DNA of 44,278 nucleotides from Eubacterium sp. (lineage in GTDB: Bacteria; Bacillota; Clostridia; Lachnospirales; Lachnospiraceae). The notes under the pieces were generated by a model that was given only the letters and a program-made list of their open reading frames with translations, searched no databases and was not told where the DNA came from. The stretch lies in contig JAFXZW010000076.1 in the NCBI GenBank assembly GCA_017541035.1, forward strand, positions 1 to 44,278. The letters run 5' to 3'. Below are positions 1-44,278 of the stretch, piece by piece (position 1 is the first letter of the stretch; every line of letters starts with the position of its first letter). The position numbers were made by a program, and so were the translations under genes.

Positions 1-789
1 ATGAACGGCCTGGCACAGCCGGAGATAAAAGAAGAGTCTGCGGAGGCAGAAGCATCTATAAGTAAGGATGTTTCCGGGGAAGAAAAGAAGACAGTTCCGG
101 AAGACGCTGCTGCAAAGACGGAAACCGTAAAAGCGGCAGTAACGGAAGGCGAGGAGAAGAAGGAAGCCGAAGCAGGAATAAAGACGGAGGAAGCTGCCTG
201 CGAGGAGCCAGAGGAAGAAGGAAAAAAGAAGAGAAGGAGAAAGAAGAAAGAAAAGCCTGAGGATGTCAATATTGTCAAGGATCTTCTCTCCCTGATCATT
301 TATATCGGAATTGTTATCGTTATCTGTTTCCTGATCATAACCTATGTGGGACGCAGAACGACGGTTCACGGAGATTCCATGAATCCTACTCTGGAGAGTG
401 GGGACAGCCTTTGGGTTAATATGCTTGCTTACCGTTTCGGCGATCCGGAAAGATATGATATCATTGTCTTCCCGTATGAGGAAGATGTGATGTATATCAA
501 ACGCATCATAGGACTTCCCGGGGAAACTGTTCAGATTACAAAAACAGGAGAGATTCTGATCAATGGGGAAGTGCTTCACGAGCCCAAACAGTTTGCCACG
601 ATCGTAACTCCGGGTGTTGCATCAAGTCCCATTACGCTGGGACCGGACGAATACTTCGTCCTGGGAGATAACCGGGTTAACAGTAAGGACAGCCGTTATG
701 CGGCCGTCGGGAATATCAAGCGGGAAAGAATTGTCGGGAAAGCAGTCTTCCGGCTTACACCGTTGAAAAAATTCGGATCGATAGATTAA
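1..789 (+). CDS. lepB: Signal peptidase I
   Basis: Membrane-bound serine protease that removes signal peptides from exported proteins. Seen: one hydrophobic segment at about residues 96-117, then the family motif GDSMNPTL with nucleophile Ser126, the general-base Lys167 in YIKRIIGLPGE, and the C-terminal box GDNRVNSKDSR. The core is of ordinary type I length. Odd: about 85 residues of Glu/Lys-rich sequence precede the membrane segment and end in a run of Lys/Arg (74-85), giving a long charged cytoplasmic tail. The reading frame opens exactly at base 1, so the real start could lie upstream and the gene may be 5'-truncated by the window. A weak hairpin terminator follows. Confidence 0.93.
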   Translation: MNGLAQPEIKEESAEAEASISKDVSGEEKKTVPEDAAAKTETVKAAVTEGEEKKEAEAGIKTEEAACEEPEEEGKKKRRRKKKEKPEDVNIVKDLLSLIIYIGIVIVICFLIITYVGRRTTVHGDSMNPTLESGDSLWVNMLAYRFGDPERYDIIVFPYEEDVMYIKRIIGLPGETVQITKTGEILINGEVLHEPKQFATIVTPGVASSPITLGPDEYFVLGDNRVNSKDSRYAAVGNIKRERIVGKAVFRLTPLKKFGSID

Positions 790-796
790 ACTTTTC

Positions 797-826
797 AGGA
801 CCGCAGGTATTCGCGGTCCTGCTTTG
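797..826 (+). terminator. Possible weak hairpin terminator after lepB
   Basis: An 8-bp perfect inverted repeat, AGGACCGC (797-804) with GCGGTCCT (813-820), is followed by the short, T-poor tract GCTTTG. It lies right after the lepB stop. The poor U tract means termination may be partial, with read-through into rnhB. Confidence 0.45.
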
Positions 827-866
827 TGTACGCGATATCATTTACCGTAAAAGAAAGGGCATCGGG

Positions 867-1667
867 ATGAATGTTTGCGAATTACGGGGACAGTATCAGA
901 GGATACTGGAAACACCGATCATGAAATATGATACCATGCGGATGGAACTGCTGAACCTGGTATACGAAAATGAAGGGGATGACCGAAAGGGAATCTGTCA
1001 GATCGTGGAACAGGCCAGAAAGAAGATTACTGCCATTGACACGGAGATCGAACGGGTAAGGCAGATGATGCATTTTGAGAATCAGTATGCCGAATATGCT
1101 CATATTGCGGGAATTGATGAGGTAGGTCGCGGCCCGCTGGCTGGACCCGTATTTACGGCAGCGGTCATCCTTCCGAAGGGACTTGTCATCCCTAAGCTGA
1201 ACGATTCCAAACAGCTTACACCGAAGCTTCGCGAGGAGCTGTACGATGAGATCATGAATAATGCCGTGGCTGTGGGCGTTGGTATGAATTCCGAGAAGGT
1301 GATCGATGAAAAGGGCATTGAGTTTGCCAATAAGGATGCCATGCGACAGGCCATTTCTCATCTGCAGACGCCTCCCGATATGATCCTGGTAGATGCCGTG
1401 CATATTCCGGGAATCAATGTAAAGCAGGTATCCATTATCAAGGGAGATGCCAGGTCCGTGTCCATTGCTGCGGCCAGTATCATTGCCAAGGTGACCAGGG
1501 ATCGGATCATGAAGGAGTATGACAGGGAATATCCGGAGTACGGCTTCGGAGATAATATGGGCTATGGAAGCGCAGCGCATATGGAGGCTCTGCGGACATA
1601 CGGCCCCTGTCCCATCCACAGAAGAAGTTATATCACAAAGATCATGGAGCGTTTTCATGCTGAATAA
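867..1667 (+). CDS. rnhB: Ribonuclease HII
   Basis: Endonuclease that cleaves the RNA strand of RNA-DNA hybrids and starts removal of ribonucleotides misincorporated in DNA. Seen: the signature IDEVGRGPLAGPV with metal-binding Asp84 and Glu85, a further Asp176 in the LVDA motif, Asp194 in IKGD, and the conserved block SIIAKVTRDR. It has an N-terminal extension of about 75 residues before the catalytic core, as is common in Firmicutes RNase HII. It overlaps yraN by 11 bp, the frequent rnhB-yraN pairing, so the two are probably co-transcribed. Confidence 0.95.
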   Translation: MNVCELRGQYQRILETPIMKYDTMRMELLNLVYENEGDDRKGICQIVEQARKKITAIDTEIERVRQMMHFENQYAEYAHIAGIDEVGRGPLAGPVFTAAVILPKGLVIPKLNDSKQLTPKLREELYDEIMNNAVAVGVGMNSEKVIDEKGIEFANKDAMRQAISHLQTPPDMILVDAVHIPGINVKQVSIIKGDARSVSIAAASIIAKVTRDRIMKEYDREYPEYGFGDNMGYGSAAHMEALRTYGPCPIHRRSYITKIMERFHAE

Positions 1668-2004
1668 AAGGACTCTGGGAGGGAGAAAGGAACAGCTGGC
1701 GGGTGCTTTTCTCGAAGAAAAAGGATACGCGATACTGGAGTATAATTACCGCACCCGTGCTGCTGAGGTTGATCTGATCTGCAAGGACAGGAATGCATAT
1801 GTCTTTGTGGAAGTGAAATACAGAAAGGATCTCTCGGAAGGGCATCCGCTGGAAGCGGTGACACCCTATAAGCAGAACCGGATTCGAAGGGCAGCACTCT
1901 TTTATCTGATGGAGCATAATCTGGTCCCGGATCTGACGGAGATCCGATTTGACGTTGTGGGAGTATTAGAGGACGAGGTGATCCACCTGGAAGGTGCATT
2001 CTGA
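1657..2004 (+). CDS. YraN / UPF0102 family endonuclease-like protein
   Basis: A 115-residue protein of the UPF0102 (YraN) family, which has a restriction-endonuclease-like fold; its cellular role is not firmly known, though a DNA repair or recombination role is often suggested. Seen: the nuclease-like pattern AAEVDLIC followed by VFVEVKYRK, that is E-x-D and E-x-K on adjacent strands, and the helix NRIRRAALFYL. The open frame extends upstream to 1519 inside rnhB. I chose ATG 1657 because family homology begins there (LGGRKEQLAGAFLEEKGY) and a GGAG-like site lies about 6 nt upstream. It overlaps the rnhB end by 11 bp. Confidence 0.9.
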   Translation: MLNKRTLGGRKEQLAGAFLEEKGYAILEYNYRTRAAEVDLICKDRNAYVFVEVKYRKDLSEGHPLEAVTPYKQNRIRRAALFYLMEHNLVPDLTEIRFDVVGVLEDEVIHLEGAF

Positions 2005-2010
2005 AATTCG

Positions 2011-2140
2011 GTGTTATCCTCCGAGGAAGTGCATTATTCAGACGTTACCCTCCGAGGAAGTGTATTGTTCAGGCGTTACCTTCCGAGGGGACATTGTGTT
2101 GAAATGTCATCCTGAGGGTGCGCAGCACCCGAAGGATCTT
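2011..2140. repeat. Degenerate ~31-bp tandem units plus REP-like palindrome
   Basis: Three diverged direct units occupy 2011-2040, 2041-2071 and 2072-2102, sharing the pattern GTTAYCYTCCGAGG and a T-rich tail. They run into 2103-2140, which contains TCATCCTGAGGGTGC and the hairpin GGGTGC-GCA-GCACCC flanked by ATCCT and AGGAT. A 63-codon open frame crosses this stretch, but its translation is only the repeat and it has no good ribosome site, so I treat the interval as non-coding repeat. Confidence 0.7.
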
Positions 2141-2177
2141 ACGGACATGAGACTAATTCGGACAAGGAGTAATCTGC

Positions 2178-3557
2178 GTGAGTGAGCACAGGATCGTAGG
2201 AATAATCAAAGACAGTCCGGCGGAAAAGGCCGGTGTCCGGAAGGGCGATCTGCTGCTGGGGATCAATGGAAAAACCGTGCAGGATATTTTCGATTATCAT
2301 TTTCTTGCGGAGGACATCCACGTAAAGCTCTCTCTCCGGCGTTCTGACGGAAAAGAGGAGGAGATTATCATCCGTAAGGGAGAGGATGAGGATCTGGGAC
2401 TGGTATTCCCCGAATCTCTGATGGATGATTACAGGTCCTGCTATAATAAATGTGTTTTCTGCTTTATCGATCAGAACCCCCCGGGGATGCGGGATACAAT
2501 CTATTTCAAGGATGATGATTCCCGGCTTTCCTTCCTTCAGGGAAATTACATTACTATGACAAATATGAAGGAAGAGGAGATCGACCGGATCATTCAGTAT
2601 AAGCTGGCACCCATAAACATTTCCGTCCACACAACAAATCCGAAGCTGCGGGAAACCATGCTTCATAACCGTTTTGCCGGGAGAATACTGGAGCATATCG
2701 AAAAGCTTTATAATGCGGGTATCCCAATGAATGGCCAGATCGTGCTCTGCAAGGGCATGAATGACGGGGAGGAACTGTACCGCACCATACGGGATCTGTC
2801 GCGGTTTGCGCCGGTGATGGAGAGCCTTTCGGTGGTCCCCGTAGGACTCACCCGTTACAGGGAAGGGCTGCATCCGCTGATGCTTTTTAACAAAGAGGAC
2901 GCAGAGGAAGTAATTGACATGGTTGAAGGATTTCAGAAGGAGATCTATGCCCGCTGCGGAATCCATTTTGTCCATGCCAGCGATGAGTGGTATATTCTGG
3001 CCGGTCGCAGAGTTCCGAAGGAAGAAAGCTACGACGGATATCTCCAGATTGAAAATGGCGTGGGAATGACACGTCTTTTATTTGAGGATTTTCATGCGGC
3101 TGTTATGAAGGCCGGACGTGCCGGAAAAAAAAGGGGGCGGGAGCTATTCCGGCTCTCCGGTGAGGAGAGAGAACTGCGCCGCATGCTTCGCAGGAATCCC
3201 GGAAGGACGGTCAGCACGATCACAGGAAAGCTGGCCTATGGAAACCGTTTTGTGATTCAGAGAGAGCTGGCGAAGATCCGCCCGGATATCACATTTCAGG
3301 TCTTCCCCATCCGAAATGATTTCTTTGGAGAGAGGATCACGGTGACCGGACTTCTTACCGGACAGGATATTGTGAAACAGCTGAAAGGGAAAAAACTGGG
3401 GGACGCTCTGCTGATCCCCGGAGACTGCCTTAAGGCGGATGAGGATATTTTCCTGGATGACATGACTCTTGCTGAACTGGAAAAGGCTTTACAAGTAAAA
3501 ACCGTTATTGTAAAATCTTATGGTGTTGACTATCTGAAGGCAATAATCGGAGTATAG
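2178..3557 (+). CDS. DUF512 family Fe-S protein with N-terminal PDZ-like domain
   Basis: 459-residue member of the DUF512 family, conserved in clostridia and cyanobacteria, biochemical role unknown. Seen: a PDZ-like N terminus (residues 1-65, SPAEKAGVRKGDLLLGINGK), then a cysteine cluster CYNKCVFCFIDQ (Cys88, Cys92, Cys95) in the CxxxCxxC spacing typical of a radical-SAM-type 4Fe-4S site, a barrel-like middle region (ITMTNM, INISVHTTNP, NGQIVLCKGMNDG), and the C-terminal DUF512 region. I chose GTG 2178 because AAGGAG (2164-2169) sits 8 nt upstream and the PDZ domain begins immediately. It lies directly upstream of der, which is a common neighbour in clostridia. Confidence 0.9.
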   Translation: MSEHRIVGIIKDSPAEKAGVRKGDLLLGINGKTVQDIFDYHFLAEDIHVKLSLRRSDGKEEEIIIRKGEDEDLGLVFPESLMDDYRSCYNKCVFCFIDQNPPGMRDTIYFKDDDSRLSFLQGNYITMTNMKEEEIDRIIQYKLAPINISVHTTNPKLRETMLHNRFAGRILEHIEKLYNAGIPMNGQIVLCKGMNDGEELYRTIRDLSRFAPVMESLSVVPVGLTRYREGLHPLMLFNKEDAEEVIDMVEGFQKEIYARCGIHFVHASDEWYILAGRRVPKEESYDGYLQIENGVGMTRLLFEDFHAAVMKAGRAGKKRGRELFRLSGEERELRRMLRRNPGRTVSTITGKLAYGNRFVIQRELAKIRPDITFQVFPIRNDFFGERITVTGLLTGQDIVKQLKGKKLGDALLIPGDCLKADEDIFLDDMTLAELEKALQVKTVIVKSYGVDYLKAIIGV

Positions 3558-3566
3558 GAGCAGCTT

Positions 3567-4892
3567 ATGAAAAAGCCCATGGTTGCCATAGTGGGCAGAC
3601 CGAATGTAGGAAAATCAACTTTATTCAATGCGCTTGCAGGCGAGCGGATCTCCATCGTTAAGGATACGCCGGGAGTAACCCGGGACAGGATCTATGCGGA
3701 TGTAAACTGGCTGGACTGGAATTTCACGCTGGTAGATACCGGCGGGATCGAGCCGGAGTCGGAGGATATCCTTCTTCGGGCAATGCGGGATCAGGCAGAA
3801 ATCGCCATAGAGATGGCGGATGTGATCCTTTTCCTTACGGATGTTAAGGAGGGGCTTACTCCTTCGGACAGAGCCTGCGCCGAGCTTCTCAGGAGATCAG
3901 GAAAACCGGTACTCCTGGTTGTAAATAAGGTGGATAATTTTGATAAATATCTGACGGATGTCTATGAGTTCTATAACCTCGGACTGGGAGATCCCCATGC
4001 CATATCCGCTTCCTCCAAGCTGGGCTTCGGAGATTTGCTGGATGAAGTGGTCGCACATTTTCCGGAAGCAAAGGGAGTGGAAGAAGAGGACGAGCGCCCG
4101 AGGATCGCCATCATCGGCAAGCCGAATGTAGGAAAATCATCCATTGTAAACCGTCTTCTGGGTGAGGATCGGATGATCGTTTCGGATATCGCCGGGACTA
4201 CCAGAGATGCGGTTGACGCTGTTGTGAAATACAATAAAAATGAATATGTCCTGATCGATACAGCCGGACTCCGCCGGAAGTGTAAGGTGAAGGATGAGAT
4301 CGAAAGGTATTCCATCATCAGGACTGTGGCTGCCGTGGAACGCTGCGATGTGGCGGTTCTTGTGATCGACGCCACAGAAGGAGTAACGGATCAGGATACC
4401 AAGATCGCCGGAATAGCTCATGAAGCCGGAAAAGGTATGGTGATCGTTGTCAATAAGTGGGATCTGGTGGAAAAGGATGACCGTACCATGAACCGGTTCC
4501 GAAAGGAAATAAGGGACAAGCTCAGCTTCATGCCTTATGCGGAGCTGCTCTTTGTATCCGCATTGACCGGGCAGCGACTGGTGAAGCTGTATGAGGTGCT
4601 GGACATGGTCATCGAATACCATGCGCTGCGGATTGCCACGGGCGTGCTCAATGAAGTACTTGCCAGGGCGACAGCCGATGTTGAGCCTCCTCAGGATAAG
4701 GGAAAACATCTTCGTCTTTATTATATGACGCAGGTTTCCGTCAAGCCGCCTACATTTGTATTCTTTGTTAATGACAAGGAGCTGGCGCATTTTTCATATC
4801 TCAGATATCTGGAAAACAAGCTGCGGGAAGCATTTTTGTTTCGTGGAACGCCGATCAGGCTGATTGTCCGGGAAAGAAAAGAGGAAAGGTAA
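3567..4892 (+). CDS. der: Ribosome biogenesis GTPase Der (EngA)
   Basis: Tandem-domain GTPase needed for late maturation of the 50S ribosomal subunit. Seen: first G domain with GRPNVGKS (residues 10-17), DTGG and NKVD; second G domain with GKPNVGKSS near residue 190, DTAG and NKWD; then a C-terminal KH-like domain ending [12 protein letters not shown]. The length of 441 residues is normal for the family. The start ATG follows a GGAG site. The last base of the stop codon is the first base of plsY, so the two are translationally coupled. Confidence 0.97.
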
Positions 4893-5575
4893 TGGGCATA
4901 AATATACTCTATCGCTTTATCTGTCTGATAGGTGGATATCTATTCGGGCTGATCGAAACGGGCATGATCTACGGACGGTTGAAAGGCGTGGATATACGTC
5001 AACATGGCAGCGGAAACCTTGGCATGACCAATGCACTCCGTGTCCTGGGGCCAAAGGCAGGACTGGTGGTTTTTATCGGAGATCTGCTGAAGGCTTTTAT
5101 TCCCTGTCTGATCGTGAATATGATCTTTCGTTATACACACCCGGATACATATATGATCTATGTCATGTATACCGGTCTGGGGGCGGTTCTGGGGCACAAT
5201 TTCCCCTTCTACATGAATTTTAAGGGCGGAAAGGGGATCTCATCCTCGGCCGGTGCTATCCTCGGGCTTTTGAACCCGTGGATTGCCCTTATTCTGCTTT
5301 GTGTCTTTCTGATTGCTGTCGTGACCACTCAATATGTATCTGTCGGATCCATCGCTCTGATGGTCAGCTACTTTATCTGTTTTACGGCATTCGCATTGAA
5401 TGAGCTGCTCTGCTTCAGGAGGAGTATACCAGAGTCGAATGCGGCGATGATCGAAGGGATCATACTCAGCGGCATTCTTACCGTCCTTGCCATCATCCGT
5501 CACAGCGCCAATATCGGGAGGCTGATACGGCATGAAGAGAGTAAACTGAGCTTCCATAAAACGAAGACGGATTAG
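4892..5575 (+). CDS. plsY: Acyl-phosphate glycerol-3-phosphate acyltransferase PlsY
   Basis: Integral membrane enzyme that transfers an acyl group from acyl-phosphate to glycerol-3-phosphate, the first committed acylation of phospholipid synthesis in most Gram-positives. Seen: several hydrophobic helices, the conserved SGNLGMTNALRVLG loop (usually S-G-N-x-G-x-T-N), and GHNFPFYMNFKGGKGISSS, the second family signature. Length 227 is slightly longer than usual because of a loop between the last two helices (FRRSIPESNA). It overlaps der by 1 nt and is followed by gpsA, which makes its substrate, so der-plsY-gpsA is a functional unit. Confidence 0.96.
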   Translation: MGINILYRFICLIGGYLFGLIETGMIYGRLKGVDIRQHGSGNLGMTNALRVLGPKAGLVVFIGDLLKAFIPCLIVNMIFRYTHPDTYMIYVMYTGLGAVLGHNFPFYMNFKGGKGISSSAGAILGLLNPWIALILLCVFLIAVVTTQYVSVGSIALMVSYFICFTAFALNELLCFRRSIPESNAAMIEGIILSGILTVLAIIRHSANIGRLIRHEESKLSFHKTKTD

Positions 5576-5600
5576 GAAGTCTATCTGGAGGTTAAATAAA

Positions 5601-6614
5601 ATGAAAATAACCATACTTGGTGCCGGAAGCTGGGGCGTTGCCATTGCAAAGCTTCTGGCAGGCAATCAGCATGAGGTGACTATGTGGTCCATTGACCCGC
5701 AGGAGATCGCCATGCTGACGGAGTATTGTGAGCATAAGCAGAAGCTGCCGGGAGTGATCCTTCCGGGAAGCGTACATTTTACCTGTGAGATCGAGACAGC
5801 TCTTACCGGAGTGGAAATGGTGATCATGGCTGTACCGTCGCCTTTTGTGCGCAGTACGGCAGCAAAGGCAGCTCCCTATATCTCCGATGGGACGATTATC
5901 GTCAATGTGGCAAAGGGTCTTGAGGACGATACGCTGAAGAGACTTTCCGTGATCCTGAAGGAAGAGATTCCCAATGCCCGGATTGCTGTTCTTTCCGGCC
6001 CCAGTCATGCCGAAGAGGTGGGCCGCTGCATACCTACCACCGTTGTGACAGGCGCAGATGATATTCAGGTGGCTAAAACGGTGCAGGATGTCTTTATGAA
6101 CGATTTCTTCCGGGTATATACCAGTCCGGATGTGGTCGGGATTGAACTCGGCGGGGCATTAAAGAATGTCATTGCACTGGCTGCAGGAATCGCGGACGGT
6201 CTGGGCTGCGGTGATAATACGAAGGCGGCGCTGATCACCAGAGGAATTGTGGAGATTACGAGTCTGGGCGTGAAAATGGGTGGACATCCTTCCACATTTT
6301 CAGGTCTTTCCGGTATTGGCGATCTGATCGTTACCTGTGCTTCAAAGCACAGCCGGAACCGCAGAGCCGGTTTCCTTATCGGACAGGGAATGTCCGCAGA
6401 TGATGCGATGAATGAAGTGAAGATGGTTGTGGAAGGCATTTATTCCGCAAAAGCCGCTCTCAGTCTCGCAAAGAAATATGATGTGGTCATGCCCATCATT
6501 GAGGTGGTCAATCAGGTGCTCTTTGAGAAGCTTCCCGCGGCTGATGCATTGAAACAGCTGCTGACAAGAGATAAAAAGAGAGAGGTATCCTCTCTGACAT
6601 GGGATGTGGAATGA
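5601..6614 (+). CDS. gpsA: Glycerol-3-phosphate dehydrogenase [NAD(P)+]
   Basis: Reduces dihydroxyacetone phosphate to sn-glycerol-3-phosphate, which PlsY encoded just upstream then acylates. Seen: N-terminal Rossmann motif ILGAGSWGVAIAKLL (residues 4-18), VNVAKGLE, VLSGPSHAEEV, the catalytic-domain block ELGGALKNVIALAAG, then GDNTKAALITRG and FSGLSGIGDLIVTCASKHSRN. At 337 residues it is full length. ATG 5601 follows an AGG-type site. The stop overlaps the scpA start as ATGA. Confidence 0.97.
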   Translation: MKITILGAGSWGVAIAKLLAGNQHEVTMWSIDPQEIAMLTEYCEHKQKLPGVILPGSVHFTCEIETALTGVEMVIMAVPSPFVRSTAAKAAPYISDGTIIVNVAKGLEDDTLKRLSVILKEEIPNARIAVLSGPSHAEEVGRCIPTTVVTGADDIQVAKTVQDVFMNDFFRVYTSPDVVGIELGGALKNVIALAAGIADGLGCGDNTKAALITRGIVEITSLGVKMGGHPSTFSGLSGIGDLIVTCASKHSRNRRAGFLIGQGMSADDAMNEVKMVVEGIYSAKAALSLAKKYDVVMPIIEVVNQVLFEKLPAADALKQLLTRDKKREVSSLTWDVE

Positions 6615-7366
6615 AAGAAATGGCAAGTTTGGATCTGAAACTGAACATTTTTGAGGGACCTCTGGATCTTTTGCTGCATCTGATCGAAAAGAACAAGTAT
6701 AACATTTTCGATATCCCCATTGTAGAGATCACGGATCAGTATATCGCTTACCTGGACGCCATGGAAGAAACAAATATGGATGTGATGAGCGAGTTCCTTG
6801 TGATGGCGGCCCAGCTGATCGCCATTAAGGCGAAAATGCTGCTCCCGAAGGAGGAAGCTCCTGAGGAAGAGGAGGAGGATCCCAGGGCGGAACTGGTGAG
6901 AAGTCTTCTGGAATACAAGATGTATAAATATGCGTCCTATCAGCTGAAGGATATGGAACTGGATGCGGATAAGACTTTCTACAAGGAAGCGTCCATACCT
7001 GATGAGGTGAGAGATTACCAGGAGGATGTGGATCCGGCAGAGGTCGTGGGTGATACGACACTGGTGCGACTGAATGAGATCTTTCAGGAGCTGATACGCA
7101 GGGAGATCTTCCGTGTGGATCCGGTGCGAAGCAAATTCGGTACGATCAGCAGAGACGAGATCCGTCTGGAGGACCGGATGGTGGAGATCCGTCAGGAGAT
7201 CCGGGGATTAAGGAGCATTAATTTTCGTACGCTTCTGGGAAGAAAGAGAGGCCGGATGAATCTGATCGTGTCCTTCCTGGCCATACTGGAACTGATGAAG
7301 ACCGGTCTGATTACTATCCGTCAGGAAGAGGCTTTCGGGGAGATTCTGATCGATTCTCTTGAGTAA
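6611..7366 (+). CDS. scpA: Segregation and condensation protein A
   Basis: Kleisin subunit of the SMC-ScpAB condensin complex, which compacts and separates chromosomes. Seen: the family N terminus LNIFEGPLDLLLHLIEKNKYNIFDIPI, the acidic linker EEAPEEEEEDPRAELVR, and a C-terminal winged-helix region (LIVSFLAILELMKTGLITIRQEEAFGEI). The frame is open from ATG 6599, but ATG 6611 makes the common 4-bp ATGA overlap with the gpsA stop and gives the usual family N terminus; ATG 6620 is a third possibility. scpB follows 58 nt later. Confidence 0.95.
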   Translation: MKEMASLDLKLNIFEGPLDLLLHLIEKNKYNIFDIPIVEITDQYIAYLDAMEETNMDVMSEFLVMAAQLIAIKAKMLLPKEEAPEEEEEDPRAELVRSLLEYKMYKYASYQLKDMELDADKTFYKEASIPDEVRDYQEDVDPAEVVGDTTLVRLNEIFQELIRREIFRVDPVRSKFGTISRDEIRLEDRMVEIRQEIRGLRSINFRTLLGRKRGRMNLIVSFLAILELMKTGLITIRQEEAFGEILIDSLE

Positions 7367-7424
7367 TGGAACGGGTCATTTCCGAATTGTCACAGAAGAC
7401 TGACATTTGATAAAGGAGTTTTAC

Positions 7425-8000
7425 GTGGAAGAATTGAAACAGCTTCCGGCGGCGATCGAGGCGCTTCTATTCGCGGCAGGTGGTGCCGTGGAGGGCCGTG
7501 ATCTTCGGGAGGCTCTGCAGATAGAGGAAAAAGACTTTCAGGATGCTTTATTAAAGCTGAAGGAAAGCTATGAAGCGGAAGACCGGGGCATACGTCTGAT
7601 CGAGCTGGACGGAAAATATCAGCTCTGTACAAAGAATCTGTACTATGACGAGCTTGTGCGCCTCGTTAATACGCCGAAGAAGCATGTTCTTACGGATGTG
7701 CTGCTGGAAACCCTTTCCATAGTGGCATATAAACAGCCTGTTACCAGGCAGGAGATTGAAAAGATACGTGGAGTCTCCTGTTCCCATGCCGTGAACCGTC
7801 TGGTGGAATATCATCTGATTGAAGAAGTGGGAAGACTCGATGCACCGGGACATCCCATCCTTTTTGGCACAACGGATGATTTTCTGAGAAGCTTCGGTAT
7901 TTCCTCCATGGATGAGCTGCCTACCATTTCACCTGACAGAATGCAGGATTTTCAGAAGGAGGCAGAGGAGGAAGCCGGTCTGATCCAGGTGGAAACCTAG
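7425..8000 (+). CDS. scpB: Segregation and condensation protein B
   Basis: Winged-helix partner of ScpA in the SMC-ScpAB complex. Seen: IEALLFAAGGAVEGRDL at the N terminus, the tandem winged-helix core with LETLSIVAYKQPVTRQEIEKIRGVSCSHAVNRL, and GRLDAPGHPILFGTTDDFLRSFG. A TTG at 7407 opens the frame, but I chose GTG 7425 because AAAGGAG (7412-7418) lies 6 nt upstream and the resulting 191-residue protein has the standard family start. The C-terminal tail is Glu-rich. Confidence 0.94.
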   Translation: MEELKQLPAAIEALLFAAGGAVEGRDLREALQIEEKDFQDALLKLKESYEAEDRGIRLIELDGKYQLCTKNLYYDELVRLVNTPKKHVLTDVLLETLSIVAYKQPVTRQEIEKIRGVSCSHAVNRLVEYHLIEEVGRLDAPGHPILFGTTDDFLRSFGISSMDELPTISPDRMQDFQKEAEEEAGLIQVET

Positions 8001-8011
8001 GAGGATAAAGA

Positions 8012-8872
8012 ATGAATAAAATGCTGATCCCCGGGGCACTGACAGTTATGGCTACCGGGCTTTCGGTGGTTTTTCTGGAGTCTGCCAGAGAATTGCATAC
8101 CTTTCGTACTGTGCACTATACCCTGAGTATGCCGTCTTTGGCTGGTATGAGAATCCTTTTTGTGACGGATTATCATGAAGCGGTTGGCGGTAAGATGAAT
8201 GACAGACTGATCACGGCAGCCCGCCGCATAGATCCGGATCTGATACTGATCGGCGGGGATCTGGTAAATGGTACGAATAGCGGTGAGAATACGGAACCGG
8301 CCGTCGGACTGATCAACGGTCTTGCTCAGATCGCACCCACGGTACATGCCTACGGTAATCATGAATGCAAGTTTCGGGAAAACCCGGAGATGCCGGGATC
8401 TGAATGGGAAAAATACAGAAAAAGTCTGGATCCGCAGGTTCGTTTTGTCGAGAATGAACAACTGCAGCTGCCTTGGCGGACAGGGCCTTTCCGGATCGCG
8501 GGACTGAATGCTCCAAAACCTTTCTATACACGGAAGGAAAAAATGACAACGGAGGATGTAACGAAATATCTGGGAAAAAAGGCGGATGGAATCCCTACGA
8601 TCCTGCTTCCCCATGATCCGACCTGGTTTTCGGCATATGCGGAATGGGGTGCAGATCTCACTCTGGCCGGACATTTTCACGGAGGGGTGATCCGTTTCCC
8701 GCTTCTGGGGGGCTTCGTTGATCCGAAGCTGCATTTCTTCCCGAAATATGATTACGGCATTTTTGAAGAGGATGGAAAGATCATGCTGGTCAGTTCCGGA
8801 CTTGGCCAGCACACCCTGCCGGTACGATGGTTCAACACACCGGAGCTGGTGGCAATCGATCTTACGGAATAA
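8012..8872 (+). CDS. Membrane-anchored calcineurin-like metallophosphoesterase
   Basis: Predicted metal-dependent phosphoesterase of the YaeI/YkuE-like group with the active site outside the membrane; the substrate is unknown. Seen: an N-terminal hydrophobic anchor (residues 4-22), then the metal-binding motifs in order: D53-x-H55 in VTDYHE, GGD83LVNG, GNHE, LPHDP and GHFHGG. The first motif is TDYH rather than the more common SDLH, but the metal ligands are kept. Length 286 fits the group. It lies 11 nt after scpB and 42 nt before the L,D-transpeptidase gene. Confidence 0.88.
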   Translation: MNKMLIPGALTVMATGLSVVFLESARELHTFRTVHYTLSMPSLAGMRILFVTDYHEAVGGKMNDRLITAARRIDPDLILIGGDLVNGTNSGENTEPAVGLINGLAQIAPTVHAYGNHECKFRENPEMPGSEWEKYRKSLDPQVRFVENEQLQLPWRTGPFRIAGLNAPKPFYTRKEKMTTEDVTKYLGKKADGIPTILLPHDPTWFSAYAEWGADLTLAGHFHGGVIRFPLLGGFVDPKLHFFPKYDYGIFEEDGKIMLVSSGLGQHTLPVRWFNTPELVAIDLTE

Positions 8873-8914
8873 AGAGGATCGCTGAATAGCTATATATTAA
8901 AGAGTGGTTGAAGA

Positions 8915-10738
8915 ATGGATGAAGAGAAAAAAATGAATCCGGAAGCGGAAGCAACGGATGTCCGGGCGGAAGAAACGAGAGCAGATGCAGGGGTTGAAGA
9001 GGAAAATGCATCTGTGAAGGATTCTGCCGACGCGGATAATAACACGGAAAAAGAATTTCCGGAAGGTGAGATGCCGGTAGATGAAACACCGGGGGATAAG
9101 ATGTCTGCAGATAAGGAACCGGTAAATGAAACACCGGAGAATAAGATGTCTGCAGATAAGACAGAACCCGGGACAGAGACCGGATCGGATGAAGCATCCC
9201 CCATCGTTGAGGATATTGTGATCGAGGATATCGAGCCGGAAAAAGAGCCGGACCAGGGAACCTACTACGACGAAAAAGCGTTTCAGAAATACGGAAAGAA
9301 AAAAAAGGCCTTCAAGATAGCTCTTCTTTGCCTGGTGTTGCTTCTTCTAACCGGTTACGGTGTGATGACGGCCCTCTCCTATAAGTATTTTCAGGCAAAT
9401 ACCGTAATTAACGGTGTGAATTATTCCTTTCAGACACCGGATGTGGCTCAGGCGGAGATAGATGAGAAGATTGCCGGCTACCATATCCGTCTTATGCTCA
9501 GGGACGGAAGCCTGACCATTTCCCCTTCGGATATCGGGCTGGTCATTACTTCGGAAAATGATATTCAGAGTATCAAAGATGAACAGAATCCCTTCCTCTG
9601 GTTTATGGGCTTTTTCCGGGATGAACAGAAGGCTGCCTATAAGATCAGTTTTGACCGGAAGCTTCTGGAGGATTATATTCGCAGACAGGCTTCTTTCCGT
9701 CCGGAGAAAATGATTGCACCGACGAATCCCACGATCGAGATGAAGGACGGAAGCCCGGTGATCATTCCCGGCGTGAAAGGAAATACCGTCGATGTGGACA
9801 AGGTGATCAGGCTGGTTTCCGATATGATTCCCAAAATGGAAACTGAGTTGAACATCGATGAAGCGGGTTGTTACCTGAAGGCCGAATACGAGGCGGATTC
9901 CGAACGTGTGATGAACTGCCGGGATAAGATCGCAGGATATACGAATCTGATGCTGATCTATCAGATCGGGGAGATCAACATTCAGATTAAATCCGATGAG
10001 ATCTATCAGATGCTGAACGTTGATCTGAGTGATTATTACTGTGTCGTTTCCAGACTGAAGGTGCAGGACTTTGTGGAAAAGTTTGCGGATACGCACGACA
10101 CCTTCGGTACGGAAAGACTCTTCCGTACCCATGACGGAAAAATGGTGAAGCTGACCAGTGATAAGATAGGATGGCAGGTGGACCGGGAGGCGGAATTGCA
10201 GCAGCTTTATCAGGATATCTGCCGAAAAAACAGCTTCATCCGGGAACCTGTTTTCTCAGAGAGAGCATTTTCCTATAATGCGGAAGGCTCCGACATAGGA
10301 AATACCTATGTGGAAGTGGATCTGACCAATCAGAAGGCTTATTATTACAGGGATAAAAAGCTGATCAAGAGCTGCGATGTGATATCCGGAAGACCATCAA
10401 GGGGTGCTGACACACCGGGCGGTTTCTATACCATCAACAGCATCTGGAAGAATGTGGTTCTCCGTGGGCCGGGCTATGCTTCTCCCGTGGACTACTGGAT
10501 GCCGTTTAACGGCGGTATCGGCCTGCATGATGCCAGCTGGCAGTCAAGATTCGGAGGAGACCTTTTTATTACCAGAGGTTCTCACGGCTGTGTGAATCTG
10601 GAATATGATATGGCGAAGCTGCTTTATGAAAATGCCTACAAGGGTATGTCGGTTGTCTGCTACTGGCGCAACTCAAGATATATGGTAAATCCGCAGGATG
10701 CCATCGATAACCGGGTACAGCAGTTCTTTGGATTATGA
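8915..10738 (+). CDS. L,D-transpeptidase (YkuD) with PG-binding domain, membrane anchored
   Basis: Predicted enzyme that makes 3-3 cross-links or other L,D-linkages in peptidoglycan. Seen: an acidic cytoplasmic tail (residues 1-125) containing a direct duplication of about 15 residues (ETPGDKMSADK / ETPENKMSADK), a membrane segment at about 135-155, a putative peptidoglycan-binding region (about 165-450), and a C-terminal YkuD domain with the catalytic box HGCVNLE (His557, Cys559) after GGIGLHDASWQ. At 607 residues the architecture matches clostridial YkuD proteins with a PG_binding_4-like module. The tail chemistry resembles that of LepB at the start of the window. Confidence 0.92.
   Translation: MDEEKKMNPEAEATDVRAEETRADAGVEEENASVKDSADADNNTEKEFPEGEMPVDETPGDKMSADKEPVNETPENKMSADKTEPGTETGSDEASPIVEDIVIEDIEPEKEPDQGTYYDEKAFQKYGKKKKAFKIALLCLVLLLLTGYGVMTALSYKYFQANTVINGVNYSFQTPDVAQAEIDEKIAGYHIRLMLRDGSLTISPSDIGLVITSENDIQSIKDEQNPFLWFMGFFRDEQKAAYKISFDRKLLEDYIRRQASFRPEKMIAPTNPTIEMKDGSPVIIPGVKGNTVDVDKVIRLVSDMIPKMETELNIDEAGCYLKAEYEADSERVMNCRDKIAGYTNLMLIYQIGEINIQIKSDEIYQMLNVDLSDYYCVVSRLKVQDFVEKFADTHDTFGTERLFRTHDGKMVKLTSDKIGWQVDREAELQQLYQDICRKNSFIREPVFSERAFSYNAEGSDIGNTYVEVDLTNQKAYYYRDKKLIKSCDVISGRPSRGADTPGGFYTINSIWKNVVLRGPGYASPVDYWMPFNGGIGLHDASWQSRFGGDLFITRGSHGCVNLEYDMAKLLYENAYKGMSVVCYWRNSRYMVNPQDAIDNRVQQFFGL
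9074..9160 (+). repeat. 45-bp-period direct duplication in the L,D-transpeptidase tail
   Basis: The 42-nt segment 9074-9115 recurs at 9119-9160 with three mismatches, in frame. It encodes two copies of a V-x-ETP-x-x-KMSADK unit in the acidic cytoplasmic tail. Confidence 0.8.
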
Positions 10739-10771
10739 TCTATTTACCTGTATGAACAAGGGGGGACGGTT

Positions 10772-11260
10772 ATGCCGTCATTAAAAAAAGTCATTGTATA
10801 TACGGACGGTTCCGCAAGAAGTAATCCGGACGGACCGGGAGGTTACGGTGCTGTGCTTTATTATACCGATCCCAATGGGAAAACCCATTCGCGTCAGTTG
10901 TCGCAGGGGTATGAACGAACCACGAATAACAGGATGGAAATGATGGCTGTGATCTCGGCCCTGGAGGCCCTGAAGCCCCCCTGCGACGTGACGATCCATT
11001 CCGATTCCCAGTATGTGGTCAATGCTTTTGAAAAAGGCTGGCTGGATAACTGGCAGAAGAAGAACTGGAAGCGCGGGAAGGAACCGGTAAAAAATGTGGA
11101 TCTCTGGAAACGCATGCTGAAGGCCATGGAAGGACATGCGGTACATTTTGAATGGGTACGCGGTCATGCGGGAAACCCGGATAATGAGACATGTGACAGG
11201 CTTGCCACTTCGGCTGCGGACAATGGACCCTGGCTGAAAGATGAAGGTTACGCAGGGTGA
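10772..11260 (+). CDS. rnhA: Ribonuclease HI
   Basis: Degrades the RNA strand of RNA-DNA hybrids. Seen: VIVYTDGSARSNPDGPGGYGAVL with catalytic Asp12, NNRMEMMAV with Glu56, HSDSQYVVNA with Asp78, WVRGHAGNPDNETCDRLA with the His-loop and Asp142. It also has the basic-protrusion segment (GWLDNWQKKNWKRG) found in E. coli-type enzymes. ATG 10772 is preceded by AAGGGGGG. At 162 residues it is full length. The genome thus carries both type 1 (here) and type 2 (rnhB at 867) RNase H. Confidence 0.96.
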   Translation: MPSLKKVIVYTDGSARSNPDGPGGYGAVLYYTDPNGKTHSRQLSQGYERTTNNRMEMMAVISALEALKPPCDVTIHSDSQYVVNAFEKGWLDNWQKKNWKRGKEPVKNVDLWKRMLKAMEGHAVHFEWVRGHAGNPDNETCDRLATSAADNGPWLKDEGYAG

Positions 11261-11267
11261 AATATGG

Positions 11268-11296
11268 TTGACACTTTCCGTCTTGCTTGCTAAAAT
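11268..11296 (+). promoter_or_regulatory. Sigma-A promoter of ilvN-ilvC
   Basis: TTGACA (11268-11273), a 17-nt spacer and TAAAAT (11291-11296) form a near-consensus sigma-A promoter in the gap between rnhA and ilvN. The predicted leader is only about 37 nt, too short for a T-box or an attenuator. Confidence 0.85.
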
Positions 11297-11339
11297 GTAC
11301 AGGATGTGAAAGACGAGCATTTGAAAGGTGGCGGATTTT

Positions 11340-11816
11340 ATGAATACAACGGTTTTATCACTTTTGGTAGATAACACTTCCGGAGTTCTCTCCCGGGTTT
11401 CAGGCATGTTCAGCCGGAGAGGATATAATATTGACAGTCTTTCCGTAGGTGTGACCGAGAATCCGAAGTATTCCCGGATGACGGTTGCTGTCAGCGGGGA
11501 TGACAGGATTCTTTCCCAGATCAAGAATCAGCTGAACAAGCTGGAGGATGTGGTGGAAGTGGTCGAACTGGAGGACGGCGCTTCCGTATGCCGTGAACTG
11601 GTATTGATCAAGGTAAAGGCGGATCAGAACCAGCGTCAGGCGATCATCGCCATTACGGATGTGTTCCGTGCAAAGATCGTAGATGTCTCTCCTGAGACGC
11701 TGATGGTTGAGATCACAGGTAATCATACGAAGATCGATGCTTTTATCGAGCTGCTCAACGGATTTGAGATTCAGGAGATCGTTCGTACAGGCCTCACCGG
11801 TCTTACCAGAAGATAG
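11340..11816 (+). CDS. ilvN: Acetolactate synthase small (regulatory) subunit
   Basis: Regulatory subunit that confers valine feedback control on acetohydroxyacid synthase in branched-chain amino acid synthesis. Seen: N-terminal ACT domain (VLSLLVDNTSGVLSRVSGMFSRRGYNIDSLSVG), the DDRILSQIKNQLNKLEDVVEV helix-strand, and a C-terminal domain ending GLTGLTRR. I chose ATG 11340 over GTG 11328: AAAGGTGG lies about 9 nt upstream and the protein then starts as the family normally does. The catalytic subunit gene ilvB is not adjacent, so it must be elsewhere. Confidence 0.93.
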   Translation: MNTTVLSLLVDNTSGVLSRVSGMFSRRGYNIDSLSVGVTENPKYSRMTVAVSGDDRILSQIKNQLNKLEDVVEVVELEDGASVCRELVLIKVKADQNQRQAIIAITDVFRAKIVDVSPETLMVEITGNHTKIDAFIELLNGFEIQEIVRTGLTGLTRR

Positions 11817-11877
11817 TTTTGGTTATAACCTCCGGAGTGATCCGGACCTTATACATATATTTTATTCCAAATTTTAG

Positions 11878-12912
<1,035 letters not shown>

Positions 12913-12924
12913 CGAAACCAAGTT

Positions 12925-13104
12925 ACGATTCACGATAGATTCAAAAGCGAACACAGCGATGCATGCATGCATGCGAATCGCTGTGTTCGTTTTTGAATCG
13001 TAACGGCGAAGCCGTGACTGCCCCGATCATGCCGAACGAGAAGCCGCGCAGCGGCGGCGGACGCGAAGCGGTGTTCGGCATCGAGGGGCAGGATCGTGAA
13101 TCGT
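12925..13104. repeat. Nested palindromic (cloverleaf-like) intergenic element, copy 1
   Basis: An outer perfect 12-bp inverted repeat, ACGATTCACGAT (12925-12936) with ATCGTGAATCGT (13093-13104), encloses three internal hairpins. Hairpin A is a 23-bp stem (12938-12960 with 12977-12999, one wobble) around a GCATGC-repeat loop. The core is ACGGC-GAA-GCCGT at 13002-13014. Hairpin B has arms 13019-13037 and about 13073-13090 and contains a second GCGAAGC. Because it follows ilvC directly, hairpin A may also serve as its terminator. No protein is supported here; the remaining intergenic sequence to 13229 holds a partial copy and a promoter. Confidence 0.75.
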
Positions 13105-13114
13105 AAAAAAGCAG

Positions 13115-13152
13115 CCTTGAAGCCGTGACTGCCAGATCCTGAATCGTGAATC
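13115..13152. repeat. Partial copy of the palindromic element core
   Basis: The stretch GAAGCCGTGACTGCC repeats bases found at about 13008-13022 inside the full element, and is followed by GATCCTGAATCGTGAATC, resembling its closing arm. It looks like a decayed or duplicated end of the neighbouring element. Confidence 0.55.
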
Positions 13153-13186
13153 TACGCATTATCCTCTGTTCTATGACTCATAATTC

Positions 13187-13195
13187 TGTTATAAT
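13187..13195 (+). promoter_or_regulatory. Extended -10 promoter for the AIM24-family gene
   Basis: TG-T-TATAAT at 13187-13195 is a perfect -10 box (TATAAT, 13190-13195) with the TG extension. No good -35 box is seen 17 nt upstream. It lies 35 nt before the ATG of the next gene. Confidence 0.65.
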
Positions 13196-13229
13196 ATATC
13201 CGTTATCCTTCGGAAAGGAAGCAAAAACC

Positions 13230-14057
13230 ATGATACAGTACAAAAACATTTTCAATAATCCGAATATGATCTGCATCGCCCAGGGTGGGATGTATTATGT
13301 TTATGAACATCAGGAGGATCTTTCGGTTTCTCCGGCAAATGCAAATATGTCCTACTTCATGAAGAAAATGAACGTCAGGAAGAGACAGGTCCTGATCGCT
13401 CTGAATGAATCTGCCGTAAAGATCCAGGCCGGTGCCATGCAGTGGATGTCCGGAGCGGTAAAAGCGGATTCCGGAGTGACGGGAGTGGGGAATTTCCTTG
13501 GGAAAATGGCCCGGGGGATCGCAACCGGTGAATCGGCGTCCAAACCACGCTATTCGGGAACCGGTTATGTTATGCTGGAACCCACCTATCATTTCCTTCT
13601 TGTGGAGGATCTCAGCACGTGGGAAGGCGGCATGGTATTGGATGACGGACTTTTCCTTGCCTGTGATGCGGATACCAGGGAGACCATTGTTCGGAGGAAA
13701 AATGTCGCTACGGCTGTTCTGGGCGGAGAGGGTATTTTCAACCTCTGTCTGCAAGGAAAGGGACATGCGGTACTGGAATCACCGGTACCGAGAGAAGAGA
13801 TCTTTGAATTCGAGCTGCAGGACGATGTCCTGAAGATTGATGGAAATATGGCTATCGCATGGTCCGCCACACTGAATTTTTCTGTGGAAAGAGTTACCAA
13901 ATCACTGATGGGTTCGGCAGTGGCAAAGGAAGGCTTCGTGAATACCTATCGCGGAACTGGCAGGGTGCTGATGGCACCGACTCTGACAGGAACTTTGCAG
14001 AGCGGACGTAACAGTCCGGAGGATACCGCAAATCCGGAGAGCTCACTCGTGCACTGA
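13230..14057 (+). CDS. AIM24 family protein (TIGR00266-like)
   Basis: 275-residue protein of the AIM24 family, whose bacterial members have no settled biochemical function; they form a double-stranded beta-helix-like fold. Seen: regularly spaced glycine-rich strands (QAGAMQWMSG, GVTGVGNFLGKMARG, YSGTGYVMLEPTYHFLLVE, GEGIFNLCLQGKGHAVLESPVPREEI, NTYRGTGRVLMAP). The frame extends upstream to 13146, but ATG 13230 has AAAGGAA 9 nt upstream and lies just after an extended -10 promoter, so the upstream part is promoter and not coding. The C-terminal tail after about residue 245 is low complexity. Confidence 0.85.
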   Translation: MIQYKNIFNNPNMICIAQGGMYYVYEHQEDLSVSPANANMSYFMKKMNVRKRQVLIALNESAVKIQAGAMQWMSGAVKADSGVTGVGNFLGKMARGIATGESASKPRYSGTGYVMLEPTYHFLLVEDLSTWEGGMVLDDGLFLACDADTRETIVRRKNVATAVLGGEGIFNLCLQGKGHAVLESPVPREEIFEFELQDDVLKIDGNMAIAWSATLNFSVERVTKSLMGSAVAKEGFVNTYRGTGRVLMAPTLTGTLQSGRNSPEDTANPESSLVH

Positions 14058-14120
14058 TCGTGTCAGCTTTCTCCGCAGGAAGAACAATGGTTAACCTCAG
14101 TATGTACAAGGCGTTAAATC

Positions 14121-14744
14121 ATGAATCATCTTGAAGCACAATCCTATATCATGCCCTTTATTGAGGGGCGGCTTCCGGAATCCAAGCAGCTGGAATTTGT
14201 GATGCATATGAACACCTGTCATGAATGCCACGAGGAACTGGAGATCTATTACACTCTGATCAACGGTATGCAGCAGCTCGACAAGAAAGAAGAGCTGACA
14301 GGAAATTATCCGAAGGATCTTGAGAATAAGCTCCGGAAGACTCAGCATCAGGCAAAGGGCCGGCGACGCATTCGTATGTCTACATTCTCGGTGGTGACGG
14401 TGGGCATCGTTCTTATCATGATCCTGTTCTATGGTCGCTGCCTCCGGCTGGTTTATAATTATGAGCAGGAAACCAAAGCATCTATGCAGGGAAAGTATTA
14501 TTTTGCGTGGTCCATCGGACGTTCCATAATGGATTTTCCGGATCGGGTTCAGGAAGAGGAAGACCACGAGGAGGATCTGCAGAAAGCCACAACAGTAACG
14601 ATGTATGACAAGATAAGCGGATATCTCGAACTGGAAAAGAAGATTGACGGCCTTTGGAATATCGGAGAATCCGTTGCCAGAGATACGGCCGGTACTTATG
14701 AACCGCCGGAGGGAGAGAGTAATGAACAAACTTCTGATCATTGA
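14121..14744 (+). CDS. Single-pass membrane protein with anti-sigma-type zinc finger
   Basis: 207-residue protein. Seen: an N-terminal zinc-finger-like segment with H-x3-C-x2-C (HMNTCHEC, residues 29-36), as in ZAS-type anti-sigma factors, a basic stretch (GRRRIR) and one membrane helix at about 88-106 (FSVVTVGIVLIMILFYG), then an acidic domain. ZAS proteins usually bind and inhibit an ECF sigma factor, but no sigma gene is adjacent: its neighbours are the AIM24-family gene upstream and polA, which overlaps its end by 23 bp. I infer only a regulatory or assembly role for the finger; the target is unknown. Confidence 0.7.
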   Translation: MNHLEAQSYIMPFIEGRLPESKQLEFVMHMNTCHECHEELEIYYTLINGMQQLDKKEELTGNYPKDLENKLRKTQHQAKGRRRIRMSTFSVVTVGIVLIMILFYGRCLRLVYNYEQETKASMQGKYYFAWSIGRSIMDFPDRVQEEEDHEEDLQKATTVTMYDKISGYLELEKKIDGLWNIGESVARDTAGTYEPPEGESNEQTSDH

Positions 14745-17418
14745 CGGAAACAGTATTATGAACCGGGGATTTTATGCCCTTCCCGTAGATCTGACAAACC
14801 GGGAGGGGATGCATACCAATGCAATCCTCGGTTTTTTGAATATCTTTTTTCGTATTCTGGAAGAAGAGAAGCCGACTCATATCGGAGTGGCTTTTGATGT
14901 GCACGCTCCCACATTCAGACATGAGATGTATGCGGATTATAAGGGAACGCGTCATTCCATGCCGGATGAGCTGCGGGAACAGATGCCGGTGATCAAGGAG
15001 CTACTGGTAAAAATGCACATTTCCATCATGGAAAAAGCCGGTTATGAGGCGGACGACCTGATCGGAACCCTGGCCAGGCTTGGCAGGGAAGCGGGAATGG
15101 AGGTAACAATTCTGTCCGGTGACAGGGACCTGCTCCAGCTGGCGGCGGACACGGTTCAGATCCGCATTCCCAAGACCAAAGCAGGAAAGACCATTATGGA
15201 GGATTACCGGGCAAAGGAGGTAGAGGAAACCTACGGCGTTACTCCCGAAGAATTTATCGAGATGAAAGGACTGATGGGGGATACCTCCGATAATATTCCG
15301 GGAGTAGCCGGCATTGGCCCCAAAACGGCTGAGAAGCTGATCAGACAGTATCATACGGTGGAAGAGGTTCTGGCACATGTCTCTGATATGCCGAAGAATA
15401 AACTGCGTCAGAATCTGGAGGAAAATGGAGAGATGGCAGTCTTTTCCCGGGATCTCTCCCGTATCCTTCTTACTGCGCCGGTTCCCGTACAGCCGGAAGA
15501 AACAGCAGTCACCCGTGAAGAGATCTTTTCTCCGGAGGTGAAGGATGCTTTTCGGAAGCTGGATCTCCGCAGTTTGATGAAGCTTTTCCCGGCGGAAGAG
15601 GTCACCGCAGGAGAAGAGGCTTCGGGAGAAGTAACGGAGAAGAAGACTCCGAAATCAGGGACAACCGGGGAATCATATCCGGAAGATACCGCATTTTCGC
15701 TTGAAATTAGGGACGGAAAGCTATCCGAAGTAAGGAATCTTCCCGATGATGGATCCGTTGTCGGCTTTTATCCTGTTTTTGCTGACAGAAATCTGCTTGG
15801 TGCCGCCTTTTCCATCAGCGCCCGGGTAGTGCTTGTCAATACCGGGGAACTTGCTGCTCTTCTGGAAGTACTTCAGTCATGGATGAAACGGGGGATCACC
15901 ATATCCGTAATGTCCCTGAAATCTCTGATCCGGCCATTCCGTATCGGGGAGGAGGAACCCTGGTTTGATGCGGAGGTTGCGGCCTATCTGCTGGATCCTC
16001 TGTCCGGGAGCTACGGTTATGAAAAACTTCTGGACAGGTATCTGGGTATCAGTGTCAGGGGAGAGAAGGAGCTGCTTGGAAAGCAGGAGATTACCGTATT
16101 CTCGCTTTCCATACCGGAAGCAAGAGAGTGTTTCGGGCTTTCTGCTCTGGCAGCTGAGCTGCTTTGCCCGGTTCTCACGGAGAAGCTGAAGAAGTGTGGG
16201 ATGGATACACTTTATACGGAAATGGAACACCCGGCAACCTTCGTCCTGGCTGAAATGGAGGAACTGGGAATTCGGGCTGACAGGGATGCGCTGATCTCTT
16301 ACGGAGACCGGCTTTCGGAAAGAATCGCCGGACTGACGAAGGAGATCCATGATTATGCGGGAGAGGTTTTCAATATCAATTCCACTAAACAGCTGGGACA
16401 GATTCTTTTTGAGAAGCTGAAGCTTCCTGCGGGGAAGAAGACAAAGAGCGGTTACTCGACAAATGTTGAGGTACTTACGAAAATTGCGGATCAGCATCCC
16501 ATTATCAACGCAATCCTTGAATACAGGCAGCTGACGAAGCTGGCTTCCACATATGTTGAAGGACTCCTTTCCGGTATTGCAGCCGATGGAAGGATACACA
16601 GTACATTTCATCAGACAGTTACGGCAACGGGGCGGATCAGCTCGTCGGACCCGAATCTGCAGAATATCCCGATGCGTACCGAACTCGGCCGGGAACTGAG
16701 AAAGGCTTTTATTCCCCGGGACGGTTTCCTTTTTGTGGATGCGGACTATTCCCAGATCGAGCTTCGTGTCATGGCGGCCATGTCCGAAGATGAGAATCTG
16801 ATCGAGGCCTTCCGACAGTCCGAGGATATTCATGCGTCCACGGCAGCAAAGGTATTCGGCGTTCCGCTCGATCAGGTGGACAGCGGACTGCGCAGAAAGG
16901 CAAAGGCTGTGAATTTCGGTATCATCTATGGCATCAGCTCCTTTGGCCTGGGGCAGGATCTCGGGATCAGCCGGGAAGAAGCAAAGTCATATATTGAACA
17001 GTATTTTGCCACCTACCCGGGGGTGAAGCGCTATCTGGATCTTCTGGTACAGGAAGGAAAGGATACCGGTGAAGTAAGAACCCTGTATAACCGGGTTCGT
17101 CCCATTCCGGAACTACAGTCGGGTAATTTTATGACCCGGCAGTTTGGGGAACGTGTCGCAATGAACAGCCCCATTCAGGGAACGGCGGCAGATATTATCA
17201 AGATTGCCATGATCCGTGTACGCAGGGAGCTTATTAGGAGAGGACTCAGATCCCGCCTGATTCTTCAAATCCACGATGAACTTCTCATCGAAACCGCTTT
17301 AGAGGAGGAAGAGGAAGTACGAACCCTACTTGAGCAGGAAATGGTCCACGCTGCGGAGCTTTCCGTTCCGCTTTTTGTGGATGTCCATACGGGAGAAAAT
17401 CTCTATGACGCAAAATAA
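14722..17418 (+). CDS. polA: DNA polymerase I
   Basis: Repair and Okazaki-fragment-processing polymerase. Seen: N-terminal 5' nuclease domain (IIDGNSIMNRGFYALP, YEADDLIGTLA, GDTSDNIPGVAGIGPKTAEKL), a middle domain where the 3'-5' exonuclease acidic residues are not recognisable, so proofreading is probably lost as in many Firmicutes, and a family A polymerase domain with motif A DADYSQIELRVMA, motif B RRKAKAVNFGIIYGIS and motif C QIHDELLIE. The frame is open from 14644, but ATG 14722 (GGGAGAG upstream) starts at MNKLLIIDGNS as in the family, giving 898 residues. It overlaps the upstream membrane-protein gene by 23 bp and coaE by 14 bp. Confidence 0.97.
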   Translation: MNKLLIIDGNSIMNRGFYALPVDLTNREGMHTNAILGFLNIFFRILEEEKPTHIGVAFDVHAPTFRHEMYADYKGTRHSMPDELREQMPVIKELLVKMHISIMEKAGYEADDLIGTLARLGREAGMEVTILSGDRDLLQLAADTVQIRIPKTKAGKTIMEDYRAKEVEETYGVTPEEFIEMKGLMGDTSDNIPGVAGIGPKTAEKLIRQYHTVEEVLAHVSDMPKNKLRQNLEENGEMAVFSRDLSRILLTAPVPVQPEETAVTREEIFSPEVKDAFRKLDLRSLMKLFPAEEVTAGEEASGEVTEKKTPKSGTTGESYPEDTAFSLEIRDGKLSEVRNLPDDGSVVGFYPVFADRNLLGAAFSISARVVLVNTGELAALLEVLQSWMKRGITISVMSLKSLIRPFRIGEEEPWFDAEVAAYLLDPLSGSYGYEKLLDRYLGISVRGEKELLGKQEITVFSLSIPEARECFGLSALAAELLCPVLTEKLKKCGMDTLYTEMEHPATFVLAEMEELGIRADRDALISYGDRLSERIAGLTKEIHDYAGEVFNINSTKQLGQILFEKLKLPAGKKTKSGYSTNVEVLTKIADQHPIINAILEYRQLTKLASTYVEGLLSGIAADGRIHSTFHQTVTATGRISSSDPNLQNIPMRTELGRELRKAFIPRDGFLFVDADYSQIELRVMAAMSEDENLIEAFRQSEDIHASTAAKVFGVPLDQVDSGLRRKAKAVNFGIIYGISSFGLGQDLGISREEAKSYIEQYFATYPGVKRYLDLLVQEGKDTGEVRTLYNRVRPIPELQSGNFMTRQFGERVAMNSPIQGTAADIIKIAMIRVRRELIRRGLRSRLILQIHDELLIETALEEEEEVRTLLEQEMVHAAELSVPLFVDVHTGENLYDAK

Positions 17419-18091
17419 GCTCACCATACTTGGAATAACGGGAGGCATCGGTTCCGGAAAAACCGAAGTCCTGAATGCTATTCGTGAAATGCCCAATACC
17501 GTAGTTGTTGAAGCAGATAAGCTGGCCCATCAGCTGATGCTTCCCGGAACACCTGTTTATGATGCAGTGATTCAGGCCTTTGGAGAAGAGATCAGAGGGG
17601 AAGATGATAAACTGGACAGGATAAGGCTCGGCTCCCTTGTTTTTTCTGATCCGGAGAAACTCGAAACCCTTAACGGTATCGTTCATCCCGCGGTTAAGGA
17701 AGCAATCCTTTCCGACATTGATCGTGTAAGAAAATCCGGTGACGGGACGGAGATCTACTGTATCGAGGCCGCTTTGCTCATTCAGGACGGTTATCGGGAG
17801 ATCTGCGATGAGATCCTGTATATTCATGTTCCCGGGGAACTGCGGATCAATCGTCTTTTGGCTTCCCGTGGCGGTACGCGCCGGAAATGGGAGGATATCC
17901 TTCGGAGTCAGCCGGAGGATGCCTTCTTTTACGAGAATACGGATTGCTGCATTGAAAATGACGGAACGATAGAAGAGCTTCGGGCGCAGCTTCGGCATGA
18001 GTTAAACAGAATAAAAAAAGGTTGTCGGAAGCCGGTTCGGATAAAGGACAGCGTAGAGTCTTCACTTGACGCTACTGCTGATTTTCGATAG
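17405..18091 (+). CDS. coaE: Dephospho-CoA kinase
   Basis: Phosphorylates dephospho-CoA in the last step of coenzyme A synthesis. Seen: P-loop ITGGIGSGKT (residues 11-20), VEADKLAHQLMLPGTPVYDAV, the lid and CoA-binding segment RLGSLVFSDPEKLETLNGIVHPAV, and a C-terminal ENDGTIEELRAQL helix. The frame is open from 17330 inside polA, but ATG 17405 starts just before the P-loop strand, as in the family, and gives 228 residues. It overlaps polA by 14 bp, a common clostridial polA-coaE pairing. Confidence 0.95.
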   Translation: MTQNKLTILGITGGIGSGKTEVLNAIREMPNTVVVEADKLAHQLMLPGTPVYDAVIQAFGEEIRGEDDKLDRIRLGSLVFSDPEKLETLNGIVHPAVKEAILSDIDRVRKSGDGTEIYCIEAALLIQDGYREICDEILYIHVPGELRINRLLASRGGTRRKWEDILRSQPEDAFFYENTDCCIENDGTIEELRAQLRHELNRIKKGCRKPVRIKDSVESSLDATADFR

Positions 18092-18094
18092 AAT
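18066..18094 (+). promoter_or_regulatory. Sigma-A promoter of the HD-GYP-type gene
   Basis: TTGACG (18066-18071), a 17-nt spacer and TAGAAT (18089-18094). The -35 box lies within the last codons of coaE, and the predicted transcript starts about 50 nt before the downstream ATG. Confidence 0.75.
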
Positions 18095-18152
18095 AGAATC
18101 GTATAAATCACAGAATCAGGACGGCCGTCAGGCATACAGGAAATAGAGCAAA

Positions 18153-19331
18153 ATGGACAGAACTCTTTTACGCAGCAGGAATACAGCGGATATTAACCGG
18201 GTTTCGGCCCGGTGTCTCCGCGTTGTTGTTTATTTTCTGTTGTTGCTCTATGCCTATATTCTGATCAGGGATAAATCCGACATTCCGCTTTTGTCCGTGA
18301 GCTTCGGTATCTGTGTCGTGCTGGCGCTGATCCCCGGAATTATGGTCAGCATTTTCCATCTGGAAAAGAAATTCATTACCAAGCATGTGATCATTATCTG
18401 TACGGTTCTGATCTCCATGGTGATGGTGACGCAGCTGAATCTGATCGCTTATCCGATGATCTTGTTCCCGTTGCTGCTGGCATCTCTTTACTATAACCGG
18501 ACGTTCGTGCTTTATTCGGCGCTTCTTACATCGGCTGCCCTGCTGGGATCGGCTGTTTTTCAGATCGAATTGCCCAGATATGTGAGAGATCCGGTTTTTA
18601 CAAACTACGATGAGGATTTTGCAAAGATCATCATCCCGCTGATCTTCCTGGTGATCACTACGGCGATCATCGCCTTTTTCATCGTGGACAGGAATTCCAT
18701 GATGATAGACCGCTATATCGATACGGCCATCACCATGCAGCAAAATGAGCATTATCTGATCTATGCATTCTCCGAGATCAGTGAAAATAAGTCCAAGGAA
18801 ACCGGAGAGCATATCCGGCGCGTTGCGGAATATATGCGTGTTCTGGGACTTGCTTCGGGTTTTGATCCCGAATACTGTGATAAGCTGGCAGCCGGAGCCA
18901 TGATGCATGATATCGGTAAGCTGATGATCCCTGAAGAGATTCTGGATAAACCTTCCAAGCTGACAAGGGAGGAATATCAGATCATGAAGAATCATGTGCT
19001 TTACGGAGAAGCTCTGCTGAATGGATGCCCCGGTGAGATCATGCGCATCGCCGCAACCCTTGCCAAGGAGCATCATGAACGCTGGGACGGAAGCGGATAT
19101 CTGGGCATGAAGGGAGAAGAGATCGCCTACATTTCCAGACTCATCGCTGTCTGTGATGTTTTCGATGCCCTGACCACTACCCGATCCTACAAGGTGGGCT
19201 GGAGTGTGGAGGATGCCTATGCGGAGATTGTCAGCAACAGCGGAAAGCAGTTTGACCCGAAGGTAGTTCGTCTTTTCATCAATAATTTTGACAAATTCCG
19301 TGAGATCCATGAACAGATACCGGATAAATGA
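18153..19331 (+). CDS. Membrane HD-GYP-type phosphodiesterase-like protein
   Basis: Predicted cyclic-di-GMP (or related) phosphodiesterase. Seen: five or six membrane helices in residues 20-178, no recognisable extracellular sensor domain, then an HD-GYP-type domain: EHIRRVAEYM, the metal-binding pair H252-D253 in MMHDIGKLMIPEEIL, EYQIMKNHV, KEHHERWDGSGYLG, and AVCDVFDALTTTRSYK. Odd: the signature GYP reads GYL (residues 315-317), although the HD pair and the second His pair are kept, so catalysis is plausible but the substrate may differ. It has its own promoter. The small downstream gene follows 13 nt later and is probably co-transcribed. Confidence 0.85.
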   Translation: MDRTLLRSRNTADINRVSARCLRVVVYFLLLLYAYILIRDKSDIPLLSVSFGICVVLALIPGIMVSIFHLEKKFITKHVIIICTVLISMVMVTQLNLIAYPMILFPLLLASLYYNRTFVLYSALLTSAALLGSAVFQIELPRYVRDPVFTNYDEDFAKIIIPLIFLVITTAIIAFFIVDRNSMMIDRYIDTAITMQQNEHYLIYAFSEISENKSKETGEHIRRVAEYMRVLGLASGFDPEYCDKLAAGAMMHDIGKLMIPEEILDKPSKLTREEYQIMKNHVLYGEALLNGCPGEIMRIAATLAKEHHERWDGSGYLGMKGEEIAYISRLIAVCDVFDALTTTRSYKVGWSVEDAYAEIVSNSGKQFDPKVVRLFINNFDKFREIHEQIPDK

Positions 19332-19344
19332 GTGAGGACAGAAT

Positions 19345-19674
19345 ATGTATCGAGTGATGAATGAATATCTGGCAAAGGTAAAGGTGGAGATCGATGAGAG
19401 TTTCTCACGGAAAATGGATCTTTTTCTGTCTGATTGCCGGGAGGTCGAAAAATACTGCATCAATGTGAACTACAACAAATATGTGGTGGATGTTCATCTG
19501 AAGAAATTCTCCGTTGAACGGGCGGATAAGGTGTTCCTGCTTCTCACTGCGGAGCTGGCCTATCCTTATTCACACATGTCCCTCAGATATAATGAGGGAG
19601 AGGTGGTACGTTATCGTTTCGTTACCTGCAATGAGGAAAAAAGAGCGTTCTACATGGATCTGATTCTGTCGTAG
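19345..19674 (+). CDS. Small protein of unknown function
   Basis: 109 residues, no family recognised. It looks soluble: no signal peptide or membrane helix, and a mixed alpha/beta pattern (FSRKMDLFLSDCREV, VVDVHLKKFSVERADKVFLLLTAELAYPY). It is 13 nt after the HD-GYP-type gene and is followed by a strong terminator, so the two form a short operon. A role together with the HD-GYP-type protein is only a guess from position. Confidence 0.6.
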   Translation: MYRVMNEYLAKVKVEIDESFSRKMDLFLSDCREVEKYCINVNYNKYVVDVHLKKFSVERADKVFLLLTAELAYPYSHMSLRYNEGEVVRYRFVTCNEEKRAFYMDLILS

Positions 19675-19695
19675 GTTCCCTGCGACGAACAATTT

Positions 19696-19735
19696 AAGAG
19701 AAATGCGAACATTTGTTTGCATTTCTCTTTTTTTT
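19696..19735 (+). terminator. Intrinsic terminator of the HD-GYP operon
   Basis: A near-perfect stem, AAGAGAAATGCGAAC with the complementary arm ending TTTCTCTT, has a short AT-rich loop and is followed by eight T residues. The top of the stem coincides with the lexA SOS box, so the sequence has two jobs. Confidence 0.85.
19706..19719 (+). promoter_or_regulatory. LexA operator (SOS box) of lexA
   Basis: CGAAC-ATTT-GTTTG matches the Firmicutes-type SOS box (CGAAC-N4-GTTYG) with one arm mismatch. It overlaps the -35 element of the predicted lexA promoter, so LexA binding would block its own transcription. Confidence 0.75.
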
Positions 19736-19745
19736 GTGATAGAAT
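19717..19745 (+). promoter_or_regulatory. Sigma-A promoter of lexA
   Basis: TTGCAT (19717-19722), 17-nt spacer, TAGAAT (19740-19745). It sits on the 3' arm of the upstream terminator and overlaps the SOS box. Confidence 0.6.
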
Positions 19746-19807
19746 AAATCAGAGGAGCGAAATCGGATAAACGATTACTTATATCAATCTGGATCGGAGG
19801 AACATTC

Positions 19808-20434
19808 ATGGGAGATAACAGAGAAGCACTTTCTGCGAAGCAGAAGGAGATACTGGAGTATATTAAGCAGACTATCCTGACCAAGGGATATCCGCCATCC
19901 GTAAGAGAGATCGGTGAAGAGGTCAATCTGAGTTCAACCTCTTCCGTTCATTCCCAGCTGAATAAGCTGGAGGAGAAGGGGTATATCCGCAGGGATCCCA
20001 CCAAGCCCCGTACGCTGGAGATCTTAGATGACAATTCATTTAATCTTTCCAGGCGGGAGATCATTAATGTTCCGCTTGTGGGCCAGGTGGCTGCCGGACA
20101 GCCCATACTGGCGGAGGAGAATATCGAGAATTATATTCCGGTCCTTCCGGAGTACCTTCCCCGCGGACCTGTTTTCATGCTGCGGGTGAAGGGTGACAGT
20201 ATGATCAATGCGGGTATTTTCGATCGGGATCTTCTGATCGTAGAGGAAACACCGGTGGCAAAGAACGGTGATATTGTCGTAGCGATGGTGGATGACTCTG
20301 CTACCGTTAAGACTTTTTACAAGGAAATGAATCAGATCCGACTTCAGCCGGAGAATGATTCCATGGATCCCATTATTGTTCCGGATTGTAAGATCCTGGG
20401 ACGTGTAGCCGGAGTATTCCGGGTGCTTCGTTAG
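19808..20434 (+). CDS. lexA: LexA repressor
   Basis: SOS-response repressor and self-cleaving serine peptidase. Seen: N-terminal winged helix (KQKEILEYIKQTILTKGYPPSVREIGEEVNLSS), cleavage site Ala96-Gly97 in GQVAAGQPIL, catalytic Ser131 in VKGDSMINAGI and Lys168 in DDSATVKTFY. At 208 residues it is full length, with GGAGG just upstream of ATG 19808. Its promoter carries an SOS box, showing autoregulation. Confidence 0.97.
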   Translation: MGDNREALSAKQKEILEYIKQTILTKGYPPSVREIGEEVNLSSTSSVHSQLNKLEEKGYIRRDPTKPRTLEILDDNSFNLSRREIINVPLVGQVAAGQPILAEENIENYIPVLPEYLPRGPVFMLRVKGDSMINAGIFDRDLLIVEETPVAKNGDIVVAMVDDSATVKTFYKEMNQIRLQPENDSMDPIIVPDCKILGRVAGVFRVLR

Positions 20435-20455
20435 ACGCTTATCTCAATTTCAGAG

Positions 20456-20495
20456 AAAAAGGACATCTATCCTTTTCGGAGGATGTCCTTTTTTC
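20456..20495 (+). terminator. Intrinsic terminator of lexA
   Basis: Stem AAAAAGGACATC with GATGTCCTTTTTT; the 3' arm itself supplies the T tract. It lies about 20 nt after the lexA stop. Confidence 0.88.
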
Positions 20496-20534
20496 GTTGT
20501 TGTAAGACTGTTTACAGGTGCAGGATATGAATCG

Positions 20535-20560
20535 GACAAAAAAAGTTTTTGTCTTTTTTA
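20535..20560 (+). terminator. Second AT-rich hairpin with T tract
   Basis: GACAAAAA (20535-20542) pairs with TTTTTGTC (20546-20553) and a further T run follows. It may back up the lexA terminator. The rest of the gap to 20658 is AT-rich promoter sequence. Confidence 0.5.
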
Positions 20561-20582
20561 TTGTTTCTTTTTGTTTCTTTGA

Positions 20583-20611
20583 TTGAAAAAAATTACCAAA
20601 TTTGATATGAT
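20583..20611 (+). promoter_or_regulatory. Sigma-A promoter of the surface protein / two-component unit
   Basis: TTGAAA (20583-20588), a 17-nt spacer and TATGAT (20606-20611), 48 nt before the ATG of the exported protein gene. Confidence 0.75.
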
Positions 20612-20658
20612 ATATTAGTTATTTTGTGTCATTTTGACGGATTTCAGGAGTGATTAAT

Positions 20659-22815
20659 ATGATCCGAATACGTAAAAATGAAAAGGAAAGAAACAGGAAT
20701 GGCAGAAGTGTCCTGATCCTGCTTTTGATAGCGTTCTTCGTATGCCTGTATTCAGGAATGTCGGCTCTTTATGCTGCGGAGCCGGACACATTGGTAAGCG
20801 GAGATGTGCGCTACCCAGCTTCTTCCGCACAGGCGGATCCGGTCAGCAAGGGAGAAAATGCCGGGAAAACAGCTTCTGACAACAAAGAAGACGCTTCCGG
20901 GAAAACAGCTTCGGACAGGAAAGGAGAAACAACCGGCAAGGGCGGTGCACCTGAAGTGACGATCGAAACGGTTCGACTGACAGAAACCTCGGGAACCGTT
21001 ATCGTTTCCGCAAAGAACGGGAATATCAGCTGTTATTATGTTCTGATCAAAGAGGATGGCCAAAGCATTCCGACAGCGGCGGAGATCAAAAAGGAGGGAA
21101 TCAAAAGCGTTGACGGTTTTATTTCCCTTCCGCCGCAGAAGGAAAATGTGGAATATATTTTCTATGTGGTGGCTGAGGATGAGGCCGGAAACTTAAGTGA
21201 TGTTGTTTCCAAAAGAGGAGCTTCATCTGCCTCTACCGGAATTGAGATCGCAGGTCACATTTACTGTGCCCTGCAGGCGAGAGAGGAGATCGACGATTAT
21301 ATCAATGAACCGGGACTGATTACGATCAATGCCGGATCCGCGAAAAATATAAAGAAGATCGAGTATATCATTGCCGATAAATTTGTGAATGCGGAGGGCA
21401 TGATCGAAGCAATTGCCACGGAGAAGCAGGATGTAACAACCGCGTCCGGTACCTCCCAGCTGACCTTCAGCAAATGGTCCGAATATGATCCGAAGGAAAA
21501 ACCGGGCCTTGTCAGAAATATGATGAATTACGTATATGTAAGGATGACCGATACGGAGGATGCTGTAACATACGTTTCTTCCCGTGGAATCTGGGAAGAC
21601 GAAACCGCGCCGACCGCCATGAGTGTATCGGCGGAAGCGGATGAAACGTCAGCGGTGGTAACGGTGACCGGTGATGATGAAGAAAGCGGGATCCGTACAT
21701 TCTATTTTCTCCTTCGGGATCCTATTGATATTTCACCTCTTCTGCCCGAGGATGTGAAAAAACAGGGAATGGAATCGGAAGATGGCATCTTCACGGTTAC
21801 CGGACTGACGAAAAGAACGAGATATGAGCTTTATGCGGTAGTGGAGGATATGGCCGGAAATCTGTCCGAAATAAGGGACGGAATGGTGACAACGGAAGGG
21901 GAACCCACAGCATCAGCCGTGAGACCGAGCTCAGACTCTTCCAGTAATCCCGGCAGCACAAGTAATGTTTCGAAACGTACCGACGGGGTATCTCTGGATG
22001 ACCCGGAGACGGTTGAAACTGTTCCGGAGCGCACCCCTTTCCTTGTCACTTCCGAGGAAAGAAAGAATACAGCGAAGGCCAGGATCGCAGGCTGGGATAA
22101 TATCAAGGCAGCCGTTTCTAAGTCGGTGGAACCGGCGGATATTTATATCAATATGAACGGCGGTGCGGTTGTTCCCGGATATGTGCTGGAAGATGTGTCG
22201 GGCAGGAACATTTCCTATCATTTCATTATGGATGACGCCTTTACCTGGGTGGTGAACGGCCGGGACTTTACAACGGTACCCATGAGTACGGATTTCAGGA
22301 TCAGCCAGGGCTCAAGTCATATTCCGGCCAAACTGATCACGGAACTGGCGGGAGTTTATCCCCGCGAGGAGTTTACCATCGAACATGCCGGGGCTTTTGG
22401 TTTTACCACCATACTGGATATCAGTCTGGGAATGGCGAATGCGGGTAAAAATGCGCATCTGTATACCTACAATGAAAATGATTATACTCTGGAACATTTG
22501 AATTCGGTCGTTGTGAGTGACAGAGGACAGGCATCCTTTTCTCTTCCCGACAAAACGGATTTTGTGGTAATCGTGGGGCCGGTTGCGGAGATGGATCAGC
22601 CTGAAGAAAGAACCTCTGAGCCTGAGGTTGTTCCTGATAACGGCGAGAATGAGTTTATTAATACGAAAAAGAGTTCAGGTACTTTGTGGATCGTCATTAC
22701 TTCCATCATTGCTGTTTTGCTCTTTATTTTCATTCTGTTTTTCCCGCGTGATAAAGGATCTGCCGGGACAGGGAATGATGGAGAGGTGGATGAATCAGAA
22801 GGTAAAATATCATGA
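20659..22815 (+). CDS. Exported, membrane-anchored protein with two fibronectin-III-like domains
   Basis: 718-residue protein of unknown function. Seen: a signal peptide (basic residues then a hydrophobic core at about 18-38, likely cut near ALYA-AEP), a short low-complexity stretch with GKTASD repeats, two related beta domains that each end in a Y-x-x-Y-x-V-V-E-D-x-A-G-N-L-S pattern (about residues 100-190 and 320-415), a Ser-rich linker, a further beta domain, and one C-terminal membrane helix at about 675-697. I chose ATG 20659 over GTG 20650 because AGGAG (20646-20650) is then 8 nt away. Its end overlaps the response regulator start as ATGA, suggesting it is a sensor or target of that two-component system. 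Confidence 0.75.
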   Translation: MIRIRKNEKERNRNGRSVLILLLIAFFVCLYSGMSALYAAEPDTLVSGDVRYPASSAQADPVSKGENAGKTASDNKEDASGKTASDRKGETTGKGGAPEVTIETVRLTETSGTVIVSAKNGNISCYYVLIKEDGQSIPTAAEIKKEGIKSVDGFISLPPQKENVEYIFYVVAEDEAGNLSDVVSKRGASSASTGIEIAGHIYCALQAREEIDDYINEPGLITINAGSAKNIKKIEYIIADKFVNAEGMIEAIATEKQDVTTASGTSQLTFSKWSEYDPKEKPGLVRNMMNYVYVRMTDTEDAVTYVSSRGIWEDETAPTAMSVSAEADETSAVVTVTGDDEESGIRTFYFLLRDPIDISPLLPEDVKKQGMESEDGIFTVTGLTKRTRYELYAVVEDMAGNLSEIRDGMVTTEGEPTASAVRPSSDSSSNPGSTSNVSKRTDGVSLDDPETVETVPERTPFLVTSEERKNTAKARIAGWDNIKAAVSKSVEPADIYINMNGGAVVPGYVLEDVSGRNISYHFIMDDAFTWVVNGRDFTTVPMSTDFRISQGSSHIPAKLITELAGVYPREEFTIEHAGAFGFTTILDISLGMANAGKNAHLYTYNENDYTLEHLNSVVVSDRGQASFSLPDKTDFVVIVGPVAEMDQPEERTSEPEVVPDNGENEFINTKKSSGTLWIVITSIIAVLLFIFILFFPRDKGSAGTGNDGEVDESEGKIS

Positions 22816-23630
22816 CGATAATTGCGATTGATGATGAAAAACTGGCCCTGGAAGGTCTTGTGACGGAGATCGCTCTGGCGGCTCCGGAGGCGGAGGTCCA
22901 CGGATTTCGAAACGGATCGGAAGCACTGGCCTTCTGCAGGGAGAAGGATAATCTGGACGTTGCTTTCTGTGATATTGAGATGAAACGGATGAATGGATTG
23001 ACCCTTGGGGAGGAACTGTTAAAGCTCTTTCCGAAGCTGAATCTTATTTATACCACAGGTTTTTCGGAATATGCGGTGGAAGCGATAGGCATGCGTTGCA
23101 GCGGATATGTTCTGAAGCCGATCAACGCGGAAAAGATCCGGCATGAACTTGATCATCTCCGGTATCCTCCCGAAAATGGCGGAAAGGTACGTCTGTATGC
23201 AAAGACCTTCGGTAAGTTTGAAGTTTTTGTCAACGGAAGGCCGCTTCAGTTCCACTATCAGAAGACAAAAGAACTTCTTGCGCTTCTGATCGACAGAAAA
23301 GGAGTCATGTGCAGTAATGCGGAGATCATTGAGAATCTCTGGGAGGATTATGATCTGGAAAGCTCCCACATTTCCTATCTGAAAAATATCAGGAGAGATC
23401 TGATCGCCGTGCTGGAGGAATCCGGCTGTGAGGATTGTATCCTGAAAGGAAGAGGAGAACTCGGCATCCTGAAGGATAAGATCGATTGTGATTTGTATGA
23501 CTATCTGGATAACAGGGGTGTCGAAGGATCCGATCAGCTTTTCAGGGGTGAATATATGTCCCAGTATTCCTGGGGTGAATACCAGATTGCATCAATCATG
23601 GGGGGAGGGATGGATTTGGATGGGGACTAA
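22812..23630 (+). CDS. Response regulator with SARP-like winged-helix output
   Basis: 272-residue DNA-binding response regulator. Seen: receiver domain (1-115) with acidic pair Asp7-Asp8, phospho-acceptor Asp54 in FCDIEM, Thr81/Thr82 and Lys102 in VLKP; then an OmpR/SARP-type winged helix (about 133-225) starting YAKTFGKFEVFVNGRPL, the usual opening of such domains, with the recognition region around SSHISYLKNIRRDL. It overlaps the upstream membrane-protein gene by 4 bp and the kinase gene by 11 bp, so the three are made together. It lies directly before the CIS operon, which is a plausible target. Confidence 0.88.
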   Translation: MTIIAIDDEKLALEGLVTEIALAAPEAEVHGFRNGSEALAFCREKDNLDVAFCDIEMKRMNGLTLGEELLKLFPKLNLIYTTGFSEYAVEAIGMRCSGYVLKPINAEKIRHELDHLRYPPENGGKVRLYAKTFGKFEVFVNGRPLQFHYQKTKELLALLIDRKGVMCSNAEIIENLWEDYDLESSHISYLKNIRRDLIAVLEESGCEDCILKGRGELGILKDKIDCDLYDYLDNRGVEGSDQLFRGEYMSQYSWGEYQIASIMGGGMDLDGD

Positions 23631-24903
23631 TCCATATTATTCTTCTTTTGAACTCTGGGGGGGAGTTTATCTGCTTCTGGCAGCCCTTATCCTTTGGTTT
23701 TCGGGGAAAAAGAAAAGTACCGGAAGAGCGGCTGTGTTGCCTGTACTGGCAACGGGTGTCATGCTGATTGCGGACTCTTTTTCGTACCAATTCCGGGGGG
23801 TGAGCGGAGATGTTGCCTATGTCGTTGTACGTATCAGCAATTTTATCTCCATTTTTTCAAGCTGCTGGATCACGGGTCTTTTTTTTCCATATCTGTACCG
23901 CTCCATTCCCGAAGAAAAAAGAGAAAAATATAAAGAATGGTGGATGCCGGCAGTACTTCTGATCTGCGGTTCCGAGAGCGTTCTTCTCATTGTTTCCCAG
24001 TTTACAGGTATCCTTTATACCATAGATGAAGAAAACCTGTACCATAGAGGAAGCTTTATGGGACTTGCCATGGTGCTGCAACTTCTGCTGCTAGTGACAT
24101 ATCTGAGCCTGTCTGTCAGAGAGAAACTTCTCATCCCTGCTTTGATCACGGGAGGTAATCTGATCGCTCTGGTCATTCAGATATTTCTTTACGGATTCCC
24201 CACTCTTCATATCGTCTGCGGGATCGCCAGTCTTACTCTTTTTGTCTGGGAACTCATCCAGGAAACGAAAAAATCCAAAGGAAAAGAAGCGCAGATCATT
24301 GAGAATGAAGAAACCATCGGGGAACTGCAGACGCGTATTGCTCTTTCGCAGATCAAACCGCATTTTCTGTACAATGCCCTGAATTCTGTCTATGTGCTTT
24401 GCGGAAGGGATGTGAACGAAGCCAGAAATGCAATATCGCTGCTGTCGGACTATCTGCGAAGCAATATGTCTTCCATAGACAGTAAGCTGCCGGTTCCTTT
24501 TTCCAAGGAGATTGAGATGGTTGAAAATTACCTCGCGATCGAGAAAATCCGTTTTCCCGAGGAACTGAACTATTCGATTGTGACTCCTGTGACGAATTTT
24601 TCTCTTCCGGCGCTGACGATCCAGCCACTTGTGGAAAATGCGGTCCGCCATGGGATTAAACCTCTGGATGAGGATGGGATCATTACCATTACCACCAGAG
24701 AGACGGATCAGGCATATATCGTATCCATAATGGATAACGGTGTAGGATTCGATGTGAATTCCAGTGATCATCAGGGAGGAACATCAGAGCATATCGGAAT
24801 ACGAAATGTGAGGGAAAGACTGAAAAGACTCAGCAGCGGAGAACTCGTGATCCGGTCGGAGCCGGGCCTGGGGACGGAGGCTGTGATCAGAATTCCGAAG
24901 TAA
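23620..24903 (+). CDS. LytS-type membrane sensor histidine kinase
   Basis: 427-residue sensor kinase of the His_kinase (LytS/YehU) class. Seen: six membrane helices across residues 12-212, a short coiled coil (KEAQIIENEETIGELQTRIAL), phospho-acceptor His248 in SQIKPHFLYNALNSV, the N box PLVENAVRHGI, and the G boxes DNGVGFD and HIGIRNVRERL. The frame is open from 23488, but ATG 23620 with GGAGGG about 10 nt upstream gives a start immediately before the first helix. It overlaps the regulator gene by 11 bp. It has no large extracytoplasmic domain, so the FnIII-like membrane protein may supply the input; that is inference. Confidence 0.88.
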   Translation: MGTNPYYSSFELWGGVYLLLAALILWFSGKKKSTGRAAVLPVLATGVMLIADSFSYQFRGVSGDVAYVVVRISNFISIFSSCWITGLFFPYLYRSIPEEKREKYKEWWMPAVLLICGSESVLLIVSQFTGILYTIDEENLYHRGSFMGLAMVLQLLLLVTYLSLSVREKLLIPALITGGNLIALVIQIFLYGFPTLHIVCGIASLTLFVWELIQETKKSKGKEAQIIENEETIGELQTRIALSQIKPHFLYNALNSVYVLCGRDVNEARNAISLLSDYLRSNMSSIDSKLPVPFSKEIEMVENYLAIEKIRFPEELNYSIVTPVTNFSLPALTIQPLVENAVRHGIKPLDEDGIITITTRETDQAYIVSIMDNGVGFDVNSSDHQGGTSEHIGIRNVRERLKRLSSGELVIRSEPGLGTEAVIRIPK

Positions 24904-24945
24904 AGCGATGAAAAAACAGAGTGTCTTTTTTGTGTCCATCGCTTT
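24902..24945 (+). terminator. Long hairpin between the kinase gene and the CIS operon
   Basis: AAAGCGATG (24902-24910) pairs perfectly with CATCGCTTT (24937-24945). Inside it an A-rich arm (24911-24920) pairs with TCTTTTTT (24924-24931) around GTG. It could terminate the kinase transcript. Its 3' arm touches the extended -10 of the next promoter. Confidence 0.55.
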
Positions 24946-24953
24946 GATATAAT
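24945..24953 (+). promoter_or_regulatory. Extended -10 promoter of the CIS operon
   Basis: TG-A-TATAAT at 24945-24953, a perfect -10 with TG extension and no clear -35, 49 nt before the first CIS gene. It is the only strong promoter I see before the CIS genes. Confidence 0.65.
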
Positions 24954-25001
24954 GATACTGGGGTGTAGTGTATACTTCTTTAAAGAAAAGTAGAGGGTGT
25001 C

Positions 25002-26834
25002 ATGAACAATAACAATAAGCTTTATCCTTTTGAAAGAAACAGATATTATCCGGGAAAGATGCTGACATCAGCGGACTTTCAGGCAGAACAGAATTATCAC
25101 ATCAACAAGGTGAGATTCCTGAACGGCCTTATGTACGGGTCCGGCATTATCTGCGGTCTCGGAGTATTCTCTCTGGATGACCAGTCAGTGCTGATCGAGA
25201 GCGGTGCTGCAATCGACGGACATGGAAGAGAGATTATTGTGGATTCTTCTACGGTGAAGAAGCTGTCAGCTATCGAAGGATTTGAAGGTACAACAAGTGA
25301 TTTCGTAAGACTCTTTGTCCGCTTTAAGGAACAGGAGATTCATAATGTCTATTCCGTAAACCGGTCGGAGGATGATAAGGAATACGAGTACAATCGCATT
25401 TCCGAGGGGTACGAGCTCTTCCTGATGGATAAGGAATCAGAGGAAACGCAGTATGCCCCGGAGTCAGAATTCCTGACGAAGGAGGTTCTCTTTAAAAGCG
25501 AGAACTATATCGGCGAGGTTATGATGCCGGCTACCGTGAGCAAGGGAAAGAATGCCAAAATCGTTCTTGAGATCCGAAAGATCAGCTCCGAAAATGTGAG
25601 TGTAAGCTGCAGAGGACTGCTGGAAATGCCGGCTTTTGAATCCGCTGACGGGGAGCATGAGATTGAGATCGGGATTGAAAATGTGAATCTGATCGAGGGA
25701 GACTCCGTAAGGAAGGAATATTGGGTTCATGTTCAGGATACACCGGCTGTTGTCAGTGAGCTGATCTTAAGAAGCGGAACGGCATTTGCCTTCGAAAATG
25801 ATAACGCGGTCAATACATCCTCAAATTTTTCTCTGCGAGTCATGTTGAGCAAGCTGTCACCTCTTGAACTGGTCAGCAATGAGATCGGTAAGCTGAATCT
25901 TGAAATGCGCGGAATCGGTCTGATGGATGATTCGGTGCCGATCGCAGATCTGAAGATCGTAAGAACAGCGAACAATTATCTGATTGACACGATCCTGGAG
26001 GATTCCGTCAAGCATTATATAGCGACACCCGCGCAGATTCTGATGCGCAGCCGGTATCTGGCCTTCTTCGACAAGGAAGTGGAGATCACCAGAGCTGCGG
26101 CCTTGACGCAGGAACCGGTTGTTACCGGAAACCGGACTACAAAAACGGAGTTCTCCAATATCGCTACGGGAACGCTGGAGGTTCCCCTCGGGAAGAATGC
26201 CAGAACGGGAGATATCCGTTATTCCGGGGAGATTCCCCACGGACTGGGTGCGGGAAATGTTTACGTTGATATCGGTTACAGCTACGTTTCGGAGAATCCG
26301 GAGCTGGCTGCCAACCAGAAATGCACATTTTACGGTAATCCCGATCTCTTCAGCCGGAAGAATGAACCGATGACGGATGTGGAGACAGGAATCAAGGTTC
26401 TGAATGAAAAAGGCAGTTTTGTTGTAGCTGTACGACTGCTCCGGGATGTGGATTATCTGACGCTCACCTTCCGGTGGGTTGCAATCCGGTTCCCGTCCGG
26501 AGAAGAGATGGAACTGACGGATGATTATTACGATAAGAGCATTTCTGTTGCGACTCCCACAGTTATTATGGGAACAAAGGAAAGTCATTTCTTCAGCGTG
26601 CGATTTAACAACATGAAAGCAACCGGCATAACCTATGAACTGACGTCACCGGGCAGCGGCGAGATCAGTTCCGACGGCGTCTACACGGCACCGTCCAGAG
26701 AAGGTGTCTATGAGATTCGTATCTTCTGCACGGAGATGCCGGTGATCTGTACCTATGCATATGCGATCGTCAGAAAGAAGATGATCGGCGAATCTGAAGA
26801 TGGAGGGGTTTCCGCGGGAAATAGCGGAATCTGA
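25002..26834 (+). CDS. CIS-associated fibre/baseplate-like protein with C-terminal Ig-like domain
   Basis: 610 residues. The N terminus (residues 8-55) reads YPFERNRYYPGKMLTSADF followed by AEQNYHINKVRFLNGLMYGSG and CGLGV. This resembles a motif in proteins encoded within contractile injection system clusters (R-x-R-(F/Y)-x-x-G-x-x-L-x-x-x-D-F-x-x-E-Q, then H-N-R-x-L-x-G-x-G-I-V-C-G-L). A long beta-rich middle follows, and a C-terminal Ig-like domain (about 530-595) with GEISSDGVYTAPSREGVYEI. No signal peptide, as expected for a CIS particle part assembled in the cytoplasm. It is the first gene of the CIS operon. Whether it is a fibre, an adaptor or a baseplate component cannot be decided from sequence. 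Confidence 0.7.
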   Translation: MNNNNKLYPFERNRYYPGKMLTSADFQAEQNYHINKVRFLNGLMYGSGIICGLGVFSLDDQSVLIESGAAIDGHGREIIVDSSTVKKLSAIEGFEGTTSDFVRLFVRFKEQEIHNVYSVNRSEDDKEYEYNRISEGYELFLMDKESEETQYAPESEFLTKEVLFKSENYIGEVMMPATVSKGKNAKIVLEIRKISSENVSVSCRGLLEMPAFESADGEHEIEIGIENVNLIEGDSVRKEYWVHVQDTPAVVSELILRSGTAFAFENDNAVNTSSNFSLRVMLSKLSPLELVSNEIGKLNLEMRGIGLMDDSVPIADLKIVRTANNYLIDTILEDSVKHYIATPAQILMRSRYLAFFDKEVEITRAAALTQEPVVTGNRTTKTEFSNIATGTLEVPLGKNARTGDIRYSGEIPHGLGAGNVYVDIGYSYVSENPELAANQKCTFYGNPDLFSRKNEPMTDVETGIKVLNEKGSFVVAVRLLRDVDYLTLTFRWVAIRFPSGEEMELTDDYYDKSISVATPTVIMGTKESHFFSVRFNNMKATGITYELTSPGSGEISSDGVYTAPSREGVYEIRIFCTEMPVICTYAYAIVRKKMIGESEDGGVSAGNSGI

Positions 26835-26842
26835 GATAGTCT

Positions 26843-27688
26843 ATGACATTCGAATCGCAAAAAGCCAGCTATACTGTCGTTTCCACCCTGTTCAGCGGGA
26901 AAGCGAATTGCTGCTATGTAGCCCGTCTTTCGGAAGAAATGGATGGACGGAGCTTTACGATCATAGCAGTACGTGATCATGATGCGATCCGAACACTGAT
27001 GGAAGCGGAGAGCACGGTCGCCACTATGAAGAACAGTCAGATGATCGATGCGTTCTCGTATGGAAATGATTATGTTCTTGTGTTCCCCTATCGGCAGGAA
27101 AGGCCGCTCAAAACCTTCTTTGTCGGAGAAGCGCTTTCCCTGAGCGAGATTGAGGAAATCGGAACGAACCTGCTGCTGTCCTGTATCATGGCGTCTCTTC
27201 CGTATCCGGTCCTTTACCTTCTCCTGGAACAGGGACAGATCAATCTTGCCAAGGACGGAAGTGTATTCTTCAGCTTTGTTGTTGATTTGAAGGAGATGGA
27301 TCTGAAAAGGACGGAGAGAGACTGCACGGTAAAATGCGCCCAGATCCTGAGGGCCATGCTGGCAACAAAAGAAGATGAGAGAAATATCAGCTATGAACTG
27401 ATCTCCCGAAAAACGGATAACAACAGCTATTCCAGTTTCACGGAATTATATCGGGATCTGCGTATCGCTGCGATGCCGGTTGAAAAAAGAGGTCTCATCG
27501 TCCGTATTAAAAGCTTCTTTATGAGAAATGCCGATCTATTGTTCGGAATTCTCTTCTGGGTATGTCTGATACTTGGGATCATAGCACTGATCATCCTTTT
27601 ATCTAATGTTGTTTGGGGTGATGTACCTATTTTGAGGCTGTTTGTCAATACCTTTAAGAATATAGGAACGGAGTCATTGCTGCAATGA
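26843..27688 (+). CDS. Tail-anchored protein with possible degenerate kinase fold
   Basis: 281 residues, no family recognised with certainty. A C-terminal membrane helix lies at about 232-256 and about 25 residues follow it, so the bulk (1-230) is probably cytoplasmic. The order of features recalls a protein kinase with lost motifs: an N-lobe-like start (LFSGKANCCYVARL, then FTIIAVRD), a hinge-like VLVFPYRQERPLKTFF, and QINLAKDGSVFFSFVVDL where kinases have the catalytic loop and the metal-binding DFG. The Gly-rich loop, the HRD and the DFG are absent, so it would be a pseudokinase, as EssB/YukC is in type VII secretion. That comparison is inference. It overlaps the next gene as ATGA. Confidence 0.5.
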   Translation: MTFESQKASYTVVSTLFSGKANCCYVARLSEEMDGRSFTIIAVRDHDAIRTLMEAESTVATMKNSQMIDAFSYGNDYVLVFPYRQERPLKTFFVGEALSLSEIEEIGTNLLLSCIMASLPYPVLYLLLEQGQINLAKDGSVFFSFVVDLKEMDLKRTERDCTVKCAQILRAMLATKEDERNISYELISRKTDNNSYSSFTELYRDLRIAAMPVEKRGLIVRIKSFFMRNADLLFGILFWVCLILGIIALIILLSNVVWGDVPILRLFVNTFKNIGTESLLQ

Positions 27689-30153
27689 ATGTAAAGGTGC
27701 GAATCCTTCTGGGTATTTTAATATTGACCGTATTGGGTGCTTTGTTCATCGGTGGGAATCTTTTGAATGAAGTGCATCACGATCCCGAATATACGGCTCA
27801 GAGCAGTGCTGTATATACAGATGACTTTGGGGTTTTCTTCATGGAAAACTGGAATGATATGGGACGGCTTTACCGAATCGAAGAGAACGGAAGCGTTCTG
27901 CATATGACAGATTCCGGAAACTTCAAATTGGATAAGGCTGAGAAATTGGCATATCATGACCGGAAGCTGTATGCGCTCTACTCATCGGAGAGGAAGGATT
28001 CGGAAGGCACCTATCCCGTTTACCGGATCGTTTCCTATGATGAAAGCCTGGATCCGGTAAGAATATCGGATTATTTCACCATCGATAAAACCCTTTCGGT
28101 CTGCTCGCTTACAGCTGACGGCCTGGATGTCTATATCTCTACGATATCTCCCAACGGAGAGGCCGTAACGGTTTTCGATGTTCCGGTCACAAGTCTTCAT
28201 GATATGACTGCTGAGGAGAATAATGCTTCGGAACCTGAAAATAACGGCAGTGATGAACCCATTACAAGAAAGAATTACGTTAATCCGGATGCAATCCTTC
28301 ACCGGGAACGTTCCAAAAAACGTTTCTTCGTGGATGCCGCCTTTATCAATCAGGAACTTCATGTGCTTTTGGACGGTGATACCCCTGAGGGCGTTTTTGC
28401 ACCGGATGCCCGCATTAAAAAGGCAGTGGATTCCATCGATTTCACGGTAGGTCAGAAGCTCCGACTTCATTCCGGTCTGATCATAAAGGTCGTTGGTATG
28501 TTTCTGATCTGGCTGATCCTGGTAATCCTAACTCTGAAGCTGACAAAGGACAGGAACAGGATCGTATATCTTTTTTCAGCATCAGAGGTTGTATTCTTCG
28601 TAATCCTTTTCCTTGCTTTCTTCTTCATAAGGGATCAGTATCTTAAGAACGAAACGAAGAATAATACCCGGTTTGCCATGATGGTGATGCAGGAGGATCT
28701 GAAGTATTACAGTGGCGTGGATTATGATGAGGAGGGCTTTGTAGAAAGCACGAAGTATTACAGACTGATGGACAGCCTGGCAGATGTTCTGAACGAGAAC
28801 AACGGGTCGGATGTATTCCATGACGCTTTCGTGATGCGAAAGAGCTCCGGCATGGTTCTGGCGGATGCAAAGGGACGTACGGGAGTACATGCTTCTTATT
28901 TGTACGGCGGGGAAATGTCTTCTCTGCTCCAACAGTTGACGGATAATAAGGAAACGGTTTCCACGTCCTTTAGCCTGGAAGGGGAAGAATTAACCGCAGT
29001 AGCTTACGAGAGCGAGAATCCGAATGATGACCTGGCTCTGGTTGCCATCTGTAAAAGCAGGAAATATTCCGAGAGCTATAAAAAATCCTCGATGTGGCTC
29101 GGGGTCCTCTTTATCATAATCTTTGTAATCGGCAGTATTCTGCTTTTCTTAGCGCTGTATCTGCAGCACATGGATCTGAAGAAGTTCAATTCCGCATTAA
29201 AGGATCTTGCACTTGAGGATAAAAAGGCTGAAATACCAAAATCCCTTTCCCGTGATATGAGAGAGCTGTGGCAGTGTTACGGTGAGTTGTGTAAGAAGAT
29301 CGAACTGATCAATTATGAGAAGTACAGAATCTTTGAGGCATATTATCGGTTCGCCCCCAAAGGAATTGAAAATATTATGGGGCGTGAGTCCATATTTGAC
29401 GTGGAAAACGGTGATATTGCAAATGTTTCCGGTACCATCGTGCTTCTCTCGGTTGATAAAGAGATAACCTTTGAGACAAAAGTGAAGAGTCTGTCAGGTA
29501 TGCTTACGAATATTGAAAAGTATGCCAAAAAGAACGAGGCTATCCTGATATCCAGGGATCAGTCACTCTCCAATGTGAGATTCCTGATAATGAAGGACAC
29601 GAGCGACATGGTTTCTCAGATCGTTCAGTTTATTCACGGCACAGGACCGTTGGCATCCACAGGCTGGTCTATCCTGATGTACAGGGATGTCCTGACCTAC
29701 GGGGTGGCAGGCTCTCAAATGCAGAGCCTTACCTATATCGATTCCGAATATTCACGTAAAATGGATGCCTATGCGGAGTGGTTCCGGATGCTTGGCATTC
29801 CGCTCGTGGTAACGGAAAGGATCTTGCGGACGGATGATGTCGGGGAAAAACGTTATATCGGATGTGCAGCCTTTGACGGAGGCGAGGATATCGTCCATTT
29901 CTATGAAATACTGGATGCGTATCCGGCCGAGGTTCGGCAGATGATGTTGATCAACAGAACAAGATTTGAAGAGACACTGGAACTGTTCTATTCAAAGGAT
30001 TTTTATCTGGCACGAAATCAGTTTATGGATATTCTGAAGGATTGCCCGAGAGATGGTATCACCAGATGGTACATTTTTGAATGTGAGAGGTATATGAACG
30101 GACAGTCTGATATTAAGGAGTCTGCATATATACAGGTCAATCATCAGGATTAA
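27685..30153 (+). CDS. Multi-pass sensor protein with degenerate nucleotidyl-cyclase-like domain
   Basis: 822 residues. Seen: an N-terminal membrane helix (5-23), an extracytoplasmic region to about 262, helices at about 265-287, 293-316 and 471-494, with a second extracytoplasmic (Cache-like position) region at about 320-470, then a cytoplasmic part. From residue 553 the text YYRFAPKGIENIMGRESIFD followed by V-x-N-G-D and VLLSVD matches the entry of class III adenylate cyclases (R-F-x-P-K-x-x-x-x-x-x-G-x-x-S-I-x-D-x-x-x-G-D, then V-L-F-S-D). The metal aspartates and transition-state residues are not evident. The end (about 770-815: FYSKDFYLARNQFMDILKD) resembles the TPR-like tail of such cyclases. 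Probably a non-catalytic signalling or scaffold protein. Confidence 0.55.
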   Translation: MNVKVRILLGILILTVLGALFIGGNLLNEVHHDPEYTAQSSAVYTDDFGVFFMENWNDMGRLYRIEENGSVLHMTDSGNFKLDKAEKLAYHDRKLYALYSSERKDSEGTYPVYRIVSYDESLDPVRISDYFTIDKTLSVCSLTADGLDVYISTISPNGEAVTVFDVPVTSLHDMTAEENNASEPENNGSDEPITRKNYVNPDAILHRERSKKRFFVDAAFINQELHVLLDGDTPEGVFAPDARIKKAVDSIDFTVGQKLRLHSGLIIKVVGMFLIWLILVILTLKLTKDRNRIVYLFSASEVVFFVILFLAFFFIRDQYLKNETKNNTRFAMMVMQEDLKYYSGVDYDEEGFVESTKYYRLMDSLADVLNENNGSDVFHDAFVMRKSSGMVLADAKGRTGVHASYLYGGEMSSLLQQLTDNKETVSTSFSLEGEELTAVAYESENPNDDLALVAICKSRKYSESYKKSSMWLGVLFIIIFVIGSILLFLALYLQHMDLKKFNSALKDLALEDKKAEIPKSLSRDMRELWQCYGELCKKIELINYEKYRIFEAYYRFAPKGIENIMGRESIFDVENGDIANVSGTIVLLSVDKEITFETKVKSLSGMLTNIEKYAKKNEAILISRDQSLSNVRFLIMKDTSDMVSQIVQFIHGTGPLASTGWSILMYRDVLTYGVAGSQMQSLTYIDSEYSRKMDAYAEWFRMLGIPLVVTERILRTDDVGEKRYIGCAAFDGGEDIVHFYEILDAYPAEVRQMMLINRTRFEETLELFYSKDFYLARNQFMDILKDCPRDGITRWYIFECERYMNGQSDIKESAYIQVNHQD

Positions 30154-30178
30154 GAAGAACGACAGGGTGGGATAGGTT

Positions 30179-31402
30179 TTGTTAAGCGTATTATGGCAAT
30201 CAATTAAATCAAAATTCTCGTCCATCGTGTCGAAGCTTCGCATGTGGCTCAGTTGGGACTTCGTAAGAACCAGGATCATCGGACGGATCCGGGATTTCTT
30301 CGTAAGGCTCTTCAATGTAAAGCCCAAGAACAAGGACGATTATTATACGGTCTTCCGCTGGATGATCAGCAAGAAGTTGGCTTATCTGATTGTGATCATC
30401 ATCGGAGTGGTAAGTATTTGGTATCTGGTCACACAATTAAAGCTTTTCTCGGGAACTTCATCCGGTATACCGACATACTCCTATAATTCCATTATGCTTC
30501 GGTTTGCCGATGATAAGGTAAGGATCAAGGCAAAATCCGGATATGTGGCTTATGAGGGAACGGTGAGCAAGGGATATGCAACCGGAGAAGGAACGCTCTT
30601 TTCCAAGGACGGAACGGTTCTATATACCGGAAAGTTCGAGAAGAATCTTTTTGAGGGTGAGGGGACCCAGAACTTTGATTCGGGCGTGGTCCATTACAAG
30701 GGTCAATTTCACGCGAATCTGTATGAAGGACAGGGATCCCTGTTCCGTGAAAACGGAACAAGAGAATATGAAGGCGGATTCTTTGAAGGACTGAAGGAGG
30801 GTGACGGAAAGCTTTTCGATGCCGGAGGAAATCCACTCTTTGAAGGAAGCTTTGCTTCAGATGAGATCATTTACGGAGAACTTCTGGGAAAAACGCCGAA
30901 GGATATCCGTTCCAAGTATTTCGGAAATCAGATTATGTACGAAGAAAGTGCGGAGCTGGGTTCCGACGTAGTGATCCATCTGGAGGGCATTAATGTCCTG
31001 TATCTAGCGAAAAGCGATGGATCTGCGACAGATGACAGTATGAAGGCTGTAAATGTCGTTGTTCTCACCGATACATTCAAGTCGGGAAGAACCGCCGCCA
31101 GAGGGATTGAAGGTATCAAAAACATTCTTGGAGAACCTGTATATGAAGGATATTCTTCGGTAATCCTGCCGGAGGCTGTGGCAATCAATATCCTGAATAA
31201 TAAGAAAAGTACGCTGAAGGGCAGAGTAAATATGGATACCACCATGGTATATACGGATGATATTACCGTGAGAAGTATCGATCCGAATTATTCCGTGTAT
31301 ATTTACACCTTCAGAAGAGGAGATCTAATGTACTCCTTTGTATGTAATGAACCGGGTGGCAATTTTGCTTTTTATGAGATCGAGTCCGGAGGATCACAAT
31401 GA
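30179..31402 (+). CDS. Single-pass membrane protein with MORN-type repeats
   Basis: 407 residues. Seen: a basic, amphipathic cytoplasmic N terminus, one membrane helix at about 67-85, then three to five MORN-like repeats at 120-227 (YEGTVSKGYATGEGTLFSKDG, YTGKFEKNLFEGEGTQNF, YKGQFHANLYEGQGSLF, YEGGFFEGLKEGDGKLF), then an extracytoplasmic domain of unknown type. MORN repeats usually bind lipids or proteins. The start is uncertain: I use TTG 30179 because the next ATG (30242) has no ribosome site. The stop overlaps the next gene as ATGA, so the block is translationally coupled. Confidence 0.65.
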   Translation: MLSVLWQSIKSKFSSIVSKLRMWLSWDFVRTRIIGRIRDFFVRLFNVKPKNKDDYYTVFRWMISKKLAYLIVIIIGVVSIWYLVTQLKLFSGTSSGIPTYSYNSIMLRFADDKVRIKAKSGYVAYEGTVSKGYATGEGTLFSKDGTVLYTGKFEKNLFEGEGTQNFDSGVVHYKGQFHANLYEGQGSLFRENGTREYEGGFFEGLKEGDGKLFDAGGNPLFEGSFASDEIIYGELLGKTPKDIRSKYFGNQIMYEESAELGSDVVIHLEGINVLYLAKSDGSATDDSMKAVNVVVLTDTFKSGRTAARGIEGIKNILGEPVYEGYSSVILPEAVAINILNNKKSTLKGRVNMDTTMVYTDDITVRSIDPNYSVYIYTFRRGDLMYSFVCNEPGGNFAFYEIESGGSQ

Positions 31403-33450
31403 TTCATTTAAAGAGATGGAAAAAGCGCATGATCAGCATCGCCCTTTGTCTGGCAGTTTTTTTCAGTGCGCTTATTACCTTCCCTTCGATCCGGACAGAA
31501 GCGGCAACAAAGGTTCTGACCCTTCAGACGGCCCGTACACTGGCTCTTCGAAACAGCGACAAGTATGAACTCGCACAGATGAAGGTGGATTCCAAGAAAG
31601 CTGAAAGAGAAAGTGCACTGAAGGCGATCAAACTTAAGAAAAAAGATCTGACAACCTTCCGCTGGAGTCCTCTATTAAAACTCAAATTTCCGCAAAAGCT
31701 TAATTTTGCACAATCTTCGGAATTCCAGCTGAAGCCCGTATCACTTGCGGGAGAGATCCAGGTTGCTCAGAGAAATGTTCAGGATTCCATCTATCAGGTA
31801 ACGGAAAGTGTCAATAATCTCTTTGTGGAGATCGTCACTCTGCAGGAAACGGGTGCCTACAACCAACAGAAATACGACACCCTGATGGAAGGCATTGAGC
31901 ATAATAAAGAACGACTGAAAATGGGTGAAGCTAATCAGAGTGATATTGACCGTCAGGAAAAAAAGGCGGAAACCCTGAACCAGAAGATAGCAACCGACAG
32001 ACGTACACTGGAGGCTGATCTGAAGAAGCTTTCCACAATGATCGGTCTGGATGTGACAACCGGGTATACCTTCGAAAAACCCTATGTGGAGGCTACGATT
32101 GAACGTTCCATGCTGCCTGCGCTGATCGAATATACGGAGGACAGAGATGCTGCCTATTATGAGGCTTGTATTACAGCTACGACCGCAAGAGTTGAACTGA
32201 GCACCAATTACAGTCTGATCAAGTCGAAGTACCGTAAGGATATCAAAATGATCTCCAGCTACGTGAATGATGCTTTGGGAGGCAGAAGCATCAGCTCGAG
32301 AGCATTTAAAAATGCCTATAAGAAATTCCTTGAAAAGATTGACAGTTACTGGAAAGGAAAAAAGAGAATCTGCCTTTTCATAAAAATCCCGAGGATCTGG
32401 ATGAAGGGTTCTCTGGATGGAACACGCTACATTGATGATGATCCGTATGTTCTGTATCAGAATGCCCTTGACTATGTTGCAGCAAGGAAGGATGAAGCAG
32501 CTGCAAAGACGGAGCTGGATCAGAGTGTTGAGGATTCCTTCAACAACTATATCAACATCAGGAGTACCTACGAGAAGTATATCAAAGATATTGCAGAAGA
32601 AGAAAAGAAACTCAAGGAGTACGAAGTAAAGAACCGCATGGGCTATCTTACCCTGGAAGAGTATGAGGACGCGGTTGATGCCTATGAGGAGCTTCAGAAT
32701 TCTCTTTTTGAAACAATGAAGCTCTATACCCAGACATTGTACTCCTTTGACCGGCTGACCTGCGGAGGTGTCAGTGCGCTTCTTTCCGGAACGGATGCGG
32801 ATCTTCAGGTGGCTAAGCCCGGAGAAAGCTATGTGGAGAAGGATGAGAAGGAAGCACAGTATTATCTGACACCGATCATTCAGAGAGAGCTTTTTGAACT
32901 GAGCCTGTATATACCTGAGGATTTCCCCATCGAGATCACACATTTCGAATTCTGGTGTGATGATACGCAGATAGGCGAAAGAACGGAAGCGGATAAGTCC
33001 CTTCGGCATCTGACACTGGCGAGGGACAACGTTGAAAAGGCTCGTATACGCCTGTATAACGGTGATGATTTCGTGGATGAATGTCAGATCGATCCCAATG
33101 AAGAAAGCGGGATACTGAATATAGTAACGGCCATGAATATCAATAAGGACGAGACGGGCGTAGTCGGTTCTTACTTTACGACAACCAGTGATGTGACAGG
33201 ACTCCTTTCGATTCAGTTTACGCCGCTGGAAAGCGAGGAGATTTACTATTACCGGATTCTCACCGAGTCCGGAAAGGCACTTGGCAAATCGGATAAAACG
33301 GACATCAAGGAGGAATTCAGACATCTGGGATTGGTGTCCTCAGATCTGGATAAGCTGACGATCGAATTCTACGGAGAATCCGGAATGCTTCTGTATACCG
33401 GTTATATGGATGTCGGAAGCGGAAAATTAAAGAAAAAGGAAACAGAATGA
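31399..33450 (+). CDS. Exported TolC/OEP-like coiled-coil protein
   Basis: 683 residues. Seen: signal peptide (1-36, cut near TEA-ATK), then LTLQTARTLALRNSDKYELA, the classical opening of TolC-family (outer membrane efflux) repeats, with long helices at about 40-230 (including GEANQSDIDRQEKKAETLNQKIA) and a second helical pair at about 345-460 (YVLYQNALDYVAARKDEAAA, KNRMGYLTLEEYEDAVDAYEEL). The C-terminal third is beta-rich and not TolC-like. In an apparently monoderm host there is no outer membrane for a TolC barrel, so I infer a periplasm-like, wall-zone helical tube or spacer. ATGA overlaps at both ends tie it to the CIS envelope block. Confidence 0.6.
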   Translation: MIHLKRWKKRMISIALCLAVFFSALITFPSIRTEAATKVLTLQTARTLALRNSDKYELAQMKVDSKKAERESALKAIKLKKKDLTTFRWSPLLKLKFPQKLNFAQSSEFQLKPVSLAGEIQVAQRNVQDSIYQVTESVNNLFVEIVTLQETGAYNQQKYDTLMEGIEHNKERLKMGEANQSDIDRQEKKAETLNQKIATDRRTLEADLKKLSTMIGLDVTTGYTFEKPYVEATIERSMLPALIEYTEDRDAAYYEACITATTARVELSTNYSLIKSKYRKDIKMISSYVNDALGGRSISSRAFKNAYKKFLEKIDSYWKGKKRICLFIKIPRIWMKGSLDGTRYIDDDPYVLYQNALDYVAARKDEAAAKTELDQSVEDSFNNYINIRSTYEKYIKDIAEEEKKLKEYEVKNRMGYLTLEEYEDAVDAYEELQNSLFETMKLYTQTLYSFDRLTCGGVSALLSGTDADLQVAKPGESYVEKDEKEAQYYLTPIIQRELFELSLYIPEDFPIEITHFEFWCDDTQIGERTEADKSLRHLTLARDNVEKARIRLYNGDDFVDECQIDPNEESGILNIVTAMNINKDETGVVGSYFTTTSDVTGLLSIQFTPLESEEIYYYRILTESGKALGKSDKTDIKEEFRHLGLVSSDLDKLTIEFYGESGMLLYTGYMDVGSGKLKKKETE

Positions 33451-36400
33451 AAAAGAAAAGCGGAAAAAACAGAATAAGGAAGCTTATCGCGGAGATTCTG
33501 GTGGCAGCCCTTGCGCTGGTACTCTGTTTTTCCTTCGTCGGTGACCGTGCTCTTGCGCTCCTGAATGAGAACGATCTTGTACGTTATTCTGTTTATGCCG
33601 CCAGAAACAATATTGAAGAAGGCACTCTTTTCATCGGTATTTATCTGATCAATATCGAAGCGCTTACAGATGAACTGTATGAGAAAGCGATGGAATCCGC
33701 CAGTGATACCGACCAGATGAATATTTACTATAAGTCGGAGATCGGCGAGGGTCTCTGGTATGATGTGACTGACGGAGAATCTCTGACGGATATCATGAAC
33801 AGTGCGATCTCGGTATCCGAAAGTGAGCTCGCGGATCTTTTTATACAATACTATGTAGGCTCAGACGGCATCATGATCGATGTAACCAACGGAAGAGAAG
33901 TGAATCCCTTCGATGTGCCGGATCCTTACGATCTTACCAAGCTGCCCGAGCTGGAGCCGTTATGGACACAGTATACGAATTCGGAAGCCGTGAATTATGT
34001 ATCACAGGACGATTATCTGAAGGGAAAAAATTCCGAGACAACCGGTAATAAGAGAGTGGATGTCTATACCTATGAGTTTCTGAATGGTTTCTTCTCCATG
34101 AATCTTCGTGATGCGGAGACGGATGGTTATGATGCGGACCTGAGACGGCTTTATGAGGCATATAAATCCCTGAAGAGGGCTGAAAAGGATGAGGAAGCAG
34201 CACTGATTTATTCGCTTATGTCAAGTGTAGACTCGGCAAGGCGCAAAGTGGTAATGGATAAGCTTACCATGGTGGAGAACAACGCGCTTGCTGCTTTGTA
34301 CGAGCTGATCTCGGGAAAATACTATACCACCAACGGAAATTTCAAGAATCCGCATGATGAGGGGGATATTGCGAATGATGAACCCAGACATCTCAGGACA
34401 TTGAAAGAGTCCCTGATGGATGTAAACGGAAAGAAAGTCAAATCGGATGTTGATGTAGTCTTTCAACCGGATTCCGGTGTTACTTCGGCGATTGGGGACA
34501 GTATAGAAAAATGTCAGGAATCCTATTATAACCTGGAGGCCAAGGCTTTAGCCGATGCGGATTCGGTGATCGGACATGCACAGTATGCTTTTTCCAGACA
34601 GGTGATCGACGAGATCACACCGTCAGGAGAGAGTAATTCCATCAACTACCTCAGAGATGTGAATAATATCAGTGAGAGCATTATTAAAAATGCAGACAGT
34701 GAGGTTTATCTTCTTGACAGGTCGCTGTTGAATCTTGCGGAAACAAGATATGAAACCGCTGTATCCGAAGGGGCTTCCGATGTGTATCTGAGAGAGGTTT
34801 CCCGGGGCGCTTCCGCCGCAACAGTGGAAAACGTCCTGAATACACAGATGGATGAGCTGGAGGAAAAAAGGACGGAGCTGGAATTCCTGATCGATGCTTA
34901 TAAGAGCCGGGTCAGTGCTTCTGACGGTCTGCTGTATGTAAAGGGCTGCATCACCTGGACCACAGATCTGTATCAGACTGTACCGAATGATGATTTCAGA
35001 ACCAGAGCCAACGGATCCATCGACAGCCATTTGAGCTGGCTTAAGGACGAATCTGAGGAGATCCGTCAATCGGATGACAGCCTGAAATCCGAACTGGACA
35101 AGTTGTACGAGAAGAAGGAAGAGCTTCAGAGAAAGCGGGATCAGGAGCTGGACAGTAATAATCTGGCTGCTGCCAGGATGTATGACGAAAAGATAGCTGC
35201 AGTGGACAGAGATATTGCGGATGCTGCTGCCAGATTAGGGAAGAGTGCGGATTCAGAGCTGGCGGATAAGATCATGAGTGAGGCGCTGGAGGAGCTGGCG
35301 AAGAATGCCAATGCGGATGTAACCAATGCGGTGGCGGCGCTGAACGGATTGCAGGCGTATGACGCACTTGAAACCCTGTATGACAGATTAGATGAAGCCG
35401 GAAATAATTCCGGATCCGAGTTCAGAACCGGAGAAACCGCAGATCAGCAGCGCGCCAATAAGATTTTGGAGGAGGCTCTGGATAAGCTGGATGAAAATCC
35501 GGATGCGGATGTATCGGATGAGATATCCGCACTCTATGGAATGGGAGCGACCGACACGCTGAGCCAGTTATATGACAAACTGGATGAGCTGGGAAACAGT
35601 TCCGGTGCGGAGTACAGACCGGGAACGGAATCTCTGAGCGAGCTTGCAGATCAGTCCCTGGATGATGCGCTTTCCGCTCTTGATAAGGATCCGAATGCGG
35701 ATATGTCCGGTGCCCTTGCCCTCCTGAAGGGCCTGGGAGACAAGGACGCATTGAATGAACTGATCGATAAGCTGGATGAATTGGGAAATAACACGGCTAA
35801 TGATTTCAGATCGGCCGATGACGCGATAGGAAAAATTGCAGACGAGACATTAAAGAATACCGTTGAGCAACTTGTTCAGAATCCGGATTCGGATGCTTCC
35901 TCGGAACTTGCGCTCCTTAAGGCACTGGGTGACACGGATGCCTTCCATGAGCTCTGTGACAAGCTGGATGATCTGGGTAATAATTCCGGAAATGAGTTCC
36001 GGAACGGCTCTGCTTCCGATGAAGATCTTGCCGATAAGATCTTAAATGACGCACTGTTAAAGCTTGAACAGAATTCGAAGGCAGATGTATCGGATGCGGT
36101 CGCAGCACTGTCGGAAATGAGCAAGGCTGATTCCGCAGCAGGACAGCATGCCGGAGATAATCTGGAGATTCTTCTCGATAAACTGAACGAGTTGAATAAC
36201 AATTCCGGCTCTGAATTCCGTTCCCCCTCGGAGGAGCTCGACAGACTTACGGAAAATGTATTAAATAATGTCCTGGATGAGCTTGATAAGAATCCGAATG
36301 CGAATGTTTCGGATTCCGTGGCACTCCTGATCGGCATGGGGGATGACGATGCTCTGAATCAGCTTCAGGATAAGCTGGATCAGACCGGAAATAAATCCGG

Positions 36401-37853
36401 AGATGAATTCCTGGATTCATCTGATCCGAGCGGTAATCAGGCAAGAAAGGAACAGTCAGAAAATAAAGCGGCAAGTGATGAACTGAAAAAGGCACTGGAT
36501 GAGCTGAAGTCCGATCCGGATGCGGATGTTTCAGATGCCGTTGCCATCCTGAAGGCCATGGATAAAGATTCCGCTTTAGATCAACTGAAGGAGAAGCAGG
36601 ATCAGTCAGGCAACAGCTCAGGATCGGAGTACCGTTCCGATTCCGTCTCCACGGCGGCACTTGCGGATAAAATACTGAATGATGCATTGGATAAGCTGAA
36701 TGAGGATCCGAATGCGGATGTAAAAAGTTCGGTAGCTGCACTGACTGCCTTAAAGGATAAAAATGATCACGATAAACCGGTGGCAGAGAAAGACCTGAAT
36801 ACCCTGAAAGAGAAGCTGGATGAATTGGGCAACGATTCCGAAACGTATCCGGTGGATGCATTGGTTGCCCAAAAGATACTGAATGACGCACTCGATACTC
36901 TGGAAAAGGATCCGAAGGCGGATGTTTCAGCATCGGCTGCGGCATTGAGCAATATGGAAGCAAAAGAGGAACTGGCGGAATTGCTGAAAAAGCTGGATGA
37001 ACTGGATAATGATTCCGGCGGGGCATTCAGTACAGGAAATCCTTCTGACAAGGAAATTGCAGCAAAGATCCTGGAGGATGCACTGGAAAGTCTGGCAGAG
37101 GATCTGAAGGCCGATGTGACGCCGGCGGTAGCAGCCCTAAAGAATATGAATGCAACGGAGGAACTGAACAAGCTTGATAAAAAGCTGGATGAAGCAGATA
37201 ATCCCTCCGGAGCATCCATGAGACCGGGCGGAGGTAACGGCTCCGGTAACGGTTCCGGTAATGACTCCGGGAATGGTTCAGGAAATGGTTCCGGGGCTTC
37301 CGATGACAGCCTGCGGATGGATGAGGATGATATTCGAAGCGCTTTAAGGAGTGCCTTCGGAAAAAGCGTGGAGGATATGGATGCCATGGAACTGGCCACG
37401 GCAACCACCGTTGTTTCCCGGTTAGGGAAGCTTGGAAATGCTTCCGCCCGTTCCCTTGCAGCATCTCTTTCCGACCTAATGCGTTCCAAGAACAGTAAAT
37501 ACCTGTATAACCAGTACAGGGAAAAGAATCCGGTATATGTCAGTCTTCGGACCATCGGGCTCTGTACCGCATACAGATATTTTTATGACACCTCCAAGAG
37601 AACGGCTACCATGACACAGGGTTCAAAGGCTTTGATCTTCCAAAGCGGTTCCGGTGAGGTGGATGCCAACGGCAGCAAGGAAAAACTGAGCTACGCCGCT
37701 GTAATGGACGGAGATGTCTACATTGCTAATGAAGATGCGGAGAAGCTTCTGGACTGTCAGGGAGAGTATATCCTGAATTCATCCTATGCGGTCTGTGTGA
37801 ACGCCGCCATGGAAGGAAGGGCTGAAGCTGTTCTCAGTTCGATAACAGAGTAA
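33447..37853 (+). CDS. Giant exported protein with ten ~65-residue repeats
   Basis: 1468 residues, no overall family recognised. Seen: a signal peptide or N-terminal anchor (12-38), a unique region to about 545, a coiled coil (548-602, with EKKEELQRKRDQELDSNN), ten tandem repeats (603-1263) of the pattern LADKILNDALDKL, N-P-x-A-D-V-S-D-A-V-A-A-L, L-x-D-K-L-D-E-L-G-N-N-S-G-S-E-F-R, a Gly/Ser/Asn linker (about 1261-1285), and a C-terminal domain of about 170 residues containing VYVSLRTIG and VMDGDVYIANEDAEKL, which faintly recalls copper-amine-oxidase-N-like wall-associated domains. I infer a long, mostly helical wall-spanning rod or ruler. It overlaps the upstream gene as ATGA and is followed 22 nt later by the DUF4255 gene. 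Confidence 0.6.
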   Translation: MKKKSGKNRIRKLIAEILVAALALVLCFSFVGDRALALLNENDLVRYSVYAARNNIEEGTLFIGIYLINIEALTDELYEKAMESASDTDQMNIYYKSEIGEGLWYDVTDGESLTDIMNSAISVSESELADLFIQYYVGSDGIMIDVTNGREVNPFDVPDPYDLTKLPELEPLWTQYTNSEAVNYVSQDDYLKGKNSETTGNKRVDVYTYEFLNGFFSMNLRDAETDGYDADLRRLYEAYKSLKRAEKDEEAALIYSLMSSVDSARRKVVMDKLTMVENNALAALYELISGKYYTTNGNFKNPHDEGDIANDEPRHLRTLKESLMDVNGKKVKSDVDVVFQPDSGVTSAIGDSIEKCQESYYNLEAKALADADSVIGHAQYAFSRQVIDEITPSGESNSINYLRDVNNISESIIKNADSEVYLLDRSLLNLAETRYETAVSEGASDVYLREVSRGASAATVENVLNTQMDELEEKRTELEFLIDAYKSRVSASDGLLYVKGCITWTTDLYQTVPNDDFRTRANGSIDSHLSWLKDESEEIRQSDDSLKSELDKLYEKKEELQRKRDQELDSNNLAAARMYDEKIAAVDRDIADAAARLGKSADSELADKIMSEALEELAKNANADVTNAVAALNGLQAYDALETLYDRLDEAGNNSGSEFRTGETADQQRANKILEEALDKLDENPDADVSDEISALYGMGATDTLSQLYDKLDELGNSSGAEYRPGTESLSELADQSLDDALSALDKDPNADMSGALALLKGLGDKDALNELIDKLDELGNNTANDFRSADDAIGKIADETLKNTVEQLVQNPDSDASSELALLKALGDTDAFHELCDKLDDLGNNSGNEFRNGSASDEDLADKILNDALLKLEQNSKADVSDAVAALSEMSKADSAAGQHAGDNLEILLDKLNELNNNSGSEFRSPSEELDRLTENVLNNVLDELDKNPNANVSDSVALLIGMGDDDALNQLQDKLDQTGNKSGDEFLDSSDPSGNQARKEQSENKAASDELKKALDELKSDPDADVSDAVAILKAMDKDSALDQLKEKQDQSGNSSGSEYRSDSVSTAALADKILNDALDKLNEDPNADVKSSVAALTALKDKNDHDKPVAEKDLNTLKEKLDELGNDSETYPVDALVAQKILNDALDTLEKDPKADVSASAAALSNMEAKEELAELLKKLDELDNDSGGAFSTGNPSDKEIAAKILEDALESLAEDLKADVTPAVAALKNMNATEELNKLDKKLDEADNPSGASMRPGGGNGSGNGSGNDSGNGSGNGSGASDDSLRMDEDDIRSALRSAFGKSVEDMDAMELATATTVVSRLGKLGNASARSLAASLSDLMRSKNSKYLYNQYREKNPVYVSLRTIGLCTAYRYFYDTSKRTATMTQGSKALIFQSGSGEVDANGSKEKLSYAAVMDGDVYIANEDAEKLLDCQGEYILNSSYAVCVNAAMEGRAEAVLSSITE
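35253..37236 (+). repeat. Ten in-frame tandem repeats of ~190 bp
   Basis: Ten units of about 59-76 codons each encode a helix-helix-loop pattern that ends in G-N-N-S-G-S-E-F-R or a variant. Units differ at many positions, and three (the fifth, sixth and eighth) carry extra residues. This points to old duplications under selection for structure. Confidence 0.85.
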
Positions 37854-37875
37854 TGATTCATAAAGAGGGAGAAAG

Positions 37876-38466
37876 ATGGCAGATTATCCAATCATATCAG
37901 ATGTAAGTTCTTACATCGTGAGAAAGCTTCGGGAAAAAATGTGCCCGGAGCCGATCCCTTCACCGAACAATATCGAGGTATCCTCGCCTGCTTCGCAGGA
38001 TGTGGATTATCTGGTGGGTGTGTACCTGTACAATATTGAGGAAGATCTTCAGGTAACCACGCCCCGGATGATCGAACGGGGAAGGGCAGAATTAACAAGG
38101 CCGCCGAGACCATTTGCTCTTTACTATATGGTCTTTATAAACGCCGGAGGTCAGGCAGGCCTCAAGGCGGATGATATGCAAAAGATCATCGGTAAGATCG
38201 CGCAGATAGTCAATGACAATAACTCTGTGCGCCCCGATGAACTGCAGTCTTGGCTAACAACACAGGAACCTCCGATCGTACTGTCTCAGGCGAAGATAAG
38301 TCTGGAGGAAAAGGTAAGGGTTTGGTCGGCGATCAATAAGCCATATCAGATCAGCCTGTTCTACAAGGCGGCACCCGTTTACCTGTCCAGTGCGGAAGTT
38401 ATCGAGACACCGCGCGTTGTGGATGCAAGCTTCGGGCTGCATGTAACTGGGGAGGACAGAACATAG
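37876..38466 (+). CDS. DUF4255 protein (Afp16/Pvc16 N-terminal type), CIS sheath/tube terminator-like
   Basis: 196 residues of the DUF4255 family, a near-constant member of contractile injection system clusters that matches the N-terminal part of Afp16/Pvc16, which caps the tube and sheath. Seen: PIISDVSSYIVRKLREKM at the start, VGVYLYNIEEDLQVTTPR, the RPPRPFALYYMVF motif typical of the family, a helical middle, and INKPYQISLFYKAAPVYLSS near the end. It lies at the boundary between the envelope block and the particle genes. A GGGAGAAAG ribosome site precedes the ATG. Confidence 0.88.
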   Translation: MADYPIISDVSSYIVRKLREKMCPEPIPSPNNIEVSSPASQDVDYLVGVYLYNIEEDLQVTTPRMIERGRAELTRPPRPFALYYMVFINAGGQAGLKADDMQKIIGKIAQIVNDNNSVRPDELQSWLTTQEPPIVLSQAKISLEEKVRVWSAINKPYQISLFYKAAPVYLSSAEVIETPRVVDASFGLHVTGEDRT

Positions 38467-38544
38467 GATCTATGTGTTATTGTCTTCGGTGTTCAGGTCG
38501 CATGAGGGGGGATCTTCATGCAGGGAAAGGAAGGAGGAATCGAA

Positions 38545-39285
38545 ATGGGAGCTTCTGTTATCCGTGCCAGATTGGATCTTTTAATAAGGCTGTATGACAC
38601 GACGACGGGAGCAACGGTAGACGAAAGAAATGTATTGTTTAAGAGAGACGGTGTGCCCGTCAGACCGGAGTCCAGAGGCGCAGGTACCTACGTATTCATC
38701 AACACAGGCAGGGATGATTTTCTCATGCGAATAGAAGTTTTTGGTTACGATGGATATGAGGTCAGCGTTCGTTATGAAGAGTTGGACGAAGGACTTCCGG
38801 CCTGCTACGTGTTCCTGATGCCATCTGAGAACACGCTAAGAGGGAGAAACACGCTCAGTTTCTCGGGGACTCTTCCTTTTCTGAAAAAGATCGAGGCGGT
38901 GAATCTGAATAAAACAATCTGTGTGACGGGAAATATGAATAAAAAGACCAATGAGATTTCGGTCTTTCATCCGTCGGGCGGATCCATCTCAATGGATGAA
39001 TGTTTTTACGGATTACTGTCAGCTGACAAAAGTAGCTTTGAAAGAATCGAAGTAGAGAAGATGATCTCGCCGAAGTCTATCAGGCTGAAACGTCCGATTG
39101 AGGGAGCTTTTGCTCCGAACCTTCCGATAGCCAGAATCGTTACCGGAGTTGTGCACGGTGACGGAGAATATCTTATCAGAGTGCAGGATGACGGAGAAAA
39201 TACGAAATATCTGGTGCGATATGAGGTTGGAGAAGAGGTAAGATTTCAGGAAGTTGATTTTCATGATCAGGAGGTATTGCAGTGA
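38545..39285 (+). CDS. CIS-associated beta-rich protein of unknown function
   Basis: 246 residues, no family recognised with confidence. The N-terminal about 95 residues look like an Ig or carboxypeptidase-regulatory-like beta sandwich (RARLDLLIRLYDTTTGATVD, then GTYVFINTG and IEVFGYDGYEVSVRYEEL). The rest is beta-rich and ends with GVVHGDGEYLIRVQDDGE. No signal peptide. I chose ATG 38545 over ATG 38518 because AAGGAGG (38531-38537) lies 7 nt upstream. It sits between the DUF4255 gene and the PAAR-like tip gene and overlaps the latter by 4 nt, so it is probably a particle component such as an adaptor or a tip-bound protein. Confidence 0.6.
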   Translation: MGASVIRARLDLLIRLYDTTTGATVDERNVLFKRDGVPVRPESRGAGTYVFINTGRDDFLMRIEVFGYDGYEVSVRYEELDEGLPACYVFLMPSENTLRGRNTLSFSGTLPFLKKIEAVNLNKTICVTGNMNKKTNEISVFHPSGGSISMDECFYGLLSADKSSFERIEVEKMISPKSIRLKRPIEGAFAPNLPIARIVTGVVHGDGEYLIRVQDDGENTKYLVRYEVGEEVRFQEVDFHDQEVLQ

Positions 39286-39671
39286 GTTTACTGGTAGCAA
39301 TGGGAGCAAATCTCCTATGTACAATGGGCACTGCGCCCGCACCGATCAAGGTCACATCCCAGAGTAAGGTGCTGCTTGAGGGGAAACCCGCAGCCACCAT
39401 TCAGGATTGTGCACCAACATCAAATGTAGGTCCCTTCGGGATGTGTACATCACTGGCAAATCCGACAGTAGCTTCTGCAACTGCGGCGGCCCTGGGTGTA
39501 CTCACACCGCAGCCCTGCGTACCGGTTCCGGCCGGGACATGGATTCCAACCACGCCGAAGGTGCTGGTCGACGGAAAACCATGTCTGGCGCAGGATTGCA
39601 AGCTTGCATGTGCGTATGCAGGCCAGATCTCAGTAACACTTCCGGGACAGACCAAGACGAATGCGAACTGA
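39282..39671 (+). CDS. DUF4280 PAAR-like tip protein
   Basis: 129 residues of the DUF4280 (PAAR-like) family, which sharpens the spike of contractile injection systems. Seen: the opening MGANLLCTMGTAPAPIKVTS, ATIQDCAPTSNVGPFGMCTS with the conserved Pro/Cys turns, a repeated strand pattern VLLEGKPAATI and VLVDGKPCLA, and seven cysteines (13, 43, 55, 79, 101, 106, 110) that could hold a metal as PAAR domains do. It starts at GTG 39282, overlapping the previous stop as GTGA. The sheath gene follows after 40 nt. Confidence 0.88.
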   Translation: MSLLVAMGANLLCTMGTAPAPIKVTSQSKVLLEGKPAATIQDCAPTSNVGPFGMCTSLANPTVASATAAALGVLTPQPCVPVPAGTWIPTTPKVLVDGKPCLAQDCKLACAYAGQISVTLPGQTKTNAN

Positions 39672-39711
39672 TTCTTCTCGGTATCAAGAATAAAAGAAAG
39701 GAAAGAAAAAG

Positions 39712-41412
39712 ATGGCAGAATATTTATCACCTGGGGTTTATGTAGAAGAATATGATAATTCCCCGCGAGGTATTGAAGGCGTAGGAACAAGCACAGCCGG
39801 TTTCGTCGGCCTTGCTGAAAAAGGACCGGTTTCCGGTGCACCCGTATTTGTACAGAGCTTCAAGGCTTTTAAGCAGAACTTCGGCGGATACTTAAATGAG
39901 TTCACTTATGGTGAGTACAGATACCTGGCAAACAGCGTTGAGCAGTTTTTTGCCAACGGCGGAAACAGATGCTTTGTAATGAGAGTTGCTCCGAAGGATG
40001 CTGTAGCAGCCTCCTCTGAAGCGGGACTTGTAACATTTAAGGCAAAGAACCCCGGTGCATGGGGCAACAAGATTCAGATCACTCTGAATTCCGTAAAGCG
40101 TCACAAGATCCAGCTTCTGGAAGAAACCGATACCGGTTATAAGGCTAAGACAACCGATGGCCTTCGTGAAGGCGATATCGTTGAGTTTGACGGAACCTTT
40201 ACCAGAATCACAACGATCATGGACAATATGCTCACCTTTGAAGATGAACTTCCGGACAAGGCTGTTGACAACAACATCATTCCGAAGAATGTTCTCTACG
40301 TTGTTACATTTGATATGGGTATCCGTTATGCGGATGACGCAGAGCGTTATTCCGACCTTACCTTTAACCCGGCTTCTCCCATGTACATCGGTGCCAAGCT
40401 TGCCACAAGCGAACTGGTTGATGTTGAGGTTAAGCCGATGGAAGAAGCAGGCGATCCGGTAGAAGCCATCCTCGGCGATGACGAAACCAGCGGCGCATTC
40501 TTCCTGGAGGGCGGTGCGGACGGTACCGTTTCCAAGGTCAACGCAGGCACCTTTATCGGTGAAGACAATGGCCCCGGCAAGCGTACCGGACTGCAGGCAT
40601 TTGTTGAGAATAACAATGTCAGCATGATCGCAATCCCCGGTATTACCATTCCTGAGGTGATTGTATCTCTGGTTGGTCACTGCGAGAATCAGAGAAATCG
40701 CTTTGCAGTTATCGATATGCCGAAGGATTATTACAAGCCTGCTGATCTGATCAACTACAGAAGTATGATCGATTCCACCTATGCAGCTATGTATCATCCG
40801 TGGATCGAGGTATTTGATCCGTCATCCAACAAGGCTGATTTTGTACCTCCTTCAGGTGCAGTCATGGGTATCTACGCAAGAACGGATCAGAGCCGCGGCG
40901 TTCATAAGGCACCGGCAAATGAAACCGTTTTCTGCTCCGGCCTGAAGACAAATTATACCAAGGAAGAGCAGGATCTTCTGAATCCGGAAGGCATCAATCT
41001 GATTCGTGCACTTCCCGGACAGGGAATCCGTGTATGGGGTGCCCGTACAGCTTCCACAAATGCAACCTTCAAGTATGTCAATGTACGCCGTCTCTTCATC
41101 TTTGTGGAGGAGAGCATCAAGGCAAATACAAACTGGGTTGTATTCGAACCGAACGATTCAACACTTTGGCAGAGAGTACAGCTGTCCGTATCCGGTTTCC
41201 TTGACGGACTCTGGAGAAACGGCATGCTGGCCGGCGATTCACCGTCTGCAGGTTATTTCGTAGAGATCGGACCTTCGACTATGTCCAGGGATGATATCAT
41301 GAACGGCAGACTGATATGTAACGTAGGCATTGCTCCGTCCAGACCGGCTGAGTTTGTGATCTTCCGCGTAACGCAGTTCACATCCGAAGCATCTGCAGGC
41401 GGAGAAGGCTGA
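39712..41412 (+). CDS. Contractile sheath protein
   Basis: 566 residues, phage-tail-sheath family. Seen: N terminus YLSPGVYVEEYDNSPRGIEG followed by TSTAGFVGLAEKGP, the hallmark of CIS sheaths, which donate this strand to neighbouring subunits; a variable middle domain; and the conserved C-terminal region with VNVRRLFIFVEESIKANTNW, VFEPNDSTLWQRV, and a final RPAEFVIFRVTQF strand. The sheath surrounds the inner tube and contracts to drive it. Codon usage is regular and likely fits strong expression. The first tube gene follows after 37 nt. Confidence 0.95.
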   Translation: MAEYLSPGVYVEEYDNSPRGIEGVGTSTAGFVGLAEKGPVSGAPVFVQSFKAFKQNFGGYLNEFTYGEYRYLANSVEQFFANGGNRCFVMRVAPKDAVAASSEAGLVTFKAKNPGAWGNKIQITLNSVKRHKIQLLEETDTGYKAKTTDGLREGDIVEFDGTFTRITTIMDNMLTFEDELPDKAVDNNIIPKNVLYVVTFDMGIRYADDAERYSDLTFNPASPMYIGAKLATSELVDVEVKPMEEAGDPVEAILGDDETSGAFFLEGGADGTVSKVNAGTFIGEDNGPGKRTGLQAFVENNNVSMIAIPGITIPEVIVSLVGHCENQRNRFAVIDMPKDYYKPADLINYRSMIDSTYAAMYHPWIEVFDPSSNKADFVPPSGAVMGIYARTDQSRGVHKAPANETVFCSGLKTNYTKEEQDLLNPEGINLIRALPGQGIRVWGARTASTNATFKYVNVRRLFIFVEESIKANTNWVVFEPNDSTLWQRVQLSVSGFLDGLWRNGMLAGDSPSAGYFVEIGPSTMSRDDIMNGRLICNVGIAPSRPAEFVIFRVTQFTSEASAGGEG

Positions 41413-41449
41413 GATCATGGAACAGAATAAAGAAAGGGAGAATTAAAAT

Positions 41450-41950
41450 ATGGCAGCTACAACATATGATAACGGTAAAGGATCCTACTATCCGTTGACA
41501 AAAATGAACTTCCTGGTTACTGTTTCTGAGGTCGCAGGAACTGCCGCGTTCTCAGAGGTAACCGGTGTAGAAGGATCAGTTGATGTAATTGATTTCCGAC
41601 AGGGCAACTCAGGATCCCTCGCTCCTGTCAAGATTCCGGGACTTGTTAAGCATGGAAATGTAACGCTGAAGATGGGCTATATCATCGACAGCCCCTTCAA
41701 GACATGGATTCAGGAGTGTGTAAGTGAGACGCGTGGTCAGATGCCGAGATATGATGTAACCATCGAGCTGATCGACATCAATCCGGGTGCTCCGGCAACA
41801 ACGGTTACAACACCGACCGGAACCAGAACCTGGACCCTGACCAATGCCTGGGTTTGCAAGTATAACGCTCCCGATCTCGATGCCGGCAACTCCGGTGTTG
41901 CGATTGAGTCCGTTGAGATTGCTTACGAAGAACTCGTAATCCCGAACTAG
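41450..41950 (+). CDS. Inner tube protein (gp19-like), first copy
   Basis: 166 residues, T4 gp19 / Hcp-like tail tube family. Seen: the beta-barrel start YYPLTKMNFLVTVSEVAGTAAFSEVTGVEG with the conserved F-x-E-V-x-G-x-E pattern, VDVIDFRQGNSGSLAPVKIPGLVKHGNVTLKMGYI (the DFRQGN...K-P-G-L region), and the closing strand SVEIAYEELVI. This is the likely main tube. It lies next to the sheath gene, the usual CIS order. A structured non-coding element follows instead of the next gene. Confidence 0.95.
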   Translation: MAATTYDNGKGSYYPLTKMNFLVTVSEVAGTAAFSEVTGVEGSVDVIDFRQGNSGSLAPVKIPGLVKHGNVTLKMGYIIDSPFKTWIQECVSETRGQMPRYDVTIELIDINPGAPATTVTTPTGTRTWTLTNAWVCKYNAPDLDAGNSGVAIESVEIAYEELVIPN

Positions 41951-41957
41951 CGCGTAA

Positions 41958-42093
41958 AATGAGCCATGCACATCCACTTCGATATCCTGTGCGGAAGCTT
42001 GCTTCCCAGCACAGTGATATCGAAGTGGATGTATACGGCGAAGCCGCGACATCGACGAGCACGAAGTGCTCGGAGAGGCGTGCATGGCTCATT
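41958..42093. repeat. Nested palindromic (cloverleaf-like) intergenic element, copy 2
   Basis: The outer 13-bp inverted repeat AATGAGCCATGCA (41958-41970) pairs with TGCATGGCTCATT (42081-42093). Inside, hairpin A is a 29-bp nearly perfect stem (41970-41998 with 42001-42032). The core ACGGCGAAGCCGCGAC lies at 42035-42050. Hairpin B is CGAGCAC-GAA-GTGCTCG (42056-42072). The layout and core match the element at 12925-13104, while stem sequences differ. It interrupts the CIS operon between the tube gene and the chaperone gene. From 42094 to 42229 I see no gene, only the ribosome site AAGGAGG (42218-42224). Confidence 0.78.
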
Positions 42094-42229
42094 CAAAACA
42101 AAGCACATGCACGAGCACAAAAAATCCAGTATGCAATTTCAGGATGCATGGCTTTGCAGCCGTCTTTTGGCGGTTGCAGCCTGGCCGTGCATCTTACAAA
42201 GTGCATAGTGAAGTATGAAGGAGGTTAGT

Positions 42230-42592
42230 ATGCAAACAGTTTATGACTTTACATTACCCAAGGGATATATTGATTCTACAGGAGAAGTGCACCGCCGCGG
42301 AAAAATGCGGCTGGCAACAGCAGGTGATGAGATTTCGGCAACCAGGGATCCCAGAGTCCTGCAGAACCCTTCTTATCTGACGATCGTTGTTCTGAGTCGT
42401 GTGATCACGGAGCTTGAGGGTGTACAGGGAATATCTGCCACCGTGGTTGAAAAGCTCTTCACGGCAGATCTTGCTTATCTTCAGGATATGTACCAGAGAA
42501 TCAATGATATCGAACCTCCTACACTTAAGGCTGTTTGCCCGGATTGCGGAAAGACCTTTGAGGTACCGCTAAATTTTACCGGGGAGGGTTAA
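42230..42592 (+). CDS. CIS tail-assembly-chaperone-like protein with Cys pair
   Basis: 120 residues, resembling a conserved small protein found after the tube gene in CIS clusters. Seen: YDFTLPKGYIDSTGEVHRRG, MRLATAGDEISATRDPRVLQNPSYLTIVVLSRVIT (the R-L-A-T-A-x-D-E and D-P-R-V-x-x-N-P-x-Y-L-T motifs), FTADLAYLQDMYQRIN, and a C-terminal C-P-D-C-G zinc-knuckle half. I chose ATG 42230 over 42215 because AAGGAGG is 5 nt upstream. Close to the stop lies a slippery heptamer A AAT TTT (42571-42577), and the -1 frame is open into a DUF6760-like sequence, so a longer fused product is likely as well. Confidence 0.75.
   Translation: MQTVYDFTLPKGYIDSTGEVHRRGKMRLATAGDEISATRDPRVLQNPSYLTIVVLSRVITELEGVQGISATVVEKLFTADLAYLQDMYQRINDIEPPTLKAVCPDCGKTFEVPLNFTGEG
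42571..42577 (+). promoter_or_regulatory. Candidate -1 ribosomal frameshift site
   Basis: The heptamer reads A AAT TTT in the zero frame of the chaperone gene, the X-XXY-YYZ form. A GAGGT Shine-Dalgarno-like sequence lies 6 nt upstream (42560-42564), in the manner of dnaX-type stimulators. The zero frame stops 12 nt downstream (42590-42592), while the -1 frame runs on to 42804. Confidence 0.55.
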
Positions 42593-42804
42593 GGCTTTAT
42601 CCCGAGGATGAGCTTTACAGAGAGATGGCGTTTATCTCGTATTATTTTCACTGGAGTGAAGAGAACGTAATGATGTTGGAACACAGAGAACGGCGAAAAT
42701 GGTGCAAGGAGATATCCGGTATCAACAGGGAGCTGAACCCCTCCAAAGAAAAGAAAGAAAAGAGTATTACGGAGATGCAGCCCGCACGTTTTTCATTTAA
42801 TTAG
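42577..42804 (+). CDS. DUF6760-like small CIS protein, probably a frameshift extension
   Basis: Reading from 42577, the frame gives YRGGLRLYPEDELYREM followed by AFISYYFHWSEENVMMLEHR and ERRKWCKEI, then a basic tail. The pattern Y-P-E-x-x-L-Y-x-E-x-A-F-I-x-Y-x-F-H-W and L-E-H-R-E-R-R-x-W is that of the short DUF6760-type proteins next to CIS tube genes. The frame has no ATG, GTG or TTG before ATG 42625, which would remove the conserved LYPEDELYRE; the frame opens only at 42562, after a TGA. Either it starts at ATG 42625 (59 residues) or, more likely, it is reached by -1 frameshifting from the upstream chaperone gene. The stop is TAG at 42802-42804. Confidence 0.65.
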   Translation, partial: YRGGLRLYPEDELYREMAFISYYFHWSEENVMMLEHRERRKWCKEISGINRELNPSKEKKEKSITEMQPARFSFN

Positions 42805-42861
42805 AAGCTGTAAAGCCCATTGCAGACTGCAGAAACACAGTAAAACCATGAGGATTGACTA

Positions 42862-44278
42862 ATGGCAGGTGGAAATTACGACAGATCCAATAAGAAATCA
42901 CAGCTGAATCCGGCTGTGGCGTATGCTTTTGCGCTGCAGGTGGAGGCTGCTTTTTTCCTTCCTCTGAGAGCCGTTAGAGTATTCACGAAGGAGAATGAGT
43001 TCGACTACTATCAGGAGGGTGGACTGAATGATTATGTTCATTTGCTGAGAAAGCCCATTTCAAAGCCCTTTACTTTCCAGGTGGAAAGGTATATCGGCGT
43101 TGACGGGGGATTTCTTGATTTGAACTCAGGTTTTGTGGATCCACTGTCTCTGGGAACAGAGCTTATCCTTCCGGTTATTCTGTATGTTAACCGCAGTCCT
43201 GCTGGTGACTGGTATAAAAATATCAGCTTTACCAATTGCGCAAGAGCATACATTTTCACCGGCTGCACCGTGATTTCAAAGGAGTACGGAGAACTGAACG
43301 CGGAGCAGAGCAAGCTGCACACGGAGACGGTTACCATCGCGTACAGAGAACTTTTTGCAATCAACCAGATTAGTCCGGATTGGGAATCCGGAGGACAATG
43401 GGAATATGACGGGACCGTTGTAGGAGACGGAACGTCACATACCGAAAACCGCAATGTGAACGTAGCGGAGGAAATGAAAAAATGGAACTTCCCGGGGGCC
43501 AGACCGGATGGCAAGGAGGAGACGACACCGAGCACGGATCATAGATTGGTACGGAGTAATAAAACTGTTACAGTAACAACAAAGAAACCCAGTAAATGGA
43601 ATTTCCCAGGAGCCAGACTGGACGGTGCGGCAGAGACAACACCGAGTACGGATCATACTTTAAACCGCAGCGAGAACACGAGAGTGGGAATGAGCAAATG
43701 GAACTATCCCGGGACTTCGGAGGAAACGAAAAGTGTTGACCATACTCTGAACCGAAGTGTAAATGAAAAGGCTGATGCCAGTAAGTGGAATTTCCCGGGT
43801 GCTTCGGATAAAACCGCCAGTGTGGATCATGTCACAAACAGAAATGTTAATGTGAAGGCAGAGCCCAGCAAGTGGAACTTCCCGGGGGCAGAAGACGGAA
43901 CAGCCAGTGTGGACCATACAATTAACCGTAGTATTAACGAGAAGGCAGAACCCAGCAAGTGGAACTTCCCGGGGGCCGGCGATGAGACTGCCAGTGTGGA
44001 TCATACTGCAAACCGCAGCATGAATGACCAGAAAGCAGAGCCCAGCAAATGGAGCTTCCCGGGCGCCGAGGATGGAATGGCCAGCGTGGACCATACCACG
44101 AACCGAAATGTCAATGAGAAGGCAGAACCCAGCAAGTGGAGCTTCCCGGGTGCCGAGGATGGAACAGCCAGCGTGGATCATACCACGAACCGAAATATCA
44201 ATGAGAAGGCAGAACCCAGCAAGTGGAGCTTCCCGGGTGCCGAGGACGGAACGGCCAGCGTGGATCATACCACGAACC
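42862..44278 (+). CDS. Second tube-family protein with C-terminal KW-FPGA repeats (partial)
   Basis: At least 472 residues, cut by the window end. Residues 17-168 form a gp19-like tube domain: FALQVEAAFFLPLRAVRVFT, YYQEGGLNDYVHLLRKP, FTFQVERYIG, TNCARAYIFTGCTV and the closing TETVTIAYREL. A short linker follows, and from Lys207 nine repeats of KW(N/S)FPGA-x-D-x-T-A-S-V-D-H-T-x-N-R-x-x-N-x-K-A-E-P-S, 29 residues in the later copies, continue to the edge. CIS tube proteins are normally about 150 residues, so the repeat tail is unusual. ATG 42862 has AGGA 7 nt upstream. It may form the tube-baseplate junction, with the repeats bound to cargo or spike; that is inference. Confidence 0.8.
   Translation, partial: MAGGNYDRSNKKSQLNPAVAYAFALQVEAAFFLPLRAVRVFTKENEFDYYQEGGLNDYVHLLRKPISKPFTFQVERYIGVDGGFLDLNSGFVDPLSLGTELILPVILYVNRSPAGDWYKNISFTNCARAYIFTGCTVISKEYGELNAEQSKLHTETVTIAYRELFAINQISPDWESGGQWEYDGTVVGDGTSHTENRNVNVAEEMKKWNFPGARPDGKEETTPSTDHRLVRSNKTVTVTTKKPSKWNFPGARLDGAAETTPSTDHTLNRSENTRVGMSKWNYPGTSEETKSVDHTLNRSVNEKADASKWNFPGASDKTASVDHVTNRNVNVKAEPSKWNFPGAEDGTASVDHTINRSINEKAEPSKWNFPGAGDETASVDHTANRSMNDQKAEPSKWSFPGAEDGMASVDHTTNRNVNEKAEPSKWSFPGAEDGTASVDHTTNRNINEKAEPSKWSFPGAEDGTASVDHTTN
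43480..44278 (+). repeat. In-frame 87-bp tandem repeats, running off the window
   Basis: Units begin at 43480 and include near-identical copies starting at 44047, 44134 and 44221 (period exactly 87). Early units are longer and more diverged; late units are almost identical in DNA. This suggests recent tandem expansion toward the 3' end. Confidence 0.9.

Follow-up and report, generated by a model that had tools for sequence, protein, structure and literature searches.

The membrane complex of the Gram-negative T6SS is made of TssJLM. Its trans-envelope role is mentioned in PMC12237407, and the locus described here would resemble it in pairing a complex of this kind, as a dedicated part, with the genes of a contractile tail. 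A contractile injection system (CIS) may also be tied to a membrane in other ways. In Streptomyces, a monoderm bacterium (as our host appears to be) with a Cis-type particle, the cluster-encoded bitopic membrane protein CisA is proposed to recruit the particle and to trigger firing, and the CIS has been linked to the death of the producer cell; the cytoplasmic region of CisA is described as largely unstructured and its outer domain as substrate-binding-like (PMC12237407). The thylakoid tCIS of Anabaena is again a Cis-type particle, held at a membrane before firing with the involvement of Cis13, and there Cis13 has a transmembrane (TM) helix and Cis12 an extension (PMC8894136). Finally, the haloarchaeal T6SS is a CIS anchored in a single-membrane cell, where it is reported to kill in a contact-dependent manner. 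Its putative anchor, Hbor_38620, spans the membrane with six TM helices, has some 150 residues in the cytoplasm and is encoded by a gene confined to one CIS clade; the closest relatives of the Cis11 of this system are reported in Bacillota, and no complex is reported to have been seen outside the membrane (PMC11566945).

We describe here a CIS of the Lachnospiraceae with envelope proteins that, in our best reading, form a complex that differs from CisA, from the tCIS, from the archaeal system and from TssJLM alike. Our search of the open-licence literature found no published description of such a CIS.

The locus and its particle

The window, the stretch of 44,278 nucleotides that was analysed, is the entire contig C126 of a genome of 2.98 Mb in 139 contigs. 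The CIS operon starts at 25002, and its remainder lies elsewhere in this genome, on contig C103, the start of which falls inside the repeat of the second tube-family protein found at the end of C126. C103 contributes the remaining baseplate genes, together with STAS, GHKL, AAA+, FtsE-like and PP2C genes. The features of the window are as follows.

22812..24903, + strand: two-component genes for a response regulator and a histidine kinase, immediately before the operon (Pfam Response_reg, His_kinase, HATPase_c)
25002..26834, + strand: Cis13-family protein, 610 aa (NCBIfam CIS13_fam E 3.7e-29, residues 9-157, below the equivalog cut-off)
26843..27688, + strand: tail-anchored pseudokinase, 281 aa, kinase fold cytoplasmic, one TM helix at 230-258
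27685..30153, + strand: membrane sensor of 822 aa with outer loops and four stretches of hydrophobic residues (alignment, hydropathy)
30179..31402, + strand: MORN-repeat protein, 407 aa (Pfam MORN E 1.5e-7; alignment, genome search, hydropathy)
31399..33450, + strand: exported protein of 683 aa with a predicted TolC fold of two alpha-hairpin repeats and a signal-like stretch at the N-terminus
33447..37853, + strand: giant exported repeat protein of 1468 aa, whose C-terminal domain resembles Cu_amine_oxidN1 (E 5.7e-5, slightly short of the cut-off)
37876..38466, + strand: cap or tail terminator, Pvc16, DUF4255 (Pfam Pvc16_N E 6.6e-28)
38518..39285, + strand: 255-aa protein of no assigned function, kept beside the cap in type A loci (no Pfam match)
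39282..39671, + strand: PAAR-like spike tip, DUF4280 (Pfam E 4.7e-32)
39712..41412, + strand: contractile sheath (Phage_sheath_1 E 5.6e-20, Phage_sheath_1C E 2e-13), with no other Phage_sheath_1 match across the genome
41450..41950, + strand: inner tube protein (Phage_T4_gp19 E 3.1e-28)
42215..42592, + strand: tail assembly chaperone-like protein (PHROG 508 E 1.9e-8)
42862..44278, + strand: second tube-family protein with a repeat tail, truncated by the contig end (weak matches, Pfam E 0.048, PHROG E 0.0059)

With sheath, tube, cap, PAAR tip, gp25, spike, baseplate J, Cis12/TailI and AAA+ ATPase, the particle is of the eCIS/Cis type. The baseplate genes were identified in a relative by Pfam and NCBIfam, then as homologues on C103; the AAA+ ATPase matches Pfam AAA at E 4.8e-28 in the copy of genome G080, a homologue of the host's own protein. 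An initial annotation had proposed that a CIS and five co-oriented genes are joined here, three of the junctions being overlaps. Coordinates and identities were verified on the sequence: the five genes sit between the Cis13 gene and the cap gene, with 4-base ATGA overlaps at the pseudokinase/sensor, MORN/TolC-like and TolC-like/giant junctions. Because this gene order is found again in dozens of species, the arrangement is far beyond chance. The host had also been taken for an apparent monoderm, and the genome search agrees, finding no Omp85 match in its own genome where the same search was positive in 7 of 14 control genomes.

It may be asked whether the block simply helps a released particle, by aiding assembly, wall passage or lysis, the particle then acting outside. 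Described eCIS do leave by lysis of the producer and bind their targets with fibres (PMC12237407), and a Cis13-family protein, present here, is a fibre elsewhere (PMC12210884). Against this, the genes annotated in the host's island include none recognisable as a holin or endolysin, and the CIS of Clostridia that belong to the same class and have no envelope block form a separate sheath lineage (support 100/100). We regard release as very improbable.

Envelope genes that accompany the particle

Co-occurrence was examined in 250 genomes of the family, taken to be Lachnospiraceae from relatives that bear names, 23 with a CIS cap gene and 227 without. Strong matches to the pseudokinase were found in 21/23 cap-positive vs 0/227 cap-negative genomes (Fisher p 1.3e-28, ignoring relatedness), the MORN protein gave the same counts at E <= 1e-30, and the TolC-like protein was present in 13/23 vs 0/227 (Fisher p 6.6e-16, ignoring relatedness). 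As the search profiles were derived from cap-positive loci, the positive side of these comparisons is partly there by construction. Had the block genes occurred mostly in genomes devoid of CIS, their association with the particle would have had to be abandoned; since this was not so for pseudokinase, MORN protein and TolC-like protein, the three to which clear cut-offs were applied, the view that they belong with the particle is supported. Gene order was unbroken at all 80 named TolC-like loci; CIS genes were visible at 71 of these, the other nine lying on contigs shorter than 9 kb.

Pseudokinase-like proteins of about 400-660 aa were found in eight cap-negative genomes of the class (E <= 1e-13), with no CIS genes adjoining in the stretches read, two of which span only 3.6 and 4.6 kb. 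One of these genes adjoins two giant exported proteins, and with a profile made from type A only, the best of these proteins score about as the weaker type B pseudokinases do.

The five genes had been proposed to work as a single set, and this did not survive comparison of the loci: Cis13, pseudokinase and MORN protein make an invariant core, and the others vary. The Cis13 gene lies directly upstream of the pseudokinase gene at all 62 named loci that have both, and the core holds together in three operon layouts despite relocation of the cap or of the structural genes. The sensor, sometimes placed between pseudokinase and MORN protein, is optional, being dropped or relocated in several loci. 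The TolC-like and giant proteins are an extra part, missing from the seven type B systems of this family, so that the wall part is not required in all.

A pseudokinase and a MORN protein at the membrane

The Cis13-family protein is the probable connector between baseplate and membrane. Hydropathy found no TM helix in 21 of 22 Cis13 proteins scanned, that of the window included, the exception being one hydrophobic stretch in the protein of genome G180; unlike in the tCIS, separate membrane proteins follow Cis13 here. The first of these had been described as a tail-anchored kinase-like protein. Tail anchor and kinase fold stand, AlphaFold predicting a Hanks fold, and catalysis falls: across 62 sequences, with catalytic positions assigned by inspection, Lys is at position 44 in 23/62 and there is no HRD or DFG, hence the name pseudokinase. 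About 23 residues lie outside the membrane and carry a conserved F..IGTE motif. EssB, the EssB/YukC pseudokinase of type VII secretion, is absent among the PDB matches listed for the protein, an absence that does not exclude EssB homology. The MORN membrane protein was recognised as such in the initial annotation, and its Pfam match and single TM helix by hydropathy bear this out; its N-terminus is basic, the helix comes next, and the MORN repeats that follow would, by the positive-inside rule, lie outside the membrane.

A recruitment of the CisA kind has to be weighed at this point. Cytoplasmic particles would be captured and fired under envelope stress only, mainly killing or reshaping the producer, as proposed for Streptomyces; this is the proposed mode of the membrane factor studied in monoderm bacterial CIS (PMC12237407), and stress-type signalling parts (sensor, STAS, GHKL, PP2C) are found at our locus. 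Yet CisA is one bitopic protein, and here there are three to five, pseudokinase, MORN protein, TolC fold and giant making a larger module with parts that reach outside the membrane; the pseudokinase, moreover, has an ordered kinase fold inside and only its short tail outside. We find this reading unlikely, if less so than release. The archaeal and Gram-negative comparisons go the same way: unlike the haloarchaeal T6SS, the locus has single-TM proteins with exported TolC-fold and repeat proteins, and unlike the Gram-negative T6SS, it belongs to a cell where the outer membrane is absent, none of the five block proteins having a TssJ, TssL or TssM domain at E <= 0.05.

A predicted TolC fold with no outer membrane

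The resemblance of the exported protein to TolC turned out to be more than that. The AlphaFold model has the full TolC topology, with the two-repeat alpha-hairpins, the hairpin-tip motifs of the outer membrane factor family and, unlike that family, additional C-terminal beta domains and no strands of barrel length (2-residue strands at 87-88 and 95-96, and 5 + 4 residues at 321-331), in a host where Omp85 was not found. A CIS tube is wider than a canonical TolC trimer would admit, and the TolC-like protein therefore need not be the path of the tube. The giant protein, whose other listed copies have 734-1139 aa, carries its own N-terminal signal-like stretch (hydropathy), and in one genome, G242, the TolC-like and giant proteins are fused into one.

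Export is a further reading. The TolC-like protein and the FtsE-like ABC ATPase, present in 5/7 extended type A loci, might form a type I-like exporter of the giant or of a peptide, merely co-regulated with the CIS island, and OEP (TolC-family) proteins do occur away from CIS in 22 of 150 genomes of the family. Inspection recognised no HlyD-type adaptor or MacB-type permease at the locus, however, and both the giant's own signal-like stretch and the fusion speak against it, so that we consider this highly improbable.

Signalling around the particle

The sensor had been called cyclase-like, and its C-terminal domain does look like a class III cyclase, named by inspection with no credible Pfam match; it lacks the catalytic Asp residues and appears to be dead (inspection of the alignment and of type B homologues), so that the name holds for the domain and not for catalysis. 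Homologues at E <= 1e-20 are found in 18 cap-positive and 2 cap-negative genomes, and two more lie inside the host genome. A STAS gene directly follows the baseplate genes in 8/9 type A/A' loci reaching that far, its product having SSAGLR or SSSGLR (Pfam STAS E 5e-20); it is missing at one A' locus, that of G085. The GHKL protein has no recognised HisKA. SpoIIE PP2C matches in the host genome reach E 4e-51 and 6e-47, and PP2C genes are near only 3/7 extended type A loci. Directly upstream, the response regulator and histidine kinase probably exert transcriptional control of the operon, a same-strand response-regulator homologue being found at 10/80 named loci.

With sensor, STAS and two-component genes at hand, the block might only sense the outside and control production or licensing of the CIS, with no contact with the particle; the TolC-like and giant proteins could then form an adhesin or a receptor. 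The most conserved members, pseudokinase, MORN protein and TolC-like protein, are nevertheless not recognisable signalling enzymes, and the tightest link is that of the pseudokinase with a structural gene, Cis13. This makes a purely sensory role improbable.

A proposed docked particle

The reading that we favour, with some reserve, is that of a CIS with a dedicated envelope complex that would hold the loaded particle at the cytoplasmic membrane and reach into the wall, working in a monoderm much as the membrane complex does in the T6SS. The linkage of the genes, together with the topology and fold of their products, leads us to infer such a trans-envelope dock; the direction of firing is inferred as well. 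The baseplate Cis13 would contact the cytoplasmic domain of the pseudokinase, which with the MORN protein would form a ring in the membrane, its conserved tail meeting the MORN repeats outside. In type A, the TolC-like protein might stand on this ring via its conserved hairpin tips, cross part of the wall and carry the giant repeat protein, which would sense or bind a target or the wall. The sensor, along with partner switching by STAS, GHKL and PP2C, would license firing; the complex would then pass a conformational signal back to the baseplate, and the sheath would contract through the cell's own envelope.

A bolder version, which we hold with more doubt than belief, would make of it the Gram-positive counterpart of the T6SS: a membrane-standing CIS on a pseudokinase/MORN ring, with a barrel-less TolC-fold dock spanning the wall, possibly six-fold to match the baseplate, and a giant contact sensor, used in contact-dependent competition among Lachnospiraceae of the gut and rumen.

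Significance

In the literature compared, the contact-dependent CIS of single-membrane cells is archaeal (PMC11566945). A large metagenome survey reported Bacteroidota as the CIS producers of the human digestive tract (PMC12210884), and systems of the Lachnospiraceae may thus have been missed. Because the operon is carried by records that are not labelled as metagenome assemblies (Butyrivibrio sp. FCS014, AE3009, AE2015 and Su6; Lachnospiraceae XBB2008), the question of docking looks directly testable in isolates. Many members of the family re-use a TolC-type fold, as predicted, with no outer membrane. The linked envelope module of this family bears on the question of how a CIS acts in thick-walled bacteria that have a single membrane: in many such bacteria of the gut and rumen, the CIS, rather than floating free, is probably held and triggered at the cell surface by envelope proteins linked to it.

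Architecture of the locus and its continuation on a second contig

The genome from which the window comes (hereafter, the own genome) amounts to 2.98 Mb in 139 contigs, and the window takes up the whole of its contig C126 (44,278 bases). On inspection, bases 1-24903 look like ordinary chromosome ending in a two-component pair, just before which lies a gene (20650-22815) whose 721-aa product is an exported repeat protein with a transmembrane stretch at its C-terminus; similar proteins are found near the islands of the contractile injection system (CIS) in G041 and G469. From 25002 onward all genes share one orientation, in the order Cis13-family gene, five genes for membrane or exported proteins (the block: pseudokinase, sensor, MORN protein, TolC-like protein and giant repeat protein), cap (the Pvc16_N/DUF4255 protein), 255-aa protein, PAAR-like tip, sheath, tube, chaperone, and a second tube-family gene (42862-44278) which runs past the contig end. 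The locus is a CIS: domain matches bear out what had been read as sheath, tube, cap, PAAR-like tip and chaperone, the sheath is the sole Phage_sheath_1 match in the own genome, and the three ATGA overlaps reported by the initial annotation between block genes are present in the sequence. Chaperone and second tube gene are separated by 269 bases (about 42590-42861), in which a short open stretch in another frame can be read by eye. In other CIS a small protein follows this kind of chaperone; the stretch resembles it, and a frameshift where the chaperone gene stops may give access to it.

The baseplate half of the operon was found on contig C103 of the own genome, via a 1025-aa baseplate-region protein of a relative. 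The second tube protein has a repeat tail, and it is here that the assembly breaks: the start of C103 (L194:1-712) and the end of the window carry the same repeat unit, which accounts for the cut operon. Contig C103, from which the stretches L194 and L195 were read, encodes:

L194:709-5463, a 1584-aa homologue of the 630-aa protein of that relative
two CIS_tube proteins
VgrG-like and spike proteins
gp25, baseplate J and TailI/Cis12
a STAS protein (Pfam E 5e-20)
a GHKL protein with a TM anchor
a 259-aa protein, related to an SH3-containing protein of G041
an AAA+ ATPase (assigned through the G080 homologue, Pfam AAA E 4.8e-28)
L195:746-1447, FtsE-like ABC ATPase (Pfam ABC_tran E 1.7e-34)
several uncharacterised proteins of large size
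a second STAS protein
two SpoIIE-type phosphatases

The 1584-aa protein, whose gene follows that of the second tube protein and precedes the CIS_tube genes, has Glu/Arg-rich repeats, and its counterparts measure about 620-740 aa in several relatives and 1137 aa in G149. The island further encodes a 1645-aa protein (L195:4258-9195), in which Pfam ABC1 (E 5e-19) marks a kinase domain of ABC1/APH-like type and which together with its neighbours is a candidate for cargo.

Conservation of gene order

Gene content and order were compared in 22 relatives over stretches of up to 40 kb containing the cap gene, using a crude gene caller whose lists lack some genes visible to tblastn (e.g. MORN and PAAR in G149). 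The arrangements are as follows:

Type A: Cis13-pseudokinase-sensor-MORN-TolC-giant-cap-255-PAAR-sheath
Type A' (G085, G104): Cis13-pseudokinase-MORN-TolC-giant-sheath, with cap shifted behind the baseplate genes
Type B (G016, G022, G054, G076, G106, G188, G196): baseplate genes, then Cis13-pseudokinase-MORN-cap, with the sensor behind cap

G176 is of type A without the sensor; in G104 the PAAR gene precedes the sheath; in type B the sheath lies ahead of the baseplate genes wherever the stretch extends that far. G086 and G242 are intermediate, the sensor sitting between pseudokinase and MORN, and a single protein of 1558 aa combines TolC-like and giant parts in G242. Contig ends cut the loci of G056, G006 and G208.

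Scanning the genome_contigs collection with the TolC-like alignment, we kept the best 80 of 202 relatives, mostly labelled Lachnospiraceae or Butyrivibrio and many of them from the rumen. A CIS gene lies in the stretch for 71 of these 80 named loci, the other nine being on contigs of 3.1-8.9 kb; all five block genes are present in 62/80, and Cis13 adjoins the pseudokinase in 62 of the 62 that hold both. The initial annotation had proposed to check whether the genes keep their order; it is broken in 0/80. Seven of these loci appear to be the same as G006, G041, G080, G129, G174, G407 and G469, so that the two sets are not independent.

Association of the block with the CIS in the family

Cap Pvc16_N matched 23 of 250 family genomes (Lachnospiraceae, own genome included) at E <= 0.001, 22 being above the cut-off. 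The pseudokinase profile matched 28 at E <= 0.001: 21 near full length (E <= 5.1e-24), all cap-positive, and seven partial matches, in cap-negative genomes. Two cap-positive genomes have no pseudokinase match: G006, which is 67% complete and whose 11-kb contig opens with the last part of the MORN gene, and G163, with a weak cap match in an apparent remnant. In the G163 stretch (L063) a shortened Cis13 gene, the end of a cap gene and a PAAR gene come in succession, which has the appearance of a CIS island remnant left by deletion. The TolC-like profile matched 18 genomes, 13 strongly (E <= 2e-82), every one of these cap-positive; the MORN-protein profile matched 30 at E <= 1e-10, with 21 at E <= 1e-30, all cap-positive, and nine weaker matches to MORN repeats of other proteins. 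The sensor profile matched 43 genomes at E <= 1e-5 and 20 at E <= 1e-20, the latter comprising 18 cap-positive and two cap-negative ones (G125, G200), and the own genome has two further sensor homologues besides the block gene. In G160, a second species of the window's genus, searches for cap, pseudokinase, TolC-like, MORN and sensor gave no match. The initial annotation had tied the whole block to the particle: this stands for pseudokinase, MORN and TolC-like proteins (0/227 cap-negative genomes at strong cut-offs) and gives way in part for the sensor, on account of G125 and G200.

Because the profiles were built from cap-positive loci, the positive side of this co-occurrence is partly by construction, and what carries information is the lack of strong matches in the 227 cap-negative genomes, together with the members recovered from outside the profiles. 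For the pseudokinase (profile A1) these are G016, G056, G085, G086, G104 and G208 in the family and G407 and G469 in the class; for the TolC-like protein (A2) G006, G104, G208 and G242; for MORN (A3) G016, G056, G085, G086, G104, G149 and G208. Profile A1 includes type B pseudokinases picked by position and topology; a profile made from type A only (A5) gave E values of 5e-25 for G086, 1e-15 to 2.4e-10 for six out of seven type B pseudokinases, 3.5e-5 for G106, 8e-4 for G242 and 7e-3 for G511. The association of the block with the CIS is firm.

Distribution in the class, and systems without the block

Cap is present in 11 of the 291 genomes of the class sample, some of which are common to the family sample. 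A CIS-linked pseudokinase accompanies it in six (G000, G180, G022, G469, G407, G511), two of them from other families: G407, which belongs to the same taxonomic order, shows the type A arrangement in the genes labelled, while G511 has a pseudokinase (E 1.5e-9) and a 426-aa TolC-like protein (E 5e-6). The other five (G274, G383, G448, G488, G446) have cap and no CIS-linked pseudokinase. At the three loci read (G274, G383, G446) an AAA ATPase gene (Pfam E 2e-34 to 4e-38) directly precedes cap, and the genes labelled include neither a MORN nor a TolC-like one; their sheaths split from 17 block-type sheaths with 100/100 support, one of the 17, that of G006, showing no pseudokinase because its contig is cut. 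The eCIS survey (PMC8213781) names Ruminiclostridium cellulolyticum.

A pseudokinase family strictly specific to CIS is rejected: longer pseudokinase-like proteins, of about 400-660 aa and in one case with a PKD domain, occur at E <= 1e-13 in eight class genomes that lack cap; no CIS genes lie nearby in the stretches read, some of which span only 3.6-4.6 kb. At L180 and L184 (stretches of G446 and G356), pseudokinase-like proteins with a tail anchor, about 400 aa long, are found near very large proteins (about 2000 aa, with hydrophobic N-termini), with no CIS genes in the stretch; an independent use of the same anchor is possible.

Control genes downstream

A STAS protein with SSAGLR or SSSGLR directly follows TailI in 8/9 type A or A' loci reaching that far (G041, G080, G104, G129, G149, G180, G469 and the own genome), the exception being G085, where cap follows TailI. 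A TM-anchored GHKL homologue, for which generic kinase similarity is possible, occurs in or just before the island in six of seven extended type A loci (own genome, G041, G080, G129, G180, G469; not G149). Downstream PP2C genes are present in G129, in G149 and in the own genome, which has two; in G054, of type B, one adjoins the sensor. The FtsE-like ABC ATPase is found in 5/7 extended type A islands, with no partner permease recognised within the locus. RsbU/RsbV/RsbW provide the model of a partner switch, and the STAS, GHKL and PP2C genes fit a switch of this kind, which would act as a licence for CIS assembly or firing.

The envelope module and its TolC-like protein

Pfam and NCBIfam scans gave no usable match for the pseudokinase, the sensor or the 255-aa protein; weak matches of PFF1_TM and T6SS_Burk_ExIF to the sensor, and of Hydrolase_3 to Cis13, were judged spurious. 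The metal-binding Asp residues of the sensor are missing by inspection, and on this ground the reading as an active cyclase is rejected; the protein looks inactive and cyclase-like. A regex count gave six repeat units in the giant protein, and EssB is not among the PDB matches listed. Over 24 loci, distances correlate with those of the sheath at 0.87-0.91 for block genes and Cis13 and at 0.71-0.79 for cap, 255-aa protein, PAAR, tube and chaperone, figures which carry little weight because slow genes hold less signal; two alignments took in 61/63 and 59/77 of the sequences listed for them.

The envelope complex of this CIS differs from all the known envelope complexes tested. We compared it with tCIS (PMC8894136), CisA (PMC12237407) and the archaeal T6SS (PMC11566945); further background came from a metagenome survey of CIS (PMC12210884) and a review (PMC10598620). 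No description of this module was found among the listed titles and abstract openings of the open-licence literature, where Lachnospiraceae with 'contractile injection system' led to a phrase in a reference list only (PMC10266427) and Butyrivibrio with 'contractile injection' to nothing. The anatomy of the module is well supported by prediction; its mechanism we infer. Docking of the CIS at the membrane appears to us somewhat more likely than not; as to release by lysis, a review of the annotated genes of the island recognised no lysis gene.

A TolC-family protein unique to the CIS is ruled out within this monoderm family: at E <= 0.001 Pfam OEP matched 26 of 150 genomes, solely in the CIS gene in four (G006, G041, G085, G104) and away from the CIS in 22, often in proteins of roughly 400 aa and within clusters. 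The strongest match, which comes from G129 (contamination 6), may be foreign; the own genome shows none at this threshold. The TolC-fold part is the most surprising piece of the module. The bore of a normal TolC trimer is too narrow for a CIS tube, so that this part may instead form a wider ring, receive the spike, or serve as dock or sensor base.
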